A DNA stretch of 64,000 bases from positions 3,968,001 through 4,032,000 of the forward strand of contig NC_079490.1 in the NCBI RefSeq assembly GCF_020520425.1, given 5' to 3'. The notes below the pieces were generated by a model. It saw nothing but the letters and a program-made list of their open reading frames with translations. It made no database searches and was not told where the DNA came from. Shown here piece by piece: positions 1 through 64,000 of this stretch; position 1 is the first letter of the stretch; every line of letters begins with the position of its first letter. Both the position numbers and the translations under genes were made by a program. The stretch comes from Spinacia oleracea. Lineage: Eukaryota; Streptophyta; Magnoliopsida; Caryophyllales; Amaranthaceae.

Positions 1-3000
1 AGAGCTTCTGGTTTGCAGTCCAGTGTACTGTTGGTAACACCTGCCTCGAGGTTACTTTGACATCTGTCAGTGTCAACTCCCTGCATTGGAGGCATTTCCT
101 CAGTAAAAATCTACCAAACTCCATACAAATATGAAAGTGCAGATGCAAACTCAAATCAAATGCATAAAGAAAATGTCATGTTAGCAAGAAATGTGGTAGC
201 CTACTTTTTAAAGTTTCAGAAATCCTAAGATCACTATTAGTTACTCCGTATAAATTAACATTGGAATATGACTTGGAGATATGCTCCATAAACCCTTTCT
301 ATCCCCCTCTCTACCCCACCAGTAAAGGTAAGCCCCTCATCGGTATATGTAGTCTTACCTGCTTCATGCATTATCAAGGTCCAAGAGAACACGGCCAATA
401 GGTTGGAGTTGGCCAATTTGAGTTCATCAGTTCAATGTGACGTTTGGCTCATCTACCCCTTCCCCTCAGCACCCACTGAGCATAATAACCAAGGTTGGGA
501 AGGATTGAGGGTGACTTTCACCCTCTTAAGACTTAAATTACGAGGAAGACAAAATATAAAGATTAAGAAGTCCTAATGTACCGAGTGAACATTCAAATTA
601 TCAAATCACACACAATTTTTAAAGATGTCAATGGTCAACATGAATTTCTCCACGTATGTTAAAACCACAAGTTTCTGAATACAGGTAGAATCTCTTTAGC
701 TTACGACCCAAATAGAAAAGGGAAACAACATTAATCAAAATATTTCCAGAGATTAACAGGGAGGGGACACTCTTTCAGGATAAGATTATAGAATAAACTG
801 ATGACTTTGTACCTCATTTTCTGAGAGATAGCCATCTGGTACCATAAAGTCATCCTCACTCTCCTCATCATCATCAACTTTTAAAGATCCTTCATCCAAA
901 ATTTCCTCCTCTTCCTTCTCAGAGTCTGATAGGCTTTCACCTGGATCCTCCTGCCATGACAAATTTAATAAATCACATTTCTATGAACAGTCTGATACTA
1001 TCTATAGATTGACAATCTTTCAAGAAAAGCCAGTGTAAATACCTCCTCCCACTCTTCATCGCTATCAATTTCATATTCCAAATCAGGGTCCGTTTTTAAT
1101 GGATGGCGTGGTCCAATAACACGACTGCAGGTATTAAAAATCAGTAACAAGGAAAGAATGTAACATTTATGCAATGAAGAACATGTATTCCTTTTTAAAA
1201 TAAAATTATTGTCCAGATATGTTAAACTGACAGATACTGCAATTTATATTAGGTCTCATTCAGAAAAGCAACAATAAAATCCAAAGGACATGGTGTGGTA
1301 TCACAAAAGCTCAGTGGATCCGACTGTATAGGAACTTCACTAAGGATGGGAAATGCTGTGTACGAGAGTGGACCTTTTATCCAAATCACAGATTTAATTA
1401 CAACAGCAAAATCCTCTCCCTCCTTTCTCTCCGCAGGTATCATGTTTAGAGTCTTTTAAGTAAATAGTAAATGTCTTAATTTAGTCAGGCAAAGTCATTC
1501 CTAGACCCTAGTCTCTGCATTAGACATGCAGTACTGCAAAATGCATTGATAGTCAAGCATGAAATGCGAGTATTTAGCAAACAATTTGAACATGAAAACT
1601 CCTAACAAGGACCACCATCAACTTCAACTCCTTACCTTTTCTTTGGCCAAATACCATAAAATGCAGGCCTACAGCTCTTGTCAAACTGCAGGAGTTGTTT
1701 TCTTCGCACGTACTTGCTGGTACTAGGTGAAACATCTGCGTTGACATGGCATGACTTATCATCAGTACTTGGTTGTTCCCATTCATCTGCATCTATCCAC
1801 AGGTCATCATCACGAGCTGGTCCCTTATTAGAAGTGAGTTTTAACTCCTTAATTAGCTCAGCCTTTGGTTTATGACGTAAGCCCCAGGTCTGCTTGGTGT
1901 TTGACCGGATAGAGTGGCCTAAGCAGCGCCAAGTACTCATATGAGATCTGTGAAGGATGACAGCTTTTTAAGTAATCAACATATACCGAAACCAAAACAC
2001 ATACACATGAATATACCTGTCACCAGAAAAGGAGGGGGGTGGGGGATAACATGAACAAAATTGGACATAGTCATATAGAGCATACTTGCGAATCTCGTCC
2101 ACATTAATCTCTTCGTGATGTTGCAGAGCAGAATCCATCTGTAAAGACACAGATTCAAGAACACTTTCATTTGGTGCATGATTGAGTGTAGCAGTACTAG
2201 GAGATGGATCACTCTGGATTGTCTCAGTTGTCCTGCTCTTTTTTAGGAAACGTTCCATAACCGATGCTTGTTTTTGGATGGAGAGTTGCTTCTTTATTAC
2301 AGCTTCTTCCTTCTCTTTTCGACGCTGTTCCCTTTCAGCTTCCTCCTGCTTTCTCTTAAGTTGTTTCCTCATTTCCGATTCTTCTTTTTCACGACGTTTT
2401 TCATCTCTCTCAGCCTCTTGTTGCAATCGCTTCTTTTCCTTCTCCTGCATCAGGGTAAATGGTGTTAATTAATTGAATGAAAGTGTAGAAACCCACTAAC
2501 AAGTAAATAATCTCAAAGACAGCATAACATCTATAAGGGACTAGATAATAACTAAAGTAAAAGCATAGTTTGGATACGACGGGGGCAAACCCAATGAAGC
2601 CTTCCACACAAAAGAAGGTATCAAGCATCAATGCAAATAGAAAACCATTAGCAACCTCCTAAACTCCCTTCACATCTACATGTTATATTGTTATTTAAAT
2701 ATGTTGTTACTCTCAGGTATAAACAGTAAAGTTGATTCCTATGGAATGGACAAGCATTTTTTCTAAAAGTAGAAAGCATGAACGGTTGCGGGTCAACAAC
2801 AAAAGCTAAGTATCTCCAAATTCCCTGATTTTTTAGCTATTGATACCACCCTTCCACCTCTTCCCAGGATACATCATCAGTACTCAACTACCCGAGCAAC
2901 TACTCAAATATGTAAATCGGTAAAGATATTGCAAGACTTCTTTTTGAAAGGCGACATCGGACTTCTTGGCTAGTAAACCAAAAAAAAAACTAACAAATTA

Positions 3001-5404
3001 AACTTTATAAACCTAACTGTTTCGCACATTAGGGAAAGAGGGCTGGGCAGCAGCTATTACAACAACAACAACAACAACAACAAAAAAGAGGGTAATTATC
3101 ACATACACTCTGCAATTTTTCCTTCTGAAGTTCACGATCCATCTTTTTCTTCTCCTTCTCTACTTCGCGTTTACTTTTCTCAAACTCCTTAACAAGAGTT
3201 GTTTCTTTCTTTTTTGCCTCTTTTTCAGCCCTGAAATATAATGTAATGGTTTAGAAGTGGAAATTCATAGTCCGGTCAACCAGTACTGGATCTACTTACA
3301 GTTCAGAATCATTTTTCTGATTCAAGCTTTCCATAAGCAACCGAATATCTGCTTCTGCTAAAACTTTGCTGAGTTTTTCTGCTACTTTTGTCACATCAGC
3401 TTTGCCGGTTGGATAATCCTCAGGTTTTTGCAGAGCAGATATTACATCTGAGGTCAGATATAAGTTAAATGATGCTCAAAATAGTACCCTATAATACTGA
3501 ATATAAGAGTACAACAATCATTTTTGTCATAATCCTAAATGAGAAAGTTATAACTGTAACATAACTGCTTGAAAGCTAATAAATATCCAATTCAAAGTTT
3601 ATACGTTTCAGTGTATAAATTTCTTCAAAATTACAACCTGGAAATCCTTCATAGGTTTTACAAAAACTTTGGTTTTGTCAAGCCAGGGGAAAAATGGAAA
3701 CATTAATCTTCATTAAGGCTAGAGACACTGCATTGATTCTGCAGCAAAACATATCAGCAATGGACAGATAGACCGGATGTGTTTTGGGTTTCATTTTCAA
3801 CAGAGACAGCTTCCCTTCGAAGGGAATTTCTAGCTAAATTAACCAACCTTTATAAGCATGCAGAAAAAGCAAGGGGGTAGGGGGGTATAGATCTTATATC
3901 ACGGTGAAGCGTGTTTATGTTTTGTCAGCTTACAAGATACAACTACCATGACTCAGTCTACAACCAGACAGTTATGACACATGTTATGTTGCTTTTTAAT
4001 TTTTATACTTGAATCAATCATGTGGCAGTGTGGCACTATAAAACATGATACAACAGTCTGATTTTAAGTGTAGCGAACAAATAGAAGTTTTTGTTCAAGA
4101 TTTTCAAGATATTAATGGAAATAAAGGAAAAAAGGCTCATTCTTTAGCAATATTAGCACAATGATCCATGATAACAGTTGGAGAGAAAACCTTTGACAAA
4201 TAAATATTCTTACCTAAGATGGCAGTGATCCTCTCATTAATCTTTTTACGACAAATACGGCGAATTTTTAATGCTCCACGCAATGAACTTGGCAGCAACT
4301 TCAGGTCCCTCGTCTGCATCAGAAAGTTATAAACAAGTTACTTGAAGGAAACAAAATCAACACTCTAGTTTCAACTACTCTGTACATCATAAATTTTCAC
4401 TTGGTTCAAGAAAACATCGAACTAATGTTGTTTCCTAAGGATCATCGCAACAGATGTTATAGCATCAAGTCAACAACTACCGACAATAGTGACATTCTCT
4501 ATACAACAAGTAGTACCACTGTTATTGCCTCAATCCACAATGGATCTCTAGATTCTACAAGCAAGTTTAACAAACTATGATAATAAACAGCAATATGCAC
4601 CAGAACATTACATTAATACAATTCAAGTATCTGTTAAAAGCCTGAAATTGAGGATAGTTTAATAGTAGTTCCAATCCAATCCTATATAGCAAGAAAATAC
4701 ATATATCAAATAAATGATGCATGCCTTGGAAACTATATTATCCATGATTCAAATCCTTCAAGATCGCACATTAACTAATCTGATTCAAGGAGTATATTCA
4801 ACTTTGAAATATAACCATTTCTTATCAAAATAAATAAACCACATAGAAACAAACTAGGCTTCCAAAATCATAGCAAAACACAACCAATTTATCAACACAA
4901 AACGATAGTATTTCACAAACTAAACAGGGAAGGAAATTGTAGAAACCTCACCTCCCAGCACCAAAGGCAAGATCCAGTCTCATCTTCCAAAACATCAGCA
5001 TCGGCATTCGGAACTCCATATGCAACTCTCTGCCCAGCAAACAGCATACTGCTCTTCACATTTGCAATTGTAATCTCATTTTCTCTCTCCTTCACCTTCT
5101 CGTAAATCTCTCCCGCTAGCTTAGAGTACGAGCACCTCTTCTCCTCCAACAACAGCGCAATCGTCGCATTCAACGTATTACTCGACGAAACATTACCAAG
5201 ACACAGCTCTAAACCTACGTCGCTACTCAAAACCTCATTAAAGTACCTGAACAAGCTCTCAAGTTCCTCATTTAAGGTTTTCAACCTCGATTCTCTCTCC
5301 TCAGGAGTCAACACTTCAACCTTCTGCTTCAGCTTCTCCCTCTTCCGCTTCAATGGCGGCTGCTTCGGAGTCGGAACCTCGTCGATTTCCATCGGATCCG
5401 CCAT
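1..5404 (-). CDS. FAS1: FASCIATA1-like large subunit of chromatin assembly factor 1 (partial, 3' end outside window)
   Basis: FAS1 is the p150-type subunit of the CAF-1 complex, which deposits histones H3-H4 on newly replicated DNA in the nucleus. Nine exons can be read on the minus strand with GT-AG borders and consistent phase: 5404-4952, 4313-4214, 3447-3300, 3230-3107, 2444-2086, 1947-1636, 1124-1043, 950-813 and 80-1 (continuing off the window). This gives about 598 residues of a family usually near 800. Visible landmarks in order: basic N-terminus after the ATG at 5402-5404; GQRVAYGVPNADADVLEDE and SCLWCWE at the end of exon 1; TRDLKLLPSSLRG; a long Lys/Glu-rich coiled coil (exons 4 and 5, the KER region); KQASVMERFLKKS, a PIP-box-like PCNA contact; QLLQFDKSCRPAFYGIWP; and acidic stretches (SDEEWEE, EESEDDFMVPDGYLSE). 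The order matches Arabidopsis FAS1. No frameshift or stop was seen, so the gene looks functional. Exon borders are inferred, not from transcripts. Confidence 0.95.
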
Positions 5405-5815
5405 TAAAACTCAGAAACCCTAACTAATTAAAATCGGAATCGGAAAAGTATGAAACTTAGGGTTTCGCGAAGCTGATAAAAATGTGAACAAAAATGGCGG
5501 AATTTCAAGTAAAAAAATGGAGATTTGGAAACGAAATGCTAAAATGGAATCGATTTTATAGATGATTTAACAGATTTTAACAAGATTAAGAAGTAAAAAA
5601 GAGAGAGAAATTGCGATGAAATGAACAAACCCGTGAAATGGCGATTGAACTTCTTTTCTCTTTCTCTCTCTACTTTTTTTTTTGTGCTTCTCTGTATCTT
5701 CTTCTCTCTAGAAAAGCTTTTTGGGGGTTTTTGAGAATAAGAGTTAAATAAATGCCTCCACTAACTTCCCGCCATTTTTTATTTTCGCCAAATTTTGCCA
5801 AAGACATTTGGCGCA
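5405..5815 (-). promoter_or_regulatory. FAS1 leader and proximal promoter with E2F-type sites
   Basis: This is the DNA just upstream of the FAS1 start. It has a CT-rich tract (about 5650-5715 on plus, so a GA-rich leader on the gene strand) and two E2F-like motifs: TTCCCGCC at 5766-5773 and TTTGGCGC at 5807-5814, the latter an exact match to the plant consensus TTTSSCGC. E2F control of FAS1 is known in Arabidopsis and fits an S-phase histone chaperone. The transcription start is not determined. Confidence 0.6.
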
Positions 5816-6120
5816 ATACTCAAATTTCGCTCTAGATTTTATCTTTTCCTTCTTTTCTTTTTTTTTCCCACCCTTTTCCGTTTTGTTGACTCGAAATTTC
5901 TCCTTGGCGTTTTTTTCAAAACATTTTCAATTTTGAAAATGATACACGCGGTACGGCGGTCTACCACCCGGTTGCGGACCTAGCTAGGGTCGTACCGAAC
6001 TCGCGTGCTTGAGGCTATTACGGCCCAACATCCCAACTCACTAAATACTCAATGAGTAAAACTCGATGATCCGTTCTGATCGAAATTTCGGATACCGGAT
6101 ACTTTTTACAAACTTTTCTA

Positions 6121-6392
6121 TAAGGCGGTTTTACACAAAAGATCACCTTGGTATCATATAAGTCAAGCAATGGAGCCAATTAGTTAAGCACTTAATTAGT
6201 TAAGCACTTAATTAGTTAAGCACTTGAACTAATTAGTTAAGCACTGAAACCAATTAGTTAAGCAAAGGAATTAATTAGTTAAGCAATTGAATCAATTAAT
6301 TATGTAATGTAACCAATTAGTTAAGAAATTGAACAAATTAGTTAAGCAACTAAAGTGGTCTTTCCGGTAAGGCAGTCTTACACAAAAGTTGC
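6121..6392. repeat. Short repeat element with internal 'TTAGTTAAGCA' tandem repeats (copy A)
   Basis: Multiple variants of a unit around AATTAGTTAAGCA occur between about 6175 and 6350, flanked by two similar segments in direct orientation ending in TTACACAAAAG (6121-6142 and 6368-6389). The same family appears in opposite orientation at about 15168-15375. No coding capacity and no clear target duplication; probably a small non-autonomous element. Confidence 0.5.
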
Positions 6393-7859
6393 CGGATATT
6401 TTTAATATTTTGCATCGTGTATCCGAAGTTAAAAAAAAAACGGATTTTCGAATCGAATGCGGATAAAAAAAAAATCTCATTTTGGATATCCAACATATTG
6501 CAGGATTTGAAAAAAAAATTACAAGTAAAACTTTATGATCTGATATGAAATATTGGGTATCCGATTCGATCCGATTTTAAGATTCAATATAGTTTGGATC
6601 GGATATCGGGGAAAAAATGTCAAACCTGAATAGTTTTTTATTTTTGAAATTCAGATTTCAGAATATAGGCTGAGAAATTTCTAATGCCTGAAATTTGATA
6701 TTTCACACCCCTAATCCCCTAGCGGTGGCGTTGTAACGTGACAAAGGTTTTAAAGGGAAGGATAAGGCACAAACTAATTTCATATGTCACCATATTGTAT
6801 TTGTGTGCATAATTAATATTTAAGGAATTTTCCACGGACTTTAATATGTTGTCGTATCAAGTCGCCTCGTGTCGTGCCATACTGTGCTTGTTTAAAGGTT
6901 CAATTCTTACTCAAGTGAATGTGTTGTGTCGTACCTTGTTTTTTTTCGTAATGGATAGTGTCATGTCAAGGTTGGTCCAATCTAATACTCTTTATCGTCT
7001 TTATGCACATATGCTAACCTTAGAAATCAACTATTATGGAAAAACTTCCTATTTTTTCACTAGGATATATATTGCATTTTAATATAATTTTAGTTTAGGA
7101 ATTTGTGATAAAATATGAACTTCATATATAGGCTAGGGCACAAACTAATTTCACGTGTCACCACTAAAGGTGTTGTTAACTTTGCCATTAAAATATAGTA
7201 ACATGATATTTTTTTTTAGGTGATAAAATAAAAGTTTGAGATTCTAGATGGTAAATCACACATTTGGTTTTTTTAGGTGGTAAAACACAAATTTTCCTAA
7301 TACGAATGAAGTTATGCATTAGTTACATGTTTGAGTATCACTATAAATAGGGAGCTAGCATTGTTATGTTACAAAATACAAGAGAAATCATATAAGAGTT
7401 CTACATCTATTCCTTGTCCTTTACTGTCAATATTATAACAATTGCTTTTTTTTTTTTTACATCAATATATATATAGTTTGTGATGTTGAGTGTACCCTGT
7501 CACGTGTTGACATTTTTTCGATGATATAGCTCAGTGTGTCTCATATGGAGCAATTCCCATAACCCTATGTGTCTTCACCGAATGCATGTATCTTGTTGCG
7601 GAACTGAAAATTAGTATCATTACACGCTATTTCCTCTATTATTGTCATGTTCAATATTTGTTGTTCACATAGGTTAAGCTGATTTGGATCAAACCTGGGG
7701 ATTCAGACGCCGTACATGCGGTCAAGGACATGCGGTCAATTATGTTGTGCACGACTGCACCCAAGCACTAGTTGATAATTTGCGGTAGTTTATGGCCCCA
7801 AAGGGCCAAAGGCCAGTTTCGCGGTTCTTAATTTAATTGGCCTTTCTTTCCTCTTTCTC
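6393..7859. other. Intergenic, no gene seen
   Basis: AT-rich DNA between FAS1 and the first duplicated unit. Open frames are short and look like chance. I see no RNA gene, and no element with clear ends. Confidence 0.5.
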
Positions 7860-8724
7860 CGATCCACTCACTCCCGCCGTAGTAGTCCCGCGTGATCGAC
7901 GTGTTCGTTCTTTTTGACTGAAGCTAATCGGAATCTTCAACTTCTTATCAACAACGACAGTGGAAACCAACGTTCAGCTTCCAATCCATGAAGGTTTATC
8001 ATCTAATTCCTTTAATTTTTAATTTTTGTTTGTTAGGTTTTACTCTTAATTGTTTGAATTCAGTATTTTTCATGTTTCTGGATTTCCATTTTCAATACTT
8101 ATATTTTCTCTTTTAATCCGATATTCGAATTGCAAATAGATACATACATTCATACATTGTTATCAGCTTCTAAACATCCAGAATTTTGACAAGTTAATCT
8201 CTTCGATTTTAATGTTCTTGATTTTAATTAGGGTTTTGAAATTGGGTGCTGATTAGCTTGTGTGATTAATCTTAATTTAGTTAATGTATTCGGCTAATTT
8301 TCTCTGATTAGACTGGACAGTGTTATTAGTTGTGTGATTAATTTGATTATGTTGTTGCTACTTGCATCACGGAGTCTAATTTCTTACCTTCCAATCTTCC
8401 ATGTCTTCATAATTGTTTGTGCCAATGGATGGGCAGATTACTAATGTTTTGAATCTTCATTCTAGTAACCAGACCCTTGTATTTACTGTACTATATATCA
8501 ACGTTAAATGGATATTTGAGTTAATTGATGGTTCCCTAATATCGACAACTCCGGCCCCATATTGGGGGAACTTTTTTGGTGTGTGTTGGGGGGTTGAAAG
8601 AAGGAACAACATTAATACATACTTAGTTAGGCACTATGTCTATGGCCATTACATTCATAGTAGTAGGAATTTAGTACCGTTGAAGGTATTACAATCCGCA
8701 ACGTAGAACTCAAGGCACTAACTT

Positions 8725-8756
8725 GGGTGGGTGGGTGGGTGGGTGGGCGGGGGGGA
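8725..8756 (+). repeat. G-rich (GGGT)n tract, possible G-quadruplex
   Basis: Six or more consecutive runs of three G separated by single T or C, ending in a run of seven G. It meets the usual G-quadruplex pattern on the plus strand. It is absent at the matching position of unit 2 (near 37420), so it expanded or inserted after the duplication. Confidence 0.7.
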
Positions 8757-10912
8757 AGCCTTTTTAAACCTGATTTGTGAAGCCTTGTTACGTTCATACA
8801 TGCCTGCGTTTTTAAACCCGATTTGTGAAGCTCAAAGGATAACTTCCTACGATCTTAAAACATAGAAGTACTTAGTTAGGCATTATGTCTATGGTCATTG
8901 GGTGTGATTTTAATACCATTAACGACATTACAATCCGCAACTTAGAAGTCAGTACACTAAGGCTTTGTTCTGTTCACCTAGCTATACTCATACTGACATG
9001 CTTTACAAGTCCTTGTTTTCTTTGCCAACACATCTGGAAGGTGGCATCCCATGTTTTCAAACCTGATGCCCGTGAAGCTCAAAGGACAACTCCCTACAAT
9101 CATAATAAGCAACAGAGAAACATGGATCGCACACCAAATGTAGATGTGTATGAGTTGATGGCATTGGCACAGTGCGAATATACAATAACTTGGTGAATGT
9201 TATTACAAATGGGAGTGATGGGTACATGTAGACCTGCTTAATACTCATTATATTACCAAGCAGGGGTGTTGTAGAAAAACTTTTCTTACTAAAATCCAAC
9301 TTCCAATTTCCTTTGTGATCTCTTATAGTGAGAGTTTGATTCTACAGAATTTGAGGAGGTAAGGTAATCACAAGAATTTTATTCCCGAGTCAAAGCTTCA
9401 CTATTTCTTGTGAAATATAATGGATTAATTTAGAACAACTCATAAAATGCCTGCTCTGTCATTTTTTAAAAAAAAATTGTGAAGTAGAGGATTATCATTG
9501 TTATGCTGCATATTTTATCTGAAGTTCAATTAGAAATAGCCTTTGCATAAACACTAGACAAGGCTGCAATCACCTAGGGCTCCTAGGCCCCCTACCTCAC
9601 ACAGTTATATGAAATTGTATTGATTTTCTTTTACTGGGTCGTAGTTGTTGTTAAAACAAAGAAACACAAGAAATACCTTGCTATGTTAGCAAGGTTATTT
9701 GTTAAAAAAAAATATGGGTTTTGCTCTTTTTTCCCCCTTTTTCTTTCTTTTGGAAATTCTGGGTTATTTTGTGTTTTATGATGATCAATGGGTGTGTTAT
9801 TTATTTTCTCTTGTTTAATTTTCGCCATTTTTACGGTAGGCAGCAGTCCTCGGCGGAAACTCTTGACGCTCAGCTAGGTATAACAATTAAAATCTTAGTT
9901 CTTTTTTGTACTTCCAATTATTTTTGTTTGTGTTATAATTTTTAATTCAATTTTGTCTGTATTTTGATGGGAGTATTTCCTGATTAGGCCTAACCGATAG
10001 TTAACGTCATGCGTGATTAACCAAAAAATCCACTTTTTCAATTAAGTTCAAAGCTCGGAAGTCATTACACGTATAAGTTTTGTCAAGTTGAGCACTTGAA
10101 AAACCAGTTCATAAACAGAAAACATATTTGCATGAATAAAAAAAATGAATTATGAATACTTGAATTTAGGTGATTGAGAATAGAATGACTAAGCTCAAAT
10201 GAATAACATGAGATCTTCAAACTATAATTCTAACCTCAGCTTTCAACAATGGAGGAAGCATCGTTTAAATGAATCATGGGTAGTGCTTCTCTCTCCCCCT
10301 CTCTTTCTCGGTTAAGCGATTTTGTTTATATGTTGTGAAGGTTTCTACATAATTTTTGATGTGACGAGGGAGATTGCAATGACATGAGTCAAATGAGGAC
10401 AAAACTGTTTTTTTTAGAGGTGTAAGATTCTTTTTCTGCCACAAAGAGGTCAATCATATTTTGATGTTGCACTTTATTCCTTCCCCACTTATTTCTCATA
10501 TTCTAATAAATATCTGTTTTTATTCCTTATGCTAAATTGAATGGAGTTGGAGAAATTTACATATGAAGTAGATTTCCCCGGTATTTTTCTTATTGTGCTC
10601 ATGTTGACGTACCGTGATAATGATCAAACAACAAATATTGTGCAGTGCTCATGATGATGTACCATGATTATCATCAATTAACAACAAATATTTTGCTCGT
10701 GATAACTAACCATTATTGTGCTCATTCTGCTCTGTTCAAAGAATTGTTCGTGCTCAAGATTTGCTGTTAAATCTCATATGGCTGATTTTCTACTTTCTAG
10801 GATAGAATAGATCAGTTCAAAACTTCAAACATTTTTTGTCCACGACTCCACGCACTCTCTAGAGCTTATTAGGAAGTTTGAATATTTGCTTGCATCCTCA
10901 ACCGGCACAAAT

Positions 10913-11191
10913 TAGAAGGTGCATCTGGTTGTATGTAGCTCTACATGCAACCGGGTTAAAAGTACATTTTTACGGGTTAAAAGCACATTTTTACAATTTA
11001 CAAGCACATTTTAGAGTTTAAAAGCACATATATTATTTGTTCTTTTAAAGCGGATGTACTTTTTGTGTAAAAATGTGCTTTTAATGGTAAATATGTGCTT
11101 TCAAACAACAAAAATGTGTTTTTTAAAGGAGTAAAAATACAAAACCGACTTGGTTGCATGTAGCTCTACATGCAACCGGGTGTACCTTCTA
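10913..11191. mobile_element. MITE with palindromic termini
   Basis: Terminal inverted repeats TAGAAGGTGCATCTGGTTG and CAACCGGGTGTACCTTCTA enclose internal 'AAAAGCACATTTT' repeats. Each end also contains the self-complementary string ATGTAGCTCTACAT. The matching position in unit 2 (near 39225) lacks it, and a related copy lies at 35801-36221. No coding frame. Superfamily not assigned. Confidence 0.7.
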
Positions 11192-11373
11192 CCGATTGCT
11201 AAACTGGGATGTTAGGAGTCTAAGTGCTCATCTATTGCAAAACTTGCAAGGTTGTTCGTTGCTCAACTTCTTTAATGAGAGGTTGTTGCAGTTTTTATTA
11301 AATACATCACTTGATGTTTTGAGCTTTTTACATTAATCTGAAGCCTTTTTCCTAACCAATATAAAGAAAAAAA

Positions 11374-11388
11374 GGGGGGGGGGGGGGG
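11374..11388 (+). repeat. Run of 15 G
   Basis: A homopolymer G run following an A-rich stretch. The equivalent place in unit 2 (about 39340-39360) has a short A run and GAGGGGGAGGG. Length may be affected by sequencing error. Confidence 0.7.
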
Positions 11389-11698
11389 AGAGGGAAACCA
11401 AGAGATCTTAGCAAATGACTTGAGATAAGGAGGGAGATCAAGAAAAGATAAATTTAGGTCTAAATTTATTTAAAAGTCGAGATTTATGCTTTGTCTTTTC
11501 CTGTTGACCAACTGGTTCCTCTTCATCTAATGAATCAATCAGTTTGTAATCATTAATTGAATGAAACTATTTTCTATTCAGTCTTATCTCCAGGTTGTAT
11601 TAGGAATCTTGATTTGGTGACTTGAAAATTATTGAATCAATTGTTTTCAGCTGCAAAATCATAATTATTTTATTCAGGCATGTTTGATGTGCGTGAAG

Positions 11699-11814
11699 AT
11701 AAACTGGTGAATCGTAGCTCAATGGTCACATCTGAAGATAGAGTGGAAGAATCACGACTTATTAATGGTTTTTCAGTGGGAATACGTACGAGAGGATAAA
11801 GTGGTATTATCAGG
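11699..11814 (+). pseudogene. Exon-like fragment shared by units 1 and 2
   Basis: A CAG acceptor-like site is followed by a frame beginning MFDVREDKLVNRS and containing SEDRVEESRLINGFSV before a stop; a GTAACA donor-like site follows. Unit 2 (39769-39890) keeps a similar frame (FDIRED, EDRVEESRLTNGFSV). Conservation of the frame in both copies hints at past coding. I do not recognise the protein. Confidence 0.35.
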
Positions 11815-12328
11815 TAACACTCTCCATTCATCTCATGTTGATTTTATTCTTATACTTTGAATCAAGATTTAAGAAGCTAATTAAAGGAGTGTGTAAATTG
11901 TAAAGCACCGTGTCAGATATATACGTTTTAGTGGATTAGGGTGAAGGGTTCGAGGACGGGGGAGAACAAGATGCCGTATAGAGCAATTAGTTTTTACTTT
12001 GGTTTAGTTCAGTTTCTGTAGTTGATGGTGGATATTTGGTTTTCGTAGTCAAGTTATGCCTCTTTTTTCTATGAATGTGATGAGGTATTCGGAGCAATAG
12101 ATAAAAAACGCTCGAACTAATGAAAGATTAGGAAACATTTAGTATTCTTGATGTCTGGATAGAGAATGTTTCGGACGAGCTTCTCCCAATTATGTCCGGT
12201 AATAAAATAGGACAGGTAAAGAAACGTCTGAACTGTTAGGAGTGTGCACAGACATTGGACATGGAAGAGTGGCTGAAGAGTCTGAAGTCTACATTTATGG
12301 TAAACGTTAACTGAACTTGTTATCTTAG

Positions 12329-12478
12329 GGTGCGTTCTATTCACCTGGTTTTCACTTATATTTACTGAACTTATTTTATTTGAACTGAACTTAACTTATT
12401 TTAGAACTTATCAAATCTTATTTTAGTTATAAATTGTATTTTGATAACTCTTATTTTTCCTGAACTTAATCTCTTTTT
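12329..12478 (+). mobile_element. MITE fragment ('GGGTGCGTTCTATTCACC' family)
   Basis: Begins GGGTGCGTTCTATTCACCTG and continues with repeated TGAACTTATTTTA strings, the same as a complete copy at 45231-45424. The right end is not recognisable, so this copy looks truncated. Confidence 0.5.
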
Positions 12479-13197
12479 CTTTTACCGTAGACATCTTATT
12501 TAACTTTGAATCAACATCGCAAGCATGATTCAAGTAATTAGCATGTCGTTTGTTCTTGACTTTAAAGAGCAAAACTAGGTAATTGCTTTAGCCTTTAGCA
12601 AATGGGACAGTCCTTGGCGGTCCTCGAACAAACCAGTCCGAAGAAACGGCTTATGAACCGATGAACGTGATCATTGACGGTCGTCAAATAGACAAGTCTA
12701 GTTCACAAATTTGGGAGTTATGTTCATATGTTGAACAAGTTTTTACCTCAAACATGTAGTAGTAACTAAATATTTTTTCATATGTTTTTACCTCAAACAT
12801 GGAGTTATGTTCATATGTTGACTTCATATGCATATCTTTTCGTGTGCAATCATCTTCACTTCCTCCACATTGTGTACTAATATATTTGATGGTACTACAA
12901 CTTTTAGCAATGAGTATATAACCATATGTTCTTTTTCCTTGACTAGCATCCTCAACGAGCACTACTCTTCTCGAGAACATGTCAAATCTCGTTTATCGAG
13001 TTGATCACCACCAAGTTACCTCTTTTAATAATGTGATTTTTGCACCCTATTGCCTTAGCGTGTTTGATTCCTTCTCAAGGTGTTGATGTTTAGGCAAATA
13101 GGATGAAGTCTTCCGCATGAAGAGCTTTGTCCCCCCCACTAACATCAAGCCTGGCTATGTGGGGTCCAATCGGAGCTTCATCACAGGGCCACAAATT

Positions 13198-13440
13198 TTA
13201 AGGGCCAAAATCGTTGGTTAAACCCCAACATGTTACAAGGTTATATATTTTCAGTTTCTTTATTAGATGACAAAAGAACTTATAGGGTCCAATATTTATA
13301 TTTAGCACATGGCCGGCCACCAAGTAGCCGGAGACGACCCTGACTAACATCACTCCTTTTTCATCGCGAATAACCAACCCCAAACTTGTGGTGAAGCTTT
13401 CTCTTTTGGCACCAACGAAATTTAACTTAATCACATGGAT
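13198..13440 (-). pseudogene. Fragment of an RNase H-like (RVT_3-type) domain, probably from a LINE
   Basis: A 78-codon minus-strand frame starts IKLNFVGAKRESFTTSLGLV and continues IRDEKGVMLVRVVSGYL. This resembles the WxKLNxDGA...GGVIRDxxG start of plant RNase H domains found in LINE elements and in free-standing plant genes. The first catalytic Asp position reads Val (NFVGA), and the rest of the domain is not recognisable, so it is a dead relic. Family assignment is by eye. Confidence 0.4.
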
Positions 13441-14079
13441 GCAGATTCCACAACACTAGCTTTATGCATGACATGTACCTTTTGTAGGAAGAGAGGAAGA
13501 AGAGTCTTTCCCTTCGACGTTCAACCACATCTTTTTACATGGTTAATGGAAAACAACTACTTTATTTATGTCACAGACCAGGTTTCATTTCCAAACATTA
13601 TGACTTTTCTAGTATACCTTATCAAATTGTAGCTAATTTTGCTATGGCACTCACCCTGGGAACTGGGGAATAGGGAGTCCTTAATGTGAGTTAAGTTATC
13701 GAGCAAGGAGACATTGAGATCGATCAAGGAAAGTGAGACACCAACCATGAGTCCATGACAAAAAGAAATACATTGCAATTTTGAAGAGATACACAAATTT
13801 TAAAATAGCATTTTGACCTTTTTTTGTGAGCATCTTAACCTCTTCTTTATGAAAAAAGGTACATTGAGAATAACATCCTATCCGTTTATTCTAGACGCAT
13901 TTCCCTTTTTCTATTGAAATTCCATGGGAAAAAGTGAGACGTAAAGCAACTATGTGTTGCACTTAAAAGGAAGTGTAGAGTCTTGTGACTATTCTAACTT
14001 AAAGGATAAGAGCTTTCCTCTATTTTTTTTTTCTAAAAACTATTGTCACGTTATTACTAACTGAAGAATACTCCGTATT

Positions 14080-14137
14080 TTTGTGTGTGTATGTGTGTGA
14101 GAGAGAGATTGTGTTTGTGCGCGCGCATGCACGCGCC
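14080..14137 (+). repeat. TG/GA/GC microsatellite
   Basis: Compound simple repeat: GTGTGTGTATGTGTGTG, then GAGAGAGA, then GCGCGCGC with interruptions. Confidence 0.8.
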
Positions 14138-14147
14138 ATAATAATTA

Positions 14148-14475
14148 CTCCCTCCGTCCCGGAATACTTGACCTGTTTTCCTTATCGGACCGTCCCTTAA
14201 TACTTGACTTGTTTCTAAAAATGGAAATATTTTAACAATATTATATTATTTCTCACTCCACCCCTATTAACCCACCTACCCCCTACTCCATACAAAAAAT
14301 AATTAAAAATTCAACCCCTACTCTCCCCCAACCCCACCTCTTAACCCACCTCTCACTAACTACATTAAAATAATGCCCCACTATCAACTACTACCTATTA
14401 AATTAAATAAGTCAATTCAAGTCCCTTAAACTCTGTGCCGGTCAAACCGGGTCGAGTATTCCGGGACGGAGGGAG
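14148..14475. mobile_element. Stowaway-type (Tc1/mariner) MITE
   Basis: Long inverted termini starting CTCCCTCCGTCCCGGAATAC and ending GTATTCCGGGACGGAGGGAG-like, flanked by TA on both sides (14146-14147 and 14476-14477), no coding frame. CTCCCTCCGT ends and a TA target are hallmarks of Stowaway. Confidence 0.93.
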
Positions 14476-14715
14476 TAGTAGTAGAAGTACGGAGTAGTAG
14501 TTTTTACTCATGCACCTAGCTATCCTCATTCCTCACTCTCTCTTTCTCAACGAATTCTTAATCTTCCCTCATTCTCTAATCCTCGCACTCCCTTTTCCAC
14601 ATACTCCCTCCCTATTTTTTCCGACTCACAATTACTACCCGGTCGTGCTTTTTAGCAGTCACAATTTTATTTTTGGTAAATTTTATACCCACTTTTTAAT
14701 TGTGTATTATATTTT

Positions 14716-14984
14716 CGAAAATGATAAAGGTCGCAACATGCGACATTTAAGCCGTGTCACAATGATGACATGGCATGCTTATGTGTCATGATTTAAATTG
14801 GAAACTAAAATATTTAATTTATATATCCTATTTTAAATGTTTCATAAAAATCTAGGAAAATCTTAATATTCTAATTTGTTTCCTTATTTATATCGAATAC
14901 CTTATTTACATATTTTCATAGTAAAAATATTGCATTGATAGTAAAAATATTAGTTGTCGCAACTTGCGACCTTTATCATCACCC
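14716..14984. mobile_element. Mutator-like MITE, copy 1
   Basis: Termini CGAAAATGATAAAGGTCGC and GCGACCTTTATCATCACCC, flanked by a perfect 9-bp duplication TTATATTTT (14707-14715 and 14985-14993). Nine-base duplications are typical of Mutator-like elements. A second copy in opposite orientation is at 31951-32292. Confidence 0.88.
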
Positions 14985-15167
14985 TTATATTTTTACTTTC
15001 CTAGGAGTCTGTTTAAATCATAAAATAATTTCATTTTGGTAATTACACCCACTTGTTTTTTTATATATATTTCTTTATCGTCAACTACCTCCACTTACAT
15101 CATTATTATATAAAATTCAACTATACTTCCTTAATACTTGTGTCGGCCAACATGTGATTGCTAAAAA

Positions 15168-15375
15168 AATCGGTAACTTTTGTGTAAGACCGCCTTACCG
15201 GAATGACCATATTGATTGCTTAACTAATTGTTTCTATTGCTTAACTAATTAGTTGTAGTGCTTTACTATTTAGTTTCATTGTTTAACTAATCGATTTCTG
15301 TGCTTAACTAATTAATTTCATTGCTTAACTCATATAACATTAATGTGATCTTTTCGGCTTATATAAAAGTTGGTA
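15168..15375. repeat. Short repeat element with 'GCTTAACTAATTAG' tandem repeats (copy B)
   Basis: Opposite-orientation relative of the element at 6121-6392: begins near AACTTTTGTGTAAGACCGCC and carries repeated GCTTAACTAATTA variants. Confidence 0.5.
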
Positions 15376-15729
15376 ATAAAAATACGGATGAGTAAGACCT
15401 AACCAATCGCCCCGACTAGTGCGCAATTTACGTGTAAAAAGTATTGTTGTGTCTTGTTCATAGTACATGAATTGGAGATAACATCTACATCATAGGCATC
15501 TTGTTAGTATGATAAAACTTTCGATACTTACAAGTGACAAAAGATCAAATGATTTATCATCAGGCAAATCGAATAAAGTTTTTAAGGATCATCATTAATT
15601 CATTCACTTTCTTTATGAAAGTGGAAGTTTTTGGTTCCTTCCTAAAAAGCTCCTTATCTTTCCAAAGTGGACAAGGTCCAATAGGAGATTAAGATTGACT
15701 TTATGCCAATTATATGTGATGTGGAACGA

Positions 15730-16315
15730 CATAATTTTTACTGGTGTAACTGATTGGGTGCTCGCTACTTGTATATTTATATTTGATTTTTAATAGTTGT
15801 ATAATGGTTGTAATAAGCAGTCAAATAGAAAACACAAATTCAAATTGCTACCGGTGTGACTGATTAGGTGTTCGTTGTTTGCATATTTATATTTGGTTCT
15901 TGATAGTTGCATAATGGTTGTAATGAGCGGTCAAATGGAAAACATAAATCCTTATACGAGGCTCGCAACGCCATAATTGCTGGTGTGGCTGATTGGGTGT
16001 TCGCTACTTGCATATTTAGAATTGGTTCTTGATAGTTGCATAATGGTTGTAATGAGTGGTCAATGGAAAACACAAATCTGTACATGTGGCTTGCAACGCT
16101 ATAATTGTTGGTGTGATTGATTGGGTACTCGCTACTTGCATATTCATATTTGGGTCTTGATAGCTTCATAATGGTTGTAATGAGCGGTCAAATGGAAACC
16201 ACAATTCCTTGCATGTGGCTCACAACGCCATAGTGGTTGGTGTGATTAATTGGGTGCTCGCAACTTGCATATTTATATTTGGTTCTTGATAGCTGCATAA
16301 TGGTTGTCCTGAGTG
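15730..16315 (+). repeat. Tandem repeat, about 128-bp unit, five copies
   Basis: Repeated blocks each contain 'TGATTGGGTGTTCGCTACTT', 'GCATATTTATATTTGGTTCT' and 'GATAGTTGCATAATGGTTGT'. The GATTGGGTG anchor recurs near 15752, 15861, 15989, 16118 and 16245. Isolated copies follow near 16870-17040 and 17390-17480, separated by MITE DNA. Unit 2 keeps only a short related stretch near 43140, so the array expanded in unit 1. Confidence 0.8.
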
Positions 16316-16370
16316 TTTTTTTAAAAAATATTATATAAAAGAATCAGTATTTCTCTATTAATACGTATTA

Positions 16371-16702
16371 TTCACTCCGTTTCTTTTTGTTCTTTACGTT
16401 TGACTTTTTACACGTTTATTAACGACTAATTAATGTATATTGAAATTCCTCTATTTATTTAAACAAGCCAAATTATGTTTATTTATAATGTTTCACTTGT
16501 ATCAAAATTCCGATATTGGGAAGATGAGAAAATTTTAATGTCCCGATGAAAAAGTGTGAAGGATTAAAGGACCCAATGAATTTAATTGGTTAAAATAATT
16601 GTTGGACACAAATTTTGATAGAATATTAAAACATTTATGTGATAATATAAAAGGAAATGTAAAGAAAAAAAAAATATAAAGAACAAAAAGAATCGGAGGG
16701 AA
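16371..16702. mobile_element. Stowaway-type MITE within the 128-bp repeat region
   Basis: Ends TTCACTCCGTTTCTTTTTGT and AAAAAGAATCGGAGGGAA are inverted copies of each other, flanked by TA (16369-16370 and 16703-16704). No coding frame. Confidence 0.85.
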
Positions 16703-18118
16703 TACCTTTGAATATAATTTTTTTAAATTGAATTTCACATTTGCCATTACACAAATTTGCAACACCAATTAGTATTGGCAACGCTTATTATATTGACAAG
16801 ATCTCATAGGATATTGAACCTTTTAGATTGACTTTACACCAATTACAAGTTAAGTGTAATGCTATAATTGTTGGTTTGATTGATTAGGTGTTCGCTACTT
16901 GCATATTTATATTTGGTTCCTGATTTTTATTTTTATTTTTTGAGGGGAAGATATAGCAGGCATATTTATATTTGGTTCTTGATAGCGCATATTTATATTT
17001 TGTTCTTATTAGCTGCAAAATGATTATAATTAGTTTTATATATATATAAAAAAAAAAATCAGTATTTCTCTTTCTTTAAGAGAGTAGAAGTTTTTGGTTC
17101 CATTAGGGATTTTGGATTCCTTCCTGAAAAGCTCTTTACCTTTACAAAGTGGACAAGGTCCCATGGGAGATTGAACATTTCACATTGACATTATACCAGT
17201 TTACTAATTTACTTTAGTCTAATTTTTTTGTTTTTATTGTTTGGATAACCCTCCAGAAAGAGCTAACATGTAGCATCTTTGCCTATAATTTTAGTCCAGA
17301 ATATTTAAGGTAAATGACTTTTTTTACTTGGCTAACTTTGTAGTCAAATGAAAAATATAGATCCTTATATGTGACACGTAATATCATCGCTGGTGTGACT
17401 GATTGGGTGTTTGCTACTTGTATGTTTTTTTTTTTTGACAAGTATTCATATTTGGCTTGATAGCTGCATAATGATTGTTTTTTTTAAAACAAAAAACTCA
17501 ATATTTCTCAATTTATACTTCCTTCTATATTTTTCAATTGCCAAAAGTCATTAACTCGAATTTACATTTGTCAATGCACTAGTTATCATTATTATTTTTA
17601 ATTATATACGAAATATTAGTGAAAATTACAAAAATCATTAAACAGTTTCATCTTTTCCCTACAATAAAAAATGTTTTTTATAATTTAGATTATTTTTAGC
17701 CATTTTTCCATACAAGAATGTAATTCGCTGTTGAGAACCCCTAACACTCCCCCTCACCCACATGGCCACATTAGGAATCTATGGAATATGTATTTGCACC
17801 CAAAAAAAAAAAAAAACTATGGAATATGTATGAAGTGCTACGGAGTATATTGCTATGAGCATTTTTGTGCAAAATGGTAGTATGAGCAAAATAATTGTTG
17901 AAGAAAAAGAGGCTTAATTGAATTTTATTGCGGCCAGGGAATTTGATTACAAAATCAAAGATAAAAGAGTAAAGGTAGACGTTCCATTGTTATGTACGGG
18001 AGACATTTTACAATGCAAGATCTATTCAACGAGTGTAGTTTTGTGTAAGGAACAGTTTATTTGACTCAATTTGTCATGTATTTGTTAGATCTATATTTCT
18101 CTTGTAGATATCGTATGA

Positions 18119-18585
18119 CTAGATTAGGTCCCGTGCACGCACGGATATTTGAAAATTATTATTTGACTATCTATTTTATAAAAAATTTAATTGAATTATT
18201 TATCCTTAAATCTATTGCGTAATTAATAATCTCGAATGGACTCATTTTATCATATTTTAACTTACTACGTATTATATATTTGTTATGTTTAATATAATGA
18301 TCTGACTAAATTTTTTTAATATAAGTATTTAATATGCTAATTTGGCCAAAATATTGAGTAAGATTATTTTCTATTATTGATATGACAATTTGACTAAAAT
18401 ATTACCAAAATTTTAATAATGGCATAATCCATAATCCTATATTTTTTTTCCATAAATAAACATTTATACAAAAGGAGAGAAAATAAAAAAAGTATATAGT
18501 AAAAAGAGTTTTTGGCGGGAAAATTTTTCACCTGGAAATGACATGTGTCATTCCTGGTGTCTTTTTTAGTATATAGTAAAATAGA
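18119..18585 (-). mobile_element. Small non-autonomous Helitron
   Basis: Read on the minus strand it begins TCTATTTTACTATATACTAA and ends with a hairpin (CCGTGC-GTGCACGG) followed 8-10 bases later by CTAG, with A before the 5' TC and T after the 3' CTAG. TC start, 3' hairpin, CTRR end and insertion into AT are the defining features of Helitrons. 467 bp with no frame, so mobilised in trans if at all. It lies about 1.2 kb upstream of FT copy 1. Confidence 0.82.
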
Positions 18586-18792
18586 TTCTTTATTAATGAA
18601 TTAATTTTCCCTTAAAAAAAAGAAATAAAATATTCATTTAAATAATTACAAAACAAAAAAATAATTAGAACGGGTGATGATATTAATATTACACTTACAT
18701 AGTTTCTACAGTTTAGATTAATCCCACACGTCAAATAGTTTGGATTATTTTTAGGCAATTTCTCAAACTACATAATACGTGTAAGAATGTTG

Positions 18793-19198
18793 TTCCGGTG
18801 TTGTAAAGATGGAAACAATGGGCTTCGAATGAAGGCCCTTTCGTATGTGTTGAAGATCTTGCTTGAATGAGTCGAGTCCGAATTCACCTACACAAGAGCA
18901 AAGTCACTAGCCTCGGGGGTGTTTCCGAGGAAAGCCCCTCCGATGCATAAGTAAGAACGATGCTCGGATTCTAGAGAGAAGTTCTCTAGAAGAGTAGTCT
19001 TAAGGCGATAAATTGGACGTACCTTGAGGTGTGAGCCTTGGCGGCCTATTTATAGTGTTTGCATAATAAATGCCCATAGGTCATTTATTGCTATTGGGCC
19101 TTGGGCCTTAATGGATGGCTGAATAGCCATAGTGGTAGGTTTGATGCTGTTGTTTAGAGCCATTGGGCTTTGGACTTAGTGGCCCAATTGAATATCAA
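18793..19198. mobile_element. Solo LTR (or TRIM remnant) upstream of FT copy 1
   Basis: Begins TGTTCCGGTG, ends AATATCA, flanked by a perfect 5-bp duplication AATGT (18788-18792 and 19199-19203). TG...CA ends plus a 5-bp duplication indicate an LTR left after internal recombination. A related copy without duplication lies at 51610-52013. Its right end is about 600 bp from the FT copy 1 start. Confidence 0.9.
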
Positions 19199-19599
19199 AT
19201 GTAATTCACTATTACCACCCACAAGAATGTAATTCGCTAATCGTTATCAGCTAAACACCTCCCACACTCCACAGAGTCCCCACACCCACACCCCTACCCA
19301 CACCCCTCCCCCTCCCCTGCCGAAAAAGAGAGAATAAGGTGAAATGATAGTGAAGCTTATTATGTTCCTTGTAAAACATTTAGCTTTCATTTAGAATCTC
19401 TTTACATCTTCTAATGTTATACACCCATTCATGCTAACTTCTTCTAAGAATCTAACCCCACTATAGTTATGAAAGTAGGTGGACCCCTAATTGTTATGAT
19501 CACATAAAAAGATTTTGGTTGTCAAAAATATTTGAAAATGAAATAAAATAAAAGTTATGCTTAAAACATGAGAATAACGAAAGATAAATTTGCTACACT

Positions 19600-19796
19600 A
19601 TACTATCAACTGATGCAACATGAGATGCGCTGGAAGATGATGGGCGTTAAAAACTTAGTATATAAGTGCACATTGACATAATTTCTTCTCTACAACTTCT
19701 TAGTAACTCATCTTCTATTTTTCTACATAGCACGTCTTAGAAAAATTATAGCACGTCTTAGAAAAAAGAAAAACAACTTCTTAACCATTCTCTATC
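19600..19796 (+). promoter_or_regulatory. Core promoter and leader of FT copy 1
   Basis: TATATAA at 19659-19665 is about 130 bp before the ATG. The surrounding DNA (TGATGCAACATGAGATGCGC, then a purine-rich leader) is conserved at the same distance in the other two copies. Copy 1 has CATGAGATG where copy 3 has TGTGAGATG. The conserved upstream block near 17760 carries CACATG where copies 2 and 3 have a G-box CACGTG. Confidence 0.65.
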
Positions 19797-22700
19797 ATGT
19801 CTAGAACACATAGAGATGCACTTGTCGTCGGTCGGGTTGTCGGTGATGTTTTGGATCCCTTCAATAAGAGTGTAAATATGCGTGTTAGATACGCCAATAG
19901 AGATGTTAGTAATGGATGTGAATTTAGGCCATCTGAGGTTGTTAGCCAACCAAGAGTAGAGATTGGAGGTGACGACCTTAGAACTTTCTATACCTTGGTA
20001 AGTCTATTTAATTTAAAATTTGTCTCTTAAGAACCCTTTCTCAAATCACGTGTCATTTTATCAAAATATTTTCATACTAGTAAAATTATGTAATTTGTTT
20101 TATTTTTTTTGCTAAATGATTGAAAATTTGTAGGTGATGGTGGACCCCGATGCTCCTAGCCCAAGTAACCCACACTTGAGGGAGTACTTGCATTGGTTAG
20201 TTTACAATATTTATACATCTCTAACTTTTTGCCATATTTATTGATGTTTTTCACAATTTTCATATTTGCATACTTAATTGTTTTTATTTTTCTGATTTGA
20301 AAAATATATACTAAAACCCTTCCCCTTTAAGAAAATAATTATGAAAGATAAGATCATTAATTACTTACTTGCAATTGGGATCTTCCATAGGTTATAATCC
20401 CTTATCTCCCCCCCCCCTCCCCCTCCCCTCTTTTCATCATTCATGCTACCAAGTACCAACCACCGTCCGCCACCACCGTCCGCCACCACCGTCGTCCAAT
20501 AATACGCCGTCGGTATTACTAAGAATCCGTCGGAGAAGCGTACGTTCCAAAGATGGCTAGAGTGGTGGTGGTGGTGGTGGTGGTTGTGGTAGGAGGAGGG
20601 TTGGTTGTGTGAGTGTGTGAAGGAGTTTGGGGGAACCTTATCTTCCACCCTTTTATTATTTGTACCTTTAGTAGTACGTACTTGTATTAAATTTCACTCT
20701 TAGACTACGTACGTCATTATAAAATACATATAAACGAAAAATAAATAAAAAAGCCACTCCAAATCATTTTCCAATACTTTGTTCTATGCTTTTTCTTTAA
20801 AAATGATTCTTAACTCTTTTTTTTTTTTTTTTAAAGAAAAATTATTTCATCATAAGTTATTTCAACACTTTGTCTTTTTTGACGGTGCACCTATGTTATC
20901 CGGATTTGGATACTGGAGAAGGGTATGTGTCCAAGTGTATGACACGACTATTTTGTAAAAAAAAAATAAAAAAATTGCATGAGTTAGGTTCAAAATGAAG
21001 TGCAGATGTGTCTATATCCATGTCCGAGTGTCGAGTATCCAACACGAGTATTTGAACCTTTAGGTAAAATGAAGTGTCCAATTAGCAACGTTGTGCACAT
21101 TTGCCAATACACCATCTATATATTTAATCTCATATTAATAATAATTAAAAGATTAAATATTTTTAAAACATTCATTGACATGAATGGAACAAGATACCAT
21201 AAAGTACACATAAAGAAATAAATAAATAAGAGGCAGTCCAAATCATTTCCAGGCACTTTGTTCTTTGCTTTTTCTTCAAATGATTCTTATTTTTTTATAT
21301 TTCTCTTATACTTTGTATTTATGACATCATAAATATCAATTCATGTTCTTAAAGTTTTTACCACATATGCTCTATAATGTAGAGGTTGTTTTTTCGCATA
21401 TCAGATATGTGTGGTAACACACATATCAGCTAAAAGACAAATAGGTAAAAGACAAAATAGTAAGTACCATTCTGTAAAAAAAAGTACCATTCTGTAAAAA
21501 AATGTACCATTTTTGTTTAAAAAAGTACCATTTAATTATTTTTTTGTCCTTTTTCCTATTTTATCTTTTGCTATAATATGTATTTACAAGCACATAACTG
21601 ATATCCGAAAATACTTCCTCCTATAATGTATGCTAACTGGATCCAATTTCTTTTTGGTTAAAGGTTGGTGACTGATATTCCCGGGACCACAGATGTTTCC
21701 TATGGTGAGTATTACTGATGTACGGAGTAGTAGTTGCTAAGTTTAAACATAATTAGACTGATCTGCTCTGATTTTTCTAATTTTTGGTTTAAACTTATTT
21801 GATTTGGTATTATTTGAATGTTTTCTGTGCGTGTTTTTTATTTTGTTAGTCTAATTTGGTCTAATCTGGTATAGCATAATAATAAATTAGAATAAGGTGA
21901 ATATGATAAATTACTCCATATTGAAACATAATGCATACCTTTTTTATTAGAAAATATAGCTATTTGACAAGAAGTTTATGTTATACTCCGTACATAAAAC
22001 CATCATATGTTATATACTTCAAAACGCTACTTATGAAAGTCAAAACACTTGATATTTGGGTGTTCTATTTAGATTAGTAAGTAATGAATTACTCGATTTT
22101 TTCTTGGTTTGGAAATGAGGTAACTATTTATAAACAAATGAAGTATTAAGGATCTTATAAATAGCACACACGTCATTATATTATGTACTCCGTAGCTGCG
22201 AATTTGTGACGATGTCTTCATTTTACCTTAAGTATTCACATTAAAATACTCGACATTTCAACAAACAAAAAAAAAAAAAAATTATATAAAATATGAACTT
22301 TTGACACTTTTTCATGAAGATGGGTTCTTTTCCTGCAAAGAAAGTAATTATTCTTCACTACTTTATTTATTTTATTTAAAAAATGCCCTTTCTCTGACTT
22401 TAGGTTTGCTAACTGAGGTACATGATCCGTACTTGTAGATGAAAGTTAAAATTAGTGAATCGAGTGGTAAATCGAGTTTAAATTTGAGTGCAAAGCTTAA
22501 TCATTTGTACTCTTTGTCTCAACGTATGTACCAAATCCATCTTGTTACTATGATCATGTAAATCACTTTTTACCTTAGCATAGAATCATAGTGTCGAGAT
22601 CATATAATTAGAGTATATGATTCTGAATTGGGACGCTATTAAAGTACGTAAAATAGAGTATTGATTCACACTTTATATCATTAGAGTATATGATACTGGA

Positions 22701-23748
22701 TCGGGTCACTATAAATTGACGTAAAATAGAGTATTGATTCATACTTCTATTACTAGAGTATATGATTCTGGATCAATACACTATTAAAGGACGTAAAATA
22801 GAGTATTAATCCATACCTCTATCGTTAGAGTATATGATTCTGAATCAGGACACTATTAATGGATGTGAAGTAGAGATTTCGTCAATGATTATTTCTCAAA
22901 CGCATAATGATAGAGTATAAGATTACACATGATAGAAAAATGTTAAAAGAGCAAAAATAGATTACTGATTCATACTGAACAAAGTAGCTTCAAATATTCG
23001 AATTGAATTAATAGTCTTTATTGACGGTGGGCACAAAATTTTATGAACGCGTAACACTTTTTTTTTTTGTTTTTTTTTTGTTTTTTAGAAGTGGATGGCA
23101 AATTTTAGCTTTTAAGTACTCCAATACTGAACATGCCCTACATGGCCTTTTGCATTTGTGCCCCCACAACATATTTGTAATATTTTGCTTGATTTGTGTT
23201 AGTATGTGACTATGTGTAGCCATCTTTTATCTTGTTTTTCTATGTATATTTCTTGCGGGTAATTGATAATTTTTATAAACCAACTTAACAAAAGTTGGTG
23301 GAGTTAATGGAGAATCGACCTTGTGACTTGAAGATTATAAGGTCGAACTTTATAAACTACGAAATGTTTGAGAGTGACTCGAGCGAGACCTACGTAGCTA
23401 TGCTGGTTAATCTATAATAGATGTTGGTTCAGTAGGGTCCCTTCATTTTTTTTTTTTTTTTTTTTTAAGTTTTCAACAATGGGTTCTCTCTTAAGTCTTA
23501 ATATGACAATATATTTTTGTTTAGGTCAAGAGTTGGTTTGCTATGAGAGCCCAAGCCCAACAGCAGGGATACATCGATTTGTATTCGTGCTATATCGACA
23601 ACTTGGAAGACAAACCGTTTATCCTCCTGGTTGGCGCCAAAACTTCAAGACTAGAGACTTTGCTGAAATATACAACCTCGGCTTACCCGTTGCTGCCGTT
23701 TATTTCAACTGCCAGAGGGAGGGAGGCTCTGGTGGAAGAAGACTGTGA
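19797..23748 (+). CDS. FT: FLOWERING LOCUS T-like florigen, copy 1 (diverged)
   Basis: FT is a PEBP-family protein made in leaf phloem that moves to the shoot apex and, with 14-3-3 and the bZIP FD, switches on flowering. Exons 19797-19997, 20134-20195, 21664-21704 and 23525-23748 (201, 62, 41, 224 nt, the canonical FT pattern) encode 175 residues. Seen: DPDAP at 71-75, Tyr85 in EYLHW (FT type; TFL1 has His), GIHR at 116-119, external-loop segment [13 protein letters not shown] with Tyr134, Gly137, Trp138 and Gln140, and a [14 protein letters not shown] tail ending GGRRL. These residues favour an activator. Unusual: Pro at 135 (YPPGW instead of YAPGW) and Lys143 (NFKTRD instead of NFNTRD) inside the otherwise near-invariant loop. 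Intron 3 (1820 bp) carries a 73-bp tandem repeat. No stop or frameshift. The stop codon sits in a transposon target duplication. Confidence 0.96.
20369..20640 (+). other. Conserved low-complexity segment in FT copy 1 intron 2
   Basis: C-rich then (GGT)n-rich sequence around the anchor GATGGCTAGAGTGG. Related segments occur in intron 2 of copy 2 (about 47380-47500) and copy 3 (about 59880-60000). Open frames here on both strands come from the simple repeats and are not genes. Confidence 0.6.
22600..22900 (+). repeat. Tandem repeat of about 73 bp in FT copy 1 intron 3
   Basis: The anchor TTAGAGTATATGATTCTG recurs near 22607, 22680, 22753 (as CTAGAG) and 22825, a spacing of 72-73 bp. Each unit ends with AAAATAGAGTATTGATTCAT. 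The same monomer is a part of the roughly 300-bp repeats in FT copy 2 intron 3. Confidence 0.85.
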
Positions 23749-23754
23749 AATCCT

Positions 23755-23889
23755 GAAAATTATTAGGTGCACTCGAATACGCCGTGCATCTATGAGTATT
23801 TTAATACTCATTGGTGATCCCTATCACATTTTCTCTTCGCTTATAAAGGGAAAATGTGAGAAGGTGCACGATGCACCTACTATGTTTTG
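23755..23889. mobile_element. Small Mutator-like MITE abutting the FT copy 1 stop codon
   Basis: 135 bp with inverted ends (GAAAATTATTAGGTGCAC and GTGCACGATGCACCTACTAT ... TTTTG), flanked by a perfect 10-bp duplication GTGAAATCCT at 23745-23754 and 23890-23899. The left copy contains the TGA stop of FT. Removing the element and one duplication restores alignment with the 3' ends of FT copies 2 and 3 (…TTTACTCTACCG…). Confidence 0.8.
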
Positions 23890-24024
23890 GTGAAATCCTC
23901 GACATTTCTTTACTCTACCGTAAAGAGGCCGTCACCAAACATCTATATATGTACCACACTTTTTAATGTCTTGGCTAATACTCCGCAGTAATCAACACTT
24001 CTAAAATAAATAACATTCTACCGA

Positions 24025-24145
24025 TGAGGTATTGGCCTAGTGGTTAAGACTGAGGGCCTATTCACGATAGGTCTCAGGTTCGATTCTTCCCGCCTCCTTT
24101 ATGATTTATATTGCTATTTATGACTCATTCGCAAAAAAAAAAGAA
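24025..24145 (+). mobile_element. tRNA-derived SINE
   Basis: An A-box-like stretch TGGCCTAGTGGTTAAGACTG and a B-box GGTTCGATTC about 35 bp later, followed by a body and a run of ten A near 24133-24142. This is RNA polymerase III SINE architecture. It lies in the FT copy 1 downstream region; copies 2 and 3 lack it at the equivalent site. No clear target duplication seen. Confidence 0.75.
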
Positions 24146-24281
24146 GTCATTTTAAGACATTTTTATTAGAGTTATATAGTAATGATCTACTTTTACTCCT
24201 CGGTAATTTAACTATCAAGAAAAGTAATTACTGCTTTGTTTTTGGAAGGGAATTATTTCCGTATTACTCTTAATATATAAA

Positions 24282-24312
24282 CTAGTATAGTAACCGTGCA
24301 AATGCACGGTAT
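24282..24312 (-). mobile_element. Helitron 3' terminus
   Basis: On the minus strand ACCGTGCATTTGCACGGT (hairpin) is followed by TACTATA and CTAG, then T. This is a Helitron 3' end like the one at 18119. The matching 5' end was not found. Homology to the FT copy 2 and 3 downstream region stops exactly here. Confidence 0.6.
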
Positions 24313-24381
24313 AAAAAGTTTAAAATTTAAGTTTGCACTAAATTAAAAATATAAATATTTAGTTAGTGATGATACGAAATA

Positions 24382-24639
24382 CTTCCTCCGTTCTTTTTTA
24401 AATGACACAATTATTTGGGCACGTTTGCCAATGTACGACTTCAAACACTAATATCTCCAACTTTGGAAAAGAAAAAATTATAAAAAGTTGATATTTAAAA
24501 AATATTTATTGAGACGAATCTAATAAGACCCCACACGACTATGTTTTTTCTTAAGTATAAACCACAAAATCAAGTCAAAAGAGCTTGTGTGAATAGTATC
24601 CAAAACCCAATTGTATCATATAAATAAGAACAGGGGAAG
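24382..24639. mobile_element. Stowaway-type MITE
   Basis: Inverted ends CTTCCTCCGTTCTTTTTTA and AAATAAGAACAGGGGAAG, TA on each side (24380-24381, 24640-24641). Internally contains ATATTTATTGAGACGAATCT. Same family as 53573-54785, where plastid DNA is inserted. Confidence 0.8.
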
Positions 24640-27600
24640 TATATATTAAACTTGTTCACGAAGTTATATACGTATATGATTATATAATAAAAAAGTTATT
24701 ATAATTTAGCGAAAAATCAAAATTTTACGCCTTAATTTATACGCAGTGTTACCCGTTGCAACACACAAATCATACCACAAATATGCTTTACTATTTAAAT
24801 TATTAGTTTGGCAGTCAAAGCGGGAGGTTGTCGTACGCTTAGACTGTCCCTGAAATCATCAAAAAGTACACGCGGAAGACCTTTAGTAAAAATGTCTGCA
24901 ATTTGGTAATGGGACGGTACGTGAAGAACACGAACTTCTCCACGGGCTACTTTTTCACGTACGAAGTGTATGTCCATCTTAATATGTTTCGTGCGTTGTG
25001 TTGAACTGGGTTACCGGAGGAGATAGATGGCACTAACATTATCACAATAAACCAATGTATCTTTCCGGATGGGACAACGGAGCTCCAAAAGTAAGTTTTG
25101 AAGCCAACAAGATTCAAAAACTACATTTGCCACACCACGATATTCTGCCTCGACACTTGATTTGGACAATGTAGGTTGCTGTTTTGAGGACCATGACAAC
25201 AGATTATCACCAAGAAAAATACAGTAACCGGATGTGGAGCGACGAGTGTCTGGACACCCACCCCAATATGCATCTGTATAAGAGACTAGGGATGCAATAG
25301 AAGACTTATACAGATGGAGCCCAAGATCAATAGTACCTTGAATGTAGCGCACAATACGCTTGAGAGCATTCATATGCTCGACTTTCGGATCATGCATGTG
25401 TAAACACACCTGTTGAACAACATAAGAGATGTCTGGCCTGGTAAATGTGAGATACTGCAATGCACCTGCTAGTTGCCTGTAGTGTGTAGGATCCCCATAA
25501 GATGGCCCAGCCGAGGCACCAAGCTTGGCCTTGGTGTCTACGGGAGTGTGACTCGATTTGCAGGAAGTCATGCCTGCACGCTCAATAATATCTGTTGCAT
25601 AGTTCTTCTGAGAGATAAACAAGCCACCTGAAGTGCGGGTAATAGAAATACCCAAAAAATAGCTCAAAGGACCTAAGTCCTTCATTGCAAATTCGGCACT
25701 GAGAAGAGACATGATGGATTTTCTGAGAGCATCTGAAGAAGCTGTGAGAATGATATCATCAACATATAGAAGAATATAAGCAATGTCAGAACCACGACAA
25801 TTGATAAAAAGTGAGTGATCAGCTCGGCTATGGGAGAAGCCAATGGTGAAAACATAGTCAGCAAACCGTTGGTACCAGGCACGTGGGGATTGCCCATACA
25901 ATGACTTCTTCAATAGACACACATGATTTGGGTATTTCGGATCCCGAAAACCCATGGGTTGATGCATATAAACTGTCTCATTAAGATTTCCATGAAGGAA
26001 GGCATTCATGACATCCAACTGATGCATGGGCCACGAATGTGACAGTGCTATACTCAACACGGCCCGAATAGTTGCCGGTTTGATAACCGGGCTAAAAGTT
26101 TCGTCGCAATCCGCTCCAACCTGTTGAGACCTTCCATCACCTACAAGACGGGCCTTATACCGCTCAAAAGAACCATAATATTTCTTTTTATGCCTAAAAA
26201 TCCACATAGAACGAATAAGATTCACATCATTAGGATGCGGTACTAATTCCCACGTCTTATTTTTAATTAGAGCATCATATTCATCAACCATCGCAACTTT
26301 CCAATTCGGGTCATTAAGAGCACTAACGGGATTTCACGGAATAGGCGAAGGATGTGCTAGTGAAGGTGCTCAAATTGAATGGCCTTTTGGGTTAATTTGT
26401 GAATCCCATGTTGGCTTCTTGTGGTCATTCTGGTGGGCTGTTGAGTATGGGTCTGTGGTAATGGGCTGGCAGTAGGTGGGCTAGTTGGAGAAAGTGGTTG
26501 GCGGGTTGCTGGAGGGTTAATGATATTTGGTGTGGTGAATTGGGCCGGCTGCACAGCAGCAGTAGGTGTTTCAGTATCCGGTTTGACCTCGGCCTGGTCT
26601 GTGTTGGGGGGGGGGGTGTTTGGGAAATTGGGTTTGGCATGTTTTGGGCTTGTGTTGCTGAAGTGGGCTGACTGGAGGGAGTCCGGTATTGCACAAGGTA
26701 AGGGGAGAGCCCATTGTTTAAGAAATCATAGGAAGTGTTTGTAGGTTTATTCAAGTTTGAAAATGGGAATTGATTTTCATCAAAAATGACATGCCTTGAA
26801 ATAATTATTTTCTTACTTGATAGATCATAACACTTGTACCCCCGATGATTTGGCGGATATCCCAAGAAAACACAAGGTGTGGAACGGGCTTGCAACTTAT
26901 TTATGGTTGCGGATGGGAAAAGAGGATAGCAAAGACACCCAAAAACCCGTAAATGTGAACAAGATGGTGTTCTTTGGAAAAGAACTTCAGTTGGGGATTT
27001 GTACTTCAAAGTTTTTGTAGGGAGGACATTAAGAAGATATGTGGCCATTTGTAGTGCATGATGCCAAAAGGAAGGGGGCATGGATGCGTGAGCAAAATGA
27101 GTGCGCACGATGTTGTTAATGGACTTGATTTTTCTTTCCGCCTTTCCGTTTTGAGGGGAGGTATGTGAGCACGAAAACCTAAATTGCAAACCATTGGCCG
27201 TGCAAAAGGAATGAAATGGTCCATTATCGAATTCCTGCCCGTTATCACATTGAATATTTTTAATTTCCCGTTCAAATTGGGTTCAGATTAATGCTTTAAA
27301 GGAGAGGAAAATAGTATAAACTTGGGACTTGTTTGCAATGGGAAAGGTCCATAGAAAATTACTATAATCATCAAGGAAAAAGACATAATAGCGGTGCCCG
27401 TTTGAACTTAAAATGGGGGAAGTCCATAAGTCACTGTAAATAATATCAAAAGGCATTGTAGTAAATGATATAGAATCATGAAATGGCAATTTAATGTGTT
27501 TTCCCAAAGGACAAGAAGTACAAAAAGAAATTCCGGCTTTATTACATTTAATCAATGCATCACTAAGCAATGAATTAAGAATGCATGGCCCGGATGCCCT

Positions 27601-28256
27601 AAACAAGAGTGCCACAAATTGGGTGAAGCAGCAAGAAAAGTGGATGGTGATGATATCCTATTCATGGCAGTAATAGGATATAATTCCCCGGTGCTCTCAC
27701 ATCTCATTAGTTGGTTCCCTGTCTGTAAATCCTTCACAGAAAACCCAAGAGGATCGAACTCAACAGAAACATTATTATCGTTAGTGAATTTACGAACGGA
27801 AATAAGGTTTTTGATAAGTTTAGGAGCATGTAAGACATTTTTGAGATGTAAAGGGGGATTAGGCGGGGTGAGGGAAGTGTGACCATAACCACGAATTGGA
27901 ATAGTATGACCATTACCAACAATAATACCAGATTACCAGTATTGTTGCTCAAATTAAAATAAGACGTGAGAGTACCTGTATTGGCAGTCATGTGAGAAGT
28001 AGCTCCCGTATCCATGTACCAATTGTTATCAGGTTGGTGAAGAGAGAAAGTGTACACAACGGCCTCAATATCAGTTGGTGCATATCCGGATGAGGGAGGG
28101 GCTTGCATGGAGTATGCGTGTTGTGCATGGCTTGGACGTGTGGCTGGGCCCAGAATCCCATTAGTGTTGGGCCTTGTTGGGCGTTGTGGTTGCCATGCAG
28201 TAGTAGGATATGGACAAGGAGGCATTGCCCATGGATCATACTTCCATGGAGCATAC

Positions 28257-29617
28257 TGTTAGGTTATGATACATATGACAATTCATAAATCATGCGGAAA
28301 AACCATAAAGCCAGGAAAGCATATTATTTACACGTAATCATTTAGCATAGTTTAGATGCATACACTTTGTTGTGTGCCTTCCCTAGCTGCGCCCGAACCG
28401 AACAAGAACAAGTCTTTAGGACTCCAAATGTCGTCCCTCCGTAGATAGTCCACAGCACGTCCGGATCCACCTTAACCTTGACCAACTAGGATCGCCCTTA
28501 AGGTACTTAGAATTTTCGGCTATTGTAGGCAATTATATGACTGAATTTTTGCTCTCAAAAATCACTTTGAATACTTGAATCGTGTATACAAATAATGACC
28601 CTAGGCCCTTATTTATAGAGGTATGGAAAAGGAATTGTAATCCTACTAGGATGTGGATTTGTTAATTAGAACTTTATTAGGACTCTAAATAACAAAGCAA
28701 ATCTAATAGGATTAGGATTTTAATCTTCGCACGAATCCTAATAGGATTAGGATTTCCCGCACACGCATCGTACAAGCCGTGCACCCGCGCAGGCCTTGCG
28801 GCCCACGACAAGCGCACAGCCCATGTGCGGTGCTGCGCGCGCGCGCGCCCTTGGCTGGGCCTGGCCTTGCGCTGGGCCTGGTCGAGGCGTGCGTTGCTGC
28901 GTGCGGCTCGCTGGGCGATGGCCTGGCTTCGTGCTGGGCCTTCGTCTAGCGGGCCTCGTCCGATGCTAATTCGTACGATACGCTTCCGATTAAATTCCCG
29001 ATTCCGGAATTCATTTCCGATACGAACAACATTTAATATTTCCGATTCCGGAATTAATTTCCGTTTCGAACAAATATTTAATATTTCCGTTTCCGGAATT
29101 ATTTTCCGATTCCGATAATATTTCCGATTCTGACAATATTTCCGTTTCCGGCAATATTTCCGATTCCGGCAATATTTCCATTTCCGATAATATTTTCCGA
29201 TACGTACCATGTTTCCGTTTCCGGCAACATCTACGACTTGGATAATATTTATATTTCCGATACGATCCATATTTCCGTTTCTGGCAATATCATCGTTTCC
29301 GGAGTATTCATTTCTTGCCTGTGACGATCTTAGCTCCCACTGAAACCAAGATCCGTCGGTTCCGAATATCCATAGATAGAGTATTTAATGCCATTAAATA
29401 CTTGATCCGTTTACGTACTATTTGTGTGACCCTACGGGTTCAGTCAAGAGTAAGCTGTGGATTAATATAATTAATTCCACTTGAACTGAAGCGGCCTCTA
29501 GCTAGGCATTCAGCTCACTTGATCTCACTGAATTATTAACTTGTTAATTAATACTGAACCGCACTTATTAGACTTAACATAGAATGCATACTTGGACCAA
29601 GGGTATTATTTCCTTCA
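28257..29617 (-). mobile_element. Nested solo LTR, 1361 bp
   Basis: On the minus strand it starts TGAAGGAAATAATACCCTTG and ends ATCATAACCTAACA, flanked by a perfect 5-bp duplication CATAC (28252-28256 and 29618-29622). Removing it and one duplication joins the host Copia frame as PPPWPYAPWKYDPW, which proves insertion into a Copia element. It contains degenerate tandem repeats of a TTTCCGATTCCGGCAATAT type (about 28980-29290), which produce a spurious basic frame. Confidence 0.95.
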
Positions 29618-30603
29618 CATACGGCCAGGGAGGAGGTTGTTGCGGGGCCACCGCCGGCTGCTGGGAGGTTGGCTGGGCACCGCCGCCGCCGTGGTTATTT
29701 TTGCCACGGTTGTTGTTGGAATTATTACCACGACCCCGATTCTTAGAGTTCCTACCACAATTATCATGATTATGATTAAAATATCTACCATTATTATTAG
29801 AGTTACCTCCATGGTGATGATTGGCAGGCTGCGGTGGTGATGGATCATCGTTCACCAGGAGAGCGGTGGAGCCAGTATCGCGAGCCCTCTCCTTCGCAGT
29901 GGTGTCTTGAAGCTTGAGACGGGAACATGCTTCTGAAAATTTAGGGAGGACATCCCTTGTTGAATATTGGTGACGAAGGTCGAGTACTCCTCTGGCAAAC
30001 CGGCAAGCAGCCGCATCACAAGGCGTTGATCAGAAACCGGTGACCCCACATTCGCCAATTGAGTTGCAAGGGATTGTAGGAGGTTATAATATGCGATCAC
30101 AGATGAGAAATTTACCGGTTTTGTGGTGGTAAATTCGGTTTCAAGATACGCCGCCCTTGTATTCTTGTTATCTTGAAAGATTTGAGCAACCCGGTTCCAT
30201 GCTTGTTCGGCTACGTCATCAACAACTATAACTGAGGTGAGAATGTCGTGAGACAGTGGCATATATCCACTGCAATACAACAGCGTCGAGTCTGTCCCAT
30301 AGGCTTGGATCAGCAGCTTTGGAGGCGGTGTATGCAGCGAGTTCAGCGGCTTCGGTGGGGGGTATGATGTGGTTAAGAACATTGTGTATCCTTGCCTGCA
30401 CTTTAAAGAGATTTGCCCACTCATGGTATTGACCCGTTACAAGGTCCAGGGGGATGGAGATCAACGACTTCACATTCGTGACAACTAGGGCAGAGTGAAA
30501 GGTGTTTTTCTCAGCCATGGGAGAAGATGGGAAGAGGTTCAGAAATGGAGGAAGAAGGTGGACGACGGCTAGGTTAAGAGGGAGGATACCTAGTCTGATA
30601 CCA

Positions 30604-30811
30604 TGTAAGAGGGAATCATCCGTGAGTATTATTGATAATCATCAATCAATATATACAAGATTTACAATAACGGTTAGCATATTCTAAGACTTAATTACAT
30701 GAACTAAATTGCTGTAAATTAGGGATTATTATTCTAATTTATTTACTTGCTAATATGCTAATATATGCTTTGACTATATCCTAGATTACATATAGTCTAT
30801 CATTTACTACA
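30604..30811 (-). mobile_element. 5' LTR of the Copia element
   Basis: 208 bp from TGTAGTAAATG to TCCCTCTTACA on the minus strand, directly before the primer-binding site. The left boundary is defined by the PBS; the right one by the TG start and is less certain because no partner LTR or target duplication is available. Confidence 0.7.
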
Positions 30812-31386
30812 GTTCACTGACTCCTTGTGTCACCTCTGAAAATGTGGGACACACCTTAATTGAAAGTAGAAGACCTACGTTGTCAGTGACCTTCTCGTTA
30901 CTACGCTGGCAGCATATGTAAAGCAGAATCTTTCTCATATTGTTAATTGTTCGTATTGGGGTTTCTCCGCTTTCTGTTTCGTGTCATGTTAATGTCCAAA
31001 GCAATTTTACTGTTAAGTGGGTTTTTTTTTTGGCTTACAGTAGAATAATTGGTCTTCTGATTGAATGACTTTTCTGTGTTCTTATGGGATCGGGTTGTGT
31101 GTGGGTTCAGCCCTGGGTCATGCTTGTAGAGTTGTAGGTCCCTAGGCTTGTCTCATTCCCCAAAAACTTGAGTTATAGTTCATATTTTTGTTTCCCATAT
31201 TTATAGATCATGTGGAACATCTAGTCTCCTTCTCCTTGCCACTCATGTTTTGTTTTTATTTATTAAAAGGTTTATCTTGTACTTCCTCCGATTTTTAATA
31301 CTCGCAACGTTTGGATATGGGATATTGAGTGTTGAATTTTTTTAAAAGAAATTAACTTTGTTTTTGTTACTTGTATGGCTTTGATG

Positions 31387-31499
31387 CAGATGAGAAGTTG
31401 GTATATCCGTTTTCCAACAATCTTACAAGAAGACAATATTCTCACTCAGTTTGCTGCTTCAATGAGTCAGTTTTCCATTTTGTCGAAGCAGCAAAGGTA
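31387..31499 (+). pseudogene. Isolated exon-like fragment, unidentified
   Basis: Preceded by TTTGATGCAG (acceptor-like) and followed by GTATGT (donor-like). The frame starting ATGAGAAGT reads MRSWYIRFPTILQEDNILTQ then FAASMSQFSILSKQQR without a stop. It lies alone next to the Copia LTR. It could be a captured or left-over exon. I do not recognise it. Confidence 0.35.
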
Positions 31500-31950
31500 T
31501 GTACTCTTCTTAATTACGTGTTTTGTATCTATTTTTTCTCTCTAATAGGCATTTTGGAGGTAAATAAATCTTGGAATGTGTGGAAGATAGTTTTTTCTGT
31601 TTAACAATTACTCCATAGTAGGCTATCTTCATACAATCAATGTCTATTAGACATATGTTTCACTATCTTCATACACCATGTTTATCTATAATTTATTCCC
31701 TTGTGATGAATACTAATAAAACTCAACAAGATGTGTTGGTGTAATGGGCCCAACATATTTTTTTTTTCCGCAACCAACCAAAATATAAAATTTGAGTTTT
31801 CTCATCATTAACTTTTACATGATTTTCATCATTTACAATCTCACTTCTAGTGTGTATATATGCATTTTGAAATTACATTCATATTCATTTATTCACCCAT
31901 GACATACTATATTTTATTTTCACATTCTCGATCATGGCTATTGACACTAT

Positions 31951-32292
31951 GGGTGATGATAAAGGTCGCAAGTTGCGACAACATTTAGTTGTCGCAATCT
32001 TACGTGTCGGAGTTTAATTGGTACATATATGCGCCACGTAGGCTATGAGTCATCATAATAATTTTACTATCAATGCAAAATTTTTACTATGAAAATATGT
32101 AAATAAGGTAATTGATATAAAAAAAGAAACAAATTAGAATATTAAGATTTTCCTACTTTTATTTTAAACAGGTATAATAGGATATATACGTTAAATATTT
32201 TAGATTCCAATTTAAATCATGACACATAAGCATGACATGTCATCATTGTGACACGGCTTAAAGGTCGCATGTTGCGACCTTTATCATTTTCG
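31951..32292. mobile_element. Mutator-like MITE, copy 2
   Basis: Begins GGGTGATGATAAAGGTCGC and ends GCGACCTTTATCATTTTCG, the inverted orientation of copy 1 (14716-14984). Flanks TGACACTAT and CTTCACTAT agree at six of nine positions, so an old 9-bp duplication is likely. Confidence 0.78.
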
Positions 32293-33546
32293 CTTCACTA
32301 TTACTAGTCATATAATTTCTCATTCACTTCGATGAATGATTTACCTAGTTGAACACGATCATAATATTTTTCTCCAAAATTTCTTTATTATATTCATCCA
32401 CAAAAACACAAAATATGAACTAATTAAAAACTCTATTAAATCTTTCTCAATATTATCGTGTCTGCAGGACAACACTAGTTTCATGAAAGATATATAGGGC
32501 ATCTTGACAATATGATTTAGAAACTATTATAATTTTTTAGGTCATATTTTATTGTACTTCTCCAAAAGGTATGCGTGCCTTTAATGGTCAAATGTCAAGA
32601 CTTAAGTAATGAACCTATTTCGACTTGTAACCAAAAGTCAAGGGTATATTTGCATTTAACCTGTAACACCCTTGATAAATAATTTTCTTCAAGGAAGAGC
32701 AAGACCACATATTTAAGTTTTTCAATATTATCTAGTAAATTCTATCATAATTTCTACTTGTTTCAATAGACCAATGTCTTTTATTCTCCACAGCGGTAAG
32801 ATACATTGGTCACATTCTCTTTTTATATTTTCTTTTGTTTGTTACCATCTTTGTCCCACTTCTTGTGGGAATATGAGTTCTTGAGAGAACCACCTTGGTC
32901 TCGTCAGAAACAATGGACGTGATTCATTATTTTTTTATTAATAGCTCGTTATTTTTCTCAGCCACGAGGAGACAAGATATAATTCAGAATATTCCTTAAA
33001 TCTCTTTTCACGATATTGTGTCTGCATGACAACATTATTTGCCTGAAAGATTGAATATATTTTCTCTAATATTTTTGCATCAGTGATTCTCTCTCCGCAT
33101 AATTTCAATTGTGAAGTAATTATGAACATAGCTGAGTTATCTTCAGATACATAATTAAAGTCTTGTAGTCTTAAGTGTAACTAATCATAACGATCACAGT
33201 TTTCTGGTGGTCATACTTTTTCTTTAGATTACTCCAAAGAACTTGTGGATCTTTTATGGTCAAATACTCAATTTTAAGACCCTAGTGGAGTTGATGACGA
33301 ATAAATATCACATATAGCCTTTGCCTTGCTTTTACTTGTTGGTTTATTTATTTCATTAATTGTATCACCAAGGTCTACCGCAAATTCAAGTTTTATAAGA
33401 TTCAACATATTCCACTATACAAGGAATATTAGAAATTAAGACTTACGGAGTAGATAATAAACACATTCATAAAACTAATTCATATTGCTATTCGTGTAAT
33501 CAAAAGCATAACACATTTAATGTTTTGCTCTTATTTCAAGTAATTG
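32293..33546. other. Intergenic, no gene seen
   Basis: AT-rich, no coherent frame and no element with clear ends. Small strings such as CTGCATGACAACA recur at about 32462 and 33021 (GTGTCTGCAKGACAACA), a hint of an old local duplication. Confidence 0.4.
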
Positions 33547-33554
33547 GTCAAGAC

Positions 33555-33946
33555 TAGACCTGGTTATCGGGCGGGGCGGGTCAGGGTCGGTGCGGGTCAA
33601 AAGAGGGTCGGGTATTGAAAGGGTCATTTTTAGCGGGTCGATAATGGGCGGGTCAAAAGCGGGTCGCGGGTCATTAGCGGGTCATTAGTGGGCGGGTCAA
33701 TAAACGAGCAATGAAAAATGAAAAACAAAAGAGCCATGTGCAAGTACAAGTAAATACGAAGCTATACACGTAATTTTTTGTATCATTACTATTTTAATTT
33801 TCAAAATAATTGTAGTATAAGTTTGACCCTATAATGACCATATCCAATAAAGGCCCTGTCCAATAAGAGCCCTGTCCAATAAAAGCCCTATTAACTTGAC
33901 CCTAACCCTATATCCATTAGACTACCCTGTCCAATAACCAGGTCTA
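33555..33946. mobile_element. hAT-type MITE
   Basis: Inverted ends TAGACCTGGTTAT and ATAACCAGGTCTA with a perfect 8-bp duplication GTCAAGAC (33547-33554 and 33947-33954). Eight-base duplication and TAG...CTA ends indicate hAT. The interior is rich in GGGTCGGG-like runs. Confidence 0.92.
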
Positions 33947-34292
33947 GTCAAGACTATTAAAACATTGGGGAGACCGATGACTACAAAAGAAAATTTAATG
34001 CACCTACATTCTATGTATACTACGGAGTACTTTGATCGATCTAGTCACACTTCATATGAAATACTCCATAGTAATTAATTAATCTTCGTGCTTTTACAAA
34101 TATACATTATTAAGCGGCAATATGCATATATTAGACCCATAAAGAAAACGACATTAATTATGATAATACTATTGTAAATATATCAGTTAGAAAATATGCA
34201 AGATAAACTATGGTGCGGTTGTATACAAAATCGTAATACGATGGTAAGTTCGTATACGATGCCATAAAACAGGTCTGGGATATATCATTATA

Positions 34293-34592
34293 CTAGTCCG
34301 TTCCATAATGATCTTTATAGTTACTATTTGCACAAATATTAAGATTAAGTAGAAAAGTTGGTTGAATATAATAAAATATGGATAAAATAAGAGAAATGTG
34401 TAAAAAAGGTAGGTGGATGTAAGAAATAAATTAATAAAATAAGAGAAAGTGAGTGTAAAACTGTAAATATTTTGGGTAAGAAGGATAAGGTAGTAAATTT
34501 TCATGTCCAAAAATAGAATAAAGCAAAGCGTAAAGAACATTATGAAACGGACTAAAACGGAAAATGTAAAGATCATTTTGAAACGGAGGTAG
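34293..34592. mobile_element. Stowaway-type MITE
   Basis: Inverted ends CTAGTCCGTTCCATAATGAT and ATCATTTTGAAACGGAGGTAG, TA on both sides (34291-34292, 34593-34594). The flanks on both sides also share a longer repeat (ATGCCATAAAACAG at 34260 and 34610). Confidence 0.8.
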
Positions 34593-34761
34593 TATATTCG
34601 TATATTATGCCATAAAACAGATCTATAATACACCATAGATGTACATGCATATTCACAAAATAGCATTGCATATCATAACTGAAATAGCAAAAACCAATAA
34701 AATTTAGCAATAAGATCATGAAAACCAACAATTAATCATAACTCCACTACATCAAGATAGA

Positions 34762-35466
34762 TGTTATCCCACTTTTTGGACTAACGACATAACTGCTCTA
34801 ACGTTTGATCATGTCGTGTCAACCAGGTTTTGTCGTGTCACAGGTGAACGTCGTGCCAGGGAGACGCGTCAGCCATGACGTCGTGCGACGAAGCATAGAC
34901 GACAAAGGACTGGCGACAACGCACAAGCGACAGAGATATAGCCTCGACGAACAGGTTGACAAAGATAGGTTAAACATCTGAGCCCAAGGCCCAAGACAGG
35001 CAGCTACGTCATACTAGCAGAACAAGTCCAAAGAACATCAGAGAATTGCGGAGATGGTTGAAGACTGGAGAGACGTGTGATAAGGGGATCCCTACCTTTT
35101 AGGGAACTCTCAACTAACAGGACCGTTGGAACTATCCTATAAAAGCACGAAGACGATGACCCTAGAAGACACAAGTTAACTCAAGCACTCAAACTCTCAA
35201 GCTCTCAAGCGTTCAAACAATTCTTATTCTCGTACTTTAAATTCTTTGTATTAATCTTTAGAGAAGCATAAACAATCACACAGATCTCATAGAATACTTA
35301 GTGGATTGATAGCCTCATAGCTATCTGCGTTTTTTACCTTATTCCTGGGTTTTCCGCGTCAACACTTCTCTGCGTCGTGTCTCGTTTGTTTCCCTTTATT
35401 CGTTCATTGCTTAGTTAGTGTCGACCCGAGCCAAGTGTCGCCCCTAGACGAAATTTGGCATAAACA
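34762..35466 (+). mobile_element. Solo LTR, 705 bp
   Basis: Starts TGTTATCCCACTTTTTGG, ends TTGGCATAAACA, perfect 5-bp duplication ATAGA at 34757-34761 and 35467-35471. A TATAAAAG box at 35138 followed by a transcribed-looking leader fits a plus-strand LTR promoter. Superfamily not assigned; no internal region is present to classify it. Confidence 0.9.
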
Positions 35467-35800
35467 ATAGATAATTAATGTTATCATCAAATAAGAGATG
35501 TCAACATATTGTTGACAGGAGAAGGTTTTGCGCATCAAAGTTCCATGAATTAAAGCAATTAAAGTAAACTTAAATTGATGTTATGATGATAATTTTTTTG
35601 TGTTGTGAAATAAAGAGAATGAGAGGAGAAATTCCGAGAGAACACCTGTGTATTTTATTCCATGAACAATGGATATATATACATACAATAGAATAGAGTT
35701 TAGTTGGGGATAAACCATAAAATCTAGAATATTCTAGAAATATACTAGAGGTATAATGGCATCCACATAATATTCATAACAAAGATAACAATTGGTAAAT

Positions 35801-36221
35801 GGTACACCCGATTGTATGTAGCTCTACATGCAATTGGGTAGTCATGATTTTTAACCCCTCAAAAAGCACAATTTTATAGTTTAAAGCACATTTTTAAAGG
35901 TTAAAGTACATTTTTTATAGCTTAAAAGCAGATACATTTCAAAAATTGTTAGTACAAAAGAACATATGAGCGCGAAGAATTTGAGAGGATATGTAAACTG
36001 ATGTTGGTTGCTCACCTTTTAAGTTTAGGTTTTTTCCCAATTGGAAGATGATATTCAATATCATAATATTTGAAAAACAAATGTGATTTTAAACTGAAAA
36101 ATGTGATTTTAAACTGAAAATATGGTTTTAAACTTAAAAATATGTTTTTTTTTTTTTTTAAGGGATTAGAAAATACAAAACGATCCGGTTACATGTAGAG
36201 CTCCATATAAACGGGTGTACT
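35801..36221. mobile_element. MITE, relative of 10913-11191
   Basis: Starts GGTACACCCGATTGTATGTAG, ends AACGGGTGTACT, and carries the palindromic ATGTAGCTCTACAT string and AAAGCACATTTTT repeats of the copy in unit 1. Confidence 0.65.
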
Positions 36222-36369
36222 AATAATTTGTGCAAAGATAACATTTATGGAAATTAATGGTAACTTTTTGTTTTCTTACGTGATGAACTGAGATTGATCG
36301 AGTCATTGAGTGTCTCGAAAGGAATCTCGAGGTGAGTCTCTAGTCTAATGGTAACAATGTGTTTCTCCA

Positions 36370-39300
36370 CGGACCACGACGACTGTTCGTTCTTCCCTAA
36401 TTCATTCACTTCTACGTGTTCTTCCTGTTCGTCCGTTTGATTGAAGCTATCTGAGTCTTCTCATCAACGTACAGCATTCCAATCCATGAAGGTTTATCAT
36501 CTACTTCCTTTAATTTCCAATTTTGTTCTAGGTTTTATTACTCTTAATTGTTTGAATTCGGCATTTTCATGTTTCTGGATTTCCATTTTCAGTACTTACA
36601 TTTTTTATCTGTTAATCCGAGAATCGAATTTCAAATCAATACGTACATTGTTCGCAGTTTCTGAACTTCCAGAATTTTGACAAGTTAATCGTTTTGATTT
36701 TAATAGGGTTTTGAAATTGTGTGCTAATTAGGTTGTGTGATTAATCTTAATTTTAGTTATTTCCTTCTGCTAATTTCTCTGATTAGACTGAACGGTGCTA
36801 ATTAGTTGTGTGATTAGTTCATATCTTCATAATTGTTTGTATTAATCGATTTGAATATGTGCATTGTTCACTGCTTTTGAACATCCAGAATTTTGACAAG
36901 TTAATCGTTTTGATTTTAATTAGGGTTTTGAAAATTTGTGCTAATTAGGTGTGTGTTGTGATTAATCTTAAGTTAGTCAATTTATTCTGCTAATTTTGTC
37001 TGATTAGATTGAACGGTGCTAATTAGTTTTGTGATTAGTTCATATCTTCATAATTGTTTGTATTAATTGATGTGAAATTGTGAATATGTGGTGATGTGGT
37101 ATTAATTATTTACCAATTCAATCAAACAGATAACTAAGTTTTTCATTCTATTAACCAGATACTTGTATTATACTATATATCAATGTTAAATGTCTATTTG
37201 AATTGATTGACGATTCCCTATATCGACAACATCGGCGCCATTTTGGGGGAGTTCTCTGTGTGTGTCTGGTTAGGGGTGAAAGAAGGAATAATATGAAAAC
37301 ATACTTAGTTAGGCACTATGTCTATGGCCATTACCATTGGAGTAGGAGTTTAGTACCGTTAAGTCGTTAACGGTATTACAATCTGCAGCTTAGAAGTCAG
37401 GGCACTATCTTTTGTTGGGGGTAGTTACATTCATACATGCTTTACAAGTTCTTGCTCTCTTTGCCAACACATTTACAAGGTGGTTTGCTTCCTGTCCACG
37501 TATTCAAACGTGATGTTTGTGAAGCTCATGTGACTACTCCTTACCATCATAAGCAACTTATAAATACTGATCAGACAACAAATGAACTTGTGTACAAGAG
37601 TTGATGGCATTGGCACAATCCAACTGTACATTAACTTGGTGAATGTTGTTACTAATGGCTAAATGTAAACCTTCCCTAATACGATACTCATCATCTTACC
37701 AAGTAGGGGTGTCGTAGAAAAACTTTGCTGACAAAAACCCATACCCCACTTTACTTTGTGATCTCTTATATGGAGAGTTTGATTCTACAGAATTTGAGGT
37801 GGTCTTTACAAGAATTTAGTTTTGAGTCAAAAGCTTTACTATTCCTTGTGAAGTTGTGATAATATGATGAAACGACTCATAAAATGCCTACTCCCATTTT
37901 AAAAAAAAATTGTGGAGTGGAGGATGATCATTGTTACACGCATATTTTGCCAAAAGTTCAATTAGAAATAGCCCTGCATTAACACTAGATAAGGCTGCAA
38001 TCACCTAGGGCCACTACCTTAATCCAGTTATATGAAGCTGTATGGAATTTTTTTGGTGAGTCGTAGTCTTTGATTAAATTAAGAAACACAAGAAATATCT
38101 CATTTGTATTTTTGTGTACTATAAAAAAATAGTTGATTTTGTCTGTATTTTAATTGGAGCATTCAATGATTAGGCCTAACTGATAGTTAGCGTGATCCAA
38201 TAATCCATTTTTTCAATTCAGTTCCAAGCTCAAGTTGACACTGAGAAACATGTTCATAAACAAAATCTATATTATGAATAAAATAATGAATTCGAAGATT
38301 TGAATTTAGGTGCTTGGGAATGGATCAATGGAATGACTAAGCTCAAATGAACGACAGGAGGTCTGCAAACTATAATTTTAACCTCATCTCTCAACAATGG
38401 AGAAGCATCATTGAAATGAATCATGGTAGTGTTTCTCTCTCTCCATTTCTCCCCGTTAACGGTGTGTTTGGATAGCAATGTAGAAGGGAAAGGAAGGGAG
38501 AGAGGGAGGAGGAAGATGAGGGGAAAGAAAGAGAGGGGCTACTCCATTTTCCCTCCAAATATACCCAAATTATGGTGTTTGTTAAATAGGGAGGAAAAAT
38601 GGATCCCTCCCTCCCTTTCCTTCCCCCAATCTTTTATCCAAACAAGGGAGCTTGTTCCCCTCCGTTTCTCTCCATTTTTGCTTATCCAAACAAAATGTAA
38701 GTGATTTTCTTTCTTATATTTTGAAGGTTTCTAGACTATCTACATAATTCTTGATGATCAGGAAGATTGCAATGGCCTGAATCGAAGGAGAAGAAAACTG
38801 TTTTTAGAAGTGTGAGATTCTTCTTCCGCCAAAAGGAGGTCAGTCATATTTTGATGTTGCACTTTGTTCTTTCCCCACTTATTTCTCATATTCTTATAAA
38901 TATCTGTTTTATTCGTTATTCCAATAAATATCTGTTTTATTCGTTTACACGAACTTTAACGGTTTTTTTAATTGTTATTATTGAGGTCATGATGACGTAC
39001 CATGATTATGATTAATTAACAAAAAATATTGTGCTCAACTGCTTATGATTACAAACCATTATTGTGCTCACTCTGCTCAGTTCAAGGAATTGTTCATGCT
39101 CAAGATTTTGCTGCCATATCTCATATGGCTTATTTTCTGCTTTCTAGGACAGTTTAGCCAGTTCAAACATTTTTTGTTCACACAGTCCCTAGAGCTTATT
39201 AGGAAGTTTGATTATTAGCTTGCACCCTAAATTGGGATGTTAGGAGTCTAAGTGCTCATCTATTGCAAAACTTGTAAGGTTGTTAGTTGCTCAACTTCTT

Positions 39301-40076
39301 TAAATAATCTGAAGCCTTTTTCCTAACCAAGATTTAAATAAAAAAAACAGAGGGGGAGGGAAACCAAGAAAAATCTTAGCGAATGACATGAGAGTTGAGA
39401 TAAGGAGGGAAATCAAGAAGATAAATTAGGAAAACATCTGATTGGATCAGGGAGAGAAATTAAAGAGCCATCACTCTTATAGTCTTATAGGTACGAATAG
39501 TTTAGGCATTTAGCTTTCATCATTTTTCACTTTCGAATTTTTCCCATCCTGCTTTACGTCTAAATTTATTTAAAAAGCAGAGATTTAGGCTTTGTCTTCT
39601 CCGACCGGAGTTGAATGGGTTCCTCTTTATCTAATCAATCAGTTTTTAATCACGGCTTTTCTATTCAGTCCTATCTCTTGGACTCTTGGTTGTATTAGGG
39701 ATCGTGAGTTGGTGACTTAAAACTGATTAAATTAGTTGTTTTCAGCTGCCAAATCAGAACTGTATTCAGGCATATTTGACATACGTGAAGATACAGTGGT
39801 GAATCATGGCTCACTAATGGTCACATGCGAAGATAGGGTGGAGGAATCACGGCTTACTAATGGCTTTTCAGTGGTATATGTAAGAGGATAAAGTATCAGG
39901 TAACACTGTCCATTTCTCATGTTGGTTTGATTCTTATTTGAATTAAGAAGCTAAGTCAGGGTGTTTTATTCAGGCGTTTATAGAGTTATACGCTTTAGGG
40001 AATTAGGGTGAAGGGTTTGAGGACGAGGGACAACAAGATGTCGTCTAGAGCAATTAGTTTCTACTCAGGTTTAGTT
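36370..40076 (+). pseudogene. Left module of duplicated unit 2: degenerate, unidentified gene relic
   Basis: Collinear with unit 1 (7860-12030): same leader-like segment and possible donor (36479-36492), same 'GGCACTATGTCTATGGCCAT' block (37310), same CCAAGTAGGGGTG block (37700), same exon-like block (39769-39890). A local internal duplication is present (ATTTTGACAAGTTAATCG at 36673 and 36891). No intact frame. Whether it is transcribed cannot be told. Confidence 0.4.
38460..38697. mobile_element. Tourist-like MITE in unit 2
   Basis: Ends GGTGTGTTTGGATAGC and GCTTATCCAAACAAAATG, TAA at both sides (38457-38459, 38698-38700). Unit 1 has an uninterrupted GGTTAAGCGATTTT at about 10311, the empty site. 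Three-base TAA duplication suggests PIF/Harbinger. Confidence 0.75.
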
Positions 40077-40412
40077 CAGCTGCTAGAGTTGAAGATGGGT
40101 GTAAAGATGGCTGTGGCCCAGCCCGAGGCCCAACCCGGCACGAAAAAAACCCGACCCGACATGAGCCGCCATCATTACACCCATCTTCAACTCTAGCAGC
40201 TGCTCATGTCGGGTCGGGTTTTTTTGGGGAAAAAGCATGACAAGACATGACACTACTCGACCCGACACGACAAAGAACGCTAAATTTAGTAAAATTAGGC
40301 TTAGACATGTCGGCCCATGGTCATGGGCTATGTTCTGAAATTTTCTGCCCGCCCAACATGATATAGAGCGGGCTTGTCCATGACCCGTAGGCCGGCCCGA
40401 CCCGACACACAA
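40077..40412. mobile_element. Rearranged hAT-like MITE with nested perfect palindromes
   Basis: A perfect 28-bp inverted repeat (40077-40104 and 40175-40202) is followed outward/inward by a second inverted pair containing ACCCGACCCGACATGAGC (about 40149-40166 and 40203-40221). The remaining DNA (ACGACAAAGAACGCTAAATTT, TTAGGCTTAGACATG) matches the hAT MITE at 52803-53074. Unit 1 lacks it at about 12010. Confidence 0.75.
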
Positions 40413-42370
40413 CCAGTTTTAGGTAAGTGGGTGGGACTGTTTATTTTATTTGGTTTTTAATATAGTCAAGGTCTGCGGGGTTGAAAGAGTCTAACCTGTG
40501 AATGTGATGAGGTATACGACTATACGGAGTTATAGATAACCGCTTGAACTATGATTGTTCACCAAAGACAATAATCACTACGAGTGTAGACAATTGTTAA
40601 TAATACCAATATATATGTTTGATCGTATTTGTCTAGGTACTGAGAATTGCATAAAAGTACTCAATTTGGTTTTGTTTACTCTGTGTTGTAAGCAATTAGC
40701 TAACTTTTAATTGGCCAAAGTTCTATGATTATCCTTGTACCAAAATACTAAAAAAATAGTACTTTATGTATCTATCATATGATTAATTGATTATCCTTGT
40801 ACCAAATTTGAGTTTCCCTAACCAAAATTTATAACTCACATTTTACTTATACCTTTAGAGTCTGGTTTAATTGCTAGAATTGAAGGTGGTAGGCAACTTC
40901 GATCTTGCAAAGTTTGGTGATATGATGTATTCATAGCGAGGTGTTAGACCTAGATTAATTTCTTGAATGTGTTATTAGGTGAATTTATAGCAGAATAATT
41001 TTTTAGTAAGTCTTTACTCCGTATGATGGAGTTGAGATTTGTGTTAGTGAGCCCTAAAGGGGACGAAAATGGTTTTCAAAGGTTTGTTTTGTATAATTTG
41101 TTAACAAATTTTAAATATTTCCCCCCATAATTCGAGTTATCCCAAGTATAGGGTATATTTTATGTTGAATTTTTTACTCCAATTTTATTTTATATAAACG
41201 TTACTCAAGTATTTTGTAAACCATTCTTACTCTTGAAAACAATAATAATAACCAAATGCTTACCCTCTAATATACACCCCAAAAGAAATGACATATTTAT
41301 GTAATCTAAATAGGTTACACTCCCTTAGTTTTAACTTTAGGTTCGCTAATTAAGTTATCTTTTGTATGTTTAGACATTTAAAAGTTCTTAAGTACATCTT
41401 CAAACATGGATTAAGTGTTACTATTAGAGCCATGTGATGCTTAAACGTGCTTAGTTTGGAGATGAGAATAGCATAGTATTACTTTAATCTTGTCTTTAGT
41501 AGACAATGATTTCTAAGTCATTTACTATGTAAGCATTTGATATGATTCCTTTGATCATATTCACATATTTTGTAGCCATGATTCTCTTTGTTACTTGGCT
41601 ACTATATTACCACATATTCTTATAATCTTATTCTTCTATCAATCAATCATAGTGATTGAAGTATTTGCAAGTGCATCACCAAACCAGACCAAAACGCCAT
41701 AGCCTAAATAGTCACTTGAAATAACTAGTCACTTGAAATATGACATGGAGTAGTACATTGTAGTTTTAAGATATACAAATTCGAGTTGGGTAGCATTTTA
41801 ACCTGTTCTCTCCGAAAAAGGTATTGTGGAAATAACATCCTATCCATTTATTCTTTATGTATTCCTCCCTTTTTTCTTAGCGAAATTCCATGGAAAAGTA
41901 GGATGTAAAGTAAGATGTAAAGTAACTATGTGTTGCACTTAAGAGCGAGTGCCTGTGACTATTTGAACTATTCTCTTTGAACTATTGTCACATATTATTG
42001 GTGTTAGGATTTCTCTACTTTACTTAGCATCTAATCTACTATAGTGCATGTTTGTTTTGACATTGTTTATTACATGTAAATTTGCGCACACAAAAATAGT
42101 GTTGTTGACTCTTTGTACTAGAACATTTTAGATTCTTTTTATCTGATAAGCTTACAATTCCTTAAAACTAGAATTTAGGCAGTTTAAAACCTTAATTATA
42201 TACTCACAAATGGAATAAATTACCCTTCTACAAAGTGGAATTAAGGGTAAGGCTGGATCCCTTTGTGTACTCAAAGTCCCATGTTTAGTGTCCCCGAATA
42301 TCTAAAACCAGGGGGCAGGGGGGTTGGTAATATGGTGATGCAAATATGATTGTATCAAAATGACCTTTAC
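40413..42370. other. Unit 2 intergenic, collinear with unit 1
   Basis: No gene seen. Parts align with unit 1, for example AATAACATCCTATCC...CTATGTGTTGCACTTAA at about 41830-41945 versus 13870-13965. Otherwise AT-rich unassigned sequence. Confidence 0.5.
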
Positions 42371-43745
42371 CCACAATGTAAGTGAAAGAGTAAGTTAGGA
42401 AGATTAGTTTTGAAAGTTTCTTATTTATTCCCAATATAGTGCAATACCCACTAAATAAAGAATTGGCTACTGTTTTAACCTATGTTACCCGGATTGGGAT
42501 ACCCATGGACTTGGGTACGTGTCTGACAGGGCTATTTTGTGAAAACATTGCGTGATTTTGGTCCAAAGTGAAGTGTCCAAGTGTCGAGGATCCGACGTGG
42601 GTTTTGAGGTAAATTGAAGAGTCTAGGGAACAGACTTTTAACGATCACTTCTTAATTATCATCTCAACAGCTAATCCTTCGCACTCTGTTTCTCGTATAA
42701 CAATTCGGGGGTTATGTATTTTTTTTTTTTTTGCTTTTTGGGGGTGGTTTTAGGTGCATAAACTATTGTTATGTCTTGTTCATAGTACGTGAATTGGGCA
42801 TAACATCTACATCATGTCATAGGAGTATGATAAAATGCATCTTGGTATTTACAAGTGACCAATGCCAATGGATCAAATGATTCTAAGTTGTAAGGTTTAT
42901 CATCAGGCAAATCGAATAAAGTTTTTAAGGATCATTCCTTTTCTTAAAGAGTTGAAAAGCTCACATATTCAGGATTTAGGATTCCTTTCATTTCCTTTCA
43001 CAAACCCTGTAAAGCTCCTTATCTTACCAAAGTGGGCAAGGTTCCTTAGGAGAATGACCTTTTTTATCAACCTTTTGCCAATTTTATAACTCACTCAGGT
43101 GGAAGTGGAAATGCAAATGCTTATATGCTTAAATGTGACGCGCAACACCATGGGTGACAGGGTGACTTGTTAAAAGTTGAGGTTATTGTAATGAATCGAT
43201 TTAGAGGGGTTATTGATAAGGCGTGGGAACTTGGAAGATGGTCAAGGTAGCTTCGTGTTATAAGTTCACATGAATGAAAATTTGTAAATTTTATTCTCAA
43301 ATGTTTTATCATTTTGAATATGAATAGTTATTAACCAGTCAAGCCAGCTAAGATCATGTCCAAGAATCAATAGCCAACACCTGATTGCCAAACTAGGCCA
43401 ACGAAGACCCAAAACTCGGTTGCATGAGTTAATAGTCACATAATTTGGATGGGAAACTTGGCTAAAAATAATTCAAACCATTAGGCACCTTTGGAGTACA
43501 AAGTACTATGTATGTATGGAAGTGCCACTAGAACTATGAGTATCGTTTTATTTGCGCAAAATAGTAATATAAGCAAAATACTTCTTGTTCATAGTACTAA
43601 CTAGTACGTTGGAATACATAATTTTTGTGGTTTAATTAGATTCCTCAATTAATAGTTAGATTCCTCATACATAATATGACTAATACTTTGGATTAATTTT
43701 AAGCCAATTTTCCATACAAATCGTCAACTTCCCCCAGCACCCTAA

Positions 43746-44164
43746 GAGCATGTACATTGGGGCTCTTGGAGTGGCTCTCCAAGTAGCTCTCCAAGTAGCT
43801 CTCCAACAAGAACTATCTCTTGGCCAACATTGGGTCTCTTGAGTGGTTCTTGAGGGGCTCTTGAGTAGCTTTTCATGGAGAGCTACTTCAAGGTAGCTCT
43901 TGCCCAAGAGCCCTCCAAAAGTTGATTTTTGTTGAAAAGTGGGGAGTAACTTTGAAAATTGGATAGTAACTTTGGTTAAAAACATAATTAATTGTGGACC
44001 ACCAAAAGATAAAAATGATAATGGAAAGCTCATTTGAGTAACCAACCAATGTTGGGTGTTTTTAAGAATGAATTCTTGAGTGTGTCTTGTAGAGAGATAG
44101 TGGTAGAGAGAGAGGGGAGAGTCATCCAAGAGCTCTTTTGAAAAGCCAACCAATGTACATGCTC
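43746..44164. mobile_element. Tourist-like (PIF/Harbinger) MITE
   Basis: Ends GAGCATGTACATTGGGGCTC and AACCAATGTACATGCTC, TAA on each side (43743-43745, 44165-44167). A related uninterrupted CACCCTAAAGAC occurs at 44777. Internal CAAGTAGCTCTCC repeats produce a spurious frame. Confidence 0.85.
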
Positions 44165-44281
44165 TAAAAGACTACTACGGTATAATTTATTTGTGGAAAA
44201 TGGTAATATGAGCAAAATAATTGGTGGTCATAGGACTATATACTGAGTATTACGGAGTACACAGTTTTCGTGGTTTAATTA

Positions 44282-44707
44282 GGGCTTGTTTGTTTGACAT
44301 GGGAATTAAATTCTTTAGGCTCTGTTCTATTGGACTTATTTTGACTGAACTTATATTATCTGAACTTAACTGAACTTATCTGAACTTATTTTTTCTAAAA
44401 TAAGTCGAACAAAACATGACCTAAGCTGTAATTCAAGAGAAATTAGTTCCCTTGTTAAATTCATGGGAATTTCTTTGAATTTGTTTGGTTGACAACATAG
44501 GAATTAAAAATCCCCATGAACTTTGATTGACCAAGTGAGACTAGGTAATTTACTTTTCATGTTTTGTAGGAACTCAAACTTCCCATGAATTTCAAATTCC
44601 TCCATTTTTTACTCTTTTTTTTTTTATGTCAACCAAACGACTAGCCAATTTATGAATTCCCATGAATTTTCACTTCCTCCATTTTTAGATGTCAACCAAA
44701 CAACCAC
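44282..44707. mobile_element. MITE with a nested second element
   Basis: Ends GGGCTTGTTTGTTTGACATG and ATGTCAACCAAACAACCAC are inverted copies. A 'TGAACTTAT' family element (about 44329-44423) is nested inside. The equivalent position in unit 3 (after GGTTTAATTAGATTCC near 54855) lacks it. Confidence 0.65.
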
Positions 44708-44792
44708 TAAATAGTTTAGATTATTTTTAGCCAATTTTCCATACGAAAATGTAATTCGTTGTCGAGTTCCCCTAACACCCTAAAGACTCTTC

Positions 44793-44800
44793 CCACGTGG
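44793..44800. promoter_or_regulatory. G-box CCACGTGG upstream of FT copy 2
   Basis: Perfect palindromic G-box in a block (CACGTGGCCACACCCTCATT) conserved upstream of FT copies 2 and 3. It lies about 1.5 kb before the ATG. G-boxes bind bHLH and bZIP factors such as PIFs; binding here is inferred. Confidence 0.5.
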
Positions 44801-45230
44801 CCACACCCTCATTAGGCATATATGAAAATGACAATATATACGAAGTGCATCGTGTACAATGTTGCTACTTGACTACAGCGCACTGAGCTGCAGAAACCAA
44901 CATCTTCAAATTCATAAAAAGCTTAAATTTGGGTGCTTGCTTGATGCTACTTTGATGGTTGTAAACTTGTAATGAGATGCTTTTTTTTTTTCTTTTCCTT
45001 CTTTGTGTTTTTAATTAATCAGCAGTAGCTACACATTAATCGGGAACTCGTCCTCCCATAATCGTTGCCCAATCTCCCAAGTGAGCTAAATTGTGGACGA
45101 CCTTATTACCGCTATGCTTAACAAAGACCAAACAAGGTCAACAAACAAAGAACATTAAGAAAAAATGTTTTCAACTATTAAATGTAAGCTACTACAAAAT
45201 AGTTATGTTTAGAATATTCTCAAACATTAA

Positions 45231-45424
45231 GGGTGAGTTTTATTCACCTGATTTTCACTTGTTTTTACTGAACTTATTTTATACGAAGTTATCTGAACTT
45301 ATCAAAACTTATTTTAGTTATAAATTGTACTTGATCAACCCTTATTTTTCCTGAACTTATCTTATCTGAACTTATTTTTCCTGAAAAAAATAAGTGGAAA
45401 TAAGGTGAACATAAACATAACCAC
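45231..45424. mobile_element. MITE of the 'GGGTGAGTTTTATTCACC' family
   Basis: Starts GGGTGAGTTTTATTCACCTG, ends AAGGTGAACATAAACATAACCAC, with roughly inverted termini. Unit 3 has CATCAAGGGGTCA at 57157-57169 without it, the empty site. Confidence 0.7.
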
Positions 45425-46079
45425 GGGGTCATATAAGTATGTACGGAGAAGTTACTATAGTTCAGACTTAATTCCACATACAGAGAAATAATTTGGATTA
45501 TTTTAAGCCAAATTTTCATACTTCTATGTTTTTTGTTCTACCCGCTTCTACTTTATTCTATTTTGGCATTCAATTTACTATCTTACCCTTATTCACATAA
45601 TAATTACTCTCCCTGTTATTACCCATTAATTTACACCTGGCTTAGTTTTTCCATCATTTTCTACACTTACCACTTCTTAAAACAAGAGTCTACAATAAAT
45701 GGGTATTTAAAAAAAGGAGGGAGTTTTTGTATAAGAATGCAATTCACTATCACTCAAACACCCTAAATATTCCCCCACATGCCCACCCCCTGCCCACACC
45801 CCATCCCCCACCTCTGCCCCCGCAGAAAAAGAGAAGAATAAGCCAAAACGATAGTGAGGCATTAAGCTTCATGTTCCTTGTAAAACATTTAGCTTTCACT
45901 TACAACCTCTCTACATCGTCCAATGTTCTAAACTTCTTTCAAGAATCTAACCCCATTATAGTTATGAAAGTAAGTGGACCTCTAGTCGTTTTAATCACAG
46001 AAAAAGATTTGGTAGGCCAAAATATTGGAAAATGAGATAAAACAAAACATGAGAATAATGAGAAATATAGTTCCTACAC

Positions 46080-46276
46080 CGTACTAACGGGGTAGCAACT
46101 GATGCAAGATGAGATGCGTTGAAAAGATGATGGATACCTTCACCTTAGGTTGATGAGTTACTATATAAGTCCACATTGGGTACCTTCTTCTCCACAACTA
46201 CTTAGTAACCCTCCTTTTATTTATCCAAATAGTAAGTTGTAGGAAAAGAAAACATTTTTTTCACCATTCTCTATAA
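46080..46276 (+). promoter_or_regulatory. Core promoter and leader of FT copy 2
   Basis: TATATAAG at 46162-46169, about 115 bp before the ATG. The upstream block AGCAACTGATGCAAGATGAG is conserved in all three copies; here the TGTG of copy 3's motif reads GATG. Confidence 0.65.
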
Positions 46277-49200
46277 ATGAGGAGAGCAACAAGAGATCCT
46301 CTCGTGGTCGGTCGGGTTGTGGGTGAAGTTTTGGATCCCTTCAATAGGAGTGTAAATCTGAGAGTAAGATTTACCAATAGAGATGTTTTTAATGGATGTG
46401 AGTTTAGGCCATCTGAGGTTGTTAATCAGCCAAGAGTTGAGGTTGGAGGTGATGACCTTAGGACTTTCTACACCTTGGTAAGTCTTTTTAATTTGCATGA
46501 AAATTCAAGCCAACCACTTGTTCATAGTATAATACGAAGTATAATTTATGAAAATGTTGAAACGGGTGCCATTTTATTAAAATAATTTCACACTAGTAAA
46601 ATTATTTGTTATGTTTTGTTTGCTAAATGAGTGAATTATTGTAGGTGATGGTGGACCCTGATGCTCCAAGCCCAAGTAACCCACACCTGAGGGAGTACTT
46701 GCACTGGTCAGTTTATACACTTTTTTATTTTGTTAGGAAAGGGCAGATAGATGCTAAGTCAGTTTACACTCTATGTTTCGATTGTTTTCACTTTTACTAT
46801 TCACTTTTGGCTCTTTTTTCTTAGTACTTTTTATTGATTTTGAACTAAAAATGTAAAGTTTTCTTGTTTTTCTTTTTTGGTGAAAAAAAAAGAAAAAGGA
46901 ATCGATTCATTCTTGGACGTACTAGGGGATGATTTTGGCACATCTACTCTAATAATAGCAAAGTTTTTTTTTTGCGTTCTGGTTTGCTCAAATTGAGTTG
47001 TGCCAAAATCAACCTTATCCTTTGTATGATAAAAACTTTTCATTTCTCTCTTGACTTCAAACTTACTCCGTCGAAACGTTATGGTCTATACTTTATCTCG
47101 ATTACCTCAATAGAAAAAACAATAAACTAAAAAAATAACCACAACTTAAGTTTTTGTATTAACTTAACAAAACCTTACAAGTAACCAACACTCTCCTAAT
47201 TAAAACTATATTTCTAAGAGAAAAACTCTTTAACAAGTTTTCTATGAGACAGAGAGATTAGCATTTGTTAATTACCTTCTTTGACAAATCCATAACATAT
47301 ACGAAGTGCTTACATGCAATTGAGAAAGTTTCTTATCACTAAGAAGATAGAGAAAGTTTCCACCGGAGAAGCTTACGTGCCGAAGATGGCTAGAGTAGTA
47401 GAGTGGTTAGGTGGTGGTGGTGGTGGTGGTAGTGGGAGGATCTTAAGGGGTGGTGGGAGGATCTTAAGGGGTGGTTGTTTGAGTGTGTGAAGGGGTTTTT
47501 GGAACCTTAGTTCTACCCTTTTATTATTTGTATCTTGAAGACTTTCGTAGTTGTAGTACGTACTCAACTGGTCGTATTAGATTTTACTATAGGTGATGTC
47601 ATAATAAAGTACACATAAGAAAAAATGAAAAAAAAAAACGTAGTCCAAATCATTTCCAGGCACTTTGTTCTTTGCCTTTTCTTCTTCAAATGATTCTTAA
47701 TATTGGAGTAATATTTTTATTTCATTTTTTTTATTATTCATCTAATCATAAATGTCAATTCATATTTTTGCCAAGTAGGCTCTACTAATGTATGCTAACT
47801 GGATCCTATTTCTTTTTGGTTAAAGGTTGGTGACTGATATTCCCGGGACCACAGGAACATCTTATGGTGAGTACTTACTGATTATCAAACGGGCCGTAAA
47901 ATACTTACTTAATTTAGAAATGACGCAATTATTTCTAAATGGAGGTAGTATTAAGGTTCTTAGTTATATCTATATGCACATATGTTTTCTTACTCTGTTC
48001 TCATGTATATTACTCCGTATGTTGTCTTTGGTTGCTTCTAATTAGCTTGTGACCCGCCCGTTTAAAATGGACCAGGCCCTTTATATATGGGCCAAGTCCT
48101 TAACATGTCAGCTTGGTAACGGATTGGGTTGGGGTAGGACGGGCGGGCCTTTAACGGGTTTAACTTTTAAACGGAAATTGCTAAATCTAACATTTGATAT
48201 GTGGTGTTATTCACTTATTCTTGCTATTGTGTTTGCATGGAGTACATATGTTGCCTCATAAAATATTAATTATCAGATATGTTATTTAAATGGGCCTGGG
48301 CGGATCTGATCAAATGGGCATTGACCAGACCCGATCCATTTACCAAACTACCTTAGATACTATAACCATTCATCCATGTATTAGTTCTTAGGGGGTTTAT
48401 TCCTTCTCCTTTGTCTTGTATGAAAAAGACCACACAAGTGTAGAAAACCATTTTCCCTTTCTCCAATTGCTCATCACGAATAGCATAGCTTTTGTTTTCT
48501 CTGACTTTACTAGATTATCCGGGTATAGGTACGGATACGGACGACCAACTGAAGTACCCATGTTACAATAGGAACGATAAATCTATGAACCAATTGATAT
48601 CTCTTGTTTGAACTTGTAATAGATAAAACAAGTGAATCTCTATGTGGGGTCCTTCTTTCTCTATATTGTCAAAATCATATCATTAGAGTATATGATTCTG
48701 GATCAGAACACTATTAAAGAACATAAAATAGAGTATTGATTCATACTAATGGAAATACAAGATCCATAATGCTATAGTTTCTTTACTATTTTGTTCGGGT
48801 ATGGGTACAGATACGAATACGACGACCAACTGAAGTTCTCATGTTACAATAGGAACGATAAATCTATGAACCAATTGATATATCTAGTTTGAACTTGTAA
48901 TAGATAAAACAAGTGAATCTCTATGTGGGGGTCCTTCTTTCTCTATATACCCTTTCTATATTGTCAAAATCATATCATTAGAGTATATGATTTTGGATCA
49001 TAATACTATTAAAGAACGTAAAATAGAGTATTGATTCATACTGATTGAAGTGGATCTTGGTATAGCATCCATAATGCTATAGTTTCTTTACTATTTTGTT
49101 CGGGTATGGGTACGGATACGGATACTGCGACCAACTGAAATACTCATGTTACAATAGGAAAGATAAATTTATGAACCAATTGATATCCCTAGTTTGAACT

Positions 49201-50883
49201 TGTAATAGATAAAACAAGTGAAACTCTATGTGGGGGTCCTTCTTTCTCTATCCACCCTTTCTATATTATCAAAATCATATCATTAGAGTATATAATTCTT
49301 GATCGGAACATTATTAAAGAACGTAAAATAGAGTATTGATTCATACTGATTGAAGTGGATCTTAGTATAAGATTCATAATTCTATATTTTTTTCGGGTAT
49401 GGATACGGATACGACGACCAACTGAAGTACTCATGTTATAATAGGAACGATAAATCTATGAACTAACTGATGTCTCTAGTTTGAACTTGTAATAGATAAA
49501 ACAAGTGAATCTCTATGTAGGGGTCCTTCTTTCTCTATATACTCTTTCTATATTGTCAAAATCATATCATTAGACTAAATGATTCTAGACCAGAAAACTA
49601 TTAAAGAACGTAAAATAGAGTATTGATTCATATTGATTGAAGTGGATCTTGGTATAAGATCTATAATGCTATAGTTTCTTTACTATTTTTATTCGGGTAT
49701 GGATACGGGTACAGATACGACGACCAAATGAATTGCCCATATTACATAGGTGAACGATAAATCTATGAACCAATTGATATTTATAGTTTTAACTTATACC
49801 AATTGCCTGTTGGTTCAGTGGTGATTGAGGCTGAACTTGGTAGGGAGAACTCGTGTTCGATCCCCCGCAACAACAATTGGGAAGGGACTGGAACCCATCC
49901 ACCTAGAACTCGCCCCGAATCCGAATTAGCTCTAAGGGTGAACCGGGTGCTAACACCAAAAAAAAAAAACTTATACGTAGTAATAGATAACAAGTGAATC
50001 TTTGCTGTAGCTCTTAGTTGCAAATGCTAAGTGTGATTCAATCATTTGTACACTACTACAATGTCTCTATGTGTGGGTCCTGCTTTCCCTTATGTAGAAC
50101 ATTGTTCATCTGTCAAGAATCAATTCAGTTTTGCGTACCAAAATTCATCTTGGTACTATGATCATGTCAATGACCATTTTCCCTCTCCATATTGTCAATA
50201 TCATGTATCATTAGAGCATATGATTCATAACACTATTTAAGGACATAAAACGAAGTATTGATTCATACTGATTGAAGTTTATTGTGGTATAAATGTCTCT
50301 CAATCCATAAAGATAAGAATATAAGATTATACATTTTGATTTCATAACAATATTAAAGGATTAAAATAGAATATTGATTCATACTGGATAAAGTAGCTCA
50401 AAAAAAATTCCGAATTATTAGTCTTTAATGACACTGGACCCCAAAATTTGTAAATGCGTGGCACTCTTTTTCATCTTTTAATGTTTTGTAGAAGTGGATG
50501 CCAAACTTTTGGCATCTGAAATTTGCATTTATGCCCCTACAAGATATTTATAATATCTTTGCTTGATTTTTGTTAGAATATGAAGCGATCTTTTCATCTT
50601 AGTTTTAAAGTTTTTCAACAATTGTTTCTCTCAATATTATGACAATATACTTTGTTTAGGTCAAGAGGTGGTTTGCTATGAGAACCCAAGACCCTCAGTT
50701 GGAATTCATCGTTTCATATTTGTGTTGTTTCGACAAATGGGAAGGCAAACCGTTTACGCACCCGGGTGGCGCCAAAACTTCAATACTAGAGACTTTGCTG
50801 AAGTGTACAACCTCGGTTTACCCGTTGCTTCAGTCTATTTCAATTGCCAAAGGGAGGGAGGTTCGGGTGGAAGAAGGTCGTAA
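46277..50883 (+). CDS. FT: FLOWERING LOCUS T-like florigen, copy 2
   Basis: Exons 46277-46477, 46645-46706, 47826-47866 and 50660-50883 (201, 62, 41, 224 nt) with GT-AG introns encode 175 residues of the FT/PEBP family, the phloem-mobile flowering signal. Seen: [18 protein letters not shown] with Tyr85, GIHR anion-pocket segment, external loop [13 protein letters not shown] with Tyr134, Gly137, Trp138, Gln140, and a C-terminus GGSGGRRS. These are activator-type residues, so it is predicted to promote flowering. Unusual for FT: Met128 (RQMGRQ, usually Leu), PRPSVGIHR (usually PSPTAGIHR) and ASVYFN (usually AAVYFN or AAVFYN). It differs from copy 3 only at residue 56 (Val here, Ile there) and residue 99 (Thr here, Val there). 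Intron 3 is 2793 bp, swollen by tandem repeats and a SINE. No disabling change seen. Confidence 0.97.
47380..47500 (+). repeat. (GGT)n-rich segment with a local 20-bp duplication, FT copy 2 intron 2
   Basis: A (GGT)n run near 47411-47430 and two adjacent copies of GTGGGAGGATCTTAAGGGGT (about 47432-47474). The surrounding GAAGATGGCTAGAGT anchor is shared with intron 2 of the other FT copies. Confidence 0.7.
48510..49790 (+). repeat. Tandem repeat of about 300 bp in FT copy 2 intron 3
   Basis: Four to five units. Anchors: ATCATATCATTAGAGTATAT near 48674, 48969, 49274 and 49561; CGGGTATGG...TACGACGACCAACTGAA near 48530, 48800, 49100, 49390 and 49700. Each unit contains one 73-bp monomer of the kind tandemly arrayed in FT copy 1. 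Copy 3 intron 3 has about one and a half units (about 61070-61690). Confidence 0.9.
49800..49967 (+). mobile_element. tRNA-derived SINE in FT copy 2 intron 3
   Basis: A-box TGGTTCAGTGGTGATTG and B-box GTGTTCGATCCC, A-rich 3' end, perfect 9-bp duplication AACTTATAC at 49791-49799 and 49968-49976. It interrupts a unit of the 300-bp tandem repeat, so sister units are the empty site. A diverged copy in the opposite orientation is at about 56711-56872. Confidence 0.9.
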
Positions 50884-51609
50884 AAGTGCGACACTTTTTT
50901 ACTCTACCGTCTAAGAGACCGTGTCAAAACATCTACCGCGCTTTTTAACATTCTGTTTAATAGTAATAATAAAAGTTGTCATTATTAAATAAGGAATCGA
51001 TGCTCTTCTAAAACAAGTACCTTATAAATTTGTCACAAAAAACTGTCCTTTTAGCCATTTTTGTTAGAGTAATGCAATAATTGTAATGATCCACATAGCA
51101 GTGACTATTGAGAATCAGAGTAGTAATTACTGACATTTTTTTAGGGAAATTACTGTTTTGTTACTCTAATATAAATGTAAACATTAAATTATTTACCTAA
51201 GTTATATTATAAGGCATTTATAATAAGTCTTAAATTCTTAATACTTTGTATGAGTTTTTTCTTTGTAATGTACAATCTCAGAGGGTCTTGAATAAAAGTT
51301 AAGCTTTTTTTGTTTTCATATGAATTCTTGCTTTCTTGTTAAATGTTTATGGTTCTTATCAGCCCGACCCAATAGTATTTGGGCCTCATGTATTTAAATT
51401 TTGCAAAGGTTCACTTTTATATCAGCCCAACTTTTTAAAACAAGACCCAAATCTAGTTTTACACCAAAGTATAACAAGACCCAATTCGTATGAGTGTGCA
51501 TCAATAAATTATCCAGTTGTGGAAGGAGGAACTATGGCATACTCTATTTGTCTCATTTTACTTGTGTATTTTTAACTAAAAATCTCTCATAAATTAGTCA
51601 AATAGAAGT

Positions 51610-52013
51610 TGTTCCGGTGTTGAAACAATGGGCTTCAGATTGAAGAACCTTGTGTTGAGAAAGATCTTGCTTTACTGATTGAGTTGTGTCCGAAAATACC
51701 TGCACAATGAACAAAGTAACTGGCCTCGGGGGTGTTCCGATGAAAGCTCCTCCGATGCCTAAGTAAGTACTTGGTTCGGATTCTAGAGAGAATTCTCTAG
51801 ATTAGTGTTAAGGCTTTAAATTGGACGTACCTTGGTGTGTGAGCCTTGACGGCTTATTTATAGTTTTTGTGTTGTAAATGTCCTAATAGGTTATTTATTA
51901 TTTGGTAGGCCTTGGGCCTTGTGTTTGGCTGATTGGCCTTTAATGGGTAAATGACTTTATATGTTGTTGTTGTAGCCTTTTGGACTTTTGGGCTATTGGC
52001 CCAATTGGTGTCA
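51610..52013. mobile_element. Solo LTR at the junction of units 2 and 3, no target duplication
   Basis: Starts TGTTCCGGTGTTG, ends AATTGGTGTCA; same family as 18793-19198 (CTCGGGGGTGTTCCGA-like and TTGGACGTACCTTG shared). Left flank GAAGT and right flank ATTGG do not match. DNA left of it aligns with the sequence downstream of FT copy 3 (to about 63466); DNA right of it aligns with unit 2 from about 42378. Confidence 0.85.
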
Positions 52014-52802
52014 ATTGGACACCCAAACATAAGTGAAAGAGTAAGTTAAGAAGATTAGTTTTGAAAGTTTCTTATTTGTTTCCCAAAATAGTGCAACACC
52101 CACTAAATAAAGAATTAGATATATTGTTTTAACCTATGTTACTTGGATTCAGATACCCATGCCGGACACGGTTACGTGTCCAAGTGTCTGACACGACCAT
52201 CTTGTGAAAAAATTGCTTGATTTTAGTCCAAAATGAAGTGTCCAAGTGTCCATATCCATGTCTAGGTGTCGAGGATCCGACATGGATAATTTTTCAACTC
52301 AACAACTAATCATTTGCACTCCGTTTCTCGTATAACAATTCGGGGTTATATAATTATTATTTTTTGCTTTTGGGGGGTGGTTTTAGGTGCATAAACTATT
52401 GTTATCTCTTGTTCATAGTACGTGAATTGGACATAACATCTACATCATGTCATAGGAGTATGATAAAATGCATCTTGGTATTTACAAGTGAGTAAGTGAC
52501 CAATGCCAATGGATCAAATGATTCTAAGTTGTAAGGTTTATCATCAGGCAAATCGAATAAAGTTTTTAAGGATCATTCCTTTTCTTAAAGAGTTGAAAAG
52601 CTCACATATTCAGGATTTAGGATTCCTTTTCATTTCCTTTCACAAACCCTGTAAAGCTCCTTATCTTACCAAAGTGGGCAAGGTTCCTTAGGAGAATGAC
52701 CTTTTTGATCAACCTTTTGCCAATTTTATAACTTACTCAGGTGGAAATGCAAATGCTTATATGCTTAAATGTGACGCGCAGCATCATAGATAATGGGGTG
52801 AC

Positions 52803-53074
52803 TAAAGATGGCCATGGGCCACGTCCCGATACGAAAAGCCCGACCCTATATGAGCACGAAGTCATGGGTCGTGGGTCGGGTCCACATTGTTTTGGAGAAA
52901 GCACGACACAGCCAAACACGACAAAACACGCTAAATTGAGTACAATTAGGCTTAGACACGACGACCTGTGGGCATGGGCCGGGTTTGTACCCGTTTGAAA
53001 TTCACGACCTGACTCGGCACGATGCAGAGTGACTTGGCTGAAGCCCGACCTGGCCCGTCCCACACCCATCTTTA
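52803..53074. mobile_element. hAT-type MITE in unit 3
   Basis: Ends TAAAGATGGCCATGGGCC and GTCCCACACCCATCTTTA, flanks GGGGTGAC (52795-52802) and GGGTTGAC (53075-53082) agreeing at seven of eight bases. Unit 2 has CAGGGTGACTTGTT at about 43157 with no insertion, the empty site. Confidence 0.85.
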
Positions 53075-53747
53075 GGGTTGACTGGTTTAAAATTGAGGTC
53101 ATTGTAATGAATCGATTTAGAGGGGTTATTGATGAGGTGTGGAAACTTCGGAAGATGGTCAAGGTAGCTTCGTGTTATACAAGTTTATCGAGAAGTGATA
53201 AATCCAAGGAAATTTTTTACTTCTTCCAAGGAAATCCACATTTTTTTAAAGTTGATTTCCTTGGAAAGAAGTGAAATTCTTCCTTGGATTTATCATTTCC
53301 CAAGTTTATCGGAATGAAAAGTAGTAAATTTTATTCTCAAATGTTTTATCATTCTGCATATGAATAGTTATTAACCAGTCAAAACAAGCTAAAATCATGT
53401 CCAAGAACCAATAGCCAACGTTTGATAAGCTAGTCCAACGAAGATCCAAAACTTGTTTGCATGAGTTAATAATTCAAACTATTAGGCACCTTTGGTATAC
53501 GAAGTAATATGTCATATGTATATATGGAAAGTGCACGAGAACTATGACTCTTATTTGTGCAAAATGGTAATACTTCCTATGTTCTTATTTACATGATAAA
53601 TGAGGTTAGAAATTTACTGATTTTATCTTTTACGGATTTGCAAGTAGTACTCCCACAAATTCCGATCCAGAGTATGCTCCTATCCACCGATTAAATGAAT
53701 AACTATCAGGAACGAAGTAATCTTTTATATTTCTGTAAGAGGACAAT

Positions 53748-54346
<599 letters not shown>

Positions 54347-54371
54347 AGAAAAAAATTCTAATTTATTCCGA

Positions 54372-54527
54372 TTAAGCTTCCATCCTATTAATCTGGAAAT
54401 TCCTCTCAGATACAAGGAAATGATTCAGTTCCAGAGCCAAAGATCGTAGTTCTCGGACGAGCAGTCGAAAAGATTCTGGAGCATCTTCAGGGTTAGGTAT
54501 TGTTCCTCCAATGATCGTAGTAAGGTT
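54372..54527 (-). pseudogene. rpoB: Plastid rpoB 3' fragment
   Basis: Minus-strand frame reads [20 protein letters not shown], continues [14 protein letters not shown] and ends INRMEA with TAA at 54374-54372. It is next to rpoC1 in the native order, so this 300-bp stretch was transferred as one piece. Confidence 0.92.
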
Positions 54528-54785
54528 CTAGTCTATCTCTTTCCTATATATGGAAAGTTAAAAAATCATCATAATTCACACAAACACCTTTGACTTCCTC
54601 TCGTGGTTTATACATAAGAAAAAACATAGTCGTGTGGGATCTTATTAGATTCGTATCAGTAAATATTATTTAAATATCAACTTTTTATAATTTTTCCGAT
54701 ACACAATTAGAGATATTAATATTTGAAATCGTGCATTGGAAAACGTGCCTAAATAATTGTGTCATTTAAAAAAGAACGGAGGAAG

Positions 54786-57166
54786 TATGAGCAAAATGAT
54801 TGTTTTTCATACTTCTTAGTACTAAGTATTACAAAGTACATAGTTTTCATGGTTTAATTAGATTCCTCATAAGTGGTAGGACTAATAGTTTGGATTACTT
54901 TTAGACCTTGTTCTCTTTAACTTATAAGATTTTATTTTCAGGTTCTATAAATTCAGATAAGTTTCTACGGAGTATAAGTTAAATAAGGTCTTCTAAATTC
55001 CAATAAGATGTTATAAGTTTTTTTTTCTTTGGAGGGAATATGGTGTACAAGTTCCCATAAGGTCATATAAGTTTCAATAAATCATATAAGTTTCAATATG
55101 TAATATTATGATTATTTGCATTGTTATATTAAATAAATCATATTTATGTTATTATATTAAAATAATTTGTGATTATTTGAAGTTAATAATTATCAATGAT
55201 ATGTAAGTATTAATTAATATGTTATTGTTAATTTATTATCAATATATAAAAGAAATGTTTAATGAACACTTTTAAAATTACGTGTACATCACAAATCAAT
55301 GGACGGTCTTTTTAGTGGGACATATAACCAATAAACATGTAGTATCATAACGTTTTGCAACACCACCTGTAAATATTTAAAGGTAACCCATTATTTTCCC
55401 TAATAATAATGATAGTTATATTTCTTACCATAATGTGTTAATGTAGTGTAGACTTGTAGTGTTGGGCTTCGGGTTTGTATTCTTCCGGAGGATGGAGCGT
55501 TATCATATACCGTTCGGCTAATCGTCTATCTTTGAAGTCTATTCACAAGTTTTCTTGGAACTGGGGCTGGGGTAGTATGAGGTTAGAGCGTAATTTCATT
55601 GTACGTTCTGTTCTATAAGAAGTTTTTTATTAGCTCGGAGTCATTGTAATTCTCCCATTCGAAAGGATGGTGTCAGGTAGTCCGCCTGAGTTTTCTTTCC
55701 TTATTAAAAAAAATCAAGTATATTTCTTCTTCTGTATCGTCCTCTTCAATCAACACGTTTCCCAAACCAACATCCCGCCATATTTCATGGGACACTAATG
55801 TAAGCATGAGAGAGTATGTATGAACTATTTCCCCCAAAGTATTCAAATTTTGGTGGAACTTGATTTAATATAATTTCTTGACCGCCCGGTCTTACCCTTT
55901 AAAAAAGCTATACTTGTAAGTTGTGAAATACTCGTAGAGAGTATCAAATAGTTGTTTTTCGTCCGTGATGAAGTTACATTACAGAGTATACAAAGGTTTA
56001 TTAAAGAGTAAATCAATGTTACTGACTCTTTGTTTTACCTCAAGTACCCGTGTGGATCCTCGACACTTGGACATGAGTATGGACACTCCAACACCATGTT
56101 GGTCTAAAATCAAGGAAAATTTCCACAATTTAGCCGTGTCGAACACTTGGACACGTACCCGTGATACTAGTACTCGAGTCAGAGTAACATAGGAGTAAAT
56201 CACAAATATTTTTTTACAAATCGGTAGAATTCATACTTGGATTTAATAAATTTTGGATTACTATTATCAGTATTCAAATGGTTAAAAGTTTAGTATTAAT
56301 CTAATAAACATTAAATAAATTCTAATAAGATTTAGTCGGTCTTATAAATTTTAATAAATTAAAATAAGTTTAGATAAGTTAAGTTCAAATAAGTTCAGAA
56401 CTTATAAGTTGAATGAAATACACTCTTAGTCAATTTTCCATACAAATGTAATTCGATGTGAGTTCCCGGGCACCCTAAAAACTCTCCCACGTGGCCACAC
56501 CCTCATTGAGCTGGGCATCTATGAAAATGACAAGATATACGAAGTGCATCGTGTATAATGTTGCTACTTGCATACAGCGCACTGAGCTGGACAAACCAAC
56601 ATCTTCAAATTCATAAAAAGCTTAAATTTGGGTGCTTGCTTGATGGGAAAAAACTTTGCATATTTTAGTTCTTGATACTTACTGATTTTTTTTTCTTTTC
56701 TTTTTTGTACCATCCAAATCTCTCTAAGGGTTAATCCGAATTTGGGACGAGTTTTGAGTGGATAAGTATCAGTTCCCTCTCAATTGTTGTTGCGGGGGAT
56801 CGAACACGAGATCCTCCGTACCAACTACCAATTTCAGCCTCAATCACCACTGAAACAACTTGCAATTGGTTTATTTTCCACTTTTTCCCTATGTGTTTTT
56901 ATATTACCATTTTGTTTTTGTTTTTAGGGAACCCCAAGAGGTAGGATTATAGTCAGTAGCTACATTCAAGCCAATAATCGATAACTCGTCCTCCCACAAT
57001 CATTGCCCAATCTCCCGGAGTGAGCTAAATTGTGGATAACTTTGTTATCGCTACGTTTAACAAAAGAGTAAACAATATCAACAAACATAAAGAAAAAATG
57101 ACTTCAACTATTAAATGTAAGCCACTAGAAACAGTTACGTTCATAATATTCTCATACATCAAGGGG
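54786..57166. other. Unit 3 upstream region
   Basis: Collinear with unit 2 about 44200-45230. Holds the conserved block with a G-box CACGTG at 56488-56493 (2.4 kb before FT copy 3), a diverged SINE in inverted orientation at about 56711-56872 (B-box complement GGGGATCGAACACG), and unassigned AT-rich DNA. No gene seen. Confidence 0.55.
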
Positions 57167-57169
57167 TCA

Positions 57170-58009
57170 GAGCATGTTTATCAAACACCAAAATTTGAAC
57201 TTCAACTCAATAAAATATATTTTCTCCGTTCCACAGTATATGCATCATTTCTAATTTGCGCACTATTCATCAATTAACTCTGACAATCTTTCTTTCGCCA
57301 TTATGTAAGAAAAAACATAGTCAAGTGAGATTTTGTTAAATTTGTATTAATGCGAGGATTTCAAATATCTATTTTTTATAATTTTTACTTATACGCATTT
57401 AGAGATATTAATATCCAAAGAAGCATGTTGGCATACGTGCAAAAAGAAATGGTGTATGTATTGTGGAACGGAAGTAGTAACATTTTATATTTTCTCTCTC
57501 CCAAACACCAAACCCAACACCAACAATATTTAACAACATTTATCAAGCACAATCTCTAAAATGTCACTTTACAATTAAAACACCATCTATAAAATGTCAC
57601 TTTGCATTTGAAAAAATTAAACAATATTGTTTGGTCCCCTCATATGCCACATGTCAAGTCTTCCATGCGTGAAATTGGGGGAGATGATACACATACCCCA
57701 GAGGTATGTAGGACCCACATACCCTAGTCATTTATTGGTCCAGGTCAGCTTAAGGAAATTTTATTTTAGAGGTAGATGGGTTTTATTTGGGGTGAGACCA
57801 ATCAAAGAATAGGGTATGTAAGGGCCCACATACCCCCAGGTATGTGTAGCCTTTGCGTGAAATTGGTTTTCCATTTGGTGTTCATGAACACCAATTCTCA
57901 AATGGTTTCACTCTCTATGTCTTTCTCTTTCATCTCTCTAACTATTTTATTGTATTTTATTCAATTCTCTCTCTTGAACACCAAAAATTATTGTTTGATA
58001 AACATGCTC
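57170..58009. mobile_element. Composite MITE, 840 bp, in the FT copy 3 upstream region
   Basis: Inverted ends GAGCATGTTTATCAAACACC and TTGTTTGATAAACATGCTC, TCA on both sides (57167-57169, 58010-58012). Unit 2 has the empty site GGGGTCATATAAG at about 45425. Nested inside are a Stowaway-like element (about 57221-57477) and a segment with inverted CACATACCCC/GGTATGTGTAG termini (about 57689-57850). Confidence 0.82.
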
Positions 58010-58689
58010 TCATATAATATGTAGTTTGCTATAGTTCAGCTTAAATCCCACATACAAACAATAGTTTGGTTTCTTTTAAGCCAAATTTTCATACTCCGGT
58101 TTTTATGTATCCATTTTCCAAAAAGAGTTTTTTTTTTTGGGGTTCTATCCGCTTCTTATTCTATTTTTGTTCTCTGCTACTTTACGCACTATTACCCATT
58201 AATTTACATCTTACTTTTTTCACCTTTTTTACACAGAATCACCACTCCTCGAAACAAGAGTCTACAATAAGGATATAACTTAAAAAAGAAAAGAAAAGGA
58301 AGAGACTTGTATAAGAATGCAATTCATATCACTCAAACACCTCCAATATTCCCCCACATGCCCACCCCCTTACCCACTCCCACTCCCCCTCCCCCACCTC
58401 TGCCCCCTCAAAAAAGAAGAAGAATAAGCCAAAACGATAGTGAAGCTTATTAAGTTTCATGTTCCTTGTAAAACATTTGGTTTTCATTTACAACATCTCT
58501 ACATCATCTGATGTTCTAAACCAAATTCTTCCAAGAATCTGAACCCATTATAGTTATGAAAGTAAGTGGACCTATACTTGTGTTGATCACAGAAAAAGAT
58601 TTGGGTGGCAAAAATATTAGAAAATGAGATAAAACAAAAGTTATGCTTATAACATGAGAATATTGAGAAATATAGTTCTTACCCGTACT

Positions 58690-58882
58690 AAAAACGGGGT
58701 AGCAACTGATGCAATGTGAGATGCGCTGAAAAGATGATGGATACTTTGGGTTTGAGGACTTAGTATATAAGTGTACATTGGGTATCTTCTTCTCTACAAC
58801 TTCTTAGTAACACGTCTTTTATTTTCCTAAATTAGCGCGTATCTTAAAAAAATAAATTATTTTCTTAACCCATTCCCTATCA
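58690..58882 (+). promoter_or_regulatory. Core promoter and leader of FT copy 3
   Basis: TATATAA at 58764-58770, about 115 bp before the ATG. TGTGAGATG at 58715-58723 fits TGTG-N2-ATG, the CONSTANS-responsive element described for Arabidopsis FT; copies 1 and 2 have CATGAGATG and GATGAGATG at this position. Confidence 0.6.
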
Positions 58883-61800
58883 ATGCGTAGAGCAACAAGA
58901 GATCCTCTCGTGGTCGGTCGGGTTGTCGGTGAAGTTTTGGACCCCTTCAATAGGAGTGTAAATCTGAGAGTAAGATTTACCAATAGAGATGTTTTTAATG
59001 GATGTGAATTCAGGCCATCTGAGGTTGTTAATCAACCAAGAGTCGAAATTGGAGGTGACGACCTTAGGACTTTCTACACCTTGGTAAGCCTGTCTAATTT
59101 GCATGAGAAAACAAACCAACACTCATACATAATATAATATAATATACATAATAATACCATTTTATTCAAAATAATTTCTTACGAGTAGTATTATTTGATA
59201 TGTTTTGTTTGCTAAATGAGTGAATAATTGTAGGTGATGGTGGACCCTGATGCTCCTAGCCCAAGTAATCCACATCTGAGGGAGTACTTGCACTGGTCAG
59301 TTACACTATTATGTTTCGATTGTTTTCACTTTTACTCTTCACTTTTAGAGTTTTAGCTCCTTTTCTTAGTTACTTTTATTGATTTTGATACTTAAAATTT
59401 ACACTTTTCTTTTTTTTGTTTTGAAAAAAGAAAAGAAATAAAAAGGATGGATTCGTACTTAGATGCACTAGAGGATGATTTTGGCACATCTACTCTAATA
59501 ATAACAAAGCTTTTTGCGATCTGATCTGTTCAAACTGAGTTGTGCCAAAATCAACCTTATCCCTTGTATGGCAAAAGCTTTTCATTTCTCTCTTAATTTT
59601 ACCCTACTCCTATGAAACATTATGGTATATTCTCTATCTAGGTCACCTCAATTTAATAAACAATAACCACAACTTAATTTTTGTATTTACTTACTAAACA
59701 AAACCTTACAACCAACACTCCTAATTAAAACTATATTTCTAAGAGATAGATTAGCATTTGTTACCCTCTTTACACCATAGGAAATACTTACATGCAATTG
59801 AGATCCCTCCAAATTTTGTTAATAACATTCCTCATCTTTCCCTCTCCTCATTTCCCCATTCATGCAACCAAACCATCGGCCGCCACCATCGTTGGCCATC
59901 GGAGAAGCTCACGTGCCGAAGATGGCTTAGAGTGGCTAAGGGGTGGTGAAGGTGGTGGAGGAAAGGGGTGGTTGTTGTTTGAGTGTGTGAAGGGGTTTTG
60001 GGAACCTTATGTTCTACCCTTTTATTATTTGCATCTTGAAATACTTTAGTAGTAGTACGTACTCACCTAATCGTATTAGATTTTGCTATTTGTGACGTCA
60101 TTATAAAGTACACATAAGAAAAAAAGAAAAAGAAAATAGTCCAAATCATTTTCAGACACTTTGTTCTTTGCTTTTTTCTTCAAATGATTCTTAAATATTT
60201 TGCCACTTAGGACTATATAAATGTTTGCTAACTGGATCCAATTTTTTTTGGTTAAAAGGTTGGTGACTGATATTCCCGGGACAACAGGTGTATCATACGG
60301 TGAGTACTACTGGTTATCAAATGGGCCGTTAAATATTTCCTCCATTTAAAAGTGTAATCATTTCTAAATGGAGGAAGAATTAAAGTTCTAATTTATGCAT
60401 ATATGCACATATGTTTTCTTACTTGGAGTTTATTACGTTTTCTTGTCAAAAAAAAAAGTGACTCGTTGGAGAGCGCTTGTTGCTTCTATTTACCTTAATA
60501 CTAATGTTAAAATACTGGGTGTGGATGTCAACTACCTTATTTGATAAAGTCTTGAGTGGGTCGTATCCAAGACCTGATATCGAATCCCGTCTACATCATT
60601 TGTCACCTTGCCTTAGTGGCTCTCTCTACACTTTAGAGAAAAAGAGTTGTTAAAATACTTGGTACTTGAACAATTATATGAAATATTTGACGTTTTACAT
60701 AAAACGGTACATGCTAATTTAAGATGAATCGAAATTAATTTCGCCACACTGTTAGTAGCCGAATTGGCTCTAATATACTCCGTATTATATGTCTGATATT
60801 ATTAATGAACTAATTTTACCTTTAAAAAAAATTATGTTCCATATTATCCATCCATGTATTATGTGATATCTAGTGGCAATGTGCAATTATGCTATTGGTC
60901 CTTGAAGGGTTTATTCCTTTATCCTTTTCTTGTATGAAAAAGACCACACAAGTGTAGAAAACCATTTCCCCTTTCTCCAATTGCTTATAACGAACAACAT
61001 AGCTTTTGTTTTCTCTAACTTAGTTCGTTTCCGGCTCCCGTTGGTATAGTTTCTTTACTGGATTATTCGGGTACGGGTACGGGTACGGGTACGGTTATGA
61101 CGACCAACTGAACTACTCATGTTCATAGGTGAAAGATAAATCTATGAATCAATTGATATTTCTAGGTGATGTTTGATTGCAAGTAATTAGAGGGGGAAGT
61201 GTGACTTCCTAGGAAGTACACATTTGTCAAGTTGTTTGGTTGACAAATATGATAAAGGAAGTAGAACTTCCTAGGAATTTGGAGTTTTCATGGGACATGG
61301 GAAGTGGCTTACCCACCCTCCCCTTGGTAAGTCACAATTCCCATGCCATTTCTTATGAAATGTGAATTCCTTAGTGCAACCAAACAAGAGTATTTCATGT
61401 CCTAGGAAGTTCAATGGAAGAACTTCTCATGAAAACAAACTTCCTATAGGAATTCAATTCCTATGTCAACCAAACTACCCCTAGTTTAAACTTGTAATAG
61501 ATAAAACAAGTGAATCTCTTTGTACTAGATAAAACAAGTGAATCTCTATGTGGGGGGTCGTTCTTTCTACATATACCATTTCTATTGTCAAAATCACATC
61601 ATTATAGTATATGATTCTGGATAGGAACACTATTAAAGGACGTAAAATAGACTATTAATTCATACTGATTGAAGTGGATCTTGATATAAAATCCATAATG
61701 CTATAGTTTCTTTATTACTATTTTATTCGGGTATGGGTAAAGGGTACATATAAGGCAAACGACTGAATTACCCATGTTACATAGGTGAACGAGAAATCTA

Positions 61801-62747
61801 AACACCAATTGATATTTCTAGTTTAAACTTGTAATAGTTGATGAAGCAAGTAAATCTCTGTTATAGCTTTGAGTACAAAAGCCAAGTGATTTAATCATTT
61901 GTACACTACTACAATGTCCCTATGTGTGGGCCCCTTCTCTTATGTAGTACATTGTTCATCTGTCAAGAATCAATTCAGTTTTGCGTACCAAAATTCATCT
62001 TGGTACATGTCAATGACCATTTTCCCTTTCCATATTGTCAAGATCATGTATCATTAGATTATATGATTCTGGATCCTAACACTATTTAAGAACGTAAAAT
62101 AAAGTATTGATTCATACTGATTGAAGTTTGTTGTGGTATAAATGTCTCTCAATCCAAAAAGATAAGAATATAAGATTATACATTTTGATATCAAAACAAT
62201 ATTTAAGGATTTAAAGGGTGAAAATAGAGTATTGATTCATACTGGATAAAATAGCTCAAAAAAATCCCGAATTATTATCCTTTAATGATACTGGGCCCCA
62301 ATTTTTATAAACGTGTGGCACTCTTTTTCATCTTTTGATATTTTGTAGAAGTGGATGACAAACTTTTGACATCTGAAATTTGCATTTGCGCCCCCACAAG
62401 ATATTTATAATATCTTTGCATGATTTGTGTTAGAATATGTACTATGTAGCCATCTTTTCATCTTAATTTTAAAGTTTTTCAACAATTGTTTCTTTCTTAA
62501 CATGAACAATGTATTTTTTTTAGGTCAAGAGGTGGTTTGCTATGAGAACCCAAGACCTTCAGTTGGAATTCATCGTTTCATATTTGTGTTGTTTCGACAA
62601 ATGGGAAGGCAAACCGTTTACGCTCCCGGGTGGCGCCAGAACTTCAACACTCGAGACTTTGCCGAAGTGTACAACCTCGGTTTACCCGTTGCTTCGGTCT
62701 ATTTCAATTGCCAAAGGGAGGGAGGTTCGGGTGGAAGAAGGTCGTAA
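58883..62747 (+). CDS. FT: FLOWERING LOCUS T-like florigen, copy 3
   Basis: Exons 58883-59083, 59234-59295, 60259-60299 and 62524-62747 (201, 62, 41, 224 nt) encode 175 residues. The protein is the same as copy 2 except Ile56 and Val99. It has Tyr85, the GIHR segment, and the [13 protein letters not shown] loop with Tyr134, Gly137, Trp138 and Gln140, all typical of flowering-promoting FT rather than TFL1 or repressor-type FT. Start at 58883 aligns exactly with copies 1 and 2 and is preceded by the same TATA-leader arrangement. Intron 3 (2224 bp) carries fewer repeats than copy 2 and a private MITE at 61166-61480. No disabling change seen. Upstream regulation may differ from copy 2 because of the TGTGAGATG motif and the composite MITE. 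Confidence 0.97.
61166..61480. mobile_element. MITE in FT copy 3 intron 3
   Basis: Begins GTGATGTTTGATTGCAAGTA, ends ATGTCAACCAAACTACCC, flanked by CTAG (61162-61165 and 61481-61484). The host repeat elsewhere reads TTTCTAGTTTAAACTTG (61816) without it. Related in sequence to 44282-44707. Confidence 0.72.
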
Positions 62748-63747
62748 AACGTGCGACACTTTTTCACTCTACCGTCTAAGAAACCGTGTCTAAACATCTG
62801 CTGCGCTTTTTAACATCCTGTCTAATAGTAATAATAAAAATTGTCATTATTAAATAAGGAATTGATGCTCTTCTAAAACAAGTACCTTATAAATTTGTCA
62901 CTAAAAACTGTCCTTTTAGACATTTTTGTTAGAGTAATACAATAATAGTAATGATCCACATAGCAGTAATTTGACTATTGAGAATCAGAGTAGTAATTAC
63001 TGACATTTTTTTAGGGGAATTACTGTTTTGTTACTCTAATATAAATGTAAAAATTATTTACCCAAGTTATATTATAAGGCACTTATAATAGTCTTAATAC
63101 TTTTTATGAGTTTTTTTTTTTTTTTTTGAAATGTACAATCTCAGAGAGTCAGAGGGGCTTGAATAAAAGTTGAGCTTTTTTGTTTTTGTATGAATGTTTG
63201 CTTTCTTGTTAAATGTTTATGGTTCATATCAGCCCGGCCCAATAGTATTTGGGCCACAGGTATTTAAATTTTGCAAAGGTTCATTTTTATATTCAGCCCA
63301 ACTTTTTAAAACAAGACCCAAATCTAGTTTTACACCAAAGTATAACAAGACCCAATTCGTATGAGTGTACATCATCCAATTGTGGAAGGGGGAATTACGA
63401 CATACTCTCTGTCTCATTTTACTTGCTCAATTTTGACAAAAGTGTTCTCACAATTAGTTAAATAGAACAGGTAAATTATATTCGAAGTCAAATTATAATC
63501 GGGATAAAGGGTGTAAATCATACTCATTTCAAACGGGGCGAACGTGATTTAGTTATATTTATCGTGTGTACGAACACAACGAAAATAAGTACTCAAACAA
63601 CATAATCAAATTCATAACAAGGACATAAATAATACAACCAACTATGCCGGAAATTAGAAGAATCTCATTGAATCATACGTACCCGTACTTCTAAATATTC
63701 CGTTTAATACGTGTAAGATTAAAAATGAACGGAGGAAGTACGTTAAA
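62748..63747. other. FT copy 3 downstream region
   Basis: Collinear with FT copy 2 downstream (50884-51604) until about 63466; likely 3' UTR near the gene. From 63467 on the sequence is unique in the window and leads to the 3' end of the BAHD gene. A GAACGGAGGAAGTA string at 63728 looks like a Stowaway end without a visible partner. Confidence 0.5.
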
Positions 63748-64000
63748 CTAAGAAGATAGGAAGTTGTAGAAAAGAGACTCAAATTTGGCCATCTCCTTGT
63801 GTGGAAGGGTAACCAAAACATTTACCCCGGAATTGGATTCCTCAATATCAGGAAACAACAATATGATGTCTTTCCTATGGTACACCAAAGGGCAACAATA
63901 CTTGGGTTTACCCCATGGATACTCCACTTGATTAAACCCTAATCTCCACCATGAAGACATTAAGAACTCCCCATGAGGAAACCCTTTGTACAATTCACCC
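63748..64000 (-). CDS. BAHD acyltransferase, C-terminal part (5' end outside window)
   Basis: BAHD enzymes transfer acyl groups from CoA donors to alcohols or amines in the cytosol. The minus-strand frame is open from the window edge to TAG at 63750-63748, 83 residues. It contains SSWWRLGFNQVEYPWGKPKY, in which YPWGKP is the DFGWG-type motif near the C-terminus of the family, followed by DIILLFPDIEESNSGVNVLV and LPHKEMAKFESLF, the usual ending. The HXXXD catalytic motif would lie upstream, outside the window. The VEYPWGKP form resembles members acting on fatty or hydroxycinnamyl alcohols, but the substrate cannot be assigned. No frameshift in the visible part. Confidence 0.85.
   Translation of the reverse strand, partial: GELYKGFPHGEFLMSSWWRLGFNQVEYPWGKPKYCCPLVYHRKDIILLFPDIEESNSGVNVLVTLPHKEMAKFESLFYNFLSS

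Follow-up and report, generated by a model that had tools for sequence, protein, structure and literature searches.

The spinach FT locus is very probably a cluster of three florigen genes that arose through two tandem duplications, whose products would all be mobile activators and whose copies 2 and 3 would differ mainly in regulation. The window, which is the whole 64-kb stretch of DNA analysed and to which all positions refer, contains three complete FT-clade genes on the plus strand in a single cluster (Table 1). On the evidence of excerpts from Hirakawa et al. (2021; PMC8231376), this cluster seems to have been published already, within a known bolting-time region, and is thus real and useful but not new. 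The present analysis adds the FAS1-like left neighbour, the two successive tandem duplications and a distal block common to copies 1 and 2 only. Spinach harvest is set by bolting time and the cluster probably lies inside a published bolting QTL. Its anatomy shows which copies are distinguishable, which upstream DNA each copy inherited and that selection has retained copy 2 as well as copy 3; copy-specific deletion can therefore test dose against separate day-length inputs as the role of the extra florigen genes.

Table 1. Features of the spinach FT cluster and its surroundings, in window positions
Feature	Position	Strand	Remarks
FAS1-like gene (CAF-1 large subunit)	789-5410	-	Left neighbour; represented solely by open frames of exon size
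Distal upstream block of copy 1	7968-12031	+	Conserved counterpart at 36465-40098; best stretch 11199-11275
Proximal promoter of copy 1	19245-19796	+	Homologous to ~45740-46276 (copy 2) and 58327-58882 (copy 3)
FT copy 1	19797-23748	+	Exons 19797-19997, 20134-20195, 21664-21704, 23525-23748; Spo11981 primers match
Distal upstream block of copy 2	36465-40098	+	Conserved with 7968-12031; best stretch 39227-39303
Copy 2 unit	42369-51607	+	Collinear homology with copy 3 unit
FT copy 2	46277-50883	+	Exons 46277-46477, 46645-46706, 47826-47866, 50660-50883
Copy 3 unit	52021-63467	+	Head to tail with copy 2 unit (42369-51607)
FT copy 3	58883-62747	+	Exons 58883-59083, 59234-59295, 60259-60299, 62524-62747

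Gene structure and FT-clade membership

All three genes display GT-AG introns, exon lengths of 201/62/41/224 bases and 175 codons, with the frame intact. Four exons, of which exon 2 has 62 and exon 3 has 41 bases, are the pattern of FT-clade genes. Tyr85, at a position occupied by Tyr in FT and by His in TFL1, is kept in the three copies together with Tyr134, Trp138 and Gln140, while Gly137 is kept in copy 1. The Pfam PBP domain of the PEBP family is above cut-off for copies 1 and 2 (both of the FT copies submitted), and the best solved relatives of copy 3 are FT (6igg, E 8.6e-88) and Hd3a (3axy, E 7.7e-86), with TFL1 and CEN behind. By sequence, all three copies are assigned to the FT (florigen) clade. 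The coordinates, exon lengths, codon number and four activator residues given in the initial annotation are correct in every copy, and its proposal of a local triplication, with the FT genes intact and bearing residues of the activator type, is supported. A scan of the spinach genome with the copy 3 protein gave at least 36 exon-level matches, nine of them inside the cluster, and among the matches listed no fourth FT adjoins it. Further FT-like genes lie at C4:175.18 Mb and C6:127.85 Mb.

The Pfam domain CAF1A_dimeriz is found in two of the eight frames submitted from the left neighbour, above cut-off at 1001-1243 (E 4.2e-7) and below it at 1635-1967 (E 0.0019). A FAS1-like gene thus flanks the spinach cluster, as expected of an orthologous FT locus. 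Arabidopsis FT, which we take to have the same four-exon structure and the same FAS1 neighbour, shares the activator residues and a near-identical length with the spinach copies; in contrast to the spinach triplet, it is presumably single-copy at its own locus.

Divergence and selection among the copies

Only two residues, V56I and T99V, separate the proteins of copies 2 and 3, as had been noted from the first inspection. This near-identity was considered as a sign of recency and ruled out by 27 differences in 528 coding bases, 24 of them silent (NG86 dN 0.010, dS 0.218; coding dS range 0.15-0.22), and by the non-coding divergence. Promoter and introns display K80 values of 0.22-0.35 with one aligner, while 11-15% of aligned bases differ with a more gap-tolerant one; overall the non-coding difference amounts to 11-28% of aligned bases, varying by aligner and part, with the 3' flank excepted. 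Coding and non-coding differences of this size are far above those generally known between alleles within a species. Since their split the copy 2 branch has accumulated 8 silent and 3 replacement changes (P 0.0015) and the copy 3 branch 10 and 0 (P 1.3e-6), where neutrality would predict 74% replacement changes; the 6 ambiguous changes are all silent. By these counts purifying selection has acted on copy 2 as well as on copy 3 after their parting. It is also evident when copy 1 is compared with either of them. Judged by their divergence, copies 2 and 3 are old duplicates kept alike by selection, not tandem alleles.

Among five non-coding parts compared between copies 2 and 3, the 3' flank differs least (K80 0.074), and the 3' UTR reads suggested earlier for copy-specific mapping are therefore the poorest choice to separate these two genes. 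After removal of poorly aligned 5' stretches, 109 of 1326 non-coding sites differ in the 3' part versus 246 of 1596 outside it (Fisher P 2.6e-9), a lead towards possible gene conversion in the 3' half. The two units also differ in content, intron 3 of copy 2 holding a 305-base repeat array and the copy 3 unit alone holding a plastid-like stretch.

Copy 1 had been described as older and diverged, a reading that does not survive comparison with outside sequences: the lineage of copy 1 and that of copies 2 and 3 are sisters and equally old. Identity to Arabidopsis FT is 74.2% for each of the three copies over 163 residues of the solved construct, which carries engineered changes. Similarly, the sites on which AtFT and rice Hd3a agree include 6 departures peculiar to copy 1 and 6 common to copies 2 and 3, so that copy 1 is ruled out as the more derived copy.

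Duplication units and upstream DNA

The first, older tandem duplication involved a unit of ~14-16 kb, comprising FT plus the distal upstream block and extending from 7968 to 23.7-24.3 kb, with its duplicate extending from 36465 to ~50.9-51.2 kb. The later duplication involved a shorter unit, the one shared by copies 2 and 3, in which the gene of copy 2 is preceded by no more than 3.9 kb of upstream DNA. The ~4-kb distal block of copies 1 and 2 has no counterpart found beside copy 3. In contrast, the proximal promoters of the three copies have in common a TATATAAG box plus the run CAACTGATGCAA.

By identity of aligned bases the distal block (0.86) exceeds the introns (0.77), but it does not exceed intron 3 when scored by how much of the shorter sequence is matched (0.70 each). 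The block might also represent the 5' end of an adjacent transcript; similar open frames occur on both of its strands, but no Pfam domain reached cut-off in the 10 frames searched. The 77 bases at 11199-11275 in the copy 1 block, which lie in the best window of the upstream comparison, were considered as a separate conserved distal enhancer and set aside, and only the whole block is claimed: at least 74 of 77 matches somewhere in the 4-kb block have a rough chance of 0.16 given the 86% block mean, and of 7e-7 per window against a 75% background. CCAAT boxes number 187 in the window versus 195 expected. Within 1 kb of the start codons, a perfect TGTG-N2-ATG CONSTANS motif (CORE) is present in copy 3 only, at -168; it was rejected as a signal, being at chance level, with one or more in three 1-kb promoters expected about one time in four.

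Function and regulation of the copies

FT elsewhere is a mobile, leaf-made activator that partners FD and 14-3-3 proteins in the shoot apex, and all three spinach copies are predicted to encode proteins of this kind. The triplication might alter dose, tissue or day-length response, as the initial annotation suggested. Regulation would differ among the copies and, the proteins of copies 2 and 3 being near-identical, the difference between these two would be mainly regulatory, as copy 3 is without a distal block of its own. That copy 3, by the omission of a regulatory block from the second duplication, came under proximal control only or has to share the block of copy 2 ~19 kb away is in itself rather unlikely; if true, the cluster would be a natural enhancer-deletion experiment within a single locus. 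A reading in which copies 2 and 3 are redundant, equally expressed and matter only as extra FT protein is somewhat easier to credit, although still doubtful: near-identical proteins and conserved proximal promoters agree with pure dosage, whereas the 3.9-kb limit of the shared unit and the missing block of copy 3 speak against it, insofar as they bear on expression. An assembly error that set two haplotypes of a single gene in tandem as copies 2 and 3, a possibility raised in the initial annotation, is extremely improbable. The two residue differences and the rather similar 3' part would suit such an artefact, which is nevertheless excluded in substance by the coding and non-coding divergence outside the 3' flank and opposed by the differing content of the two units; a second spinach assembly, in which three FT homologues likewise occupy a single scaffold according to the excerpts of PMC8231376, makes it less likely still.

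The claim that all copies look like functional activators holds for the key residues but requires a reservation for copy 1. Over segment B (residues 128-141) the sole difference of copies 2 and 3 from AtFT is L128M, whereas copy 1 carries A135P within this activator loop and N143K just after it, at sites that are the same in AtFT, Hd3a, copy 2 and copy 3; its activator status is less certain for this reason. Copy 1 may thus have become weakened, neutral or repressing, leaving the florigen role to copies 2 and 3, but this is unlikely. Copy 1 retains Tyr134, Gly137, Trp138 and Gln140, and copies 2 and 3 likewise share 6 departures. The published primers for spinach FT gene Spo11981 match copy 1 exactly, and in the published qPCR the leaf level of Spo11981 goes up at the reproductive stage. 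According to these data copy 1 is expressed and spliced, and is up-regulated rather than lowered at that stage. In the excerpts of PMC8231376, Hirakawa et al. also judged the spinach homologues unlikely repressors. The BvFT1-type beet repressor, as partially described in PMC10392752, has a replaced exon-4 loop with Asn134 and Gln at positions 141 and 142 (numbering of that paper); this loop is absent from the three spinach copies, which read Y, A or P, PGWRQN. The three-gene array is among the plausible origins of qBt3.1, the bolting-time QTL.

Published spinach genes and related loci

The excerpts of Hirakawa et al. (PMC8231376) place three FT homologues, SoFT2a, SoFT2b and SoFT3 (gene models g24569, g24571 and g24573), on one scaffold in qBt3.1, an interval, not a gene, that accounts for only 7.5% of variance. 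These are probably the three genes described here, in another line; number, grouping (two close and one distinct) and species agree. By inference from that grouping, copy 1 is probably SoFT3 and copies 2 and 3 are probably SoFT2a and SoFT2b, in either order. SoFT2a/b were grouped with BvFT2. The assembly of that study has 935.7 Mb in 287 scaffolds versus 894 Mb in 242 contigs here; the spacing, duplication units, upstream blocks and FAS1-like neighbour given here are not described in its excerpted text (PMC8231376). Tandem FT-like duplication in the same plant family is described for Chenopodium FTL2-1/FTL2-2 and the quinoa Chr06 FTL cluster in parts of PMC10392752 and PMC9871630; these genes, compared here by description, are termed FTL2 or tied to BvFTL3 by synteny. 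In the excerpts of PMC5068931, SoFTL2 has Pro140, which occurs in none of the three copies; the 'recent duplication' given there for SoFTL1 is consistent with copies 2 and 3.

Coding sequences and setting of the FT copies

The + strand of the window (C4:3968001–4032000 of an 894 Mb assembly in 242 contigs) carries three FT genes. GT-AG splicing of each copy yields 175 codons from exons of 201, 62, 41 and 224 bases, bearing out the initial annotation, which had described three intact genes of this pattern that keep Tyr85, Tyr134, Trp138 and Gln140. These residues, as well as Glu109, Gly137 and Asn152, are conserved in 3/3 copies. The Pfam PBP domain scores above the cut-off in copies 1 and 2, the two copies scanned, and the solved structures closest to copy 3 are those of Arabidopsis FT and rice Hd3a, followed by TFL1 and CEN. 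The claim that all copies look like activators fits copies 2 and 3, where the activator loop is present except for L128M (relative to Arabidopsis FT), better than copy 1. Here the departures A135P and N143K, found only in copy 1 among five sequences compared, fall in or beside segment B, thus making copy 1 the copy whose predicted activator strength is least certain.

Searched against the spinach genome, the copy 3 protein has at least 36 exon-level matches, of which at least nine, including the top five, lie inside the cluster (both counts are lower bounds). Other FT-like matches are located at C4:175.18 Mb and C6:127.85 Mb, with weaker ones at further sites, and no fourth FT adjoining the cluster is among the matches listed for this protein. 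The left flank is occupied by a − strand gene with the CAF-1 large-subunit dimerisation domain of the FAS1 family; among eight open frames scanned, one displays this domain above the cut-off and one below. Arabidopsis FT is also flanked by FAS1, and the analogy argues for the cluster residing at the ancestral FT locus rather than at a transposed site.

Coordinates of the features of the FT cluster (positions in the window)
Feature	Position	Strand	Remarks
FT copy 1	19797–23748	+	
FT copy 2	46277–50883	+	
FT copy 3	58883–62747	+	
Copy 1 unit and copy 2 unit	7968–23741 and 36465–50876		collinear match
Copy 2 unit and copy 3 unit	42369–51607 and 52021–63467		collinear match, head to tail
Distal upstream block	7968–12031 and 36465–40098		copy 1 and copy 2 sides
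Exon-like stretch	~11680–11818 and near 39.8 kb	+	ends at GT
Minisatellite-like intron 3 units	22588–22889, 48647–49795, 61566–62176		copies 1, 2 and 3
350-base sequence	18784–19128 and 51604–51938		78% identity; upstream of copy 1 and just beyond copy 2 unit
Copia-type LTR retrotransposon pieces	25014–30424	−	RVT_2, SH3-like, gag_2 over cut-off; Pol_BBD below
Nuclear plastid DNA	53943–54415	−	Rfam Plastid-psbN 5′ UTR at 53943–54003, E 2.1e-15

Duplication history and age of the copies

The extents of the collinear matches imply growth in two steps: an older tandem duplication of ~14–16 kb separated the units of copies 1 and 2, and a second, more recent event of ~9 kb those of copies 2 and 3. 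The homology of copy 1 to copy 3 extends to 24277. Copy 1 is separated from copies 2 and 3 by a dS of 0.45–0.57 and a dN of 0.08–0.09. Copies 2 and 3 differ at 27/528 coding bases, with NG86 values of 0.010 for dN and 0.218 for dS (0.15 and 0.18 by two other methods).

That copies 2 and 3 might be haplotypes placed in tandem, the case that the initial annotation had set against itself, is contradicted by their non-coding divergence. Promoter K80 is 0.25, introns 1, 2 and 3 give 0.22, 0.28 and 0.35, and the 3′ flank (700 bases) gives 0.074; these values vary with the aligner, and with cheaper gaps 12% of aligned promoter bases, 11% of those in intron 2 and 15% of those in intron 3 are different. 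Under either aligner, a non-coding divergence of 11–15%, or a K80 of 0.22–0.35, is more than would be expected of alleles. The 3′ halves of the two genes are more alike (109/1326 non-coding sites different) than the 5′ halves (246/1596), which subsequent sequence exchange between both genes would explain.

With changes polarised by copy 1, the copy 2 branch holds 8 silent and 3 replacement changes and the copy 3 branch 10 and 0, respectively; a further 6, all silent, are ambiguous as to branch. The neutral expectation is 74% replacements (P 0.0015 for copy 2 and 1.3e-6 for copy 3), indicating constraint on each branch separately, and from these counts neither copy looks like a pseudogene over most of its existence.

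Related repeat units are present in intron 3 of 3/3 copies with differing expansion, their period being 72 bases in copy 1 and 305 bases in copy 2. The 350-base sequence found at two sites is perhaps a small mobile element at the duplication junction. The Copia-type pieces are situated between copies 1 and 2, and the plastid-like stretch, the sole Rfam match in the window, lies ~4.5–5 kb upstream of copy 3. The open frame 53984–54415 that overlaps it has no Pfam match and presumably resembles plastid rpoC1.

Upstream DNA

The proximal promoters of 3/3 copies are alignable over ~550 bases and have a common TATATAAG box. Under a gap-tolerant aligner, 86% of the aligned bases of the distal blocks agree. 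Comparison values are 74% after shuffling one side (a single shuffle), 77% in introns 2 and 3, and 75% in the 12–19 kb region, which equals the shuffled level. Scored instead by how much of the shorter sequence is matched, the distal block (0.70) is not above intron 3 (0.70) and is below the proximal promoter (0.77). Near copy 3 the block has no match of at least 60 bases on the same strand or of at least 100 on either strand, and a 27-base probe of its best stretch, allowing up to 3 mismatches, finds only the two known blocks in the window and nothing by copy 3. Block C of Arabidopsis and Brassica is described as a distal element whose CCAAT box is bound by NF-Y and which supports FT activation (PMC3469537, PMC5157953, PMC12380478). 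The spinach distal block could be a counterpart of this element or, alternatively, cover the 5′ portion of an adjacent transcript. The two exon-like stretches differ in length by net threes in the alignment and are possibly relics of a gene co-duplicated with FT.

Published FT homologues and expression

Hirakawa et al. 2021 report five FT homologues, three of which (SoFT2a, SoFT2b and SoFT3) are held by scaffold p065.1, are near-adjacent by gene number (24569, 24571, 24573) and all fall within the bolting QTL qBt3.1 (LOD 5.4, 7.5% of variance); SoFT2a and SoFT2b cluster with beet BvFT2 (bootstrap 76%) and SoFT3 forms a third group (PMC8231376). From agreement in number, grouping and species we infer that SoFT2a and SoFT2b are copies 2 and 3, in either order, that SoFT3 is copy 1, and that the cluster is probably already in print. 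Five is also the number of spinach FT-like copies given by a second paper (PMC12581244). No description of the duplication units or upstream blocks was found in the accessible parts of the spinach FT/PEBP literature searched, which is no proof of absence.

The qPCR primer pair that the literature gives for spinach Spo11981 matches copy 1 with zero mismatches, its forward primer crossing the exon 2/3 junction, and on spliced copy 1 it delimits a 214-base product, equal to the published size; mismatches are 1+3 in copy 2 and 1+4 in copy 3. This match points to spinach as the source of the window. Spo11981, copy 1 by this match, is reported to be up-regulated in reproductive-stage leaves of both accessions (PMC8045288). 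SOV4g003400 (SpFT), whose name suggests a position close to the beginning of chromosome 4 and so makes it a candidate member of this cluster, is reported to increase with longer light and to be higher in the bolting-susceptible line 12S4.
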